64,000 nt of DNA, taken from Diphasiastrum complanatum (lineage: Eukaryota > Streptophyta > Lycopodiopsida > Lycopodiales > Lycopodiaceae). Positions 1 to 64,000 of this stretch are shown here, in pieces (position 1 is the first letter of the stretch; each line of letters opens with the position of its first letter). The DNA is taken from positions 12,694,721 through 12,758,720 of the forward strand of contig CM055097.1 of NCBI GenBank assembly GCA_029204225.1. The letters run 5' to 3'. The notes below the pieces were generated by a model. It saw only the letters and a list, made by a program, of their open reading frames with translations, did no database searches and was not told the DNA's origin. The position numbers were made by a program, and so were the translations under genes.

Positions 1-635
1 TAGGCCTTAATGCCTAGATGTCATTTTGAACCATCAGATGAGCCTCAATTAGATCAATGGCCAAGATGAAGTTCTCAGGGAAAAAACATGGGCCACAGGA
101 TTGAGGATCATCCTTAGATGGACTTTGAAAGGGTCCTAAAGATTTGAAGGGCAAAGGCACCCTTCTTTTCATTAAAAATTCTCAAAGTGAAAAAATTGTT
201 GGGTCCCAAGTTTTTGAAAGGTGAAGTTTCTTCACACTAAAGAAACAGTTCAAAAACCCAAATTGCCCTTATTGTCACCTCCTTTAGCCTATTTTGGCCA
301 AACGAAAGGCGATAGCCTCCAAACAAAGGGCACCCTGATTGTACCTTCAAAAGCTGTAATTTCTTTAACCACATTAACTTGATCTCCTCGTATGACTAAA
401 TTCAAAAAATAATTCTAGATTCAATCTCCTTTCAGATTCAGCCCATTAAAGCATTCCTTATCCTCTACTTATATGATGAGGTTTTCTTATTTCCAACAGT
501 GTTCACTCTTTGCACTAAAATTAACCTAAAATTCCCTTCTAAAATACCCTTCTAAAATAACAGCTTGCCAAGAAATTATGCACTACAATGCTCCATAACT
601 AGTTGGCTACATAGCCTCCATGACTAGTTGGCTGC
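1..635. other. No feature recognised
   Basis: AT-rich sequence without a convincing ORF or repeat. Confidence 0.4.
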
Positions 636-980
636 TCATATCAGCACGTATGTGGCTGACCTAATGTCCTTGATGTTGAGGGTGATCATGGCAAATGCTT
701 TGCCATCTCTCAGTCCCCACTTGGTGATGACAACTGCATTACCTTCTGGTTTGAGCTCTGTGTCATCAACTATGTCCCACAGTTCTTTGGCTAGAAGTAT
801 CCCTTCATCTTGACTTCCAGAGATGGTAGTTATCTCCATCGAGTTTGTCAATGAGAGTTGAACTAGATGATGTATCCCTTCTGGTTGAACGAGTTTGTTG
901 GTAGAAACAAGGATTGTCGGAATATTGTTGGTTGTGCGTTTGGTAGCAAGACGTCTTGGTAGAAACAAGACTGATAATCC
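636..980 (-). pseudogene. Ty1/copia gag fragment
   Basis: Read on the minus strand this gives LLAKELWDIVDDTELKPEGN, then ITKWGLRDGKAFAMITLNIK. This is the pattern of the N-terminal copia gag domain (LWxhV....p.....W..kDxkAxxxIxxxIxD). It stops where gag normally continues with the AKExWxxL helix, so it is a short remnant. The flanks to about 1500 show nothing else. It is not continuous with the pol scrap at 2.2-2.7 kb, whose relative order is wrong for one minus-strand element. Confidence 0.55.
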
Positions 981-1494
981 ATAATAGAAATGCAGATTAC
1001 TTAAAATGCCCATTTTCATACCATGTCGTAAAATCGCATGTGTGGGCATGAGTGGCAACGGAAGCTTGAGGATTGGAGCGCGGTGTGTAGGAACGGAAAC
1101 GCAACAGTTAGCAGCAGAATTATTCAAGTAGAAGAATTCATACAGAATGCGCAAATGAACGACGCAATAGTGAGACAAAACTGCACTCTGATAAATACCA
1201 ACAGTGAGTACAATAGCTTGAAGTAATAACTTCAGCTTGTTGAGCGTGATAACGCTGGCTATAAATAAAACTCTAATTGAAAGAGAAATTTAATTAATTC
1301 AATTCCAAACTTAACACTTACATAGTTTGAATCAGCTAATATATAGATTTACAAGTGTCGAGAAACAAAATATCTTACAAGCCTTTAATGCTATTTATTT
1401 GCATATGTACAGAGTTGGTAACCGCCAACCACCTTTGGGATATTTGGTTGTCCAACTATTTTAGGGTTGCTGATAAGGTCAGCCAATGTAGCAA

Positions 1495-1830
1495 AACGCG
1501 AAAAACTCGAAGGTGCCCTTAGACTGAAGGTATGCAACTCCTGAAGTTGCCCTTACACTAAAGGTATGTAAATCCCTAAGGCGTCCTTAGATTCAAGGCA
1601 GCGAAGAAGGCGAAACAGCCAAAAAGTGCTTTGCATTGAAGGCAGTGAAGAAGGCGAAGGTGCCTTAGATTTTAAAGGCAGCGAAAAAGGCAAAAAAGAC
1701 GAAGGTGCCTAAAAATGATTTCTAAGGCATTCTGGTCACTTTGCCAATGTGTCGCATTTTTTGCTAAGGAGCGAAAAGGGCGAAGGTGCCTAAAAATTGT
1801 TTTAAGGTAAAAGAAGAAAAATGTGAAGGT
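1495..1830. repeat. Array of AAGGC/GCCTT words
   Basis: Irregular copies of AAGGCAGCGAAGAAGGCGAA and GAAGGTGCC(CT)TAGA alternate, with many AAGGC and GCCTT words in both orientations. It resembles the terminal arrays of the other small elements in this window, but I could not find ends or a target duplication. Confidence 0.45.
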
Positions 1831-2225
1831 CCGAAAATATGAAGTCGGCCTTTGGTCTTTCAGGATGCTCATTGCTTGAATGATTTGTTTAAGGTTGAGC
1901 ATTAAAAAATTTAACATCATTTCCATCAAGTTTGAAGCTATTTTGACTTCTACAAACCAAGAAATCTTCTAGGGAGTTGGGACCTTGCATGACTAAATGC
2001 ACAGGTAGTTCTAGGCTCTATATAAGGAGGCCAAACTCACCCTACTACCGGACCTTGTGGTTGATTCAGGCTCTCACTCTACTTTCATGCTGAATATTCC
2101 TTGGCTTGGGGGTGAAGCTTCTAGAGTTTGATTGGTTGCTTTTACATGGATGGGTGGTTTCTCCATAGTGTGTTTTCCATTGTGTTTGTCTTGTAAGCAG
2201 CATCTTGAGGAGCTTTCCCTTATAG

Positions 2226-2744
2226 TACTAGTCATGGACATAACAATTATACTCATCTAGCATAGCTTGGTACCATTCTTTTGAACTCAAAGCATCGTTT
2301 TACATTTGAAGGCTCATCAAAACTTGACATAAGAGCAAAAGAAGTAGATGGATTACCCTCGGCTTGCTTCCCCTTGCCTTGATATGTGAGCCTTGTTGGC
2401 TCCACTCTTACCCTTGATGATCTTCTACGTGTGGTAAGTTGACTTGGTTCATGCTCCTCTTCAAAATCAAGATCACTTTGATTCTCAGTCACTATCCTCT
2501 TGATGTTTGAGATGGTTGAGCCATCATCAAGTTTGTGCACCTTGTCTTCATTAAAGATTACATCTCTAGACACCACAAACTTATCCAAGGATGGAAGATA
2601 TACCTTGTATCCCTTACTTGTGTTGCCATATCCAAGCATGATCCCCCTTGTTGATGATGGATCTTCCTTTGTCCTTGTCTCCAAAGGTTCATGCACATAA
2701 AACATTTTCAACGAAATACAATAATGACTATGGAGAACATTCAT
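2226..2744 (-). pseudogene. Ty1/copia pol fragment (integrase end to RT start)
   Basis: The frame contains GYGNTSKGYKVYLPSLDKFV followed by VSRDVIFNED, the conserved segment after the copia integrase core, then the low-complexity linker. Just past it, a frameshift near 2286 moves the RT start (KEWYQAMLDEYN) into another frame. No RT catalytic motif follows. The element is dead and truncated on both sides. Confidence 0.8.
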
Positions 2745-3427
2745 AACACTAATCCCTAAGCAAGAAACAATAAAAAACGACAGAAACCACCTACTTGGAC
2801 TGGGGTCTAAAAACTCACCCTACTCCACTTTCAAATTTCAATTTTCAGTTACCAAAAATCTCTCCTCTCTTGTATTCAGTCATTGTGGCTTGGGGGTGAA
2901 GCTGTTGATAATTGATCATTAGTTTCTCTTCGATTAGGTGGTTTGGTTCCTCAACTATCCTTTTGTTTTGTAGTAGGTTCTTCAAGATCTACAGAAGGCT
3001 ATCTTTACATTGGTATAAAAGCTTGGGCTTGCATCAACAAAAGGTGGAGATGTTTTTTTGTCTTTTGTAGCTTTTTTATAGTATCTCTTTGTTTTTTTCT
3101 TCCGGGTGGTGAAATTGGCCTATATAGGTGTCACTCACCATGCACTGCTCCACAAGATCTAATCAGAGTGTCTGGGCCCCCACAAGCTTATTAATTACAT
3201 TTCTGGCCTAAATTGAAATGTATTTAATATCGTACACTACTGGAGTGTCGAATACGTACGTCAAGGATTGCTTTGAATCCTCAATACAAGACATGGCTAT
3301 AACAAGTAGACTGGCATATTTGGTCTTAGTGCATTTATGACTTCGTTTTCACTTTTTCTTACAGGTGAAACACAATGCTAGTTGACATACCATGTCAATT
3401 TTCGCTTTTAATCATATGATGTTTTTG
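2745..3427. other. No clear feature
   Basis: About 2885-2905 shares GGCTTGGGGGTGAAGCT with 2097-2120, perhaps old LTR remains. A PBS-like GGTATAAAAGC lies near 3010. Neither is enough to call an element. Confidence 0.25.
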
Positions 3428-4230
3428 TTAGATTTGGCATTTGTTTTTGAAGTCACTATCGATGCTATTGAAAATGGTTGATTTTCTCTTGCCAATTAAA
3501 TGTTTCACCTTGTTTATAGCTCCCCACTTTTGAGATTTATTGAGATACTTTTGTTCTAACAATAGCGTTGTGTGCATAATAGCCTCATCTGATGTTGTAC
3601 AAAAATGAAATCCAACATCAATTCCAATATCTAGTTGCAAAGCCTGTATATATTGTTGCTAGTGGGTTCTCTCATTGAATTCAAACTTATGTAGCAGTCT
3701 CTACTTGTCGCATCTCTATCTATTGTTTGAAATACAATTTCTCAGGCTTTAAGTAGGCTCAAAAATATTGCTCTTTGAAGACAAGCTAATTAGTTCAAAC
3801 ATTATCTTTAATGAAAGTAAATTGTCTTCATATACACAACCATCATTGCTTCAAAATGAATAGTAACAAAATTAATTTTTGTTGTATTTAGTTGATCAAA
3901 AAACATAAAATATTTATCTAATTGACCTAACCATTTCTCAATATCATCAAATTTGAAATCTTTATTACACTTATTAATATGAATTTTGTTTGTACAATCG
4001 TAAAATTCATCAAATTTTCAAGGCTAGTATTGAAACTTTTGACCTGCTTGTTGGCTTGTAGAAGGCATATTATCGATTTGATCATTTAAAATTTGCAATC
4101 CTGAATTATAATATTGGTTATTTTTTTCGTTGCCACTCATGACCCATTTCAGAAAGTTTTAGCTTCATTTCTCCTACCTATAAATGATTTTTTTGGATTG
4201 CATTGCCTTCATCACTAAAATTGGTTCCAT
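3428..4230 (-). pseudogene. Degenerate Ty3/gypsy gag
   Basis: Minus-strand frames broken by stops and shifts give KFDDIEKWLGQLDKYFMFFD then TKINFVTIHFEA. This is the capsid pattern (W..qhE.YF......kh..A...h.G.A), preceded by a helical segment (VGEMKLKLSEMGHEW) and followed by an open 70-codon stretch (LLLEQKYLNKSQKW). Nothing downstream (pol) is kept nearby. Confidence 0.45.
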
Positions 4231-6195
4231 TTGTTCCGCATTCCTACCACGTTACTTATGGTTGGCAACATTGGCTGGGTAGGTAAAGATGGGCTTCCTT
4301 GATACTTGGGCACTTCATTTTCCTTCAAAGTTATTGTGGTTATAAGTTGTCATTGCAAACTAGCATGTCTCAAGTTCCTCGCATGCTATTTTATCTTCCA
4401 CTCATGCCATAGTCTTCTCTTTGTTGCTCAATCTATGTTTTGTTGTTGCACTCTCAAGTGGTACAAATTGTTCATTAGAAGGGTCGATATTAATCTCTAA
4501 AGCTAATTTCTTACCATGTTCTTAATTTTCTCCCTCAAAAACCTCAATGTTCGAATGTTTTATAGAGTGAAACATGTGCTCGTTAAAAATTGATCCTTGC
4601 TAGTATTCATTACAAGAGCATTCTTTTTTTTTACTCTTCACACACGTGGCAACGAATGGTGAATAGGGATGAAAGAATTTTTTTTTTAAAATTAAATTTA
4701 TCATTTTATATCAAAAAATTTAAGACAATGATACTCGTGCCAATGGTGGGTGGCACAGGGAGAGAGCATTTTAATCATTATTTTTCATACAATATAGCTA
4801 AGGCAATGAATATTTGAGGAGGGCAATTATTGGGTTACCAATATTCAAGGGAAGCAATCTACAAAAATTACTCATTTTTTGAGTATTTGAAATTGAATGC
4901 AATGTCAAAGCATCACTTGTGTTCAACGTTTGGATGATCGAGTAAGATTGATTGTGTTTATGTTGGTTTTGCAGTACTATGCACTATGTGATACACGTAG
5001 CCAAGTTAACCACTTCATAGATGTGGTTAACAAGAGATTATTCCTAAATGTTTATCGCTCATCTTGCAAAATACTAGATCAAAGTGATTTTTGAAACAAT
5101 ATCCTTCAACAATTTAGTTTTTTTCACAAATTGAGTAAGGCACAATCTATAGTTTTCATCATAATAAACTTGTGGAACTTGCATAAATATATTCGCAAAA
5201 TATGAAGTCCCCTATGAAATTCAATTAAAAAAGAGATTTAAAGAAAACCTACAACAGTTGCCAATGTAGCATGTAAACCTTTCAGCACATGTTCTTCAAT
5301 AGCCTTAGAAGAATGTATGGCTAGACACCACAAAATCATTTAAGAAGACATTCATGTAAGGTTCAAGCCCCATCACCATGAAACATGTATTCCTCCTGAA
5401 CCATGTGATCATTGTTGATGTTGAAATAATGCAACTATGGAACATGGTGGATAAACTACTCTGGAATACCCTAATAAAGAGAGAGGTGAAAGAATATAGA
5501 CCAGCACGAGCACAAGTTGATAACTATTCCATTCTAATAGCAACAAAAAGATAGCATAAATTAGTTTCTAGAAATAGGCTTCATGAGTTCCAAAACTTCA
5601 GTTATAGAACTCAAGACTCTTGTGTTAATGTTCTTGCAATCTATCAATACTTCCATCTTTTTTTCTTCAAGGGTAAAATCAGATTACCACCAATGAAACA
5701 CCATGAAAGAGATAAGTGGGGCTGTCTGCAACTTCTAAAGCTTGATAGAATGGAAGCTATATTGTATCAAATATTTTGGCCTGATGGCTATAGAATCACA
5801 TTATATGTTATTGATGGCTATAGATCCATATTAGAAAGAGTTTTTTCAAAGCATTAATACTGCACTTTTTTAGTCTACAAGAAATACTCACATCAACTTT
5901 TGGACTATACATATGTTTGTAGCAATCTAACTGCTTTACATCGATCGATTTTAGCAAATGGTGTATAAAATTCTATTGTCCGGATAAGTTAATGCACTAT
6001 AACATGACAATCATCGATTCAAGTTCCATGCTGCTATGCTTACTAATTTAATATATTTGATAATTGTGATGAGTCTTTAATATCTGCAAAATACATTTAA
6101 CCTTAATCTGAAGCTACATGATATGCTGCTTGCCTATCTGGTCAATTTATAGAACAGAAATATGAACACACAAATAAACAAAAAAGATCAGTCTA
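4231..6195. other. No feature recognised
   Basis: AT-rich sequence with short open frames only; no splice-linked exons, RNA genes or repeat ends recognised. Confidence 0.4.
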
Positions 6196-6203
6196 GTGTC
6201 AAT

Positions 6204-6888
6204 CTTAGAAGCCCATCCCGAGCAAAAAGGGTCGGAACGTTCCGGAACATACGGGGTCGGAACGAGTTAATTTAAATTTAAAAAAATTTGATATACAACC
6301 CTGCTGGCCCGCGACTTCTGCATTTCACAGATAGCGAGCAAGGTAGCGAGCAGGGAAAGTAAGGTTGTTAGATAGATGCACTGCTGGCCCGTGATCGTTA
6401 ACGGGCAACTAAGGAGTGTTCATAATTAACAGACAACTAATCGTTTTGCAGTTGACAGCAAGCTTGTGAGTGTGTGTTCATAATTAACGGGCAACTAATT
6501 TCACAACAGCTGATCGTTTTGTCGCTGTATTGCTGCGGATGGATTTTTCCACCAAAAAGCCGGATGCGAGAACAGGATTTTTGAGGAAGTTCTGGAGCTG
6601 CTTAACTACGCAGCAGAGAGCATGATCGAAGGCGCCTTAAAACATCAATCAAAAATAGCTAGACATCATAAACGGACCATAAACTTAATATTTAGCATAA
6701 ACGTAAACATTTGAATACCGACCAGTTGAAGATGCTCCACCGTAATTTGATCAACCAATATATGCTCAAAGCTGGGTCGGAACGGACCCTTTGTAAATAT
6801 TTACGTTTTTCTTTTTTTAATTTTTTTGCCCACGTTCCGAAACGGAACACGTTCCAGAATGCGTTCCGTTCCGGAACGGGTAACTAAG
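6204..6888. mobile_element. Non-autonomous hAT-type element, 685 bp
   Basis: Flanked by the exact 8-bp direct repeat GTGTCAAT (6196-6203 and 6889-6896). The ends are imperfect inverted repeats: CTTAGAAGCCCATCCCGAG at left, CTTAGTTACCCGTTCCGGA read inward from the right. Inside each end are clustered GGAAC/GTTCC words (for example GGAACGTTCCGGAAC). There is no transposase ORF. Internally CTGCTGGCCCG and GTTCATAATTAAC segments are repeated. An 8-bp duplication with short TIRs and subterminal word arrays is the hAT pattern. Confidence 0.8.
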
Positions 6889-7258
6889 GTGTCAATAGTG
6901 TCGAAGAAAAGACTACATGACTTGCCCGTGTTGCAAAAGAAACCCCAGCCTAGACTGCTAGGGAAGATTGATGTTTTTCATTGGATATAGCTGAGCGTTA
7001 TTCTGTATTCCAAATTCCATCTTTGCATAAATGGAATAGTGACATCAACTTTCTAGACAAAAAACTGCAATGAAATTCCTACCGTTCCAATGAGGTGATC
7101 TATTCAGATCTAACCCCAAAAAGCTGTACATACGCAGCAGCAATTCGTTTGCTCTATTGCATGCTTCTTCTATGAAAGAAAGCCTTGTAAAAACTTCAAA
7201 AAGCTTAATAAGCTTGTTCTCTGTATGCCCACCTCTACCTCTCCAATAAGGGGCCTAC
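6889..7258 (-). other. 3' flank / probable 3' UTR of the host gene
   Basis: The stretch after the stop codon has no ORF or repeat. I see no AATAAA in the transcribed sense before the hAT-type element at 6888, so the poly(A) site may use a variant signal or lie beyond the insertion. Confidence 0.35.
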
Positions 7259-7381
7259 TTATAGTTCCTCTTCATCGCCTTGTATGCTATCATTACATTG
7301 GGAGCTGTTTTTTCTAATTTTGATACAATGTGGAGAAACTTCCACCCAGTCTACTCCTTTCTTATCTAGGTAGCTAACAAC
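7259..7381 (-). CDS. Exon I, Smr C-terminus and stop codon
   Basis: Acceptor GTGTGCAG|GT starts phase 0. It encodes [20 protein letters not shown], then a basic and acidic tail ending GDEEEL and TAA at 7259-7261. The sequence fits the last helix and strand of Smr domains (VxxxLxxxGhxW....GxxxIxh). Confidence 0.83.
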   Translation of the reverse strand, partial: VVSYLDKKGVDWVEVSPHCIKIRKNSSQCNDSIQGDEEEL

Positions 7382-10300
7382 CTGCACACACAAAAAAACA
7401 GCATGTGAGCTAATGGACACATACATAAACCCTTGTTATCCTTCAAACAATAATACAAATCAAGAAAAATAAAACTTATCACAACAGTCGAGGACAAAAG
7501 AGATCTTGTTGGGTCAAACATCCTCATTTCTGGAACACGTCATGTAGTTGTTAATTATTGCAATACTAATGGTACAAATCAATGGTAGATCAAAGGATGA
7601 TGACACTTGGGAAAGCTTGGAAAAATGACAAAGAAATGTCATGATTTACTCAGGAAAACAGTTGCACAAATCGGCAATTCGAATTGGTAACCTGTTCGAA
7701 TCGGCTGACTGGTAAAAGAAAGGCCCGAATAGGCCCGCAAAACCTCGTGCGCCCTACCAAAAGACCCATGGCCCTAACTAGAGATCAAAGGTAAAAGTGC
7801 ACATGACATCATAACAAATGAGATTAACTTGATTAACTCACGCAGAGGGGTCCTATAGAGCTAATAAGACTTAGATTATATTTATAATGTTATGATTACA
7901 TGTCCATAACTCCCCCTTGTAAGAAAATATAGTCTTCCATGTCGGAGACAACTGTAAGGAAGATGCTAGAAATTACACATGGCATAAAGATCACAAAACA
8001 GAATGCACATGCTAAAGAAAATATTGCAGTTTGTTGATGTTGATAAAATGAATGCATAAATGCAAGGATGTTAAGAAAGCATTTCAGAAAAAATACTTGT
8101 TGAAGTAGATGCCACGATAGAAATGGCATGAAGCGGTGCATATGAGGAACAAGAATGGCATTTACGACTCGACAGAAGTACTCGCCCCCTCTATAGGAGG
8201 AAACGGCCTCATCTTCTATATGTGCTCTACACACATTCATAAATCTCTGAAAACAGCCTAAACATATCTTCATCATCATCTTCTCTTGCTTTAATAAAAG
8301 AAAGACATACTTGAGGTCTCCCATTTTTATAACTTCTTTCAATTTTGGATGATTGAGATGCACTTTACTACTCATATCATTAAATGGTATTTTTTTTTCC
8401 ATTGTAATTGTATTTTGATTTTCTGTTGTATTGATTGGTTCATTGTTGCACCATCTAGAACCTCTGCTATGACAGGAATCTGTACTGCATCTAAATCTGT
8501 AAGACCTTGAGTTAGGAATGTCTAATCAGAAGTACAGTGCTATGACAACAAAGAATAAGAAGATTTATACATTATCTTAGCAAAATCTTCATGACAGAAA
8601 AAAAAAATATTCTAATATTTGACACTGGCAAGATCTTGTGATCAAAAACTCCCAAGGACGAATTTGAAACTATTATGAACCCATTTGAAGATAAAGAAAA
8701 TTAAGATCCACTAGAATTTGCAGTAAAGAAGACCAAATATTCCCAATTTGACCAAAATTTGACTTCGAGATAAATTCACTTCTAGCAAATCAAAAAGGAT
8801 AGAAAATGCATCTCAAGGCTTGTAGTACAAAATCAGACGTGTAGTTGCACAGGAATAGAAAAGTGTTGGTCATATAATGTAAAAGTACCCCCTTTGACTA
8901 GAAAGGCCTCGGCAATAAGTCTTCGTGTAAAACTCTGTTTAACATGAAGTTGGATGGTTGTGGTGTAGCTCCCTCACATATGTAACAATCTGCAGCTTTT
9001 AACGCCAAAAAAACACAAAAAAGATGACTTTGTCCAAATCTGAAAATCAGAGTTTTTGAGATTAGAATTTTTTAGAAAACGGCCAGTGAAAAGTAATGTC
9101 TCCATGAGCTTGATGCAAGGAATCCAATGCAGCCGACAAAGGCGGATTCTAACGTCGTGAGAAGGTCATTAATGGCAGAGAGTGTAGAAAAGTTTTCCAT
9201 TCTTGAGCAAAAAAGGTGGTTAGAAGAGAAAACGGCCACAAGAGAAAATATACTCGATTGAGAAAATACAACTAGAGAGAAATTTTGCTAAGAGAAAATC
9301 AGCAAGAGAACAAAAATAGCTACAAAGAGAATTTGCCAGAGTGAGAATTAAAGGAAGCCCAGCAAAGTGCTCTGAGACCAAATTTTGAGCACAATCACAA
9401 ATATGGCATCAAATGAAGCATGAATAACTAAGATAGCAATCTCCCATGAAGAATGTTTAATGATGTCACATATAATCAATGGCTAAAGCCCTACAAGCAA
9501 TAGCAATGAGTTCTCCCACAAAAAGCTCAAGCAATACCAATATTAAAGCTATCCCATTGATCCTTATTTATATACTTCTAAGGAACTATAAAGAAACCTT
9601 CCAAAAAACCCTAATGCATAAATTGAATAGTGAAGGAGGCAGCACTTTTAGAGGGCAATAGTGCACCCAACTACTAGGTTCCCTTGACAATGTATGTCCT
9701 GAACATGGTCACACCTGGCTCACACCATGAGAAAAGTAACCCGACACAAGGTCCTTGTGTGACACACAATGTTTCTGATTGTGCATGAGAACTTGCCTCA
9801 TCATCCTCCTCTTCACTCACATCTTGGTCCATTTGTTGATGTTGCAAAGCTACAAAAATAAGCCATCCCATCCCGTACTGTAAAGGGTCACAATTCCTTC
9901 AATAGTGCCTTTGCTTTTTCTGATGATGATGGTAAATTAGGTGGCCTTAGCAATTCAAGTGACAGTGGAGCTTTTCCTTTGATTCCAGACTCTGCTAGTC
10001 TCTCCACTTCATGTCTTGATTTATTCCCTTTTTGCCCTTGTTCTGGACTACTCTTGATTCACTGTAAGGGTTGCTCCAGTATATTCTCTATCAACAATTT
10101 GTCATCGTGTACTTGAAAACTTAACCCAATTTTGGGTATGTTATTCATCAGCATATTATCATCCAGATATTTTGTTGTCATTGGTACCATTTGGCCCGTT
10201 TTATATAGCTGATATTTATTTACAATTGCCACAGCTACAAAATGCAGAATTCCAAAGTTCACAATTCCTAACAGCATAAGATTTACTTTGGTATTCTTAT

Positions 10301-13276
10301 TAATGCATTCAAAATGTTTGTCCTTCAATCTAGGTTCAATTCTATGAACAAACTGCAAAGCAAACACAATTATACTGTCTACAACATATTCAATAGTAGA
10401 AAGTTTTTCCAGCCTTTTCCCCTTGCAAAATGGCCCAGGCCAATAGGCCAGAGTCTTTTGATGATACTGATTTCTGCAACTTGTAAAATTTTGAGCTAGT
10501 TCACATCCTGTCCTATTCTCCTCGCATATAGCCATAATCCTGTAAAGAATAGATACTTCATATTCCAGGCATGCTCTGTGTTGATTCAGATTTCTAGTTG
10601 AGAACACAAATGTGAGTGTGTTGTGGAAAGCCTGAACTGACAAATGGGCAGTGCAAAAGTCAACTGGTCTTGAAAGCTATATTTTCTGCATATATGTGTG
10701 TAATATACACCTCATAGATAGAGTACTTATGATAAAGGTAGTTTCTTACGAATAAAGCAACGCATGTCCACTAAAACTGTATGCTAAGATGAGCTATAAT
10801 TGAGGCTTGTCCACCCAAGAACCGTCAAGGTCTTGTACGCATAAACTAGTGACAAAGGGGTATTGACTAAGATATAACAAGGGTTAGCAAACTAGCAATA
10901 GTTTGACAAGATCTCTTCAAGGCTTTAGCAAAGCAGAGGAATATCACAGAATCCTATAGATCAAGAGATTCTTGTAGCAGATAGGGTCTTCTGATCAGTA
11001 CCTTCAAAGTTGGAGCAATTACCAATAGGGAAGTACACCAAGATATCTCCTAGGTATTATGGATCGTCGTAGATCATAAGGGAGTCAATGATGTGAATTC
11101 CTAGTTGGAAGTATCAAAGAGAAGCTGAATATTTTCAATATTTTATTACCGTAGTAGTAACTTAGTTTCAAGCTTGATAACACTAGGAAGAACAGGGTAC
11201 ATCAAACCATAGACCTAAGCAGGTATTGGAAGGCAGGCAAAATTCATTGTGGAATCACAGAATCTGAGGATGTTCCAAGGCAATTCAAGGATTCTTCAGC
11301 ATTACTTGTTCCAGAAGTAACAGTACCTTTATCTCTTGAACGGCCCTTGCAGCAATTTCAAGTGTTGTTCTCTGTGGGCGGCATAACTTGAAAAGAGAAA
11401 CATGAATACAAAGCATCAACTAATGAGGTCGAGGGTCTTACAACTGATTCCAGCTTGGACCGACCACCTTCAGAATGCAATCCTTGTTGATCGGTGACTA
11501 AAGTAAGAGTTTTAATGGCTGTGAATGAATGCAACCAACCTTCACATTAGCAACAGATGTTATGAAATTTAGTCATGGCATTGAAATAAGATCTACAGAC
11601 AGCTTCATGGTCAAAACATGTCGATTTCATATGAGTTAAGAATCTTCATGAAGTCGTTCTACTAAAAACACGTCATAGAGTATTGAAAGGTACAAGCATT
11701 ATGACCAGCATAGTAGCATGTATGAACATGAGCAAAAAAATAGGAAGTCAAGTGTCCAAACACCCACCACATATGAGGTGGCATTGCATAGAAAGACATA
11801 AATTAGCTACCCTGAAGCTCAAAACCAATACTCTGATCAATGACTCAGTGTTTGAACTTTTTTCAACAAACATACTACTTGGTGGAAAATCATGACCCAG
11901 TGTGAACCATATAGAGTTGTACAAATGTTGGATCTATCTATGCACCACATTTCTTTGCTGTACAAAACTATAGCTGATTCTCTCTCTCACTATCCCTTTA
12001 TCAAACAAACACAAAGAGTACATCACGCACAAGATGTGAAACAAACAGGATTTCACAAGGGCTATTCTACAGTAGATCATTTGCTACGCCACGAGTTATA
12101 TTGAAAGAGAGTGAGAAAATCAGAAAAGCCTTTCTTCTTACAACCAATTAATTGAAGGGACTAATTGTTCAAAATATTTTTAGGGTTTGAGATGCCCAAG
12201 CCCATAGTTGGCAATTTTGCTATTAGAGTTTGTCCATAATGTGTGTAAAAGAGAAGTTCAAGCAAAAAGAACAGATCAACTCTTAAGAGTTTGTCCATAA
12301 TGTGTGTAAAAGAGAAGTTCAAGCAAAAAGAACAGATCAACTCTTAATGGATCGGAGTGAGCCAAAGCTCATTGAACGAGAAGCTTGAGAGCTCTCGGAT
12401 AGTGTTTTTGCATGTCACATGCAGTGATTAAAGACATATTGCCGAAAGCGCTATTTTCAAGCAATTAACCGTCTGAACAACTCTGTGCATCTTGTTCTTG
12501 CAAACCAAGGCACATTTGCAAGGAACAACTCCATGCTTGGGGCTAGATTAGTAGGGCGCACAAAGTTCTATGTGCAAGGATTCTTGCATAGGATAATACT
12601 GCATTCGAGTGTCCTATAATGTACAATTTTCTAATTGACTTGGATTACTTTTGCCATTCAAGATTCTATTGTGTTGAAAAGTTAGATGTGAGTCTTGTTG
12701 TGTCTAGATGGCCTACCCTCATGTCGGTAGCTTTACATGACTACTAGAACATCATCTACTTATCTAATAGTTTGATTAGTATTCAGGGTGTTGTTTTTGC
12801 ACCTATTTTAATATAATGTTGCTAGGGCGTGATGCATGCAATCATGCATGGCTATGCATAAGCCTTTATTTGCCTTGCATATATTGATTATCTTGTGCTA
12901 TTTGCACGCATCTATGGTTGGGTGTTTAAGGGTTACATCATTTTGAAAAAGGAAAAAAGAAAAAAGAAATAAATTGGGTATTTTGTAATTATCCACCCAT
13001 GGTTGCATTGTTATAGTGTCTAACAAGAGTTCCAAGATTATTTACAAACCGAATGGTGATCTATGCACAATTTTCTTAGTTAAAAAGATAAATTCGTACT
13101 TTGAAGCTACATGACTAAAGCTCACATACATAGAAAAGCTTTATTTCGGTCACCAATAGATGGATAACTTCATGCAGCTTCACTTGTTTATATTATCATT
13201 TTGTGTAAAGTGTATTGTTAGTCAAACACATTTTGATTGGTCCCATGGACCAGGAATCTTAGCGTTCAAAAATAAA

Positions 13277-13350
<74 letters not shown>

Positions 13351-16300
13351 CTTTTGCTATGGCCAGGAAGACCAGGGGGAGCCAGCCCTCCTTCGTCCTC
13401 TTCTTCTTCTTCTTCTTCCTCCCTCCTTGGTTCTCCTGCCCCCTCTTAGTGTCCCCCCTCTTTTCCTAAAGAACCCTACTCCCCCCCTACACGGGCATTC
13501 GAACAGTACATTCTCTCTTCAATGGAGCAGCTCACGTTGGAAACCAGCTATCTCAGGAAAGAAATGGGTCAAATGCAAGCCACTAGTCACACTATGACCG
13601 TCGAGAAGCAATGATGGCCCAGATTACCTTCTTGGAAGAGGCATTGAGGGTATCCAAATTACTGACCTACCTATGGGCACCCATCAATATATCATGAGGC
13701 ACATTTACAAATCATATCTTCCGAGCACCTAGCAGGGTCCACAAGAGTGATTTCTATCACACACACTTTCTATCCCTTGATCCAACTGGATCCCCCATAG
13801 TACTTGGCTACTTGCTAAGGAGTATATCACACAGACTGCGGATACCGATGGGCCAGTTTCGGGTTTCCTCACACCAGCTGGCCATTGAGACCAGCAAATA
13901 TAGCGGCACCCCAAAAGAGGCTCGGCTTGGTAGCATGTGTGATATGCATGAGGGGGTTGAGGACGAATCACATTTCCTCTTCAAATGTCCATGGTACTAT
14001 GAGATTCAGGGGAGGTACTATTGTTTGTTCATGGAGCACCCAGTCACACTTTGTACCTTGATATCCTATGAGGACCCTAGTTGTGTCGCACTGATGATCC
14101 GAGAGATGTTGGACTTGAGGAGGAGACTGGATATTGATACACATTTCTTGATGCAGCTGAGCATCATCAATGAGTGCACATTCCGTCGGAGACAAAGATC
14201 CGAGGTACCCCAAGGTAGTGATTCAAATGGAGAGGTTGAGATTCCGGATGCTTCCATACATCGGCAGCAGAGACATTGTCGAAGCCAAGAGAGACAGCCA
14301 ACTACCAAGCCACAGTCCAGAGCGCCACGGCAACAGAGACGACACCAACAGCCCACCAGGAGACAGAGGCCCACGGCACATTCGGTGATACTTCACAGCA
14401 TACCATACATTGACGACCTTCTTGGCGACGTCAGCAGCATTTATCGAGACCACCTCCAGGCGTTATGCCCATCACATCTTTCTTTGACAACAGCAGTACT
14501 TGATGACACTGAGATATACCAAACGTTTTCGTACTTTGGAAATTGCATCCACCATGCCTACCGATTCTGTCAGCGCTCCACCGCCACAGGTTGTTGCTTC
14601 ATCCTCAGCTGCTATGGGAGACACATGCCACACCTACACGCGCACACCACTCCTGAGAACATCTCCTCGTTGAATGAGTACATTTCTAAGCAATTTGCCG
14701 CTTTTCTTTCACAACTCAATGAAGTTCGTGCAGATTTGCTTACTAAGACTGCCACGATTGACGCTCAACAGGCTGAAATTGCTTCTCTTCGTGCTGCGCT
14801 TAGTGCTTTGCAAAGGGACATCATCCCTAATATCTCACGTGTTGTTGAGGATACTAAGGCATCCATAAGTAAGCTTCCCCTACTTGAGCGCCAGATACAT
14901 GACACTGTTGAGTGCACTGCCCGGATTCCCGTTCTTGAACAGCGGCTTCATGAGACAGTGGAACATGTACAGAAAGTACCTACTCTCGAGCAAGAAATAC
15001 GTGAGACCAAATCATGGGCTTCTACCCTGAGATCATCTACCACCTTTTCGTCTTTTGTAGCACCCTCCTTAGACACCACAGTACAAGGCGTCTTGGCAGA
15101 ACAACAACGTCGGGATGACAAAAAACTCAACTTAAGATTCCGGGGTCTTCCTACTGAGGGCACAGCACTGGACCAGGTTACCTCTTTGTTTACTTCACGC
15201 ATGGGGCTCTCGATTCCAGGTATCCAGTATGCTTGGCGCCTCCAGCATGATCCGAAGGTATTATTTGTCAAATTCAAAACTATGGACGACCGGCAGACAG
15301 TTCTTCGTGCGCGTCGTACTCTCCGAGGCTCTCAGATTTACATAGATGATGACCTTACTCACTGCCAATGGTTACAGCGTAAAACTATTATTCAGGAGGC
15401 AAGGACAAAACAACAACGGGTGGTATTTACAAATGGCAACCCTCGCTTTTTCTCCAAGCGTCAATAGGACGTTGGGGTACTCGGGCATGGGAGCAGCGCG
15501 ATAGCCCCGGCTAGCGTCACATTCGGTTTTTGGAATTGCGGCGGCCTCTCCACCTCTTCTACAGCGGCTGATCTTGACACCTATCTATGTTCGGCTGATT
15601 TTCTACTTTTTGCAGAGACATGAGTCTTCCACACACCCACTTCCGCACATTTCTGGTTTTCAGTGGATTTTTGCTCCACGACCTATGCTACAGGGCAGGA
15701 TACTTCGGGCCTCTGGTGGAGTTGCATGTTTGTACAGGTCGGTGTACACTCCTCCTATTCGGTTGGTGTCTCAGGATACTTATGGCCGTTACTTGTGGCT
15801 TCAGATTACTGCATCCTTGTTGGGGCTGGACCAAGACTTGTTTGTTGCAGTGTGCTACTTTGCTCTCCACACTTCAGTGTTTATGGATTTGGGAGGTGAT
15901 CCTTTTCGGGCCCTTTTTGATGGCGTTGCTAGACTCTCTCTACAAGGTTACATATTGCTTGCAAGGGACTTTAACGCACGCACAACCGCTCGCCAGACTG
16001 AGTTCTATGCTGACACACTCTCTCTTCATCCGTTGGATACCTCTTATGCCCGTTATTCTCAGGACTCATCAGCGACAGTTACTCTTTTTGGGGAACAGCT
16101 TCTGAGGTTGGCTCAAGCACACGGTCTCATTATCCTCAATGGTCTTCTTCAATGGTCATCCTCCTCTGCATATACTTGCCACCCATTTGGTGGCAGTCAC
16201 AGCGTAGTGGACTACTTCATTGCAGCTCCTGCTTTATTGCCCCGTCTGGCATCCTTCACCATCGCTACCCCCGTCCTCGTTGATCACTCTCTGCTCTACC

Positions 16301-19300
16301 ACTCCTTCTCCCCAGCGCCAAGTCCACCTTCTCCTTCACCTTCCCTCTTTGTTCGACCCACCTGCTATCGTATACCTCCTCATCAATCCCAGGCCTATGT
16401 TGCCCACGTCTCTCGTCTTCTGGACCACTTTCCTTCCTCCTCTGATGTCACTACCCAAGCCTCCTTTTTAACACACGCCCTGACTACTGCCGCTCATGCC
16501 ATTGCACCCCCTCGCCGCTTCTCTTCTCATCATCGTACCCATAATAAATGGTATGACAACGACTGTTCTTTCTTCCAAAAATATGTCGAGTTCCTCAAAT
16601 TCTCCAATTCTACACTGTCTTCTTTTGCAGAAAAGCAGCTTTGTTCCCTTCTCCGCAAAAAGAAAGTGGCCTACTTTTCTTCTCGTTCCTCCTACCTCCT
16701 TCGCTCCCTCCATTCTGCTTCCTCGGCTACTTTTTGGAAGATCTTTCTTCATAAGCCCCTATCCATTGCACCCATCCCTCTTCAATCCTGGGTCGACTAT
16801 GCAACCAACCTATATACAATTGCTCACCCTTCCATCTCTCTTTCTTCTCGTCCTACCCACTGTGACCTCTTCTCTCATGACATGGTTGAAGCCACCATCT
16901 GCAAACTCAAGAACAATCATACGTCTGACATTGACCTCCTTTCAGCCGAGCTCCTCAAACCAATTGCCAAACTCGCCTCCCCTTTCCTGGCCCGTTGTTT
17001 CAACCGCTTTGTCGTTGATGGTTTCCCCATACCTTGGGCCACCAATCTCCTTCATCCCATTCTTAAAGCAGGCGATGCCATGAATGTCCACAACTATCGC
17101 ACTATTATGATTGGTCATACCATGGCCAAGTTGTACGCCACTATTCTCCAGAACTTCGTTACGGCAAAGGCTGATTCTCGACTATTATATGCGACTGGCC
17201 AGGCTGGCTTCCGCTGGGGTTATAGCACTCTTGATCATGTCCTCACTCTACGTACTATCATTGAGGAGGCAAAGCATATGGGCAAGAAGATATTTGCTTG
17301 TTTCGTTGATCTCTCTAAGGCCTTTGATCAGCAGACTACGTCAGCTTGGCTTTTCCGACTCTATTCTCGCGGCAGTGGTTGCTCTGTATGAGAGAGTTCT
17401 AGCACGTATTCGGCTGGGTACTGATTTGTCTTCTCCCATCCGTAGCACTGTTGGCGTCAAGCAAGGCTGTCCACTATCCCCTCCGCTCTTTGCACTTTAT
17501 ATTGATGATCTTGAGCGCCTCATTCGTGAAGAAGGTGGAGATGGTTGCCCGTTGGCTCATTTGCTCATCCCCATTCTGCTTTATGCTGATGACATTGTCC
17601 TGCTTTCTTCCTCACCAGAAGGGAGAAGGGTTGCAGTGTCACTTACAGGTCTTACATCGCTTTTGTGTTGCTTGGGGTCTCTCTGTTAACTTAAAAAAGA
17701 CGAAGATCATGATTTTCAACACCAATCGACAAAGCCTTCACAATTATCAATTCTTCTATGACGGCCAGGAAGTTGACATTGTTGCCTCTTATACTTACTT
17801 GGGAGTCATGTTTACTGCGCCCCTTCTTGGTTTCCGCCAGGCTGCATTTGCGCACATTTCCTCCGGTCTTTCAGCATTGGTCCAATCATATTTTCGATCC
17901 CGCTACTAGATGCCAGTTGTTTCACACACGGGTGGTTCCAGCAGTGATGTATGCCTCCGAGATTTGGTTGCCAAGGCTTTCTCTCCGGGACTGGGTAGGC
18001 ATTTCCTGCATTCAGGCCACTATGTTGAGTCGCATGATACGTGCCAAGACTACCACCCCTCATGATATCCTATGTGCTGAGTTTGCTACTCCTCCGATCA
18101 TCCTTGAGGGCTTTTTCCGCCTTATTCTTTTTCTTCAGCAGATTCAGGAGATTCATGCATCTCACCTGGATAGATACATAGTTGTTGCGGTTACTTCTTC
18201 ACATGTCCTAGCTGATTCCCATGCCAAGCTATCCTGGTACCAGCAGGCGTCTGATCTCTTACGACATCTGGGCATCTCTATCATGGATCTTCCTCGTGGT
18301 ACGCATTCATATATCCGAGGCTATTATTCCGTCGATATATGCAACAGACTTGGAGCTCCCTCCCACCTTCCCGTATTCGACTGAGCTATTACCAGACACA
18401 CTTCCTCTCTCTGGATCCTTCTGGTTTGCCACTGTTGCCGCTCTATCTCTCACAGCCCCTATCACACGGCCTGCGCTATCGTCTTGGGCAGTTGCGCATT
18501 TCCTCTCATCAGCTTGCTATTGAGGCCGGTCGTGCATGGGATATCGCTTGTGCTTGTTGCCAGAGGTGGAAGATGAAGCCCATTTCCTCCTCGGATGTCC
18601 GTTGTATTATAAGATACGTGGGAGGTATTATTGTCTCTTTCGCGATGGCCCGCATACACTTCGCAGTTTTGTCTCCTATCCGGATGCTCGTTGCTTGGGA
18701 CTTCTTGTACGTGAGATGCTTACTCTCCGTCAGTCTCACCTGCCTGTACAGATCACCTGGGGTTAGACTCCCGGCAGCTGCTTCTCACTGGCTTCTTTCG
18801 GACTCGAGCACATGCTGATGATTCTGATGATGAGATTCCTATCGTTGTGCCACCGCGGAAAAAGCCCAGATGTAGTCGGCACTTGCCTCCATCGGGGCCC
18901 ACTGCACTCAGCGAACACTTCACACTTACTTTCGCTGATACGTACTTATTCTCCACCTGGCCCGGGTTGTGGGCATTGGTACTTTTTCTGTTATACCTGG
19001 CCCGGGTTGTGGGCTTATTTCACTTCTGCTTTGTTCTACTTTCATTCATAGCTAGTTTATAGCATTTTACGGCCACGTCCTCCTATGGATGATTGTTACG
19101 AGCTCGTGACCAGTGCCGAACCCTAGAGAACACAGATAGGTCAGACACCACAGTCAGGGTCGTGTCCAACGTACACGACCAACAGGGCAAGACAATGTGA
19201 GTAGTGTGCCCCAGCATGGTCCGTAGCCATGGCGGGCCTAACACAGTCTAGGGACCCTGTTAGCAGGACAGGGCCCCAGTTGGGTCCCGACGTGCCGTCG

Positions 19301-22300
19301 GCCACGTCAATGACACGTGGCCGACACTTGGCAGTTGCATGCTACCAGTCCTCACACTGGGCTAGGAGGGGCTTACTCTATATCAGGGAGTAGGCAAGGT
19401 TGGGTGGATCAGTTAGTGTTTGCCTGTGTTAGGATCTATTACACTGGTATTAGAGCCATCTCCATCCTAGGGAGCTTAGTAGCAGCAGTAGAGAAAGCTA
19501 TCAGAGGATAGGAAATTTCTCTTAGTTTCTCAGAAAGAGTTATAGGAGGAAATTCGCTGTAGGATCAGCCTTCTTATCCTCCAATTTGCTAGAAATCTCA
19601 GTAGTTTGGAAGCATATTTCTTAGAATAGCTTCAGCGCTCATGAATGAGTTTCCCTCTCTGATTTTCGAGTGTAGTTCAGTGTAATCTGAGAGGAAATTC
19701 AAGGGGAAAGGAAGAGCAGATCCATCGCTGTATAGCTAGCCCTCAAATCTGAAATTTGTATCAAGTTTTGAGTAGATTAGAGTAAGTTCTAATCTGAAAT
19801 AGAGTAGCAGGGTCAGCGCTGACAGGGAAGAGAAAGGGTGAAATGTCATCCCTGTTTTTTGAGATTTCTCAGGAGTTTGAACATCAAACATGTTTGCCAT
19901 AGACCAGCGACCTACCAACTGAGGTCAACTCAGAGATTCAAGCGGAGTTTTGACCTTTAAATTGGACAAATCGGGCCAGACAGGTTGCTGTTAAAAGTGA
20001 AGCTCCTCAGAAATGCCCTTCACTCATGCAGCCCTAAAACCAGAAGATATCGAGAAAGCCAAACAAGAACGTTTGTGCTTTGTGTGTATGGGCAAGGGAC
20101 ACACAGTCAGACAGTGTCCCAAGGGGCCTTTCACTAAAAAAGATAAAAAAGATAAGAAACAAGTTCATCTTGTTCAGACTGTAAGTTTCCCCAGTGACTT
20201 GGCAGCTTCCGAGATCAAAGTGTATCATGAAGATCATGAACACTGTTGCCAGCTGACCTCTGCAATGCTAGCGAGACCCTTCAGCTTTGGGCCGCATGAC
20301 CTAGTACGTATGCATGGGAAAGTTGGTAACCAGTCAGTAAGAGTTATGGTTGATGATGGGGCAACCCATAATTTCATCAACTACACCAGAACAATGTTTC
20401 CTCGAAACGCGTTTCGAATGCTGAAACGCGTTTGAGACGGGACGTACGAAATGACCCCGTTTCGAAACGCCGTTTCAGTGTTCGAAACGACCGAAAAGAG
20501 AGAAAAAAAAAAAAAAAAAAAAAACCAATTTTTTTTTTCTGAAACCGCGCCATAAGCTTTGTAGTATGTACTAGCAATGGGCATGAACAGATTCTCGCAA
20601 CCTAATAACCTATCCATGATAGTATCAATAATTGACTAAGGAAAGTGACCATAATCACCATACACAGCTTCTCCTCTTGAAATTGCATTCTAATTTCTCT
20701 AGAGCATTCTCATGAAATGGGATGTATCTACTTGTTACTGGACTGTCTATGACATCTGTAAACCCCAAAAACCGTGCCATAAGCTTTGTAGTATGTACTG
20801 GCAATGGGCATGAACAGATTCTTGCAACCTAATAACCTATCCATGCCAGTATCAATAATTGATTGAGGAAAGTGACCATAGTCACCATACACAACTTCTC
20901 TTGAAATTGCATTCTCTAGAGCATTCTCATGAAATTGGATGTATCTACTTGTTACTAGACTTTCTATGACATCTGTAAACCCCAAAAACCCTCAAAAACA
21001 CATTTTCAAAAAAAAAAAGCCCTAAGAAAAATTTCCCGTTTCGAACCTAAACCAGACATTTCATACGCGTTTCAAACGCGTTTCGAAACACGTACGAAAC
21101 AACGTATGTTCCAGAAGTAGTCAGTCAGCATAGGTACATAGTTTCACTAGCTAAGGGTGAAGATAAGAAAATCTGGAAAACTATGGTAAGTAACTTGAAT
21201 CTTGGTATTCAGGGGTACCAAGATGAATTAAACTTTCAGATAATGCACCTGGATTGCACAGACATTGTTCTCGGGAGAGATTGGCTCTACAGTTTAGGAC
21301 CTTCCCTCCACAGAAATTATCAGGAGAACACCCTCGGCTTTCAGCATAAAGGCCGAGAGATCCAGTTGCATGGGGAGCATGATGTTCCCAACAGCCCTAT
21401 GGTCTGCAGTTCAGAGCTCTGTCAGTTAATCGGAGACGAAGACCATCAGGTATTCTTATGTGACTTTCAATTTATTCCTGAAGTTTCTATTTCTAGTTTC
21501 TATACAGCAGAAAATCAGTAAATCAGAAACTTTATTGTCTAAATTTAAAGATGTTTTTCCTGAAGATTTGCCACATGGTTTGCCACCTAGCAGAGAGGTA
21601 GATCATGTAATGAACCTAGTACCAAGTACAACACCTGTTTCTAAACCTCCGTATCGGGTCAGCCGAACAGAGGATGAAGAAATAACTAGGCAGTTAACAA
21701 ATTATCTTGGGAAAGGCCAAATTCAGACCAGTAGTTCACCATGGGCCTCACCAGTCCTTTTGGTGAATAAAAAAAGACAGGTCTATGTGTCTTTGCGTAG
21801 ATTACAGAGCCCTCAATAAAGTCACAATAAAGAATAAATACCCTGTGCCTCGGGCAGACGAGTTGTTTGATCAACTCGACGGGGCTAAATTTTTCAATAA
21901 AATAGACCTCAGATGGGGTCATCAAGTCCGTATAAAATCGGAAGATGTCCCGAAAACAACTTTTAGGACTCATCACGGTCATGATGAGTTCAAGGTGATG
22001 CCATTTGGGCTCACAAATGCTCCAGCTACCTTTATGACCTTGATGAACAGTGTCCTTAGACCATACTTGGGTAAGTTTGTAGTCGTACTTTTAGATGACA
22101 TCCTCGTCTACAGCAAAACGAGGAAGGAGCATCTAAAACACCTCAAAAAGGTGTTTCGACTGCTCAGAAAGCATAAGCTTTATGCTAAACAATCCAAGTG
22201 TGAATTCTTCATTGGAGAAGTAGCATATTTGGGTCACATTATCTCGTCAGATGGGATTAAGATGGACTTGAATAAGGTTAAAGCCATACTCAGTTGGCTA

Positions 22301-25300
22301 AGACCTCAGAATATTTTGGAACTTCAGATCTTTCTTGGTTTGGCGGGATATTACAGACGATTTGTCAAGGAATATGCTCAGATAGCAGTTCCCAAGACAA
22401 AACTTCTTAAGGGGAAGGGAAAGGAGTTCATTTGGGAGTCCGCACAGCAGGAGAGCTTTGATGCTCTCAAAACAGCCTTAGCTACAGCACCAGTTTTAAA
22501 AGTCGTCGACCTCAATCAGCCATTTGCGGTCGAAACAGATGCTAGGGTGGACGACCAGTTGTGTTCGAGAGTAAAAAACGCGAGCCAGCTCAGACTAGGT
22601 ACAATGCCTATGAAGAGGAACTCTTTTCTATAGTCCATGCCCTTAAGACTTGGAGGCATTATTTGTATGGTGCCAACTTTGAGGTCCTGACAGACCATGA
22701 AAGTCTCAGATACCTTTGCAATCAACCTGAGCTTAGAGGTCGGAAAGCTCGTTGGGCAGAGTTGATGCAAGAGTTTGATATGTCTATCAGATATAGACGG
22801 GGGAAATTCAATACAGTAGCAGATGCCCTTAGCAGAATGCCTATGATAAACGAGCTGAGTTTTACTCAGATTCGTAATGAGTTACTCGAGTCCTTGAGAG
22901 GGAAGTGCCAGCATGATGCATTCTTCTCTACTATCTGGAACTCGGTCCAGAGCAGACAATTACAGACTCCAGAACCAGTTCTTGGGACTGGTGCCAGTTC
23001 ATCCAAGAATACGGCAGCTTCCGTTGAGGATGATAATGAGTCCAAGTATACGTCGTCAGATGACGTTGAGGATTCTGAGCCTGTATTACCCAAGCAAACC
23101 TCAGTGGTTGAGGGTCAGTTGACTCAAGGATTCAAATGGAAATAGTATTCCATTCAGGATGAGTACTTGCTCTATAGAGATAGAGTATGTCTCCCCAATT
23201 CAGAGGATTATAGGCAGCAGGTCCTATATGAATGTCATGACAATCCTAGTGCGGGACACCCAAGCATACAGAAGACCTATGAGCTTCTTCGTAGGCAATT
23301 TTTCTGGCCTAGTATGAAAAAGGACGTCCAACAGTATGTAACCAGTTGCCAGAAATGTCAAGTAAACAAAGCAAAGCGTTTAAAGGCAGGAGGGTTGTTG
23401 CAACCCTTAGAAATACCAGCTGGTAAATGGGAGAGTATCTCCATGGATTTTATGATAGGCCTGCCTAAAACCCAAAAGGGTAATGACGCTATATGGGTCA
23501 CAGTTGACCGTCTGACCAAAATGGCTCATTTTATTCCGACCAAAACAACCGTGAGCTCCAGAGTTAGCGAGGTTGTTTGTAGACGGGCTATTTAAATTGT
23601 ACGGTCTACCTTGCGGCATAGTCAACGACCGGGACAGTAAGTTTAATGGAAATTTTTGGAGGGCAGTATTCCATCATCTCCATACTAAACTTAATATGAG
23701 TACCACCGAACATCCACAGACGGACGGTCAAACAGAGAGGGTAAATCAGGTGCTGGAGGATATGCTTCGTGCATACGTCAGCAAGAAGCAGACTAATTGG
23801 GAGGAGTATCTCTCGATATTAGAGTTTGCTTATAACAGTACCAAACATTCAGCTACGAGATATAGCCCATTTATGCTGATGTACGGTTTTCAACCACGCT
23901 CACCCACAGCTATAGGGTTTAAACAAGAAAAAGTTGAAGCAGCCAGAAACTTTTTAGAGGACCTAAACCAGATGATAGAACATGCTAAGCGTAGCATTAG
24001 GCAGTCCCAGGATCGAGCCAAGCATTATGCAGATCCACACAGACGGGATGTGCAGTTCTCCGCTGGTGAGAAAGTCTACTTGAGAGTTCCAGTTGACTCT
24101 AAAACCCTCAAATCAGGAGTGTCTGCTAAGTTGTCTCCAACGTATTGTGGTCCCTTTACCATCAGTAGGAGACTAGGCGAGGTCACCTATGAACTAGAAC
24201 TCCCACACAGCAATAAGGTTTCTCCAGTCTTTCATGTAAGTCAGTTACGAAAAGCCTTAGCAGATCAGAAAATCTGGTAGGGGACAGTGTTCTAGTTCTC
24301 CCATTGGATCCTCAGCAACCTCCACATAAACCGGAGGAGATTCTTGATAGTAGAGAGACGCAGACTCGTCATACTCTATACCGAGAATATCTGGTTAAGT
24401 GGAATGATCAGCCTGTTGAGAATGCCACTTGGGAAAGAGGCAGCGTCCTTCGCAAGACTTTTCCAGACTTTGTCTTAGAGGGACAAGACGGTTCTTAAGG
24501 GGGAGGGAGTGTTACGAGCTTGTAACCAGTGCCGAACCCTAGAGAACACAGATAGGTCAGATACCACAGTCAGGGTCGTGTCCAGCGTACACGACCAACA
24601 AGGCAAGACAGTGTGAGTAGTGTGCCCCAGCACGGTCCATAGCCATGGCAGGCCTAACACAACCTAGGGACCCTGTCAGCAGGATAGGGCCCCCAGTTGG
24701 ATCTCGACGTGCCGTCGGCCACGTCAGTGACACGTGGCCGACACTTGGCAGTTGCATGCTACCAGTCCTCACACTAGGCTAGGAGGGGCTTACTCTATAT
24801 CAGGGAGTAGGCAACGTTGGGTGGATCAGTTAGTGTTTGCCCTACTATGGTGTTAGGATCTATTACAATGATGCTCCCACTGTTGCTTGTACATAATTTT
24901 CTTTTATGCACCCCAGAAGACGTTAATAAAATCTTCTTCTTCTTCTTCTTCTTCTTCTTCTCCTCCTGCTCCTCCTCCTTCTTCTTCTTCTCCTCCTCCT
25001 CCTCCTCCTCCTCTCTCTCTATATATATATATATATGTATGTATACAGAGAGATACACACACACGCGTACGCACAAGGTTTTTCTCGTCATTTCCTTCTA
25101 CAAAACAACCCATGTAGCTCTTCAAACATGAGGGGGTCTTCCCTTATTGATAATATGATAACATAGTTTTCCATATGCATATAACAAATTGTTACAATTT
25201 GTTACGAGCTCGTAACCAGTGCCAAACCCTAGAGAACACAGATAGGTCAGATACCACAGTCAGGGTCGTGTCCAGCGTACATGACCAACAGGGCAAGACA

Positions 25301-28300
25301 GTGTGAGTAGTGTGCCCCAGCACGGTCCATAGCTATGGCGGGCCTAACACAGCCTAGGGACCCTGTCAGCAGGATAGGGCCCCCAGTTGGGTCCCGACGT
25401 GCAGTCGGCCACGTCAGTGCCACATGGCCGACACTTGGCAGTTGCATGCTACCAGTCCTCACACTGGGCTAGGAGGGGCTTACTCTATATCAGGGAGTAG
25501 GCAAGGTTGGGTGGATCAGTTAGTGTTTGCCCTACTGTGGTGTTAGGATCTATTACACTGGTATCAGAGCCATCTCCATCCTAGGGAGTTTAGGACAGCA
25601 GTAGAGAAAGCTATCAGAAGATAGGAAGTGTTTCTCAGATTCTCAGAGAGGAATAGAGGAGGAGGATCGCTGTAGGAGCAGCCTTCAAACTTCTGATTTC
25701 CACTGAGAAATCACAGTAGCAAGGAGTTAGATTCCAAGTGTAGGTAACTCGCTGAAAAAACAGCTGTTTTTCACTGAGTTCAGAGGATTCTCTATAGTTT
25801 TCCCAGCGAAATTACAGTAGGAAGAAGCCAGCACCTCCACCGCTGTACAGTCAGAGACCTACATCCGATTTCCAGGGAAAAAGTCACTGGTTCTCAGCGA
25901 GTTGGAAGCCAAAAAAGAGGAGCAGGGCCAGCGCTGCCAGTGCTTCTGAAAATCTGGTTTTTCAACAAGTTTTTGGGCCCCAACGTCAGAGATTTGGAGC
26001 AAGAGGATTCCTACCAGATCAGCGAGTAGGAGACTTCTGAAATTTCAGAACTCAGAAGGGTTTTTGGACTTCAGATTTGCCTTTTTGTGGACAAGTTGGA
26101 TTGCAATCAGACCAGCGAGCTACTATCCTCAAAAAACCGGGAAATTTAGTACCGTTTTGAAGCCTCAAACTGGCATTTTTCGGAACAGCAGGTCTGAAAT
26201 CTTGGGGAAAAGAGCTGAAAGGGTTCCTCTTCATTCTTTCTTTGGAAGTACAGTCCTCAGAAACAGCTAAGTCATCTTTCCTTTCCCTTGTACAGTTGTA
26301 AATTAGTCTTTTAGACTTTTTTCCTTCAGAAGTTAAGGTAGCTCTCTTTCAGTTTCGAAGATGACCACTCCTCAGGGACCTGATCAACCCCAGGAGAGAG
26401 GCTTCGACGAACTTGAAACAGAAGCCTTGGCTTACAGAAAAGGGAAGGAACCTATGGAAGTAGAAGAACAGGAACAGTTCGCCGAAGAACTCGACGAACT
26501 GGTTACCAAGGAGCAGTTCCTCCAATTGGTAACAGAGGTGGATGAACTGAAACTGGCATTAGCCAATTTCAAGTCCAGTGTGGACGACTCGTTCGCTGAA
26601 CTCAAAAACTTGATTTTGAGTTCCGCGAAAGGAAGCCTTCCCTCCACTTCTCAGTTATCCCCTTCTCCACTTCCATCAGTTTCGGGTGAGACTTTACGGT
26701 CTCACCCCAGTGTTTTTAAAGATTTAAAGCCTCCTACTTTTAATGGGGAAGAGAAGGATAGAAATGCAGATATTCTACAAACCTTCCTCAGCAAATGGAA
26801 GAACATTCATGCTCTTAAACAGACCCCTGACCATTTGCAAGCAATTGAGGCCAGTCTTTCTTTAGGGCCTATGGCCTATAAGTGGTGGTTAAATCTCCAG
26901 GAGACTGGGCAGACTCCCCGGTCATGGAAAGCTTTTGAAGAAGCTTTCCTAAGAGAATTTCTACTAGAGAATGAACTTGATAGAGCCTGGGAAGCCTGGG
27001 AAAGAACAGTAATGGACAAGTCCCTCATCCAATATATCTCGCAGTATCGAGAGGCAATTTTAAAGATTAAAAATATGGATGACTATCAAAAAATCAGGGG
27101 ATTTGTCCGTGGCCTCAAAGATGAATATAAAGTAGAGGTCCAGAGAAACTCGCCTACTACCCTTGAGCAAGCTCTCAGATATGCTCAAATCTATGATGAT
27201 TCAGTGGGTAGGAAGAGAGCGAGACAGCAACCACTTTCTGAGCAGCTTCCTCAGAAAGACTTTCAATTTAAAAAGAAATTTTTAAAAAGAAAGAAAGAAG
27301 ATAAATTTAAAGGTGAAGCTCCTCAGAAACGCCCTTCACTCATACAGCCCTTAAAACCAGATGATTTTGAGAAAGCCAAACAAGAACGTTTGTGCTTTGT
27401 GTGTATGGGCAAGGGACACACAGTCAGACAGTGTCCCAAGGGGCCTTTCACTAAAAAAGATAAGAAAGATAAAAAACAAGTTCATCTTGTTAAGACTGTA
27501 TGTTTCCCCAGTGACTCGGCAGCTTCCGAGATCAAAGTGTATCATGAAGATCATGAACACTGTTGCCAGCTGACCTCTGCAATGCTAGCGAGACCCTTCA
27601 GCTTTGGGCCGCATGACCTAGTACGTATGCATGGGAAAGTTGGTAACCACTCAGTAAGAGTCATGGTTGATGATGGGGCACCCCATAATTTCATCAACCA
27701 CACCCTGGTTAAAAAGCTTAAACTACCAGAAGTACCTAGTCAGCATAGGTACATAGTTTCATTAGCTAAGGGTGAAGATAAAAAAATATGGGAAACTATG
27801 GTAAGTAAGTTAAATCTTGGTATTCAGGGGTACCAAGATCAAATAAACTTTCAGATAATGCACCTGGATCGAACAGACATTGTTCTCGGGAGAGATTGGC
27901 TCTACAGTTTAGGACCTTCCCTCCACAGAAACTATCAGGAGAACACCCTCAGCTTTCAGCATAAAGGCCGAGAGATCCAGTTGCATGGGGAGCATGATGT
28001 TCCCAACAGCCCTATGGTCTGCAGTTCAGAGCTCTGTCAGCTAATCGGAGACGAAGACCATCAGGTATTCTTATGTGACTTTCAGTTTATTCCTGAAGTT
28101 TCTATTTCCAGTTCTATTCAGCAGAAAATCAGTAAATTAGAAACTTTATTGTCTAAATTTAAAGATGTTTTTCCTGAAGATTTGCCACATGGTTTACCAC
28201 CTAGCAGAGAGGTAGATCATGTAATAAACCTAGTACCAGGTACAGCACCTGTTTCTAAACCTCCGTATCGGGTCAGCCGAACAGAGGATGAAGAAATAAC

Positions 28301-31300
28301 TAGGCAGTTAACAGACTATCTTGGGAAAGGCCAAATTCAGACCAGTAGTTCACCATGGGCCTCACCAGTCCTATTGGTGAAAAAGAAGGAGGGGTCTATG
28401 CGTCTTTGCGTAGATTACAGAGCCCTCACTAAAGTCACAATTAAGAATAAATACCCTATGCCTCGGGCAGACGAGTTGTTTGATCAACTCGACGGGGCTA
28501 AGTTTTTCAGTAAAATAGACCTCAGATCGGGATATCATCAAGTCCGTATAAAATCGGAAGATGTCTCGAAAACAGCTTTTAGGACTCGTCACGGTCATTA
28601 TGAGTTTAAGGTGATGCCATTTGGGCTCACCAATGCTCCAGCTACCTTTATGACCTTGATGAACAGTGTCCTCAGACCATACTTGGGTAAGTTTGTAGTC
28701 GTATTTTTAGATGACATCCTCGTCTACAGCAAAACGAGGAAGGAGCATCTAAAACACCTCAAAAAGGTGTTTCGACTGCTCAGAAAGCATAAGCTTTATG
28801 CTGAACAATCCAAGTGCGAATTCTTCGTTGAAGAAGTAGCATATTTGGGTCACATTATCTCTTCAGATGGGATTAAGATGGACCCAAATAAGGTTAAAGC
28901 CATACTCAGTTGGCTGAGACCTCAGAATATTTTGGAACTTCAAATCTTTCTTGGTCTGGCGGGATATTACAGACGATTTGTCAAGGAATATGCTCAGATA
29001 GCAGTCCCTATGACAAATCTCCTTAAGGGGAAGGGAAAGGAGTTCATTTGGGAGTCCGCACAACAGGAGAGCTTTGATGCTCTCAAAACAGCCTTAGCTA
29101 CAGCACCAGTTTTAAAGGTCGTCGACCCCAATCAGCCATTTGTGGTCGAAACAGATGCTAGCGACTTTGCAGTAGGTGCTGTGCTAACTCAGGGTGGACG
29201 ACCAGTTGCGTTCGAGAGTAAAAAACTCGAGCCAGCACAGACTAGGTATAGTGCCTATGAAAAGGAACTCTTTTCTATAGTCCATGCCCTTAAGACTTGG
29301 AGGCATTATTTGTATGGTGCCAACTTTGAGGTCCTGACAGACCATGAGAGTCTCAGATACCTTTGCAATCAACCTGAGCTTAGAGGTCGAAAAGCTCGTT
29401 GGGCAGAGTTGATGCAAGAGTTTGACATGTCTATCAGATATAGGCGTGGAAAATTCAATACAGTAGCAGATGCCCTTAGCAGAATGCCTATGATAAACGA
29501 GCTGAGTTTTACTCAGATTCGTAATGAGTTACTCGAGTCCTTGAGAGGGAAATGCCAGCATGATGCATTCTTCTCTATTATCTGGAACTCAGTCCAGAAC
29601 AGACAGTTACAGACTCCAGAACCAGTTCCCGGGGCTGGTGCCAGTTCATCCAAGAATACGGCAGCTTCCGTTGAGGATGATAATGAGTCCGAGTATACGT
29701 CGTCAGATGACGTTGAGGATTCTGAGCCTGTATTACCCAAGCAAACCCCAGTGGTTGAGGGTCAGTTGACTCAAGGATTCAAATGGAAACAGTATTCCAT
29801 TCAGGATGAGTACTTGCTCTATAGAGATAGAGTATGTGTCCCCAATTCAGAGGATTATAGGCAGCAGGTCCTATATGAATGTCATGACAATCCTAGCGCG
29901 GGACACCCAGGCATACAGAAGACCTATGAGCTTCTTCGTAGGCAATTTTTCTGGCCCAGTATGAAAAAGGACGTCCACCAGTATGTAACCAGTTGCCAGA
30001 AATGTCAAGTAAATAAAGCAGAGCGTTTAAAGGCAGGAGGGTTGTTGCATCCCTTAGAAATACCAGCTGGTAAATGGGAGAGTATCTCCATGGATTTTAT
30101 AGTAGGCCTGCCTAAAACCCAAAAGGGTAATGACGCTATATGGGTCACAGTTGACCGTCTGACCAAAATGGCTCATTTTATTCCGACCAAAACAACCGTT
30201 AGAGCTCCAGAGTTAGCGAGGTTGTTTGTAGACGGGCTATTTAAATTGTACGGTCTACCTTCCGGCATAGTCAGCGACCGGGACAGTAAGTTTACTGGAA
30301 ATTTTTGGAAGGCAGTATTCCATCATCTCCATACTAAACTTAATATGAGTACCACCGACCATCCACAGACGGACGGTCAAACAGAAAGGGTAAATCAAGT
30401 GCTGGAGGATATGCTTCGTGCATACGTCAGCAAGAGGCAGACTAATTGGGAGGAGTATCTCTCGATATTAGAGTTTGCTTACAACAGTACCAAACATTCA
30501 GCTACGGGATACAGCCCATTTATGCTGATGTACGGTTTTCAGCCACGCTCACCCACAGCTGTAGGGTTTAAACAAGAAAAAGTTGAAGCAGCCAGAAACT
30601 TTTTAGAAGACCTAAACCAGATGATAGAACATGCTAAGCGTAGCATTAGACAATCCCAGGATCGAGCCAGGCATTATGCAGATCCACACAGACGGGATGT
30701 GCAGTTCTCCACTGGTGAGAAAGTCTACTTGAGAGTCCCAGTTGACTCTAAAACCCTCAAATCAGGAGTGTGTGCTAAGTTGTCTCCAAGGTATTGTGGT
30801 CCCTTTACCATCAGTAGGAGACTAGGCGAGGTCACCTATGAACTAGAACTCCCACACAGCAGTAAGGTTTTTCCAGTTTTTCATGTAAGTCAGTTACGAA
30901 AAGCCTTAACCAGATCAGATAATCTGGTAGGGGACAGTGTTCTAGTTCTCCCATTGGATCCTCAACAACCTCCACATGAACCAGAGGAAATTCTTGATAG
31001 TAGAGAGACGCAGACTCGTCATACTCTATACCGAGAATATCTGGTTAAGTGGAATGATCAGCCTGTTGAGAATGCCACTTGGGAAAGAGGCAGCGTCCTT
31101 CGCAAGAGTTTTCCAGACTTTGTCTTAGAGGACCAAGACGATTCTTAAGGGGGAGGGAGTGTTACGAGCTCGTAACCAGTGCCAAACCCTAGAGAACACA
31201 GATAGGTCAGATACCACAGTCAGGGTCGTGTCCAGCGTACATGACCAACAGGGCAAGACAGTGTGAGTAGTGTGCCCCAGCACGGTCCATAGCTATGGCG

Positions 31301-34300
31301 GGCCTAACACAGCCTAGGGACCCTGTCAGCAGGATAGGGCCCCCAGTTGGGTCCCGACGTGCAGTCGGCCACGTCAGTGCCACATGGCCGACACTTGGCA
31401 GTTGCATGCTACCAGTCCTCACACTGGGCTAGGAGGGGCTTACTCTATATCAGGGAGTAGGCAAGGTTGGGTGGATCAGTTAGTGTTTGCCCTACTGTGG
31501 TGTTAGGATCTATTACACAATTGGTTCCCAATCTGAATAAAAAACTATATTTCTAACAGCCACAAGTTGATCCCTCAAAATTTTTAACCTTAATAAGGGT
31601 CTCAATAATTGTGTCACCTCAATCCAGGTTGTAAATGTGGAATGATATTGTCCTTCATCACAAGTTGAAGATTGCATGTGCTTTTTGCCTTTTTTGATGA
31701 ACTTCTCTATATGTGGCATAGGTTCTTCTTCAATGACCATTGACCAAATGGGAGCGTGCCCTACTAGGAGAAAAGGGATTTTTAAAAGCTTCTAACAACT
31801 TACCCATTTTTGTGCAAATTTGATATGGTTAATGTCCTCCTTGCTCGATCCACTAATGTACTTATCTCTTTGTACTTGTCTCTTTGAACCAATCAATCCA
31901 ATGAAAGATCTCCCTGCCAAGGCTTTGAACCACTTCCACAGAAGGTTGTAGATTTTCTATCATAAAATGTAGCCAATCTTGGCACCCAACGTGTAGGAAG
32001 ATTTTGTACAGCTTTGATGGTACAGATCGTCTCTCTTGAAGATGACGATGTGTTCTAACACACAATTGAACAAAGATTTGAAGACAAAAGCACTCAAGAA
32101 TATGAGTTGCTCTAATACCATGTAAGAACTATTAATGGAGACGACCAGCTCTCAACCACGTACTAGAAGAATCCACATGAGTGAAGGAAAATGAACACAA
32201 GAACCTCAAATTATGTTGAGCTTGATATCAAAATGTAAGAAAAAGTGCAATACCCTAGGAGATTGTCTCCACACCAACTAAATCCTCTCTTGCAACATGT
32301 AGGCATACACAACTAGTACATCTATTTCAAAAACTGGGCCACATCTATACTTTACAACATGGTAGGGACCCTATACAATGCTTATGGGGCAAAAATAGGG
32401 CCCATTGATGACATGTCATTGATTTCATACTAGCGGCTCAAGTTTCTAAGGGCCTGGGACAAATTAACCACTTAACCTTAGTAGTTTGGGTTAGATGTAT
32501 TTTGAAACTTTAGACTGATAAATAAAGATTCAACAATCAATTGAGATGGATAGGCCCGACAGCAAAAGTGTTGTAGAATTTGGAGCAACGATGCACTTGT
32601 TTGGATTCATCTGTGTGATCTTCCCTGTGCGACATCAAATGAGTGTTGCAAATCACCAATCTCTCATATTGACCAAAAGTTAGTCAACGAGGGACCATAA
32701 GTACCAGCTCCTATCATGTGGAGATATACCACACTTACAAGAGGGTGCACACTACTACAACTCAAATTTCTTCTTTCTAAGGATGCCTCACTGGGTAATT
32801 GATTCTGATAGCAAACATAGAAGCTTTTGAAGATCCGAATTCCACACATCTTGTCAAGTATTTACCCCTCTTTAAAGATTCCAATAATAATTTAGATACA
32901 GATGAACATTAACACAATCAATGTAGCCATGGAATATGCCTTATGTCATATGTTCTTAGTAAATGAAGGTTTGTGAAGTAGCTCAATGTCTAAGCCAAAG
33001 AAACTCAGAAGAAGATGCTCACAAAAATTTTAGTCAGGTTTAACAGCCTGCTTTCATATTAAGCCCAGTTCAGAATCTGCTATAGAAACATAGCACTAGT
33101 TAAAACTACAACTACAATTATAGTCATGAGACTGTTAGCTGCCTACCCGTAAATGATATTTTTATCAGATTCCTAAATGTCTCTATTAGTTACAAACCTA
33201 TTCAAGTGATCCCAATCAAATTTCCTAAAAGGGAAAAAGATGCTACAAATTCTAATCATTAACTTTTATGTGTTTCGAAAAGCAATATGAAAATATGCGT
33301 ACTAGGTCACAGAAAAGATCTCCACTAACTCAACATATGCACATTTTATGATGTCACTCACAGGGGATAAAATTAAGCAGGTAAAGATTGAGCTTTAGAA
33401 GACGTCTGACGACACCAATATGTTGACCACGCAGGTCAAGCTTCGCATCATTCTCCCATTCAACAGAACTGCAAAGCACACAACCGCACATCCATTGTGC
33501 TTAAAAATGACAAACTCAATTACAACTAGTTCAATATGAAACCTCCGATTTTGATAAAGGGTGTACATTGGAATGTCCAATAAGAACATTGACAGAAAGT
33601 GCTTGTATTAGAAACATATACAAAAAGCAGATCGGAATCAATTTTGTCAATATAAAAACATAATGGTCTGATGAATCTCCTTGGAACTGTATAAGACAAT
33701 CTGGGCTTCAAATAACGTACTTCATGCTTGAAAGGCGACTCTTTGCCCTTTCTTTTGCTTCCTCAGCTAGTTTACGATGTTCCTGTGCCTGAAAAATTTG
33801 CTTAGCAGTTACTTGTTGAATATTCTTCGGGAAAAATTTTGAAATATGCACCCAAAATTATGTGAATAAAACTAAAATCCTTATGACAACTATTTTGCCA
33901 TGATGCACAGCCAAACAAACTGGTAGATTATACAATGCCCTCGCAGGATGAACTAACAGAATAATAGTCTTCTTTGGGGGTTTTTGCAAAGGCACCAAAA
34001 TCTTGATTAGATATGCCTTCCAACAACCTTTTGATATCAAGACTCTACCTGTCACGATTATGCTTAAAAGTATGCCATATTTAAAAGTCAGACCCACAAG
34101 TTTCAAAATGTTGATTTAAGATATATGTGGCATGGAAAATAACTAAATAGACAAAAATCTTCATAGGAATGTTATACAATAGATCAGAATCATATGAAGA
34201 AGAAGAAGAAGAAGAAAAAGAAAAAGTCATAGCTTTTCACTTGGTCCAACAAATGTAACATAAGACTGAAAAGGTTACAATCAAAGCTTACAGGAGGAAG

Positions 34301-37300
34301 CACTTGCTAGAATGCCTTTTTCTTAAGGATTTTCTTTGTGATTTTGATTTGAACTGCTCCGTCCATACACCCTAGCCACACAGCGAATTCTTTGGTCTCA
34401 AATGTTCCATTTTGGCATTCTTTCCTGTAGCGAGGCAGTTCGTGGATCTCGGTTTCTGTAGTTCCCATAGTCCCCACAGTGAGGCAGTTCATGGTAGAAA
34501 GTTGGCTAGAAAAAAATAGTCTGCATACTTTTTTCAGTATGTACTGAAAGAGAAAAAACAATTGCTCGATCCACCAAGACGTTCTGGAACACGTTCCATT
34601 CCAGAACGGGCAACACCAGTTCCAGCTACATCTTTGGTATATGGCATATGCAATCACTTTTCTCACATCCTTGCTTTGCAGCTTCTTCACCACATACAAA
34701 TTTGTGGCTTCATCTTATTATTTGATTTTTCTTCCAATAATGTCCACTTGTAGGATAAGTATTCTTGCCTTTTGACATCGGCATCTTCCATTGTAGTCTC
34801 CAGCATTTTCACAGCAACACCAAAAATAATGTCTTTTGAGGAAGAGATGCTTCACATGAGATATTATGGCACAACGACATCTATACAGACCATGGGTCTA
34901 CATTTATTGTTAGTTGTGATTTGTCTGATATACTTTAGGGCCTTGGGTCTAGCATTTACTATTTGACATTTATTTAAGTAATACATCTTATCATCGTCAC
35001 TGAATCCTTACAATTTGCAAGCTCCGAATATAAATAGGCCTTGGGGGCTCATTTTAGTACCCCTCCACAAATCAGTTAACTCAATTAGATCTGCTTATTC
35101 AACCTAATATTGACAGATACTTGTGGATTGATATTTGACTACCCATGATTATTCTCTAGTGCTTCATCGTTATAGATGCTTTCTCCTCTCCGTATCTATT
35201 TGCACATAACCTATAACACACAAACCTCTACAAATCAGGAATGGCAAACACACGAAAACACCCATGCACTCACACACACACACAAAATATCCACTTATTT
35301 ACTTGTTTATGTACAATCTACATGTCTATATATCCTATGAACATATTTGTTCCATGCTAAATAGTGTGGAACGTATCGTGCCCTGAATGTATGGAATGTG
35401 TAAAGGATTTATTACATTTTTCATATAAGGGGGCGCCACGGTTGCAACCAAATGCGTTTGAAGACCTTCCAAACACGTTTCCAAAGGCAGCCATGTGAAA
35501 CACGTTCCAAATGGCCATTTTTCAACTTTTTTTGGAACTATTTTGCCCCAAAAGGAGGTCACAGGCCACCAAACAATTGCAAAATCTGGTACCCTACAAG
35601 CTCAGGCCACCAAAATTTCAGCAGCGGAGGAATGCTCTTGGAGAAGGCAGCACACATGGGAGGAGAGTTTCTGTAAAAACTTCATTGTTTGAGCTCCAAG
35701 AGCTGTGAAAATTTGCAGGTTAGGGTTTTGGCCCATTCCAAAGCTAATGGTAGCTTCAAATCAAACTATTGTGAGATATATTGGGCTGCTAACCCCTGCT
35801 CAGACTTTTCACATTTTTTCGTAGCTTCTGTGGCTGATTGTCACTTATTTAATGCTTTTGATATTTTGCAGCATTGTTGAAGAGACTAAGGGTGCGGCGC
35901 CCCTTATTGAATAGGCTACTTGGGACTTAGTACTTCTAATGCTTGCATTTGAGTTTGCAGCAGGGTGCTCTTTTTCACCACATTTCAGGTTTTAAGTTTG
36001 GTTAATTTTGAATTTACAATGCCAAAGGTTAAGGTCAGAGGGAGGGGCACATGGGATGATCCTAGGGGAGGCTGGAAAATCATCAAAAGGATAAAGGATG
36101 AAGAAAATCCAACGTAAGTTTTGTGATCATGTGTTTCAAGGGGAGCAAAAGAATTGTTTCTCATTTACTTGGCAGTAGTGGGAAGGGTGTGAAAGAATGT
36201 ACAAAGACACCACTAAATGTGAAGCAAACCTTACAACTTGAGTCAAAAACAGTGGATCTTGTAGAAGAAGTGGAGGAAGGAATGGTGGATGCTCAAAACA
36301 TCCATCGAGCATCTGGGCCCAAGCAAGAGGGGGAGAGCAGCCAATTTAGGCTCTCAACAACAATTGCAAAAAAGCTGGGGTGTCAAGCAAAGAGCCAAAT
36401 CTAGAGTTGCATGCAGTCGGTTCTTCTATGCAAAAGCCATTCCTTTTGATCTTATTAAGAGCGAATATTTTGCAGACTACTACAGGAGAGGTCGGGCCTA
36501 CAAAGCCTGTACCTTGCGGAACTTTGAGAGTGGCCGACTTGAGAGAGGAAGTACCTACCATTGGGAAAGAGTTGCTAGTAATAAAACAGATATGGGTCAG
36601 ATATGGGTGTACTATTGTATGTGACGGTTGGTCAGACACTCGAAGGAGATCTTAAATAAACTTCTTAGCCAATAGTTACTATGTTCTATTTTCCTACGTG
36701 GTATTGATGCAAGTGGTTTGATCAAGACAAGTGAGTATATTTATCGACACATGAAGATGTTTATTGAAGAGGTTTGAGCTGAAAATGTGGTAAAAATGCT
36801 AATGGATAATGCCAATACTTGTCTTAGTGCAGGTCATATCCTAGAAGAAGAGCATCCTAAGACTTCTTTCACACGTTGCACATGTCACTACATGCACTTA
36901 TTATCCGAGGATATTGGACACTTGGATTGGATCAAACCTGTTTTGAAGCCAACATGAGAGATTGTTACATTCATTACCTCTCGCTCTAGGTTACTTGCAC
37001 TCTTTCGTAAGTTGAGCACCCCATTATTGAAACCCAGCAAAACAAGGTTTGCAATTATATATAATGTTTTGGCAAACTTCTTGTTTCTAGATCTAGTGAT
37101 GAGCTTGAAATGCAAAATTCCAAGATTTCTCCTCAAGACAAGATATTAAGAGACTATTCCATTAGGAATGGGCTACTTTTCCGGAATGGAAAAGTTTGTG
37201 TGCCAGAAAATGATGATATAAGGGCCCAAATCTTGCATGAATGTAATGATAGCCCATGTGCAGGGCACCCTGGCTCAGAAAGAACACTTGACCTTATAAA

Positions 37301-40300
37301 AAGAAACTTTTATTGGCCAAACTTAAAAAGTCAAGTGGAGGCATATGTTCGCAAATGTGGACAATGTCAGGTTAATAAAGCTAAAAGACTTAAGGCAGCT
37401 GGTTTATTAATGCCCTTGGAAATTCCCGAAAGAAAGTGGGAAAGTATTTCCATGGACTTTGTGGTTGGGCTACCTCGGAGGGGGAAGCAAAATGATGCTA
37501 TTTGGGTTATAGTTGAAAGATTAACCAAAATGGCGCAATTCATTCCAACCAAGCACATTGTCAAAGCTTCTGAACTCACTCAGCTTCTCGTAGAAAAGTT
37601 GTTCAGGTTGTTTGGTTTGCCAAATGACATTGTTAGTGATCGAGATTCTAAGTTTACTAGCAAATTCTGGCAGGCGGTCTTCGAGAAATTAGAGACCACA
37701 TTACGTTTAGGGTCTTCCGATCATCCTGAATCGGATGGTCAAAAGAGGACGAATCAGTCTGTGGAAGATATGCTTCGTGCATATGTTTCCAGAAGACAGT
37801 CGGATTGGGAAATGTACCTTCCAATGATTGAATTTGCGTATAATAGTGCAAAGCATTCAGAGACGAATTTTAGTCCATTTCCTCTAATGTATGGTTTCCA
37901 GCCTAGGGCTCCCATTTATGTTGGCCTCAAAAGCCTGTTAAAGCAGCCGTAAATTTCCTGCATGATATGCAAGAAATGTTGATTGTTGCTCGCAAGAACG
38001 TAAAAACGGCTCAGGATAGAGCCCAGTTTTACGCTAATCAAAAGCGACAACCTAGAGTCTGTGAGGAGGGAACTTGGGTATATCTTAGAATCCCCAAAGA
38101 CTCTAAGGTATTAAAGACTGGAAAATGTCCTAAGTTACTACCTCATTATGTTGCACCTTTCCGTATTGTACAGAAACTCAATCAGAATGCCTATCAACCA
38201 GAACTCCCTCAAGGTGTTAAGGTTCATCCAATTTTTCACATTAGTCGTTTACAGGAACGATTTGGTGGAAAGGATGACTTAATCCTTCAGGAGGATCTAG
38301 TTCAGCTTGAGGATCTGACGTCCTTTGTACCTTCGGAACCACAGGCCATTGTTGATGTACGTCAACGTGGGCTAAGAAACCGGCAGGTAACTGAGTACTT
38401 GGTTCATTGGAAAGGAAGCTCCAAAGACCATGACACTTGGGAAAAGCAACGTGACCTTAGACTAACGTTCCCAGATTTCCTTCCTTAGAAGAGGAGTCTT
38501 TTAAGGGGGAGGGAATGTTAGGGACCCAACTCCCTTGGGTCCCAAACCTATCTTGAGACTGAACGATGATTGGGCCTGTTGACTTGACCAGTGACTCGTG
38601 AACCCGCATGGTTGCCACGTGTCGTAATCTAGGACGTGCACATGGCTTGGAGTCTCCCACCTTGGAGGTATACAAGGGAAGGAGGACTCATTTGCCATCC
38701 ATTCTATCTACCTAGGAGAAGGTGGATGGAGAGTGGTGTGCACAGCCAGGATGAGTGCTAGCTTGAGGCGGGAGATGGCTGAGAGCCTAGGCAGTGGTAT
38801 GGGACAGTGTCTAGGATGGGAGTCGGATCTTGCTTGTTGACGGTCACAGGCCAGGGTACGGAAGGTGGACCTGGATAGGGTCCTATGGCGGGGTGGAACG
38901 TGAATCGTTCGGTCTCTTGTGATTAACCAGCACCTGGAGGTATGTAGTAAGAAAGAGTCTAACAAGGAACCACTACGGGATTCGTTAATGAGTTGATGGA
39001 TTGTATGGTGGAGGGTATAAGAGCATGCGATGTGATCGACCCTCATCATGTCATACTATCAAAGACTTTTGAATGGAATGTTGGAATCTGATGCACTCAC
39101 CTCTCCATGCAGCTGGCTATGTTGCATCCCCAGTGGTTGGGGATGGGGCAAGAACATGATGCGGAAGTCATAGATGGATGGATGGATGACAATTTGGGAG
39201 AGGTACAATAGAGGGGAAGTTGAGGAGCAAGCCAAGCTAGGATCAATTCAAAATGTACAGGAACATGGAGGGCTTGTTTGGACAACCACTTGCACGGTTG
39301 GCTTCACCGAGGCTATTAAGAGTGAAGTGGTAGAAATCACATGGATAGCGTCTAGCCACTAGGATCCTCTCACAAGGTTCTATAGCCTCTCCATGCAAAA
39401 CAAATTGGAGTACATTTTCCCTTGTACACACAAAGAAGAGAAACAAATCGAAACCTACCACACAAGAAAAATTGGTAGATATCCATTTCACTCTTCTATT
39501 GCTATCAAAAATGAGAAATCGTGAATTCCATAAACTTGAACTCAAATTAAGTGATCTCTAGGTTGAAAGCAATGCAGACAGATTGTTTGGTTTGGAAATT
39601 GTGAGAGAGGATCTTCAAGAGAGATGGGGCATTTTAAGGGCAACTGACGCATCCAATCCCATTGATATTACTTCAGGAGATTTGGAAGATGAGGAGGATG
39701 ATGATAATGAGCATACCAAGCAGGTATTTATTGATGACGTTTGTGCTAGCTAGTAGCCGCTAGATTATAGCATATGCAACACCATCTCTTATGGTTTTGT
39801 CAATTAGTGCTTTTTGTTATTTTTTAGAGGTTAGTGCTAAGTTGACAGTGACCTCCAATCCATAATTTCATTGTATACATTGAGAACTTGTGGTCCTTGC
39901 CAATTGGTTAATATGTTTTTGATCAACATTTGTCTATTTTTATGGTCTCCTTCTGTCATTTTCTATTGTTTTTACGTATGACTTAGAATGAATTAACTTT
40001 AATAATTTGCACAAAAAAACCTATTTGCATAGTATATATAAATGGTATTGATCATATCTTTAGACATAGCACTTTTCCTTTGTTCACTCACCATGTACTA
40101 CCCCTGCTGTCACATGTACTTTGAATCCCTTTGCAAATGTATGGTAAATTGTAATTATTAGATTGTAAATGACTAAGTCAACGGCCTGTGGAGACAATTG
40201 TAAATTGCAATGTACATATTTGTTATAGTGACTAAATACGAGATGGCCAAGGGGGTACTGGGTCTCATGAGAGTCTGCTGGACTGACCTCCTAAAAAGTA

Positions 40301-43300
40301 GGAAGGGTTGACTGGTCAACGTGACACGTGTCACATGCTCACTGGGACACTTGGTCCAGTGCATGAGTGACACTTGTCAGACGGTCAATGGACGGGTCAA
40401 CAGGACGGGTCATATGCTCATTGGGACACTTGGTCCAATGCATGAGTGACACGTGTCAGACTGTCCACCTACTAGCTTGCCTATGGGTCAGGGTACTGCC
40501 AAGTGGCAAGTGTCGGCTGTGCATGGAGTTTGCCATGTGTCGACGTTAAGATGTGTCAGGGTTAAGGGGTGCTTGAGGTGATATAGGGTGAGCCTTGTCA
40601 GGCATTCCTCATTCTGATTATGGTATTCCTATGCAGCTATGGTTGGGAGGAGACTTGCAGCAGAGCTCTCATGTTTGCTTGTTGATCTATGTACATTTGC
40701 TTGAGATTAATAAAGTGACGGATTTGCTGGGTAATTCTGTGTATTTACTTAGGGTTTGTGAGCTTGTGTGCAACATTTGGTATCAGAGTAGTTACTTTCA
40801 AGACTTGTGTGGGATTTGGCAACTTCAGTTAGGGTTTGGAGCATTCTTGGAGAGCCAACGCCCTACTGTAGGTGATCTGTTGGTAGGTTTGGAGCCCATA
40901 AGATAGCAGATTGAAGCCCTATGGTGGATTGCTGATCTTCTGGCAGGCAGTCTTTGAGCATTTTTTACTGCGCAGCTTGATTATTCTCTTCGCTTTTGTC
41001 AAAACCCAGCCCACATAGGATTTGTAAATCTGTTTGTAACTTCTTCGATACTCAGTATTTTTCAGATCTGTCAGTTGCAATAAGCTTCTTGTGGTAGGTC
41101 GTTGGTAGGGTAAGGCTTTTCGCCTTCTGATTCGGTGATCATCCATAGTTTTTTGCCAATTGTCAATTTGAAACCCTAGTTTGCTGGTTTTTGGAGAAGA
41201 AGAGTCTATGTGTAGTTAGAACTTGGCTATAGGAGATCTATTCTATTCAGTTCTTCTAGGAATTCAGGGCAATTTATTTGTGTAGTGATTTGAGGTGCTG
41301 AGAGCTTGGTTTTGCTTTGTTTCTGCTACCTATCTTTCTGCTATGGCATCCGCAAGCAACACCAGTCAAGATTCACAAAGATTAGATGCTGTATGTTCCA
41401 AGGTGGATACTATCGAAGCTACTCTTAAGCTGATTTTGGAGCAACTCAAAGGTATAGGGGTTAGCGTTCCTGAGAGAGTCAGTGGTACAGCTATGGAAGT
41501 AGAAAGGACATTGTCAACGGGCCATGAAGTTGAGTTGGGGTTTCGAAAGAGAAAGCTACCTACTATCAAAGATTTAAAACCTCCGAAGTTCACTGGAGCA
41601 GTATCTATGAGAACTACTGATGCCGTTGAGAATTGGTTGCAAAAGTGGGAGAAAGCATTCCAGATGTGCGGCATAGACGATGAAACTGAGATGATTGCTG
41701 AAGCCACATATCGTTTTCAAGAGTCAGCACAAAGGTGGTGGAGGAAGGTGGATAAGGATGACCTAGTTCCAACCACATGGGAGGCATTCCGGCAAATGTT
41801 TGCGCAAAACTGGGTGTCTATGGATGAAGACAACAGAGCCATGCAACAATGGTCTTATTTGAAGCAGGGTAACTTGAGCGTGCAGGATTATGCAGACAAG
41901 TACCGAGAGGCTTTGTTACGCATTCCTCAGGAAGTTCCTATGTACATGCAAATGTTTCACTTTGTGGAGGGACTTCGAGAGAGTATTCGCCCTTTCGTGC
42001 GGAAGGAGCAATCTCATGATTTGCGGGGAGCCATCCAGATGGCTTTGTATTATGAAGATGGGAAAAAGGGCCCGGATCCTGTTGCAGTAGCTGGTACAAG
42101 TGGTCAGCAACCTTGGGGACGCAAGGGCAAATGGAACAAAAAAAGAAAGTTTGAAGGTCAAACCAATCAGTGGCAAGCTCGGGGTGACCAAAGGAAGAAG
42201 GGTGCAGGGGCTCCAAAAGGCAAAGGGTTGTATGGGCAGCCCAATGCCCAAAAGGGTCAGCGTCTTTCAATGTTGTCGCCTCAGGACCAAGAACGTGCAA
42301 AGAGGGAGAACCTCTGTTTTGGATGTTTGGGACAGCATAGGTGGAAGGAATGTCCACGAAACTTGATGCGGACCACATGTAATCTTCAGGTGGATCAGAT
42401 GAACCAGGGTGATGACCCTATGACAGTGGAAGAGATCGAGCAGGAAGCCAATCCAGATGTTCCACGCCTCATGAATGTTTCGGTGGTCAGGAGAGTGGAC
42501 ACAGCTCCACCAACGCTTTTGTCAAAATCGGCTCGCCAAGGGTATCAATTTCCTAACACTTCTCTTATTGTTATGCGAGGACAACTGTGTGGTAGAGATG
42601 TTCAGGTTCTATTTGACACTGGGTCCTCTCATAATGTGTTGAATTCAACTTTGGTACGGAAGTTAGGTGTGAACTCAACCATCCCAGTACCAGTACACAG
42701 TGAAAATGGCTGATGGAAAGGGTACAGAGATTTGGGATAAGAGGGTTGTGGGTATTCCACTAACTGTACAAAGTTACACAGAAGAGTTGGATTTTGAAAT
42801 AACACGGCTTGCACGGTTTGATGTGGTGTTGGGCATTTGTTGGCACACGATGCGGAAGCCACACATAGCCTGGGATACTCATGTGTATGAGTTCCAGTTT
42901 GATGGTGTGATGCATTCCCTTCGTGGAGAGCGGGATGTGCCTCCTGGACCGCGTGTTTCAGCTACGCAGTTGCGTAGGATCCATTGTGAGTACATGTGTG
43001 TTTGCTTTCTACTTGATATGTCTACTAATACTAGTCACAGTAGCATGCAGTGTGTGCAAACCAGTACTATTGCCAATTTGGATCAAGAGATTAGGAGAGA
43101 GTTTTCAGATGTGTTCATAGATGATCTTCCATCTGTTTTACCTCCTAAGAGAAATGTTGAACATAAGATTGAATTAATACCCGGATCATGTCCTGTCAAT
43201 AGACGTCCTTACAGAATAAGTCTTAAGGAGGAAGAGGAAGTGAGACGGATGGTCGATGATTATCTGGCCAAGGGGCAGATATGACCTAGTTATTCCCCTT

Positions 43301-46300
43301 TTGCCTCTCCGATCATTCTTGTAAAAAAGAAGGATGGATCATGGCGTATGTGTGTGGATTATCGAGGTTTGAACAAGATAACTGTTAAACATCGATATCC
43401 TATGCCACGTATAGAAGATTTGCTTGATGCCTTGTCAGGTGCCACTGTGTTCAATAAAATAGACCTGAAGAGTGGATACCATCAGGTTAGAGTTCGTGAA
43501 GAGGATGTACACAAGACTGCCTTCAGAACTCGGTTCGGTCACTATGAGTATCTTGTGATGCCATTTGGATTGACTAATGCCCCAGCTACATTCATGATGA
43601 TGATGAATGATGTGCTCAGACCATATATGGGTAAATTTGTCGTAAACTTTGTTGATGACATTCTGACTTACAGTGCAGGTGAGGTCAAGCATATGGCTCA
43701 CCTTAGGACTGTGTTGTCTACTTTGAGGGAGAACACTTTGTTTGCCAATAGTAAAAAAAGTGAATTGTTTAAAAAAGAGATTGAGTATCTTGGTCATGTA
43801 GTGTCTGGTGATGGAGTAAGGCCAGATCCTAAGAAGGTTGTTGTGATCGTTGCGTGGCCTGTGCCAACTGATTTGACAGCACTCCGTTCTTTTCTTGGAT
43901 TGGCAGTATTCTATAGAAAATATGTTAAGAAATACTCCTATATTGTAGCACCTTTGACTGATTTGACTCAAAAGAATAGATTCGGTGAGTGGACTGAACT
44001 GCAGCAAGCAAGCTTTGATCAGTTGAAGAAAGCTATTGCTGAGTGCGTCACTCTAAAAATTGTAGACCCTCAAAAGCCCTATGTTATAGATACGGATGCG
44101 AGTGACATTGCTGTGGGAGCTGTTCTCATGCAAGAGGGTAGGCCTATGGCCTTTAAGAGCAAGAAGCTCAACCCTGCTCAGAAAAATTATCCAACTCATG
44201 AGAAGGAGTTGTATGCCATAGTTCATGCATTAAAGGCATGGAGGCATTATTTGTATGGATCGGAATTGAGGTATTCACTGATCATGATACCTTGAGATAC
44301 TTTTGTAAGCAGCCAGACCTTAGAGGCCGGCAAGCCAGATGGTCTGAGCTCATGCAGGAATTCCTAGTGGAGATTCGGTACAAGAAAGGTGCCAAGAATC
44401 GTGTGGCAGATGCACTATCTCGTGTGGTGTATCAGATGTCATTTGTAGTCATTGAAAATGACTTACCGTCTGAGATAAGAAAGGCTCAGCAGGAAGATCC
44501 TCACAGTAAGAAAGTGGAACAGGAGGTGAGTCCATGGCCATGCAGAGTCTCAAAAGGAGAGCTCTTCTACCTTGGTTCGCACTTATCTTAAGTATTCCAT
44601 AGAAGATCGAATAGTGATGAGAAATGGCAAGGCTCTTATTCCAGCTTGTGAGGTGTTGCGAAAGAGGATCTTGCATCTCTGTCACGATAGCCCTAGTGCT
44701 GGTCATCCTGGTGTGGATAGGACCTATGAGTTGATACGACGTAACTTTTGGTGGTCGAGACTTAAGAAAGAAGTAAACCATTATGTGACACATTGTTTTA
44801 AGTGTCAAGTTAATAAGGCTGAAAGGATTAAAGTGCCTGGATTATTACGCCCGTTACCTATACCAGAAGGGAGATGGGAGAGTATTTCCATGGACTTTAT
44901 TACATGTTTACCGCATACGCAGCAGCAACATAATGCTATCCTAGTTGTGGTTGACAGACTCACGAAAATGGCTCATTTTATCCCAACTAGTAATAAGATT
45001 GATGCACCTGGTACGGCTGATTTGTTTATACAGCATGTATTCAGACTTTAGACTTCATGGATTACCTAGATCCATTGTGTCTGACAGGGATTCTCGTTTT
45101 ACTGGCAATGTTTGGACTGCAGTATTTGAGAAGTTAGAGGTGCAGTTGGGAATGAGTAGTTCCGATCATCCTGAAACAGATGGACAGACTGAGAGAGTTA
45201 ACCAAATGTTAGAAGACATGCTTAGGACGTATGTGAGTGAAAGGCAAACGCAATGGGAACGTTACCTACCATTGTTGGAGTTTGCCTATAATGATAAAAA
45301 GAATGCATCTACAAAGATGAGTCCTTTTGAGCTAAATTATGGTTTTAGACCAGCCAGTCCAGTTACTATAGGTATGCCTCATAAGACACCTAGAGCTATG
45401 GAATTCCTAACTCACATGCAAAAGAAAAAGTTGGAGTTAGCTAAGGAAAATGTAAAAAAGGCGATGGATCGGGCAAAGACATATGCTGATCTGGATCGTA
45501 CGCCAAGAGAGTTAGAGGAAGGAGATATGGTATTTCTCAGGATTCCAAAGGACTCGAAAACCCTAAAGATAGGGAAGTGTTATAAGTTGTCACCTAGATA
45601 CTGTGGACCTTGGAAAATTGTTAAAAAGATTAATAGCGTTGCTTATGAATTGGATTTGCCTGTTGGTTGTAAGGTTCATCCTGTTTTTCATGTTTCACGT
45701 TAAAGAAGGTTTTACATGATGGTGATAACTTGTTGGCTGATGGCCTTGTATTGTTTCAGGAACATGGGGAGGTGATGCATGGACCAGCGAGAGTATTGGA
45801 CCGGAGGCGGCGGAATCGTTTGCTCCGTTAGTTCTTGGTTGCATGGCATGGACGACCTCTCAGTGATGCTACCTGGGAGACCGCGCATGGGTTGCATGCA
45901 TAGTATCCAGACTTTGCCATCGAGGACGATGTCATCTGAGGAGGGAAGGGATGTCACATGTACTTTGAATCCCTTTGCCCAATGTATGGTAAATTGTAAA
46001 TGGCTAAGTCATCGGCCTGTGGAGACAATTGTGAATTGCAATGTAAATATTTGTTATAGTGACTAAATACAAGATGGCCAAGGGGGTACTGGGTCTCATG
46101 AGAGTCTGCTGGACTAACCTCCTAAAAAGTAGGAAGGGTTGACTGGTCAACATGACACGTGTCACATGCTCACTGGGACACTTGGTCCAGTGTATGAGTG
46201 ACACTTGTCAGACGGTCAATGGACGGGTCAACAGGACATGTGTCATATGCTCATTGGGACACTTGGTCCAATGCATGAGTGACACGTGTCAGACTGTCCA

Positions 46301-49300
46301 CCTACTAGCTTGCCTATGGGTCAGGGTACTGCCAAGTGGCAAGTGTCGGCTGTGCATGGAGTTTGCCATGTGTCGACGTTAAGATGTGTCAGGGTTAAGG
46401 GGTGCTTGAGGGGATATAGGGTGAGCCTTGTCAGGCATTCCTCATTTTGATTATGGTATTCCTATGCAGCTATGGTTGGGAGGAGACTTGCAGGCAGAGC
46501 TCTCATGTTTGCTTGTTGATCTATGTACATTTGCTTGAGATTAATAAGTGACGGATTTGCTGGATAATTCTGTGTATTTACTTAGGGTTTGTGAGCGCTT
46601 GTGTGCAACACTGCCTTAGCCACATTAGAGGGAAATGAGTTTGATCATTCAGCACCAAATTAAACTATGGAAAGGTGTTGCCCCCTCAAATGACCGACTT
46701 CCTATCATGGCAATCTTCCATTTTCCTGCTAATACTACATTTGGACATCAACCACTTGTTACATTTGGACCCATTGACCAGTTGAATTGGTCTACTAAAT
46801 TCTCTGAAGAGACACCATAATAGTTGGGTGACAAAGAAAAGCTTGGTTTATGCAATTGATTATATTAAATTTCAATTGAGCTTAAAGGTAGCTTAAAACC
46901 AAAGCAAAACTGAAGTTTGGCTTCTGCGTGAACACAAACCTTGCTTTGGTTCATTGTGTCCTCTTTACGATAAATGAACCTTTCTCCAAGCACTCCTACT
47001 CATCACCAATTCCACTCTTGTGTAAATTTCTCACAACACTATTTCAAGAACCAACATAAATTTATGTTTATGAACATCAGAAAAATATTAGTTTGGTTTT
47101 AATGTTTCATATACAAAAAAGATTAAAGATAAGATGCATAGTTGCACTTCCAAATCACTGGCTTGGTTCATTGTGTCCTCTTTACGATAAATGAATGTCA
47201 TGTGCTATATGTAATTGGCCCTGAGCTTACTAATGAATTACCAAAAATAGCCATGGAGCTAAACCAGACAAAAACTAGTCATTAGAATTGTTAGTAAAAA
47301 GGCGCAAACAACCATGCCATATTTGTATCGGTGGGAATTGTAATAATGGTTGTAAGGCCAAATTAAAGTAATAAGGCCCCAAATGTTAATTAGAGGCACT
47401 AAAGGCCCACTATAAATAAAGGAGGTCGTGCTAATTTGGAGGCTATTCTACTTGTGTGATTTTTGAACTTTTAGTGATCTTGAAGCTTCTCTTTGAGAGC
47501 TTTCTTGATAGTATTGGTGGTTCATGTGCCTACAATCACATGAAAGCTATGATCATGCTCTAGTTTCAGGCCTAACCTTGTGAATGATCAATAATGATGA
47601 ATAACGGATTCTTACTTTGCCTATTTTGGTGAAGCTTTACTATCTTTGTCTAGTTTCTTGATTTCTTGAGTATTTTCTTGATTTCTTGTATTTCCATTAT
47701 AATTTGATGTTAATGAATGGATTAGATGTTTGAATGCTAAGATTGGCACATGACAGTGAACCTTTTTCCAAGCACTTCTACTCGTCACCAATTCCACTCT
47801 GGTGTAAATTTCTCACAACACGAACCAGCATGGACTTATGTCTATGAACTTCAGAAAAATATTAGTCATGGTTTTAATGTTTCATATACATAAAGATTAA
47901 AGATAAGACGCATAGTTGCACTTCCGAATTGCTGTCAGCAATTCAGACAGCGATCTGCACAACCCCCGAATCGCTCAAGGGTCGCGATTCACGACAAAAA
48001 AAAGTTGTAAATACATTCAATATGGGTATCAGTAGAAAAAGAAAACATACAGGATTAAGGGTAGATGCATTTCCAGTAGTTTAAGCCTACTTTCAGGTTC
48101 AATTTCAGCATATTATAGGTCCAATTCCAGTACATTTCAGGTCAAAGGATTAAGAGTAAATGCATTTTCAGTAGTTTCAGCCATTTCAGGTTCACTTTCA
48201 GCAAAAAAAAAATTGCGAGATGCAAAGAAAATTGGTGATTCGCTGGACCAAATCGCGAATCGCAGAATCCCGATTTGCAAATCGTGATTCCAGCGAATTA
48301 CGATTCGCTGCATCCAAGAGCATACTCATAATAACCCTGCATGCAAAGGCTATCAACAGTCAAATGCAAAAGTGAGCATAGCACGCAGGCACACCTCCAT
48401 GTCTGAGGAGCATTTTGTAGTTACAAGGGGAAAACTTCAAGCCTCTGAACTTGGCCTTCAAATCAGCGCAAAAACATCATCGACTTGCAGAGAAACTTTT
48501 GCTAGAAAGGAGAAAAAGTAAAATTTTTCATCATCAAATACAGATACTAACCTTACTGGACAAAATCCCAGCTCGGGCATATTCTCCTTTTTGATATGCA
48601 GCGGCAGCCTAAAGTCAAGAAGGCAAATTTAGACTCCATATTTCTAGTGCAATCATACTGCGTATGTCGTCCAAGTTTGAACTATCAAACAGAATGACTA
48701 AAAATAATTGCTATATTAACCAGCTATGAAACCTGGCAAATCTCATTCCAAAAACAAAAAATTGTTGCGCAGTGGACTTTATGCATGCCTGCTGGAAGTA
48801 CTCTTTCATACTGGACCAATGCTGGTTGGCACTGATGCGGTGGCGTTCATAATCATCCCAACTACCTGCACTGAAAATATACATGTTCACTAACTGGTTG
48901 CTATGGTGGATGTTTAGAAAAATTTCGTTCTCTAAGAACCAAGACATCATATCCAATTTTAACCTCTCCCTCACATGTAAACTTTGGAAACCTGAACTTT
49001 GTATTCATCAAGCCAAGCTTGAAAATTCATTTCATATTTCAAGGTTTTGCTCATCCTATGCATTCTTAACGAGTCAATTCTCACAGATTTGGTCATGCTA
49101 CTCACAGCAATTCTTTGTGGAAAAATTCGGAAAAGGAACTTGTCAAATGATAAAGGGCTGGGAGGCCAGCTCTTGCTACGGGCTGAACAATGCAGGTGCT
49201 TTGATATGAAGTTTTCTTTGTTTTCTTCCAACCTGCCTAGGCACTTATAGAAGTTATTGACTAAGCAGTTCTTTAATACGTTGAGAAGCTGTAAAATTTT

Positions 49301-52300
49301 AAGATGTGATTTAACAAGCCAGCATAAGGCAGCATCTATCTTTTGATCTGGATTCTTCATTGATTTATTGATAAATCCTCAACATAGCAGGAGTCACTCG
49401 TAGATTGATTTTTCCCCAAAGTACTAAGCCAGTAATCTTTGAGTTGCTATGTCCTCACTCTTACATGCACCATGGTAGGTATGAATATCTTATACCTACA
49501 CAGATTTTTCTAAGACAACAAAACCAAGGGAACCACAAGCTCTATAAACTTAAAATTGATGTGAAAAGACAAAACCTAAACCCTACTGCATCCTGGGATA
49601 CTATCCTTCAAGACATTAATTGTCTAGTAGGCCTTTGTCTACAGTGTTAGTAAGTGTATAGCAACCAGATAATATATTGCAAAGCAACAAGTCATGAATA
49701 CAAGAAGCAAGAACACCACTGTTTTTTCAAGTAAAACCTATCTGTGTTTCATCAAGAGATTGCAATACAAGGCATTGCTTGTTTTGTACAGTGCCTTCCT
49801 CGTGTTTAATAAGGTATGGTCCCCGTATCTAACAAGGAATTGCAAAGCAATACGTCGGTATTGTCATGTACAACAAAAGATAAGATTGTAGATTTATTCT
49901 TTGATCTTATAGAGCTTACTAGTAAAGAACAATTCCTAAACCTAACATTAACCAAAAATGATCATAGTGGGACATTCTATCTTCATTCATTAATCACAAC
50001 GGATGGCAGGCACCCTCTTTGTATGAAATGCTCTTGGAAAACCCTCAAAACTCCCTAGTACTTATAAAGAATTGCGGTTACGTGCCACAAAGTCGGCAAA
50101 CTTGGGTAGCTTATCAAGCCATTTTTGTGGAAACTCATTATGCCTGGGCCAGAAAATCCACCTTATATGGTACCTAATTATGTCTTGCACTCCTCAATAA
50201 TAATGTAGAGAACAAACCTAAGTACCTCATTTCCAAATTAAAGTATAGGTTATAGAAGATTTTAATAGAAGATTTCAGAAGTTAGTAATGTTTATGTCTT
50301 TGGATTGAAGGATCCCTCAAACAGACTTCAGTAGAATACATGGATCTCGATTCTCGAAATATTGTCTGTGCATTTGGCATTTTTGATGTTCGAATAGGGA
50401 CACAACATGATTCATAATGGGTAGCAAGCTAGGGATCAACTAAACTTAAGGTAGTTTCAACCTACAAAAAGTTGGTGGCATTATGATTAGTTGTAACTCA
50501 AATAAGGAGCATACATTGCATTTTAGGGTCTAGCTTTTAGGTTTCACATAGAGGCAATGACTTAGTCAATCATATGATCTTTTCTTTGTTGACCACTTTG
50601 TAAATATCGCTTCTTGTATTTTTCTTTTGTAGATAGACTACCATAATGACCTTCATCAAAATCGACTTATCAACGATCCTTACACAGATCTAAGATGGGC
50701 ATTAAGTTGTATTATGCTGGAAATGGGAGCATACATTTGTTAGGTGCATGGTATGGATGCGCTGCAGGTTATATCAAGAAGATCATTTGTTGTCGTAAGT
50801 CTTGGGGCTTAATTGATGGCTGTCTGATCATATTGTTGTTGTGCATGGTAGTTAGCATCACAATAAACTCCATTTGTTTCAAGACCTATTAAATTGCCAA
50901 AATTTGAAAACAATCATTATTCATTTATGTACTAAACATCATTTGACAAAAAAAATTATATTTTCTTGACAGCACATCTCCTTTCTGTCACATTATGATG
51001 CCCTTTCTTTATACAATGGTAGTTTTTACCGCAAGGAATGTGGCCAGTGCCGTTGTCGATCACTTTAGCTTTTTGAATAACAATTTGACCAATGATAAGG
51101 ATATCAAACAAAACTCAATGCAAGTAATGCAGTTAATTCCTAAGAGCAATGACATTGGCAAGCAATTCTTTTCATGGGAGGGGTAACAATTCACATGAGA
51201 ACGAAGTTTACAAGGTTCATATGTAATTACTCCCCCATATCAAAAAAGAAAGGTTCCCATCCTAACAACAATAGCATCTACTATGAATTTCTTATCATAG
51301 ACTGTTGACCGTAGAACAAGCACAATGCTAAGCAAAATCTTGAGGATATCAAAACATCTTGACACTCAAAAGACCAACAGAAAAGAGAGCCTTTGTGAAG
51401 CAGCACTTGAAGAGGAGAGGCAATTGTAGCAAAGTTAGGCATGAATTTTCATAGATGGGTGGTGACACCTAAGAACATGAAAGTTCTTAAGAATAGGCCA
51501 AAATCAGAAAAAATTAATCTTAGTTGAAACAATTTATATAGTACCGGACGAAAGAAAAAACACAATGAATTCTGTTTCAAAAACATAAAAAAGCATTTGG
51601 GTCTTTTGGCATACATTCAAGCAATAAAAAGCTGATGTGGAATGGTTGATATGAGTTGTCAAGGTGTTGTCAACAAAAATACCATCAAAATAGACTAATA
51701 TGCAAAGGCCGAACAAAGGTCTTAGGACATTTTTCATGATGTTATGGATGGTAGGTGGTGCATTAGTGCCACCAAAATGATCCATCGATGCCACCAAAAA
51801 GGAGAATTTGGAACTTATAAAGCCTAGAAGAAGTACAAAAAAAGTTTCATGTTCATCACTTGGTTGAATTACGTCCCTATGGTATAGCCCCAATCATGTC
51901 GAAATAATATCAGCACTTTCAAATAATGTCCTGCTGCACAAATAATTGTATGTGATTGTGTGATGTATCTCAATGTCTCTAAGTAGTAAGTGTTCATATT
52001 GTCATTGTATAGAGCCATAATCACTGTCTAGACACAACATTGGGTTTTTTTAACAAAAGGCTAGAAATAAAACCAAGCGAAAAAAAACCACTAAAAACGT
52101 TTCGCCATTTCTTTCCCGACAAAGCCTATTCTTTCCCATTTCAAACGCATTTCAAACATGTTGCAAAAAGGCTTTTCAAAAAGGTCCATAAAACATTGAA
52201 CCGATCGTAAGCTAGAGGGGGCTGATAGGTCAAACTACATGGTCTACTAGCAAAAATAACAGGTGTAGTGTCAAAGATCCGCAGCCCAATGAATGTCGAT

Positions 52301-55300
52301 ATGCGGCCTTGTATCATCAGGTGAAGAATAAGGATTATATCATGTTTGGATTACCTGTATAATGTCAATAGTGAATGCACCTTCAAATACCAAGATGTCT
52401 AGAACTTTAAGAACCAACAGTACTCACATGTAGTGATGATCAATAAGGGCAACAATTGATATTGAAATAGAAATGAATATGAAATGCGTGACAATCGTAA
52501 GTGATGGATCAATAGATATTTGGCATGCAAGTATCACAATGCCAAAATTCAAAAAAACATCAAAAAAAGTGCAGTTGAAAAAAGAATGATGTAACAAGAT
52601 CTTGAAAGATGTATGCAAACAACTGAAAGAGATGGAAGTGGCAAATCATAAAAAGGTCTCATTAACTTTCAAATGTCAGATTGGCAAGTAGTAGTGCATG
52701 AGAACTGCCTGACTGTAGGACAATTACTGATGCAAAAATATCCTAACAAAGTACCAAAAAAGTTGACTTCCCAAAAACTCGTGAAACCTAGAAAATTAGA
52801 AGGTGAAATTCCACACATGCTTGAGTTGTAAAGTGCAATAGAAAACCTAATGTAGACAGAACAGATTTTGAAAAGCACAGAAAAGTATGAGAACAATGAA
52901 GCTTCAAAGACTTTGAACTCCAAATTGCAGCATCTAATGATCCAGATGAAGAGATGTGAGGCAGAATAGAAGCATGTAACAATAAGAAAAACGGCAAAAG
53001 AAAGTTCCTTAGAAGCCTTTGCAGTGTCTGGTATTACTCAAAGAGACTAATCAACCATTGAGTCAATTAGCATGTCTTTTGAGCACCAAAAATCAGCAGA
53101 CTTATGAGTAAAAAACAGTAAATATTTAGTCTTTAGTGAGATGCCTAAGTTTCCGCTTGTGATATTTTGAAGCAATCTCAGTTGTAGAATATATAAAATA
53201 AGAGCGAACTGCAGCAAACAACCACCTTACCGTAAGTTTTTCCATGAGCCCTTTCTATCTCTTTGACGATTGAGAACGTATCAGTTTGAACAGTTGCTAC
53301 TTTTGAATAAGTTGAACAAAATTGGTTCTTTTGTTGCTTCCGTTTCTCGTGCAACCTCTGTTCCACATTTTTAGAAGAAGATTTTTCTCGTGGCTGGGCT
53401 CTAAACAGAGACTGCATAACTTCTCGAGAAAGAGCGCTGGGATTTTCAACAGAAAGTCTCTCTTCTGATACCCCAGCTTGAATCAAACACTGTACAGCAT
53501 TACTGCAACCAAACCAAAATTATCCCCAAACTGCCATAGAAAGAAGAATGCAATATCTTACTTTCCTTCCAGTTATTTTTATAAAAATACGTGGAATAGT
53601 CAGGGTACTCATAAGAAATAAAGCCTGCTTAGCATCTCAATCACCCAAAAGAAAGACATCTACCTTTATGACAATAACCTTTCAGTGTCCATTTGCATGC
53701 AAATTGTATTTTTCACAAAATATTATCTCAACTTAGACGAAAAGTACTCAATCCAATATCTGAATTCTTAATGCCATGACAATGTCTCACCAAGCAGAAT
53801 TAAGATGAACCAACTGCAATTGCGCAAACCAGCAAAATTTCTGTTTGAAGTAGTACTCACTTAAAGTACTTCATTGATTATACTTTACTCACCCCAAGGT
53901 TTGGAATTGGCTTACTTCAGGTGCACAAATGGAGATACAGGATTTCAAATGCAAAAGCTTGGGAAGGCAACTCTGATTTAGACTTTCTTACTACATTGTT
54001 TAATAAAAGCCTGAACTTCGTACTGTGAGGTTTATTTATTCCACAGTTTAAATAATAAGTGTTGTTAATTTCTATCTCCATTCAAAACAGATTAAATTTA
54101 ATAGTACTGGACTTGTAATATTCATGAGTTATGGACTTGCCTCATTACATTCGCCGCGTCCATTCTTTTATTCGTTATTATGCATATACTGGCCTTGGGC
54201 CCTATTTGGTCATATTTTTAGGACTTAGTCACGTTGATTTGGAGTGGGGGTCCTCCTATTGGGAGGGCGCACTATTTTCCCTCCAAATCCTATTCCCTCC
54301 CTTTTTTGAATCCTCTATTTGATGGGAGAGGATATATATAGGGCAGCATTGTATTCCTTTATTCAGTTTATGATGATTGCTCCTCTTTAGCCTCCTTAAG
54401 CATTCTTTCTTCCTGCTTTCTAGCTTAAATTACTTGGTGGTAATAGCATCGTCCTTGATGCAAACACCATGAAACATAACGAAAGAGGGTGCACAATCTA
54501 AGAAAGACGTTTTGCTACTTTGCCATCCGAATAAAATATGCAGCACGATTCCAAGCCACACTTTTGAAGTAGTAAGTACTGAAATTGAAATAGACAAAAA
54601 TCATCACAGCCACTTGCTTCCAAAGAAACACGACTACAGAACTAAGATTCATGAGGTTTAACAGATTACATGGCTGCCTTGAATACCTGTAGTTGAAGTC
54701 ATTCGCCTGCAAGACTTCAAACAGTGTCTTCATTTCCATACTTGGGTAAGCAGCATGGAGCCGCTTCACGATTGGCTGTAAGTCAAAAACTTGAGAGTTA
54801 AAAGCTCCTATAGAGGATGAAGTGCAAAAAGAATGTCTATTGTTTCCATTTTGTACAAGAGAAAGGCGAACATATCCAGCTACAAGCTCTATCAAGGCTT
54901 AACAAAATAATAATCACAAGGCCATCAAAGTACACAGACCCACTAGGCCATAAAGCTATTGGATAAAGATACATTACACAAATTTCAACTGGAGAAATAT
55001 CTCTGCAAGTTCCCCAAGTGATCAAGGCTACGAAAGCCTAGGGATCAAATGTGATAGAAATATAAGATTGGGTTTCTACCCCGACTCTTCCGTAAGCCCT
55101 CAATGCATGCAATTCCAAGAAGTTTTCATCCCTAAGTTCAAGATGACTCAACAACTCCGTTGAAATACTTTTCAACTGATTAAGCTTTTTAATGCTATAA
55201 GGATGCTGCTTTTATGAATAGCTCAAAGTGCTGAAAAGTGCACAAAATATGTTTTTGGGTATTTTTACTCCATATCAATATGGTTAGCACATAGTATTTC

Positions 55301-55601
55301 CGCTTGGCAAACAGATGCAAGATGCAGCATTTCTTGAATCGCACGAACTTGTTACATTGTATTTGATTGGTTCCAGATCCTTATTACTTATTGACTATTT
55401 TTAAGTTCTCTGTCAACATGCTCAGTGTACTCAATCATGAATTCAGAGAAACCATGGTCAACTCAATGAAAACCCTAAAAAAAACCACTTTCCTTGGTAT
55501 GTCGTTTGAATTTCAGAAAAGCATATGTAAACCTTGATGCTTGAATAGTCGTTCTCCAGTACTTGACTGAACAGGGCTTGTGTGATTGTTTCTCTAGGTC
55601 C
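7259..55601 (-). CDS. Split host gene: CUE-DUF1771-Smr domain protein (nine visible exons, N-terminus missing)
   Basis: Nine exons on the minus strand join in frame: 55533-55601, 54687-54775, 53231-53502, 48789-48865, 48552-48608, 33721-33788, 33362-33468, 11442-11518, 7259-7381 (939 nt, 312 residues plus stop). Every junction is GT-AG except one GC-AG, and every phase matches. Residues about 20-65 form a CUE-type ubiquitin-binding helix bundle ([19 protein letters not shown], then [10 protein letters not shown]). Residues about 147-211 match DUF1771 ([39 protein letters not shown]). Residues about 220-295 match an Smr domain. In plants this order is typical of CUE/DUF1771/Smr proteins, some of which are CTC-interacting (CID) proteins; a PAM2 motif would lie upstream and is not visible. 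Most length is transposon-filled intron. Both Smr signature motifs are altered, so nuclease function is doubtful. The exon chain is seen directly; family placement is from memory of the domain consensus; expression is inferred. Confidence 0.85.
9387..9663 (-). repeat. Possible LTR with adjoining primer-binding site
   Basis: On the minus strand a TATA-like TATATAAATAAGG (near 9570) is followed by an end ...GTGCTCA, four bases, then TGGTCTCAGAGC (9370-9381), close to the tRNA-Met PBS used by the gypsy elements here. No second LTR or coding region was found, so this is tentative. Confidence 0.3.
9888..10643 (-). pseudogene. Unassigned ORF inside intron H/I
   Basis: A 194-codon frame ends EQPLQ-stop at 10059. 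After that TGA the same frame stays open for 56 more codons ([29 protein letters not shown]). Its composition is protein-like and it lies in the sense of the host gene. The part from LYKTGQMV onward follows a good acceptor (AATATCAG). I recognise no domain. It could be a retained or captured exon pseudogene; skipping it keeps the host frame intact. Confidence 0.3.
11442..11518 (-). CDS. Exon H, glycine-rich motif of the Smr domain
   Basis: Acceptor ATTCACAG|CC and donor CAGTT|GTAAGA bracket 77 bp. T from exon G plus CC gives serine, then [20 protein letters not shown] and KLESV. This matches the Smr second motif (hhTGxGxHSxGGxxxLxxxV), but the glycine after T is D and there is one extra residue. 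It is separated from exon G by 21.8 kb of transposons; phase and domain order identify it. Confidence 0.85.
12226..12347. repeat. Perfect 61-bp tandem duplication
   Basis: Two adjacent copies of a 61-bp unit (12226-12286, 12287-12347), each starting at AGAGTTTGTCCATAATG or its equivalent and ending ATCAACTCTTA, with no mismatch that I can find. This points to a recent slippage or unequal exchange. Confidence 0.9.
13279..13346. repeat. (CT)n microsatellite
   Basis: Thirty-four CT units upstream of the first LINE copy. Confidence 0.95.
13361..14120 (+). pseudogene. LINE copy 1, internally deleted
   Basis: An ATG at 13361 opens [12 protein letters not shown], followed by a helical ORF1-like stretch ([18 protein letters not shown]) to about 13610. 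The sequence then jumps to the ORF2 C-terminal end: [15 protein letters not shown] and [11 protein letters not shown] align with the ORF2 tail of copy 2 ([26 protein letters not shown]). The zinc-binding end follows ([25 protein letters not shown]). Endonuclease and RT are gone. This is a short LINE deletion derivative lying head-to-tail with copy 2. Confidence 0.7.
13812..15467 (+). CDS. Chimeric 551-codon LINE frame; ORF1 part from about 14557
   Basis: Residues 1-110 are the ORF2 zinc-binding tail of copy 1. Residues about 110-250 are basic, glutamine-rich sequence without a match. Residues about 280-390 are a coiled coil ([20 protein letters not shown], then heptads [12 protein letters not shown]). 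Residues about 425-551 resemble the RNA-binding RRM and C-terminal domain of L1 ORF1 proteins ([40 protein letters not shown]). The natural ORF1 start may be the ATG at 14557, which is in another frame ([14 protein letters not shown]), implying one frameshift. In L1-like elements ORF1p coats the RNA. The long ORF is an accident of two LINEs joined in frame. Confidence 0.6.
   Translation: MLRSISHRLRIPMGQFRVSSHQLAIETSKYSGTPKEARLGSMCDMHEGVEDESHFLFKCPWYYEIQGRYYCLFMEHPVTLCTLISYEDPSCVALMIREMLDLRRRLDIDTHFLMQLSIINECTFRRRQRSEVPQGSDSNGEVEIPDASIHRQQRHCRSQERQPTTKPQSRAPRQQRRHQQPTRRQRPTAHSVILHSIPYIDDLLGDVSSIYRDHLQALCPSHLSLTTAVLDDTEIYQTFSYFGNCIHHAYRFCQRSTATGCCFILSCYGRHMPHLHAHTTPENISSLNEYISKQFAAFLSQLNEVRADLLTKTATIDAQQAEIASLRAALSALQRDIIPNISRVVEDTKASISKLPLLERQIHDTVECTARIPVLEQRLHETVEHVQKVPTLEQEIRETKSWASTLRSSTTFSSFVAPSLDTTVQGVLAEQQRRDDKKLNLRFRGLPTEGTALDQVTSLFTSRMGLSIPGIQYAWRLQHDPKVLFVKFKTMDDRQTVLRARRTLRGSQIYIDDDLTHCQWLQRKTIIQEARTKQQRVVFTNGNPRFFSKRQ
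15480..18766 (+). pseudogene. LINE ORF2: APE endonuclease, reverse transcriptase, zinc tail
   Basis: The endonuclease starts [10 protein letters not shown], with FAET then a frameshift near 15620; DFNARTT, the SVVDYF motif and DHS remain. RT motifs follow: [24 protein letters not shown], then after a shift near 17370 [19 protein letters not shown] and [12 protein letters not shown] (YADD at about 17582). Two more shifts (near 17690 and 17900) precede the C-terminal [17 protein letters not shown] zinc knuckle. At least four frameshifts make it non-functional, but the catalytic aspartates survive, so decay is fairly recent. It nicks target DNA and copies LINE RNA in living relatives. Confidence 0.88.
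19094..19443 (+). repeat. 5' LTR of gypsy A1
   Basis: Begins TGTTACGAGCTCG and ends ATCTATTACA. It is 8 bp shorter than the 358-bp LTRs because CCTACTGTGG-like sequence near 19427 is partly lost. It holds a CACGTG G-box at 19314-19319. Confidence 0.95.
19445..19460 (+). promoter_or_regulatory. Primer-binding site of gypsy A1
   Basis: TGGTATTAGAGCCATC lies one base after the LTR; it differs by one base from the tRNA-Met-type TGGTATCAGAGC seen in A2. Confidence 0.8.
20392..21110. mobile_element. 719-bp insert in gypsy A1 with GTTTC/GAAAC word arrays
   Basis: Comparison with A2 shows foreign DNA between two copies of CCAGAA (20386-20391, 21111-21116). Its ends hold dense GAAAC/GTTTC words (GAAACGCGTTTCGAA at left, GCGTTTCGAAACACG at right) in inverted arrangement. 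The target duplication is imperfect (ACCAGAAC against TCCAGAAG), and 22 bp of the host element are missing at the left. Inside are a poly(A) tract and a 227-bp tandem duplication. It looks like a hAT-type non-autonomous element that has captured sequence. Confidence 0.7.
20543..20996 (-). repeat. 227-bp tandem duplication of a coding-like segment
   Basis: Units 20543-20769 and 20770-20996 are about 93% alike. On the minus strand the second reads openly as [20 protein letters not shown], then [20 protein letters not shown] and [14 protein letters not shown]. The first unit has small insertions that break the frame. I do not recognise the protein; a captured host-gene or transposase exon is possible. 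Confidence 0.6.
24510..24867 (+). repeat. 3' LTR of gypsy A1
   Basis: A 358-bp LTR after the polypurine tract AAGGGGGAGGGAG, ending ATCTATTACA, with G-box at 24731-24736. It differs from the 5' LTR by several substitutions and the 8-bp gap, so A1 is clearly older than A2. Confidence 0.95.
24931..25066. repeat. Compound microsatellite (TCT)n-(TCC)n-(CT)n-(TA)n-(CA)n
   Basis: It follows the LINE polyadenylation signal and probably grew from the LINE tail. Open frames here are low-complexity only. Confidence 0.92.
25200..25557 (+). repeat. 5' LTR of gypsy A2
   Basis: TGTTACGAGCTCG to ATCTATTACA. The promoter is probably near CTCTATATCAGGG (about 25490). The position of the G-box in A1 and A3 reads CACATG here (25421-25426). 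Confidence 0.96.
25559..25574 (+). promoter_or_regulatory. Primer-binding site of gypsy A2
   Basis: TGGTATCAGAGCCATC starts one base after the LTR and matches the initiator tRNA-Met 3' end, the usual plant gypsy primer. Confidence 0.88.
25575..26360 (+). other. Untranslated leader of gypsy A2
   Basis: About 790 bases between the PBS and the gag-pol ATG without a long frame; it likely carries packaging and dimerisation signals, which cannot be seen directly. Confidence 0.7.
26361..31148 (+). CDS. Gypsy A2 gag-pol polyprotein, 1,595 aa, intact
   Basis: Single frame with gag and pol fused. Residues 1-300 are capsid ([20 protein letters not shown]). The CCHC knuckle is C345-X2-C348-X4-H353-X4-C358. 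Protease has [11 protein letters not shown], so the active site reads D437-D-G where DSG or DTG is usual. RT carries FLDD (D784, D785). RNase H has D932 in ETDAS. Integrase has the zinc site H1175-X6-H1182-X29-C1212-X2-C1215 and D1245, D1306, E1342, a correct DD(35)E. The C-terminus is a chromodomain-like [16 protein letters not shown] (about 1555-1592), which in chromoviruses steers insertion to chromatin. It copies RNA to cDNA in virus-like particles and integrates it. No stop or frameshift is present. Confidence 0.97.
31147..31159 (+). promoter_or_regulatory. Polypurine tract of gypsy A2
   Basis: AAGGGGGAGGGAG directly before the 3' LTR, the plus-strand primer; identical in A1 and, reversed, near-identical in A3. 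Confidence 0.9.
31160..31517 (+). repeat. 3' LTR of gypsy A2
   Basis: Identical to the 5' LTR over 358 bp, including the CACATG variant at 31381-31386. Confidence 0.96.
31523..32103 (-). pseudogene. Leader/gag start of an older LTR element, cut by gypsy A2
   Basis: This is internal sequence downstream of the PBS at 32104-32120. A minus-strand 75-codon frame ([36 protein letters not shown]) looks gag-like but has no diagnostic motif. It runs up to the CAATT target site; beyond A2 the same element may continue left of 25,195, where I recognise nothing coding. Confidence 0.4.
32121..32535 (-). repeat. LTR of the older minus-strand element
   Basis: On the minus strand it starts TGTTGAATC and ends GTTCTTACA, and is followed at once by TGGTATTAGAGCAACTC (32104-32120), a tRNA-Met-type PBS. 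No partner LTR is in view. The family (copia or gypsy) cannot be told from this. Confidence 0.65.
33362..33468 (-). CDS. Exon G, N-terminal half of the Smr domain
   Basis: Acceptor TTTGCAG|TT and donor CCCCT|GTGAGT bracket 107 bp. It encodes (N)[18 protein letters not shown], then [17 protein letters not shown]. This matches the Smr opening strand and helix (hDLHGxxxxEAhxxLxxxL), but the motif histidine is arginine (residue 224, codon CGT, one transition from CAT). Without skipping the exon, the next codon is completed by exon H. Confidence 0.85.
33469..33720 (-). other. Intron F/G (252 bp)
   Basis: Short intron, GTACGT to TTTGCAG, without repeats. Confidence 0.82.
33721..33788 (-). CDS. Exon F, end of DUF1771
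   Basis: Acceptor TTTTTCAG|GC and donor ATGAA|GTACGT bracket 68 bp. The product is [20 protein letters not shown] followed by SM. Joined to exon E it aligns with the DUF1771 consensus without a gap (LSxxGxxHxxLMxEAxxKA), so no exon is missing across the long intron. Phases are 0 in and 2 out. Confidence 0.87.
34198..34225. repeat. (GAA)n microsatellite
   Basis: Nine GAA-type units in intron E/F. Confidence 0.85.
34574..34616. repeat. Orphan element end with GTTCC/GGAAC words
   Basis: GTTCTGGAACACGTTCCATT followed by CCAGAACGGGCAAC resembles the right end of the hAT-type element at 6.2-6.9 kb (ACACGTTCC...GGAACGGGTAAC). No matching left end was found. Confidence 0.45.
35422..35912. repeat. 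Segment bounded by a short inverted repeat
   Basis: TTCATATAAGGGGGCGCC at the left faces GGCGCCCCTTATTGAA at the right, an inverted match with two single-base gaps. Just inside the left end are AAACACGTTTCC and GAAACACGTTCC. It may be a small transposon or the 5' end region of the hAT gene that begins near 36.0 kb. Confidence 0.45.
36019..37085 (+). pseudogene. hAT transposase, N-terminal part (BED and DUF659)
   Basis: ATG at 36019 opens [12 protein letters not shown], then after a frameshift the BED-finger end [20 protein letters not shown]. Next come [32 protein letters not shown] (first catalytic aspartate region), [13 protein letters not shown] (second) and the helix LDWIKPVLK, in shifting frames with several stops. 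This is the order of BED/DUF659 hAT transposases. The gene breaks off at about 37,085, where gypsy C starts; its C-terminus reappears at 39,065. Confidence 0.85.
37110..38488 (+). pseudogene. Gypsy C integrase and chromodomain
   Basis: The first frame (to 37952) holds the HHCC zinc site ([13 protein letters not shown] ... CGQCQ), SMDFVVGL and [11 protein letters not shown]. The QTER segment reads QKRTNQ, so the catalytic glutamate is lost in a 3-base deletion. After a frameshift the second frame (37967-38488) gives the C-terminal barrel ([17 protein letters not shown]) and a chromodomain ([18 protein letters not shown]). It is related to A2 and B but a distinct family. Confidence 0.88.
38516..39050 (+). 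repeat. 3' LTR of gypsy C (right end approximate)
   Basis: TGTTAGGGACCC follows the polypurine tract TTAAGGGGGAGGGAA. The end lies just before hAT coding resumes; candidate CA ends are ATGTCA or ACTATCA. No 5' LTR is present for comparison. Confidence 0.65.
39065..39765 (+). pseudogene. hAT transposase, C-terminal dimerisation part
   Basis: Across shifting frames: [26 protein letters not shown] (the hAT SPLHAAxYxLNP motif), then [31 protein letters not shown] (39394-39444), [14 protein letters not shown], and an acidic tail ([14 protein letters not shown]). It is the missing end of the transposase at 36.0-37.1 kb, same strand, displaced by gypsy C. Confidence 0.85.
40108..40775 (+). repeat. 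5' LTR of gypsy B
   Basis: TGTCACATGTAC to TGTGCAACA. It contains an imperfect tandem duplication of about 80 bp whose units carry GGGACACTTGGTCCA and GAGTGACAC. There are two G-box cores inside ACACGTGT palindromes (40325-40330, 40450-40455). Confidence 0.92.
40778..40790 (+). promoter_or_regulatory. Primer-binding site of gypsy B
   Basis: TGGTATCAGAGTA, two bases after the LTR, is tRNA-Met-like. Confidence 0.75.
41343..42713 (+). CDS. Gypsy B gag and protease
   Basis: ATG at 41343 ([14 protein letters not shown]) starts a frame of 456 codons. Capsid: [43 protein letters not shown]. The zinc knuckle is [13 protein letters not shown], one residue shorter than CX2CX4HX4C. Protease has [12 protein letters not shown], a standard DTG site. 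The frame ends at a TGA in a frameshift at about 42700, just after protease; pol continues in the next frame. Confidence 0.88.
   Translation: MASASNTSQDSQRLDAVCSKVDTIEATLKLILEQLKGIGVSVPERVSGTAMEVERTLSTGHEVELGFRKRKLPTIKDLKPPKFTGAVSMRTTDAVENWLQKWEKAFQMCGIDDETEMIAEATYRFQESAQRWWRKVDKDDLVPTTWEAFRQMFAQNWVSMDEDNRAMQQWSYLKQGNLSVQDYADKYREALLRIPQEVPMYMQMFHFVEGLRESIRPFVRKEQSHDLRGAIQMALYYEDGKKGPDPVAVAGTSGQQPWGRKGKWNKKRKFEGQTNQWQARGDQRKKGAGAPKGKGLYGQPNAQKGQRLSMLSPQDQERAKRENLCFGCLGQHRWKECPRNLMRTTCNLQVDQMNQGDDPMTVEEIEQEANPDVPRLMNVSVVRRVDTAPPTLLSKSARQGYQFPNTSLIVMRGQLCGRDVQVLFDTGSSHNVLNSTLVRKLGVNSTIPVPVHSENG
42700..45703 (+). pseudogene. Gypsy B pol (RT, RNase H, integrase), broken
   Basis: RT linker, then TGA at 43282-43284 where related elements have arginine (CGA), just before the first RT motif. 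RT (43348-) reads [23 protein letters not shown], and [14 protein letters not shown] instead of the usual YLDD. RNase H has [12 protein letters not shown], with a frameshift near 44270. Integrase zinc site ([11 protein letters not shown] ... CFKCQ) and SMDFITCLP follow, a shift near 45045, then [11 protein letters not shown] and DGQTERVNQ; the DDE residues are all present. The chromodomain ([17 protein letters not shown]) lies in broken frames at about 45820-45900. Confidence 0.9.
45952..46610 (+). repeat. 3' LTR of gypsy B
   Basis: Follows the purine tract GAGGAGGGAAGGGA. G-box cores lie at 46156-46161 and 46283-46288. It has ACATGTGTCAT where the 5' LTR has a shorter ACGGGTCAT. Confidence 0.92.
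46949..47925. repeat. 216-bp tandem duplication, second unit split by a solo LTR
   Basis: Unit 1 is 46949-47164. Unit 2 starts at 47165 with the same GGTTCATTGTGTCCTCTTTA, is cut at 47195, and resumes at 47761 (CCTTTTTCCAAGCACTTCTA) to about 47925. The second parts are about 88% alike, so the duplication is old and predates the LTR insertion. Confidence 0.85.
47196..47755. mobile_element. Solo LTR, 560 bp
   Basis: Starts TGTCATGTGC and ends GCACATGACA, a perfect 10-bp inverted terminal repeat with TG...CA ends. Flanks ATGAA and GTGAA (47191-47195, 47756-47760) are a 5-bp duplication with one change. A TATA box (TATAAATAA, 47411) fits a plus-strand LTR promoter. It is not similar to the gypsy A, B or C LTRs. 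Deletion by LTR-LTR recombination would explain the missing body. Confidence 0.82.
47926..48311. mobile_element. Small element with GAATCGC/GCGATTC word arrays
   Basis: The duplicated unit is interrupted after GTTGCACTTCC. The left end has GAATTGCTGTCAGCAATTC, GAATCGC and CGCGATTC; the right end has GATTCGC, CGCGAATCGC, GATTCCAGCGAATT and CGATTCGC. The middle holds an internal duplication (TGCATTT(T/C)CAGTAGTTT). Exact ends and target duplication are not resolved. Confidence 0.55.
48552..48608 (-). CDS. Exon E, middle of DUF1771
   Basis: A 57-bp exon of exactly 19 codons, [19 protein letters not shown], between CTTTAG and GTTAGT. It supplies the AxAYxxGDxxxAxxLS core of DUF1771 and is phase 0 at both ends. 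It is followed by the 14.8-kb intron. Confidence 0.87.
48609..48788 (-). other. Intron D/E (180 bp, GC-AG)
   Basis: The donor is CAG|GCATGC and the acceptor CTTTAG. No in-frame GT donor would keep the DUF1771 reading YFQQ-AAAAYQ. Confidence 0.8.
48789..48865 (-). CDS. Exon D, start of DUF1771
   Basis: Acceptor AGTGCAG|GT. The product is (G)[18 protein letters not shown] followed by MKEYFQQ, the expected first helix of DUF1771 (YxxxRxxAxxHxxxRxxYFxQA). The donor after CAGCAG is GCATGC, a GC rather than GT donor. Phase is 1 in and 0 out. Confidence 0.85.
48866..53230 (-). other. Intron C/D (4.4 kb)
   Basis: GTAAGG to AGTGCAG. It carries one degenerate gypsy RT scrap (51534-51893). At about 52.1-52.2 kb there is a short run of GTTTC/GAAAC-type words like the ends of the insert at 20.4 kb. 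The rest is AT-rich with no coding signal. Confidence 0.8.
51534..51893 (-). pseudogene. Degenerate Ty3/gypsy RT fragment
   Basis: Minus-strand frame with [20 protein letters not shown] then [10 protein letters not shown], matching [10 protein letters not shown]...VLRP and [10 protein letters not shown]. The catalytic DD is DG. Neighbouring pol regions are not recognisable. Confidence 0.65.
53231..53502 (-). CDS. Exon C, end of CUE and charged linker
   Basis: Acceptor TTGCAG|TA and donor TACG|GTAAGG bracket 272 bp. It starts (S)[16 protein letters not shown], completing the CUE helix, and continues with a charged, probably disordered linker ([20 protein letters not shown]) ending IERAHGKTY. 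Phases are 2 in and 1 out, matching both neighbours. It is the longest exon of the gene. Confidence 0.88.
53503..54686 (-). other. Intron B/C (1.2 kb)
   Basis: GTATTC to TTGCAG; no repeat or ORF recognised. Confidence 0.82.
54687..54775 (-). CDS. Exon B, first half of the CUE domain
   Basis: Acceptor TTACAG|CC and donor TACAG|GTATTC bracket 89 bp. The product begins [20 protein letters not shown] and ends ANDFNY, a CUE-like first and second helix. The last two bases AG join T of the next exon to make serine. Phases are 0 in and 2 out. Confidence 0.85.
54776..55532 (-). other. Intron A/B (757 bp)
   Basis: GTTTAC to TTACAG; no repeat or ORF recognised. Confidence 0.78.
55533..55601 (-). CDS. 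Exon A, upstream of the CUE domain
   Basis: It encodes 23 residues, [20 protein letters not shown] followed by SIK, then donor AAG|GTTTAC. Phase is 0 at both ends if the acceptor is the CAG just before GGACC. A better-looking acceptor lies at 55663, but reading from there needs a one-base shift: the upstream part is open in another frame (acidic, CELNNLGEGSNEGND) and the frame used here meets TGA about 15 bases before 55601. Either the exon is short, or the longer exon carries an indel or sequencing error. The 3' boundary is secure. Confidence 0.65.
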
Positions 55602-55865
55602 CTGTCGTTTCCCTCATTACTGCCTTCTCCAAGGTTATTTAACTCACAGTCGACCTTGTTTCCCTGTCTTAATCAAGCAATGCAAATACAGAAACATTGA
55701 TTAGAAAAAACAGGAACATAAAGTACATACGCATAAGAATTTCAACAGATGGAGATCAGTTCCAATGGAAACATAAAAATCAAAAAGACGATGATGAACA
55801 AAAATTAGTACTACCACTATGGTGTCTTCATAAACTGTGTACATATTTGAAATCCACGGTACCAT

Positions 55866-55870
<5 letters not shown>
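55602..55870. other. Sequence upstream of exon A
   Basis: 55602-55663 is open and acidic in a different frame from exon A and may be the true exon start with an indel. Further right, no exon is visible; the next upstream exon must lie beyond the hAT and gypsy A3 sequence or outside the window. Confidence 0.4.
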
Positions 55871-55920
<50 letters not shown>

Positions 55921-55923
55921 AAT
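55871..55923. repeat. (TA)n microsatellite
   Basis: About 22 TA units flanked by T-rich sequence, next to the left edge of the GC-richer hAT region. Confidence 0.93.
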
Positions 55924-56194
55924 ATTTTTTATATTTAATTATTGCCTTTTACCTACCAAACTAGGTTAAAAAATGGAAGAAAAAAGAAAGGGTTCTGGGT
56001 GTAAAAAAGGAGGGTACAGTACATGGTGCAGGGGACAGGTGCAACAGCACATGGGCACTGTGGGTGAGCAGACCATGGGGCCAATGGGAGAGCAACACAG
56101 GGGCGCAACACATGGGGCAGGTACAGACGCACATGGAGGGATGATGGGGATGCACATGGCCGATTAGGCTGTGGGGATAAATAGGCACTCACAA

Positions 56195-56345
56195 TGCCAT
56201 TGTGAAAGGCATTTTCAAAGGCTGTGAGAGAGCCAGTGATAGCCAGTGAGAGAGCCAGCGAGAGCCAGTGACAGGCTGTGAGAGGCTGTTTGAGAGCCAG
56301 GGTGCTGTGAGAGGGTGTTCGAGGACCAGGGTGCTGTGAGGAGAA
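56195..56345 (+). repeat. Short GAGAGCCAGTGA-type tandem repeats
   Basis: Irregular repeats of GAGAGCCAG(T/C)GA and CCAGGGTGCTGTGAG immediately upstream of the ORF at 56357; possibly a promoter-proximal array of the transposon. Confidence 0.6.
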
Positions 56346-56356
56346 GGTCGATCGAG

Positions 56357-56701
56357 ATGGCAGAGCGCATACCACCGAAGCCCGAGGGCGAAGCCAGGAG
56401 GAAGCTCGAGGAAGATATCCGAAGGCACAACAAAAGACATCGGAAGCAAGAGGCAGACATTGCAGAGATGCTGCGACAGACTCGGCAGAGACACCCAAAG
56501 CTGCAAGTCCCCGCCCCCGCTGTGGCCCCTGCCCCCACTGTCGAGCTGGATTTGGATGAGCAGATCGGAATGAACTTCACATGACGGCAGCTCATCATGG
56601 TCAGGGAAAGGGCGGCCAAACGTCGGGCTAACCAGGAGGCAAAGCGAGAGCGACAGAACAATGCACCTGACGAGGGCGAGGAGTCGGTGGAGGATCAATA
56701 G
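56357..56701 (+). pseudogene. Small charged ORF beside the second hAT
   Basis: MAERIPPKPEGEARRKLEED starts a lysine/arginine/glutamate-rich helical protein of 75 codons. A TGA (56582) then stands where CGA would continue the frame (RQLIMVRERAAKRRANQEAK, EGEESVEDQ-stop), so about 114 codons originally. It has no known domain. The base composition is GC-richer than the flanks, like the rest of 56-60 kb, suggesting that it belongs to the same element. Confidence 0.45.
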
Positions 56702-56704
56702 GCA

Positions 56705-57230
56705 TGTTTAGAATAGATAAGGTCCAGCCGTATGTGGCGGACTGTTGCTATGTGATTTTCGGCAGTTTAGGGTGCGGCAAATAACTAGATAGCTGCTTAA
56801 AAAAAAGACGGGATATGTAATGTTATCTTGATACAACGGCTGAATGAATATATAGTTGTTTTTTGTGCAACGCGAGCCTGGTATTGTGCAATGAAATCTC
56901 TGTATTTTTTTAAATGCATACATGTGTTTATGAAATGCCGTCACGGGTTTGGGGTGTAGGGGTAATTGCTATGCTCATGATCGTCTCGAGTGCATGTGCT
57001 ATCAGTTTGTTGTGGCATCAATGATCGGTTTGTAGCTGCATTTATGTGAAGCACATGAGCACATAGAATTCGACGTAAAATTGAAAATACATCATCACAT
57101 GTACAGAGCGACACACGCACAATGTGCAGCAAATAAAGTACGCCAAACACTATATATTATGTGAAAAAAGATCTGAGTACAATGGTCGACCATCTGCTAG
57201 AAACAAACTACTGAAACTAAAATAACAGAG
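56705..57230. other. No coding feature recognised
   Basis: AT-rich sequence between the two accessory ORFs. It could be a shared 3' flank, since they point toward each other. Confidence 0.4.
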
Positions 57231-57236
57231 CCACAA

Positions 57237-58364
57237 TCAATGCTCTGGCTTTGGCTCTGACTCAGACGAATGCTCTGGAGACAACTCAGGGCCCCAAGCC
57301 GACTCTCGCAGCCGATATTTGTGCCTGTCTGGAACTGGCATGGGCTGTGTATCCGAGGAGGAGGACTCGTCACTAGCATCATCCCAATCTGCCTCCGCAT
57401 CAGCCCCCAAGCAAGCCAAACCAACAACACCTGCTCCAGCTGGCTATACTGCACCTCTAGCTGTACCTGGAGCCCTGTGTGGTCATCCTCTCCTCCCTGG
57501 CAGTTTCTGTGCCTTGCCTTTCTTGTTCGGTGCACCCTTGGGCCTTCCTGGTCTCTTGCGGACAAGAGGAGCTGTCAATGCCTCATCACCCCCATGCAAA
57601 TCACCTGGCTGGCTAGGCAGGGCCCAAGCTGAGGCCGACTGGGATAGGGAAGCAAAAGAGGGAACTCCACCTAAGCGAGGAGGATGAGCTCGTGGAGTGT
57701 GTGCCCGTGGGGCTACTGCAGGTGGAGGAACTGGCTGTGCAGGAGGCAAGTACAGCGGCGATATGCACTGAAAGGGGCGCTACGGTGGCCGGTACTGGTA
57801 CATCCTGGGAGCTGCCAAAGGGGGAGCCAGTGGAGTGGGTGCTACCAAAGGAGGAGGATGTGAAGTGGGTGCTGCCACTAGAGGAGGTACTGGAGGAGCC
57901 ACTGTGGATGTGGGCGCTGCAAGAGAAAACCTGGGCACAGATGGTGGCCTGCCATGGAGACCCGGTGCTGCAGATGTGGACGGCGATGGAGGGGCTGCAA
58001 ACCTCAATGGCATCGGTGGCACTGGAGGTGTTGTGCGGCGCACATATACCCTCTAAGGAACTGAAGGCACCTTATGTGGCTGCTCTGGCTGGGACTCTAT
58101 GTATGGCATGCTGGCAAGAGATGAAGGGGGTGCCCTGACACTCGGCATCTACTGAGCCTCTAGATCCAATGTGGCAATCAAGTCGTCTAGCTGGGCATCT
58201 GAATACAAATGCTCTGGGCTCTGGGCCTCATCCTGTGCACCATCCCTTGAATCATCATGTGCACCATGTGCAGAGTTCATGTACGACGTCATTAGGTCTT
58301 CCATACTGTCCATAGGCCCCCAGCATGTCGTTACGGTGGTGACGGACAATGCCACCAACTGCAT
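57237..58364 (-). pseudogene. Proline-rich ORF with AT-hook, beside the second hAT
   Basis: Minus-strand frames in order: MEDLMTSYMNSAHGAHDDSR with an acidic end; a proline/alanine-rich tract (PPLVAAPTSHPPPLVAPTPL); then RKRPGRPKGAPNKKGK, whose RPGRPKG core is an AT-hook minor-groove binding motif; and an acidic tail (DWDDASDESSSSD ... SSESEPKPEH-stop). Stops and a shift interrupt it. Whether this is a second transposon gene, part of the transposase, or a captured host gene cannot be decided here. Confidence 0.45.
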
Positions 58365-59625
58365 TCAGATGGGTGTCCTGCTAGAGGCCGAGTTCCCTCA
58401 TATCGTCCATACCCCCTGTGCAGCGCACGACAGAGACCTTCTCATGGGGGACATAGGTGCACTTCTCTGGGTTAGAGCCATCGTCCATGAGGCCCACTTC
58501 CTGGTGATTTCCTTCGCGTGTTCTTGCCATTTCCGGGTGTTCAGCCATTTGGACCTCCGTAAGACCCCACACACTTTGCATTCGACTTGGTGGTCATCGA
58601 CCGCCTGATCAGGTGCAAGGCATAGCTTCTACAGATGGTTGCCAGTGATCTTTGGCGTGCCAGTACGTTTCAGCACACGGAGGATGGGGAGCACTTTTCT
58701 TCCTCGGTGAGGGGAGACCAGTTCTGGAGGGATGCCCAGACATTGTCAGGACTGCTTCGACCACTCTACATTGTGCTCCGCATGGCTGACAGCGAGGGGT
58801 CCACACTCGGGCTGGTGTATGAGCTCATGGACCGGATCAGACAGTTCTTGTAGCTGCCCATCTTGCAGCCAGAGAGGTAAGCGGTATAGTGTTGTAATTG
58901 GTCTTTATTTTTTCAGTGTTTGCTAGTTTGTTTTTCTGTCGATGTTACATTTTTTCCAAAATTTGCTTCGACTTCGTGCAAGATGACGGAGCTGAGGTTC
59001 ATCTGGGAGACGCGGTGGAACTACTTTCACAGGAGTATCCACAGCGTTGCACATATCTTGCATCCCCTCTTTCTCTCTCCGACACAGATATCAGACAGGG
59101 AGCTCAAGTTGGATTGGCTTGAGTACATCTACAGGGTGGGTCCACACATTGGCTTGGATCCTATCAGACTCATGGAAGAGCTAGCTGCATTTCGTTTCGG
59201 CGTGGGCACGTTCGGTCACCCGGCTGCTCAGGATCCAGAGAGGAGGTAGCTCCCCATTACCTGGTGGACCATGTTCGGTAGCACCTATCCCTCCATACAA
59301 CGTCTTGCACTGCGGGTCCTTCCACAGGTATGCATCTCATCTCATCCTCTCTTGTTGTGTTTCGTTGACATTCCACCCGCGCACATGTGTTGAACCATTT
59401 CATTGCACATACCACAAGATTGCGCTGCCTCCGTGTGCGAGCGTAATTGGAGCACATGGGCCCTCATTCACACGAGGAGAAGAAACATGCTGTCAATGAG
59501 TCAGCTAGAGTGGTTGGTGTTCTGTAGCACCAATGCACGTCTCGCCAGGAGACTGCCGACCATTACGAGCACATTGCAAGTGATGGGCTATTCTCCCATA
59601 GCATGTTGGTTGACGTCTCACTAAA
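58272..59625 (+). pseudogene. Second hAT transposase, middle and C-terminal part
   Basis: MYDVIRSSILSIGPQHVVTV then VTDNATNCIQMG (catalytic D region) and HTPCAAHDRDLLMGDIG; next VASDLWRASTF and DQFWRDAQTLSGLLRPLYIV; a GT-AG intron 58877-58982; RFIWETRWNYFHRSIHSVAH; WWTMFGSTYPSIQRLALRVL; a second likely intron from 59328; and SVCERNWSTWALIHTRRRN (59433-59489), the dimerisation motif. There are several frame changes and a TAG at about 58851. Its N-terminal half lies on the opposite strand to the right. Confidence 0.85.
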
Positions 59626-59645
59626 ATGTAGGTTTCAATTTCTGA

Positions 59646-60265
59646 TCAAGTTGTTTTCCTGACATGCTCAATTTTGACCTTGCAGACGAAGATATCTGAT
59701 TTGGAGCATATGACTCTCCCCCCTCTACTGCAATCCACGGCTCTCAAAAACTGTGTACCCATGCAGCTGGAGACCAAGATGTTGAGGATCGGCCTCCTCC
59801 TGACATCAGTCCAGCCATCGGACATGATGCTATATCCATATGTGGCCCAGTGGCGGTGTAGAGGCTCCATCTCTCTAGACAAGGACTCGACCCTATCTCT
59901 CAGCATGTGTGTGTGGACAACCTTTGAACCAGGGACTCTCCAGCTAGGGCTGATAGACTGTGCAAGGCGGAATGCCCTTCTGAAGGGCTCAGAATCGGTG
60001 ATGGCAAAAGGTAGGTTCAGCTCGTAAATCAAACTGGCCACGGCCTGTGTGGCCTCTCTGTCCATGTGCGGCTGATGCGCGCCGCGAATGGTCTGCTGCA
60101 CAAGGGCTCTACCTGGTGGGCGACAGGTGGTGGACCTCCAGCATGGTGCACCAACCGTGACGGGAATGGACGATGACACGACATGGGCACTAGTGGATGC
60201 ATCGGCTGTAGACGTGGAATGGGGAGAGTGGGATGCACTGGCAGGGATGGGTGCAACAGCATAAG
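59646..60265 (-). pseudogene. Second hAT transposase, N-terminal part (inverted)
   Basis: On the minus strand: ELNLPFAITDSEPFRRAFRL, then MLRDRVESLSREMEPLHRHW, YGYSIMSDGWTDVRRRPILN (first catalytic aspartate, about 59797-59823) and MGTQFLRAVDCS. A donor-like AAG|GTCAAA ends the segment. It faces the plus-strand C-terminal half, so an inversion has turned the two halves tail to tail. Gypsy A3 cuts its upstream side at 60266. Confidence 0.85.
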
Positions 60266-60550
60266 TGTAATAGATCCTAACACCACAGAAGGGCAAACAC
60301 TAACTGATCCACCCAACCTTGCCTACTCCCTGATATAGAGTAAGCCCCTCCTAGCCCAGTGTGAGGACTGGTAGCATGCAACTGCCAAGTGTCGGCCACG
60401 TGTCACTGACGTGGCCAACTGCACATCGAGACCCAACTGGGGGCCCTATCCTGCTGACAGGGTCCCTAGGCTGTGTTAGGCCCGCCCTGACTGTGGTATC
60501 TGACCTATCTGTGTTCTCTAGGGTTCGGCACTGGTTACGAGCTCGTAACA
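60266..60550 (-). repeat. 3' LTR of gypsy A3, internally deleted
   Basis: 285 bp against 358 bp in A2. About 73 bp between GTGTTAGGCCCGCC and CTGACTGTGG are missing. The G-box CACGTG is kept (60397-60402). Confidence 0.94.
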
Positions 60551-60561
60551 CTCCCTCCCCC

Positions 60562-63500
60562 TTAAGAACCGTCTTGGTCCTCTAAGACAAAGTCTGGAAA
60601 AATCTTGCGAAGGACGCTGCCTCTTTCCCAAGTGGCATTCTCAACGAGCTGATCATTCCACTTAACCAGATATTCTCTGTATAGAGTATGACGAGTCTGC
60701 GTCTCTCTGCTATCAAGAATCTCCTCCGGTTCATGTGGAGGTTGCTGAGGATCCAATGGGAGAACTAGAACATTGTCCCCTACCAGATTTTCTGATCTGG
60801 CTAAGGCTTTTCATAACTGACTTACATGAAAGACTGAAAAACCTTACTGTTGTGTGGGAGTTCTAGTTCATAGGTGACCTCGCCTAGTCTCCTACTGATG
60901 GTAAAGAGACCACAATACCTTGGAGACAACTTAGCACACTCTCCTGATTTGAGGGTTTTAGAGTCCACTGGAACTCTCAAGTAGACTTTCTCACCAGTGG
61001 AGAACTGCACATCCCGTCTATGTGGATCTGCATAATGCCTAGCTCGATCCTGGGACTGCCTAATGCTACCACTTAGCATGTTCTATCATCTGGTTTAGGT
61101 CCTCTAAAAAGTTTCTGGCTGCTTCAACTTTTTCTTGTTTAAACCTTACAGCTATGGGTGAGCGTGGCTAATAACCGTACATCAGCATAAATGGGTTGTA
61201 TCCCGTAGCTGAATGTTTAGTACTGTTGTAAGCAAACTCTAATATTGAGAGATACTCCTCCCAATTAGTCTGTTTCTTGCTGACGTATGTACGAAGCATA
61301 TCCTCCAACACCTGATTCACCCTCTCTGTTTGACCGTCCGTCTATGGATGGTCGGTGGTACTCATATTAAGTTTAGCATGGAGATGATGGAATACTGCCC
61401 TCCGAAAATTTCCAGTAAACTTATTGTCCCGGTCGCTGACTATGCCGCAAGGTAGACCGTACAATTTAAATAGCCCGTCTACAAACAACCTCGCTAACTC
61501 TGGAGCTCTAACAGTTGTTTTGGTCGGAATGAAATGAGCCATTTTGGTCAGACGGTCAACTGTGACCCATATAGCGTCATTACCCTTTTGGGTTTTAGGC
61601 AGGCCTACTATAAAATCCATGGAGATACTCTCCCATTTACCAGCTGGTATTTCTAAGGGCTGCAACAACCCTCCTGCCTTTAAACGCTCTGCTTTGTTTA
61701 CTTGACATTTCTGGCAACTGGTTACATACTGTTGGACGTCCTTTTTCATATTGGGCCAGAAAAATTGCCTACGAAGAAGCTCATAAGTCTTCTGTATGCC
61801 TGGGTGTCCCGCACTAGGATTGTCATGACATTCATATAGGACCTGCTACCTATAATCCTCTGAATTGGGGACACATACTCTATCTCTATAGAGCAAGTAC
61901 TCATCCTGAATGGAATACTATTTCCATTTGAATCCTTGAGTCAACTGACCCTCAACCACTGGGGTTTGCTTGGGTAATACAGGCTCAGAATCCTCAACGT
62001 CATCTGACGACGTATACTCGAACTCATCATCATCCGCAACGGAAGCTGCCGTATTCTTGGTGAACTGGCACCAGCCCCGGGAACTGGTTCTGGAGTCTGA
62101 AATTGTCTGCTCTGGACTGAGTTCCAGATAGTAGAGAAGAATGCATCATGCTCGCACTTCCCTCTCAAGGACTCGAGTAACTCATTACGAATCTGAGTAA
62201 AACTCAGCTCGTTTATCATAGGCGGGCATCTGCTATTGTATTGAATTTCCCCCGTCTATATCTGATAGACATATCAAACTCTTGCATCAACTCTGCCCAA
62301 CGAGCTTTCCGACCTCTAAGCTCAGGTTGATTACAAAGGTATCTGAGACTCTCATGGTCTGTCAGGACCTCAAAGTTGGCACCATACAAATAATGCCTCC
62401 AAGTCTTAAGTTAAGGGTATGGACTATAGAAAAGAGTTCCTTTTCATAGGCACTGTACCTAGTCTGAGTTGGCTCGAGTTTTTTAATCTCGAATGCAACT
62501 GGTCGTCCACTCTGAGTTAGCACAGCGCCAACTGTAAAGTCGCTAGCATCTGTTTCGACCACAAATGGCTGATTGGGGTTGACGACTTTTAAAATTGGTG
62601 TTGTAGCCAAGGCTGTTTTGAGAGCATCAAAGCTCTCCTGCTGTGCGAACTCCCAAATGAACTCCTTTTCGTTCCCCTTAAGAAGATTTGTCATGGGAAC
62701 TGCTATCTGAGCATATTCCTTGACAAATCGTCTGTAATATCCCGCCAAACCAAGAAAGATCTGAAGTTCCAAAATATTCTGAGGTCTTAGCCAACTGAGT
62801 ATGGCTTTAACCTTATTCGGGTCCATCTTAATCCCATCTGACAAGATAATGTGACCCAAATATGCTACTTCTTCAACGAAGAATTCACACTTGGATTGTT
62901 TAGCATAAAGCTTATGCTTCCTGAGCAGTCGAAACACCTTTTTGAGGTGTTTTAGATGCTCCTTCCTCGTTTTGCTGTAGACGAGGATGTCATCTAAAAG
63001 TACGATTACAAACTTACCCAAGTATGGTCTGAGGACACTGTTCATCAAGGTCATAAAGGTAGCTGGAGCATTTGTGAGCCCAAATGGCATCACCTTGAAC
63101 TCATCATGACCGTGATGAGTCCTAAAAGTTGTTTTCGGGACATCTTCCGATTTTATACGGACTTGATGATATCCCGATCTGAGGTCTATTTTACTGAAAA
63201 ATTTAGCCCCGTCGAGTTGATCAAACAACTCGTCTGCCCGAGGCATAGGGTATTTATTCTTTATTGTGACTTTATTGAGGGCTTTGTAATCTACGCAAAG
63301 ACGCATAGACCCCTCCTTTTTTTTCACCAAAAGGACTGGTGAGGCCCATGATGAACTACTGGTCTAAATTTGGCCTTTCCCAAGATAATCTGTTAACTGC
63401 CTAGTTATTTCTTCATCCTATGTTCGGTTGACTCGATACGGAGGTTTAGAAACAGGTGTTGTACCTAGTACTAGGTTTATTACATGATCTACCTCTCTGC

Positions 63501-64000
63501 TAGGTGGCGAACCATGTGGCAAATCTTCAGGAAAAACATCTTTAAATTTAGACAATAAAGTTTCTGATTTACTGATTTTCTGCTATATAGAACTAAAAAT
63601 AGAAACTTCAAGAATAAACTCAAAGTCACATAAGAATACCTGATGGTCTTTGTCTCCGATTAACTGATAGAGCTCTGAACTGCAGACCATAGGGATGTTG
63701 GGAACATCATGCTCTTCATGCAACTGGATCTCTCGGCCTTTATGCTGAAAGTTGAGGGTGTTCTCCTGATAATTTCTGTGGAGGGAAGGTCCTAAACTGT
63801 AGAGCCAATCTCTCCCGAGAACAATGTCTGCGATCCAGGTGCATTATCTGAAAGTTTAATTCATCTTGGTACCCCTGAATACCAAGATTCAAGTTACTTA
63901 CCATAATTTCCCAGATTTTCTTATCTTCACCCTTAGCTAGTGAAACTATGTACCTATGCTGACTAGGTACTTCTGGAAGTTTAAGTTTTTTAACCAGGGT
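60562..64000 (-). pseudogene. Gypsy A3 pol remains
   Basis: Pieces on the minus strand: RT and RNase H start (63330-62362: [24 protein letters not shown]) ending in a shift; part of the RNase H-integrase linker (62219-61941); integrase core (61749-61342: [20 protein letters not shown], with a stop at the DGQTER segment); barrel (61079-60822); chromodomain (60756-60562: [16 protein letters not shown]). Many stops and shifts; non-functional. Confidence 0.92.

Follow-up and report, generated by a model that had tools for sequence, protein, structure and literature searches.

A probable CUE-DUF1771-Smr host gene with altered Smr motifs, split by transposon-bearing introns

Introduction

CID7, a plant protein of CID class C1, has been described as carrying PAM2, CUE, DUF1771 and SMR (PMC4574140). 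In human N4BP2, DUF1771 is found beside the Smr domain, and the family-2 Smr motifs are given as LDXH and TGXG in the same review (PMC3200294). For yeast Cue2, cleavage was reported to be lost when D348 and H350 were changed together (PMC6598757). The Smr domain of Bacillus subtilis MutS2 has DLR, and this protein was reported to bind collided ribosomes with endonuclease activity that was not detectable; the same report, citing Glover 2020, mentions DxR forms among plant SMR domains (PMC10897456). A plant orthologue of Cue2/N4BP2 was sought and not found by the authors of a paper on translation-dependent transposon silencing (PMC8892269). Concerning gene structure, numerous introns of more than 20 kb are reported for gymnosperms in a review (PMC9364684), and for Douglas-fir a longest intron of 778 kb and genes averaging 18 kb are given (PMC10468028).

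Here, a locus on the minus strand of a 64,000-nucleotide stretch of DNA (hereafter the window) is compared with these systems. In a first-pass annotation it had been described as a 48-kb host gene of nine exons (A to I) with a 312-residue product, hidden beneath nested transposons. For exons B to I, there is good support for a host gene that encodes a CUE-DUF1771-Smr type of protein and has transposons in its introns; the 5' end given in that description is not supported.

Materials and methods

The exons B to I proposed in the first-pass annotation were located on the minus strand and joined. Splice sites were scored with a plant-like weight matrix set from general knowledge and ranked against 4140 AGs and 3485 GTs. 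For the decoy tests, exons F, H, B and I were each replaced by same-strand alternatives that were open, in phase and had an acceptor and donor score of at least -1; these measured 40-200 nt for exons F and H and 30-300 nt for exon B, and for exon I they were terminal frames 10 or more codons long. The mock chains for the GC comparison were assembled from open pieces after the main transposon ranges had been masked. The long open frame of the element at 25200-31517 was searched in three pieces.

Results

When joined, the minus-strand exons B to I (54775-7259) formed one frame of 870 nt encoding 289 residues and ending with TAA, the in-frame stop of exon I at 7261-7259, while the joined sequence held 12 and 26 stops in its two remaining forward frames. 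The gene is stretched over more than 47 kb, with transposons within its introns. The first part of a CUE-like domain lies in exon B (54687..54775), and the end of this domain together with a linker lies in exon C (53231..53502). DUF1771 is distributed over exons D (48789..48865), E (48552..48608) and F (33721..33788). The Smr region starts in exon G (33362..33468), continues with a loop in exon H (11442..11518) and ends in exon I (7259..7381), which also encodes the C-terminal tail and the stop. The intron lengths were 1184 nt (B/C), 4365 nt (C/D), 180 nt (D/E), 14,763 nt (E/F, 33789..48551), 252 nt (F/G), 21,843 nt (G/H, 11519..33361) and 4060 nt (H/I). Judged from the sequence, exons B to I are very probably the eight 3' coding exons of an intact nuclear host gene.

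All introns between exons B and I were GT-AG apart from the 180-nt D/E intron, where the donor (48787-48789, minus strand) was GC, with CAG followed by GCATGC; the gap-free continuity of DUF1771 requires this donor. The acceptors of exons B to G and of exon I were among the best 3 % of the 4140 AGs, and that of exon H ranked at 10.5 %. The donors of exons B, C and E were among the best 1.5 % of the 3485 GTs, and weak donors by rank were found for exons F (8 %), G (11 %) and H (22.5 %).

The strongest domain evidence concerned DUF1771 (PF08590), which was matched in the B-I product at a Pfam E-value of 7.2e-14 and 52.3 bits, against a gathering cut-off of 28.7. By pieces, exon D alone matched profile positions 1-21 (21.1 bits), exons D and E together matched 1-40 (42.1 bits, exon E supplying 22-40), and exons E and F together matched 22-59 (27.5 bits, exon F supplying 41 to about 59); exon F alone was not recognised by Pfam. 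With D, E and F joined, the score rose to 55.7 bits and the profile was followed without a gap across 14.8 kb. Since the profile positions are continuous across these pieces, the E/F join is in register, and the gap-free alignment of exons E and F that had been proposed for this distance is borne out.

A Pfam search of the joined product for CUE, DUF1771 and Smr had been suggested in the first-pass annotation. On the 289-residue B-I product it returned DUF1771, and neither Smr nor CUE was matched (maximum E 1); neither was matched in ten exon pieces at a maximum E of 10, a setting at which most matches weaker than 0.1 are filtered out. The Smr domain said to be rebuilt by exons G, H and I was visible as similarity to the Smr domain of human N4BP2 in the PDB, where the G-I piece matched 2d9i (E 0.00042), 3fau (0.00098) and 2vkc (0.0034), and the whole product gave a best N4BP2 Smr match of E 0.0036. 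The alignment of the whole product to 2vkc (E 0.011) begins in exon G with the LDLHG region. In this alignment, LDLR stands in place of LDXH (LDLRG for LDxHG, exon G) and TDQQG in place of TGXG, at the TGRG position of N4BP2 (exon H). For the B-C piece, the Tollip CUE domain ranked first in the PDB with a non-significant E of 0.71, and the proline of the FP motif was retained (YPSM here, FPNM in the Tollip CUE alignment).

In searches for homologues, none of 1146 candidates for the 289-residue product reached E 0.001 and none of 61 candidates for the D-I product reached E 0.1, in a collection that may contain few plant proteins. The NCBIfam search of the product gave a sub-threshold match only, and the window held no Rfam match at gathering score and no tRNA.

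Unrelated open pieces might have been strung together into the exon chain by chance, and this possibility was considered. The exons had been selected for being in phase, exon A being an example of such a piece, and single exons were not prominent when N4BP2 and Tollip pieces were compared directly with the window by tblastn (best 15 matches each). In the N4BP2 search exon H was tied third and exon I was not among the 15 matches listed; in the Tollip search the B-C site was not among the 15 listed. Only the joined pieces stood out. The top Tollip match (48302-48243, minus strand; 21.9 bits) was not exon B and lay just inside the E/F intron, outside the gene model, and could be due to chance. 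The agreement of eight successive phases, presented earlier together with domain continuity as hard to obtain by chance, is by itself a weaker argument than claimed because the exons were picked for being in phase.

The case for the gene is instead carried by the domain evidence together with the decoy tests. Exon H was the top of 54 scored alternatives with 24.3 bits (of 73 listed, the others had a stop once joined or received no score), followed by a version that uses an acceptor at 11539 (24.0 bits), two alternatives partly sharing exon H (13.8 and 13.4 bits) and the best unrelated one (12.3 bits). Exon I was the top of 117 terminal-exon alternatives (23.9 versus 13.0 bits). Exon B, with 13.8 bits, was the top of 186, tied with four longer versions of itself, and the next other candidate reached 8.1 bits. 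Among the 32 joins tested for exon F (34 were listed, and two other candidates include part or all of F), only the proposed one reached a DUF1771 E of 1e-13, and two reached 1e-11. Set against these decoy results and the gap-free DUF1771 continuity, a chance assembly appears highly improbable. In addition, GC by codon position in the B-I chain is coding-like, GC at position 1 exceeding the mean of the other two positions by 0.164, a value reached by 2 of 2000 mock chains.

The two longest introns contained LTR elements on the plus strand. In the G/H intron, a full-length Ty3/Gypsy element with a chromodomain (25200..31517) was flanked by the target duplication CAATT, and its LTRs were identical at 358/358 positions, indicating that the insertion is young. 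It contained an open frame of 1603 codons from stop to stop, with matches to gag, protease, reverse transcriptase, RNase H, integrase and chromodomain, and is possibly active within the intron. It is adjoined by an older related LTR element (19094..24867) with its own target duplication, ATGAT, whose LTRs showed 331 matches and 19 mismatches over 350 compared positions, 18 of the 19 being transitions. Transition-rich LTR differences are expected for methylated, silenced copies. The frames of this older element were broken into several separate ones, with a match to reverse transcriptase and RNase H. Also in the range of this intron, a plus-strand region (13698-18815) held long open frames, which matched reverse transcriptase only weakly (E 1e-4), and the motif THFLSLDP near both ends. 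In the E/F intron, a Ty3/Gypsy element (40108..46610) with gag and reverse transcriptase had a possible 4-base target duplication, CTGC, and LTRs with 640 matches and 13 mismatches over 653 compared positions; a fragment of another Gypsy element (37065..38485) carried integrase and chromodomain. The wording "nested" for these transposons is unsupported, since the two G/H elements lie side by side with separate target duplications, although an unrecognised outer element is possible. Downstream of the gene, a minus-strand region (2259-2819) matched the retroviral polymerase SH3-like domain (E 1.8e-17) and is probably a Copia fragment.

A recently dead copy that has stayed open by chance was also considered. 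A pseudogene would be consistent with the loss of the Smr motifs, with CUE and Smr domains lying under Pfam detection, with the single GC donor and with the one intronic LTR insertion that has identical LTRs. However, 870 nt run without a stop or frameshift despite strongly diverged domains, the other B-I introns are GT-AG and the GC pattern resembles that of coding sequence, so that a pseudogene is considered unlikely.

At the 5' end, the proposed model was not sustained. The eight exons B to I join in frame to the TAA, but the ninth, exon A (55533..55601, minus strand), had an acceptor ranking only at 24.6 % and a donor at 7 %, with no ATG and no domain match. It was also absent from the best 14 of the 176 phase-0 exon candidates upstream of exon B that pass the score floor. 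Twelve of these best 14 lay wholly within a Gypsy copy at 60258-64000, and none was convincing. An alternative reading of the exon-A region (from 55667, in another frame) had a poor acceptor, and the donor it needed was weak by eye, so that it was rejected. The Gypsy copy (60258-64000, minus strand) belongs to the same family as the intron copies, is about 95 % identical to them and is cut by the window end. Upstream of the gene, a minus-strand region (59652-60299) matched DUF659 (E 7e-14), a domain of hAT-like transposase relatives.

No ATG was found for the B-I model or for exon A. Upstream of its acceptor, exon B can be read on in frame for 41 codons, as far as 54898 (54688-54898, minus strand), without an ATG, and since four longer variants also tie with the proposed exon in score, the 5' edge of exon B is uncertain. 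Missing 5' exons and the start codon may lie upstream, perhaps beyond the window end at 64000. With exon A unsupported, no ATG and a 5' end outside the model, the 48-kb extent and the 312-residue product are not established, nor does 48 kb set an upper bound on the extent of the gene.

Discussion

The product is best explained as a CUE-like, DUF1771 and degenerate family-2 Smr protein that would belong to the plant group of CID7, At5g58720 and possibly SDE5. The domain order, the chromodomain LTR elements and the intron sizes suggest a plant origin, most likely a seed plant with a large genome and perhaps a gymnosperm. Splicing of the pre-mRNA would have to bridge introns as long as 21.8 kb, in which one young LTR retrotransposon and several older ones reside. 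The protein would most likely act as an adaptor that does not cleave. Its CUE-like domain may bind ubiquitin, for example on ribosomes that have collided, and its Smr fold, going by its motifs, may bind RNA or the ribosome without cutting. Taken as a whole, from host gene to non-cleaving adaptor, this explanation is considered moderately probable; given a real host gene, the adaptor mechanism itself, as predicted from the motifs, is fairly probable.

The catalytic DxH of the no-go decay endonucleases Cue2 and NONU-1 is absent from the predicted product, which has DLR. RNA cleavage would not be expected, since DxH is DLR and the TGxG loop is also changed. It is quite unlikely that, in a gene of the same structure, the Smr domain has kept endonuclease activity by using other residues. 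According to the 2011 review, the residues responsible for catalysis had yet to be identified and might differ between subfamilies (PMC3200294). The arginine of the N4BP2 "ARI" is a lysine here, and Cue2 tolerates lysine at R402 (PMC6598757), at positions that are possibly not equivalent. Against this, both family-2 motifs are altered, and the D348/H350 double change removed cleavage in Cue2. The preferred reading of a non-cleaving Smr domain has a parallel in the DLR of MutS2, which is incomplete since MutS2 keeps GxG.

Within this explanation, the gene might be the orthologue of Arabidopsis SDE5 specifically, an RDR6-dependent siRNA amplification factor, a sub-case given less than even odds. 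To our knowledge, databases list DUF1771 and not Smr for SDE5, the same pattern as obtained here. SDE5 (At3g15390) and the SMR protein At5g58720 presumably both have DUF1771 ahead of an Smr-like end, an arrangement that the product would share. In one report, a second Arabidopsis SDE5 homologue is named "AT58720", taken here as At5g58720 (PMC5574965), and an apple SDE5 homologue is labelled DUF1771-SDE5 in another (PMC13082862). However, At5g58720-like genes are annotated in pine (PMC11546098), which makes the other paralogue equally possible.

A more speculative extension, which we consider improbable, is that the product, a DxR-type relative of Cue2 without catalytic activity, reads ubiquitin-marked collided ribosomes in plants, leaves the transcript uncut and passes it to another fate, possibly RDR6-dependent siRNA amplification in the SDE5 pathway. 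If true, a single protein family would connect no-go surveillance with the silencing of transposons by RNA. In the part of the open-licence literature covered, no paper was found that brings SDE5 together with Cue2 or NONU-1, and in the open-licence literature none was found that brings it together with "Smr domain" or "CUE domain".

By domain continuity and splice-compatible decoys, a gene missed by open-reading-frame calling was recovered from among transposons. In a gymnosperm or another large plant genome, nothing is unusual about LTR-bearing introns of 15 and 22 kb; the introns here reach 4 to 22 kb, the two longest carrying LTR elements, and so resemble the long introns of conifers, for which far greater lengths are on record. 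The gene model is largely correct but ordinary, and a sharper side question is raised by the loss of the cleavage motifs from what is probably a plant relative of Cue2.

Compared with known systems, the product shares with CID7 the order CUE-like, DUF1771 and Smr, but differs in having no visible PAM2 (the 5' end is missing), an Smr domain too diverged for Pfam and a non-significant CUE match. It resembles yeast Cue2 in combining CUE and Smr (PMC6598757) and human N4BP2 in having DUF1771 beside Smr (PMC3200294), while it differs from Cue2, Caenorhabditis elegans NONU-1 and N4BP2, which act in no-go decay, in having DLR rather than DxH and no TGxG. With the Smr domain of B. subtilis MutS2 it has DLR in common, whereas MutS2 is described with ATPase and KOW domains and with GxG kept (PMC10897456). 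CUE-DUF1771-Smr proteins such as the predicted B-I product are natural candidates for the plant orthologue of Cue2/N4BP2, and the changed active site would fit the plant DxR forms mentioned in the MutS2 report (PMC10897456).
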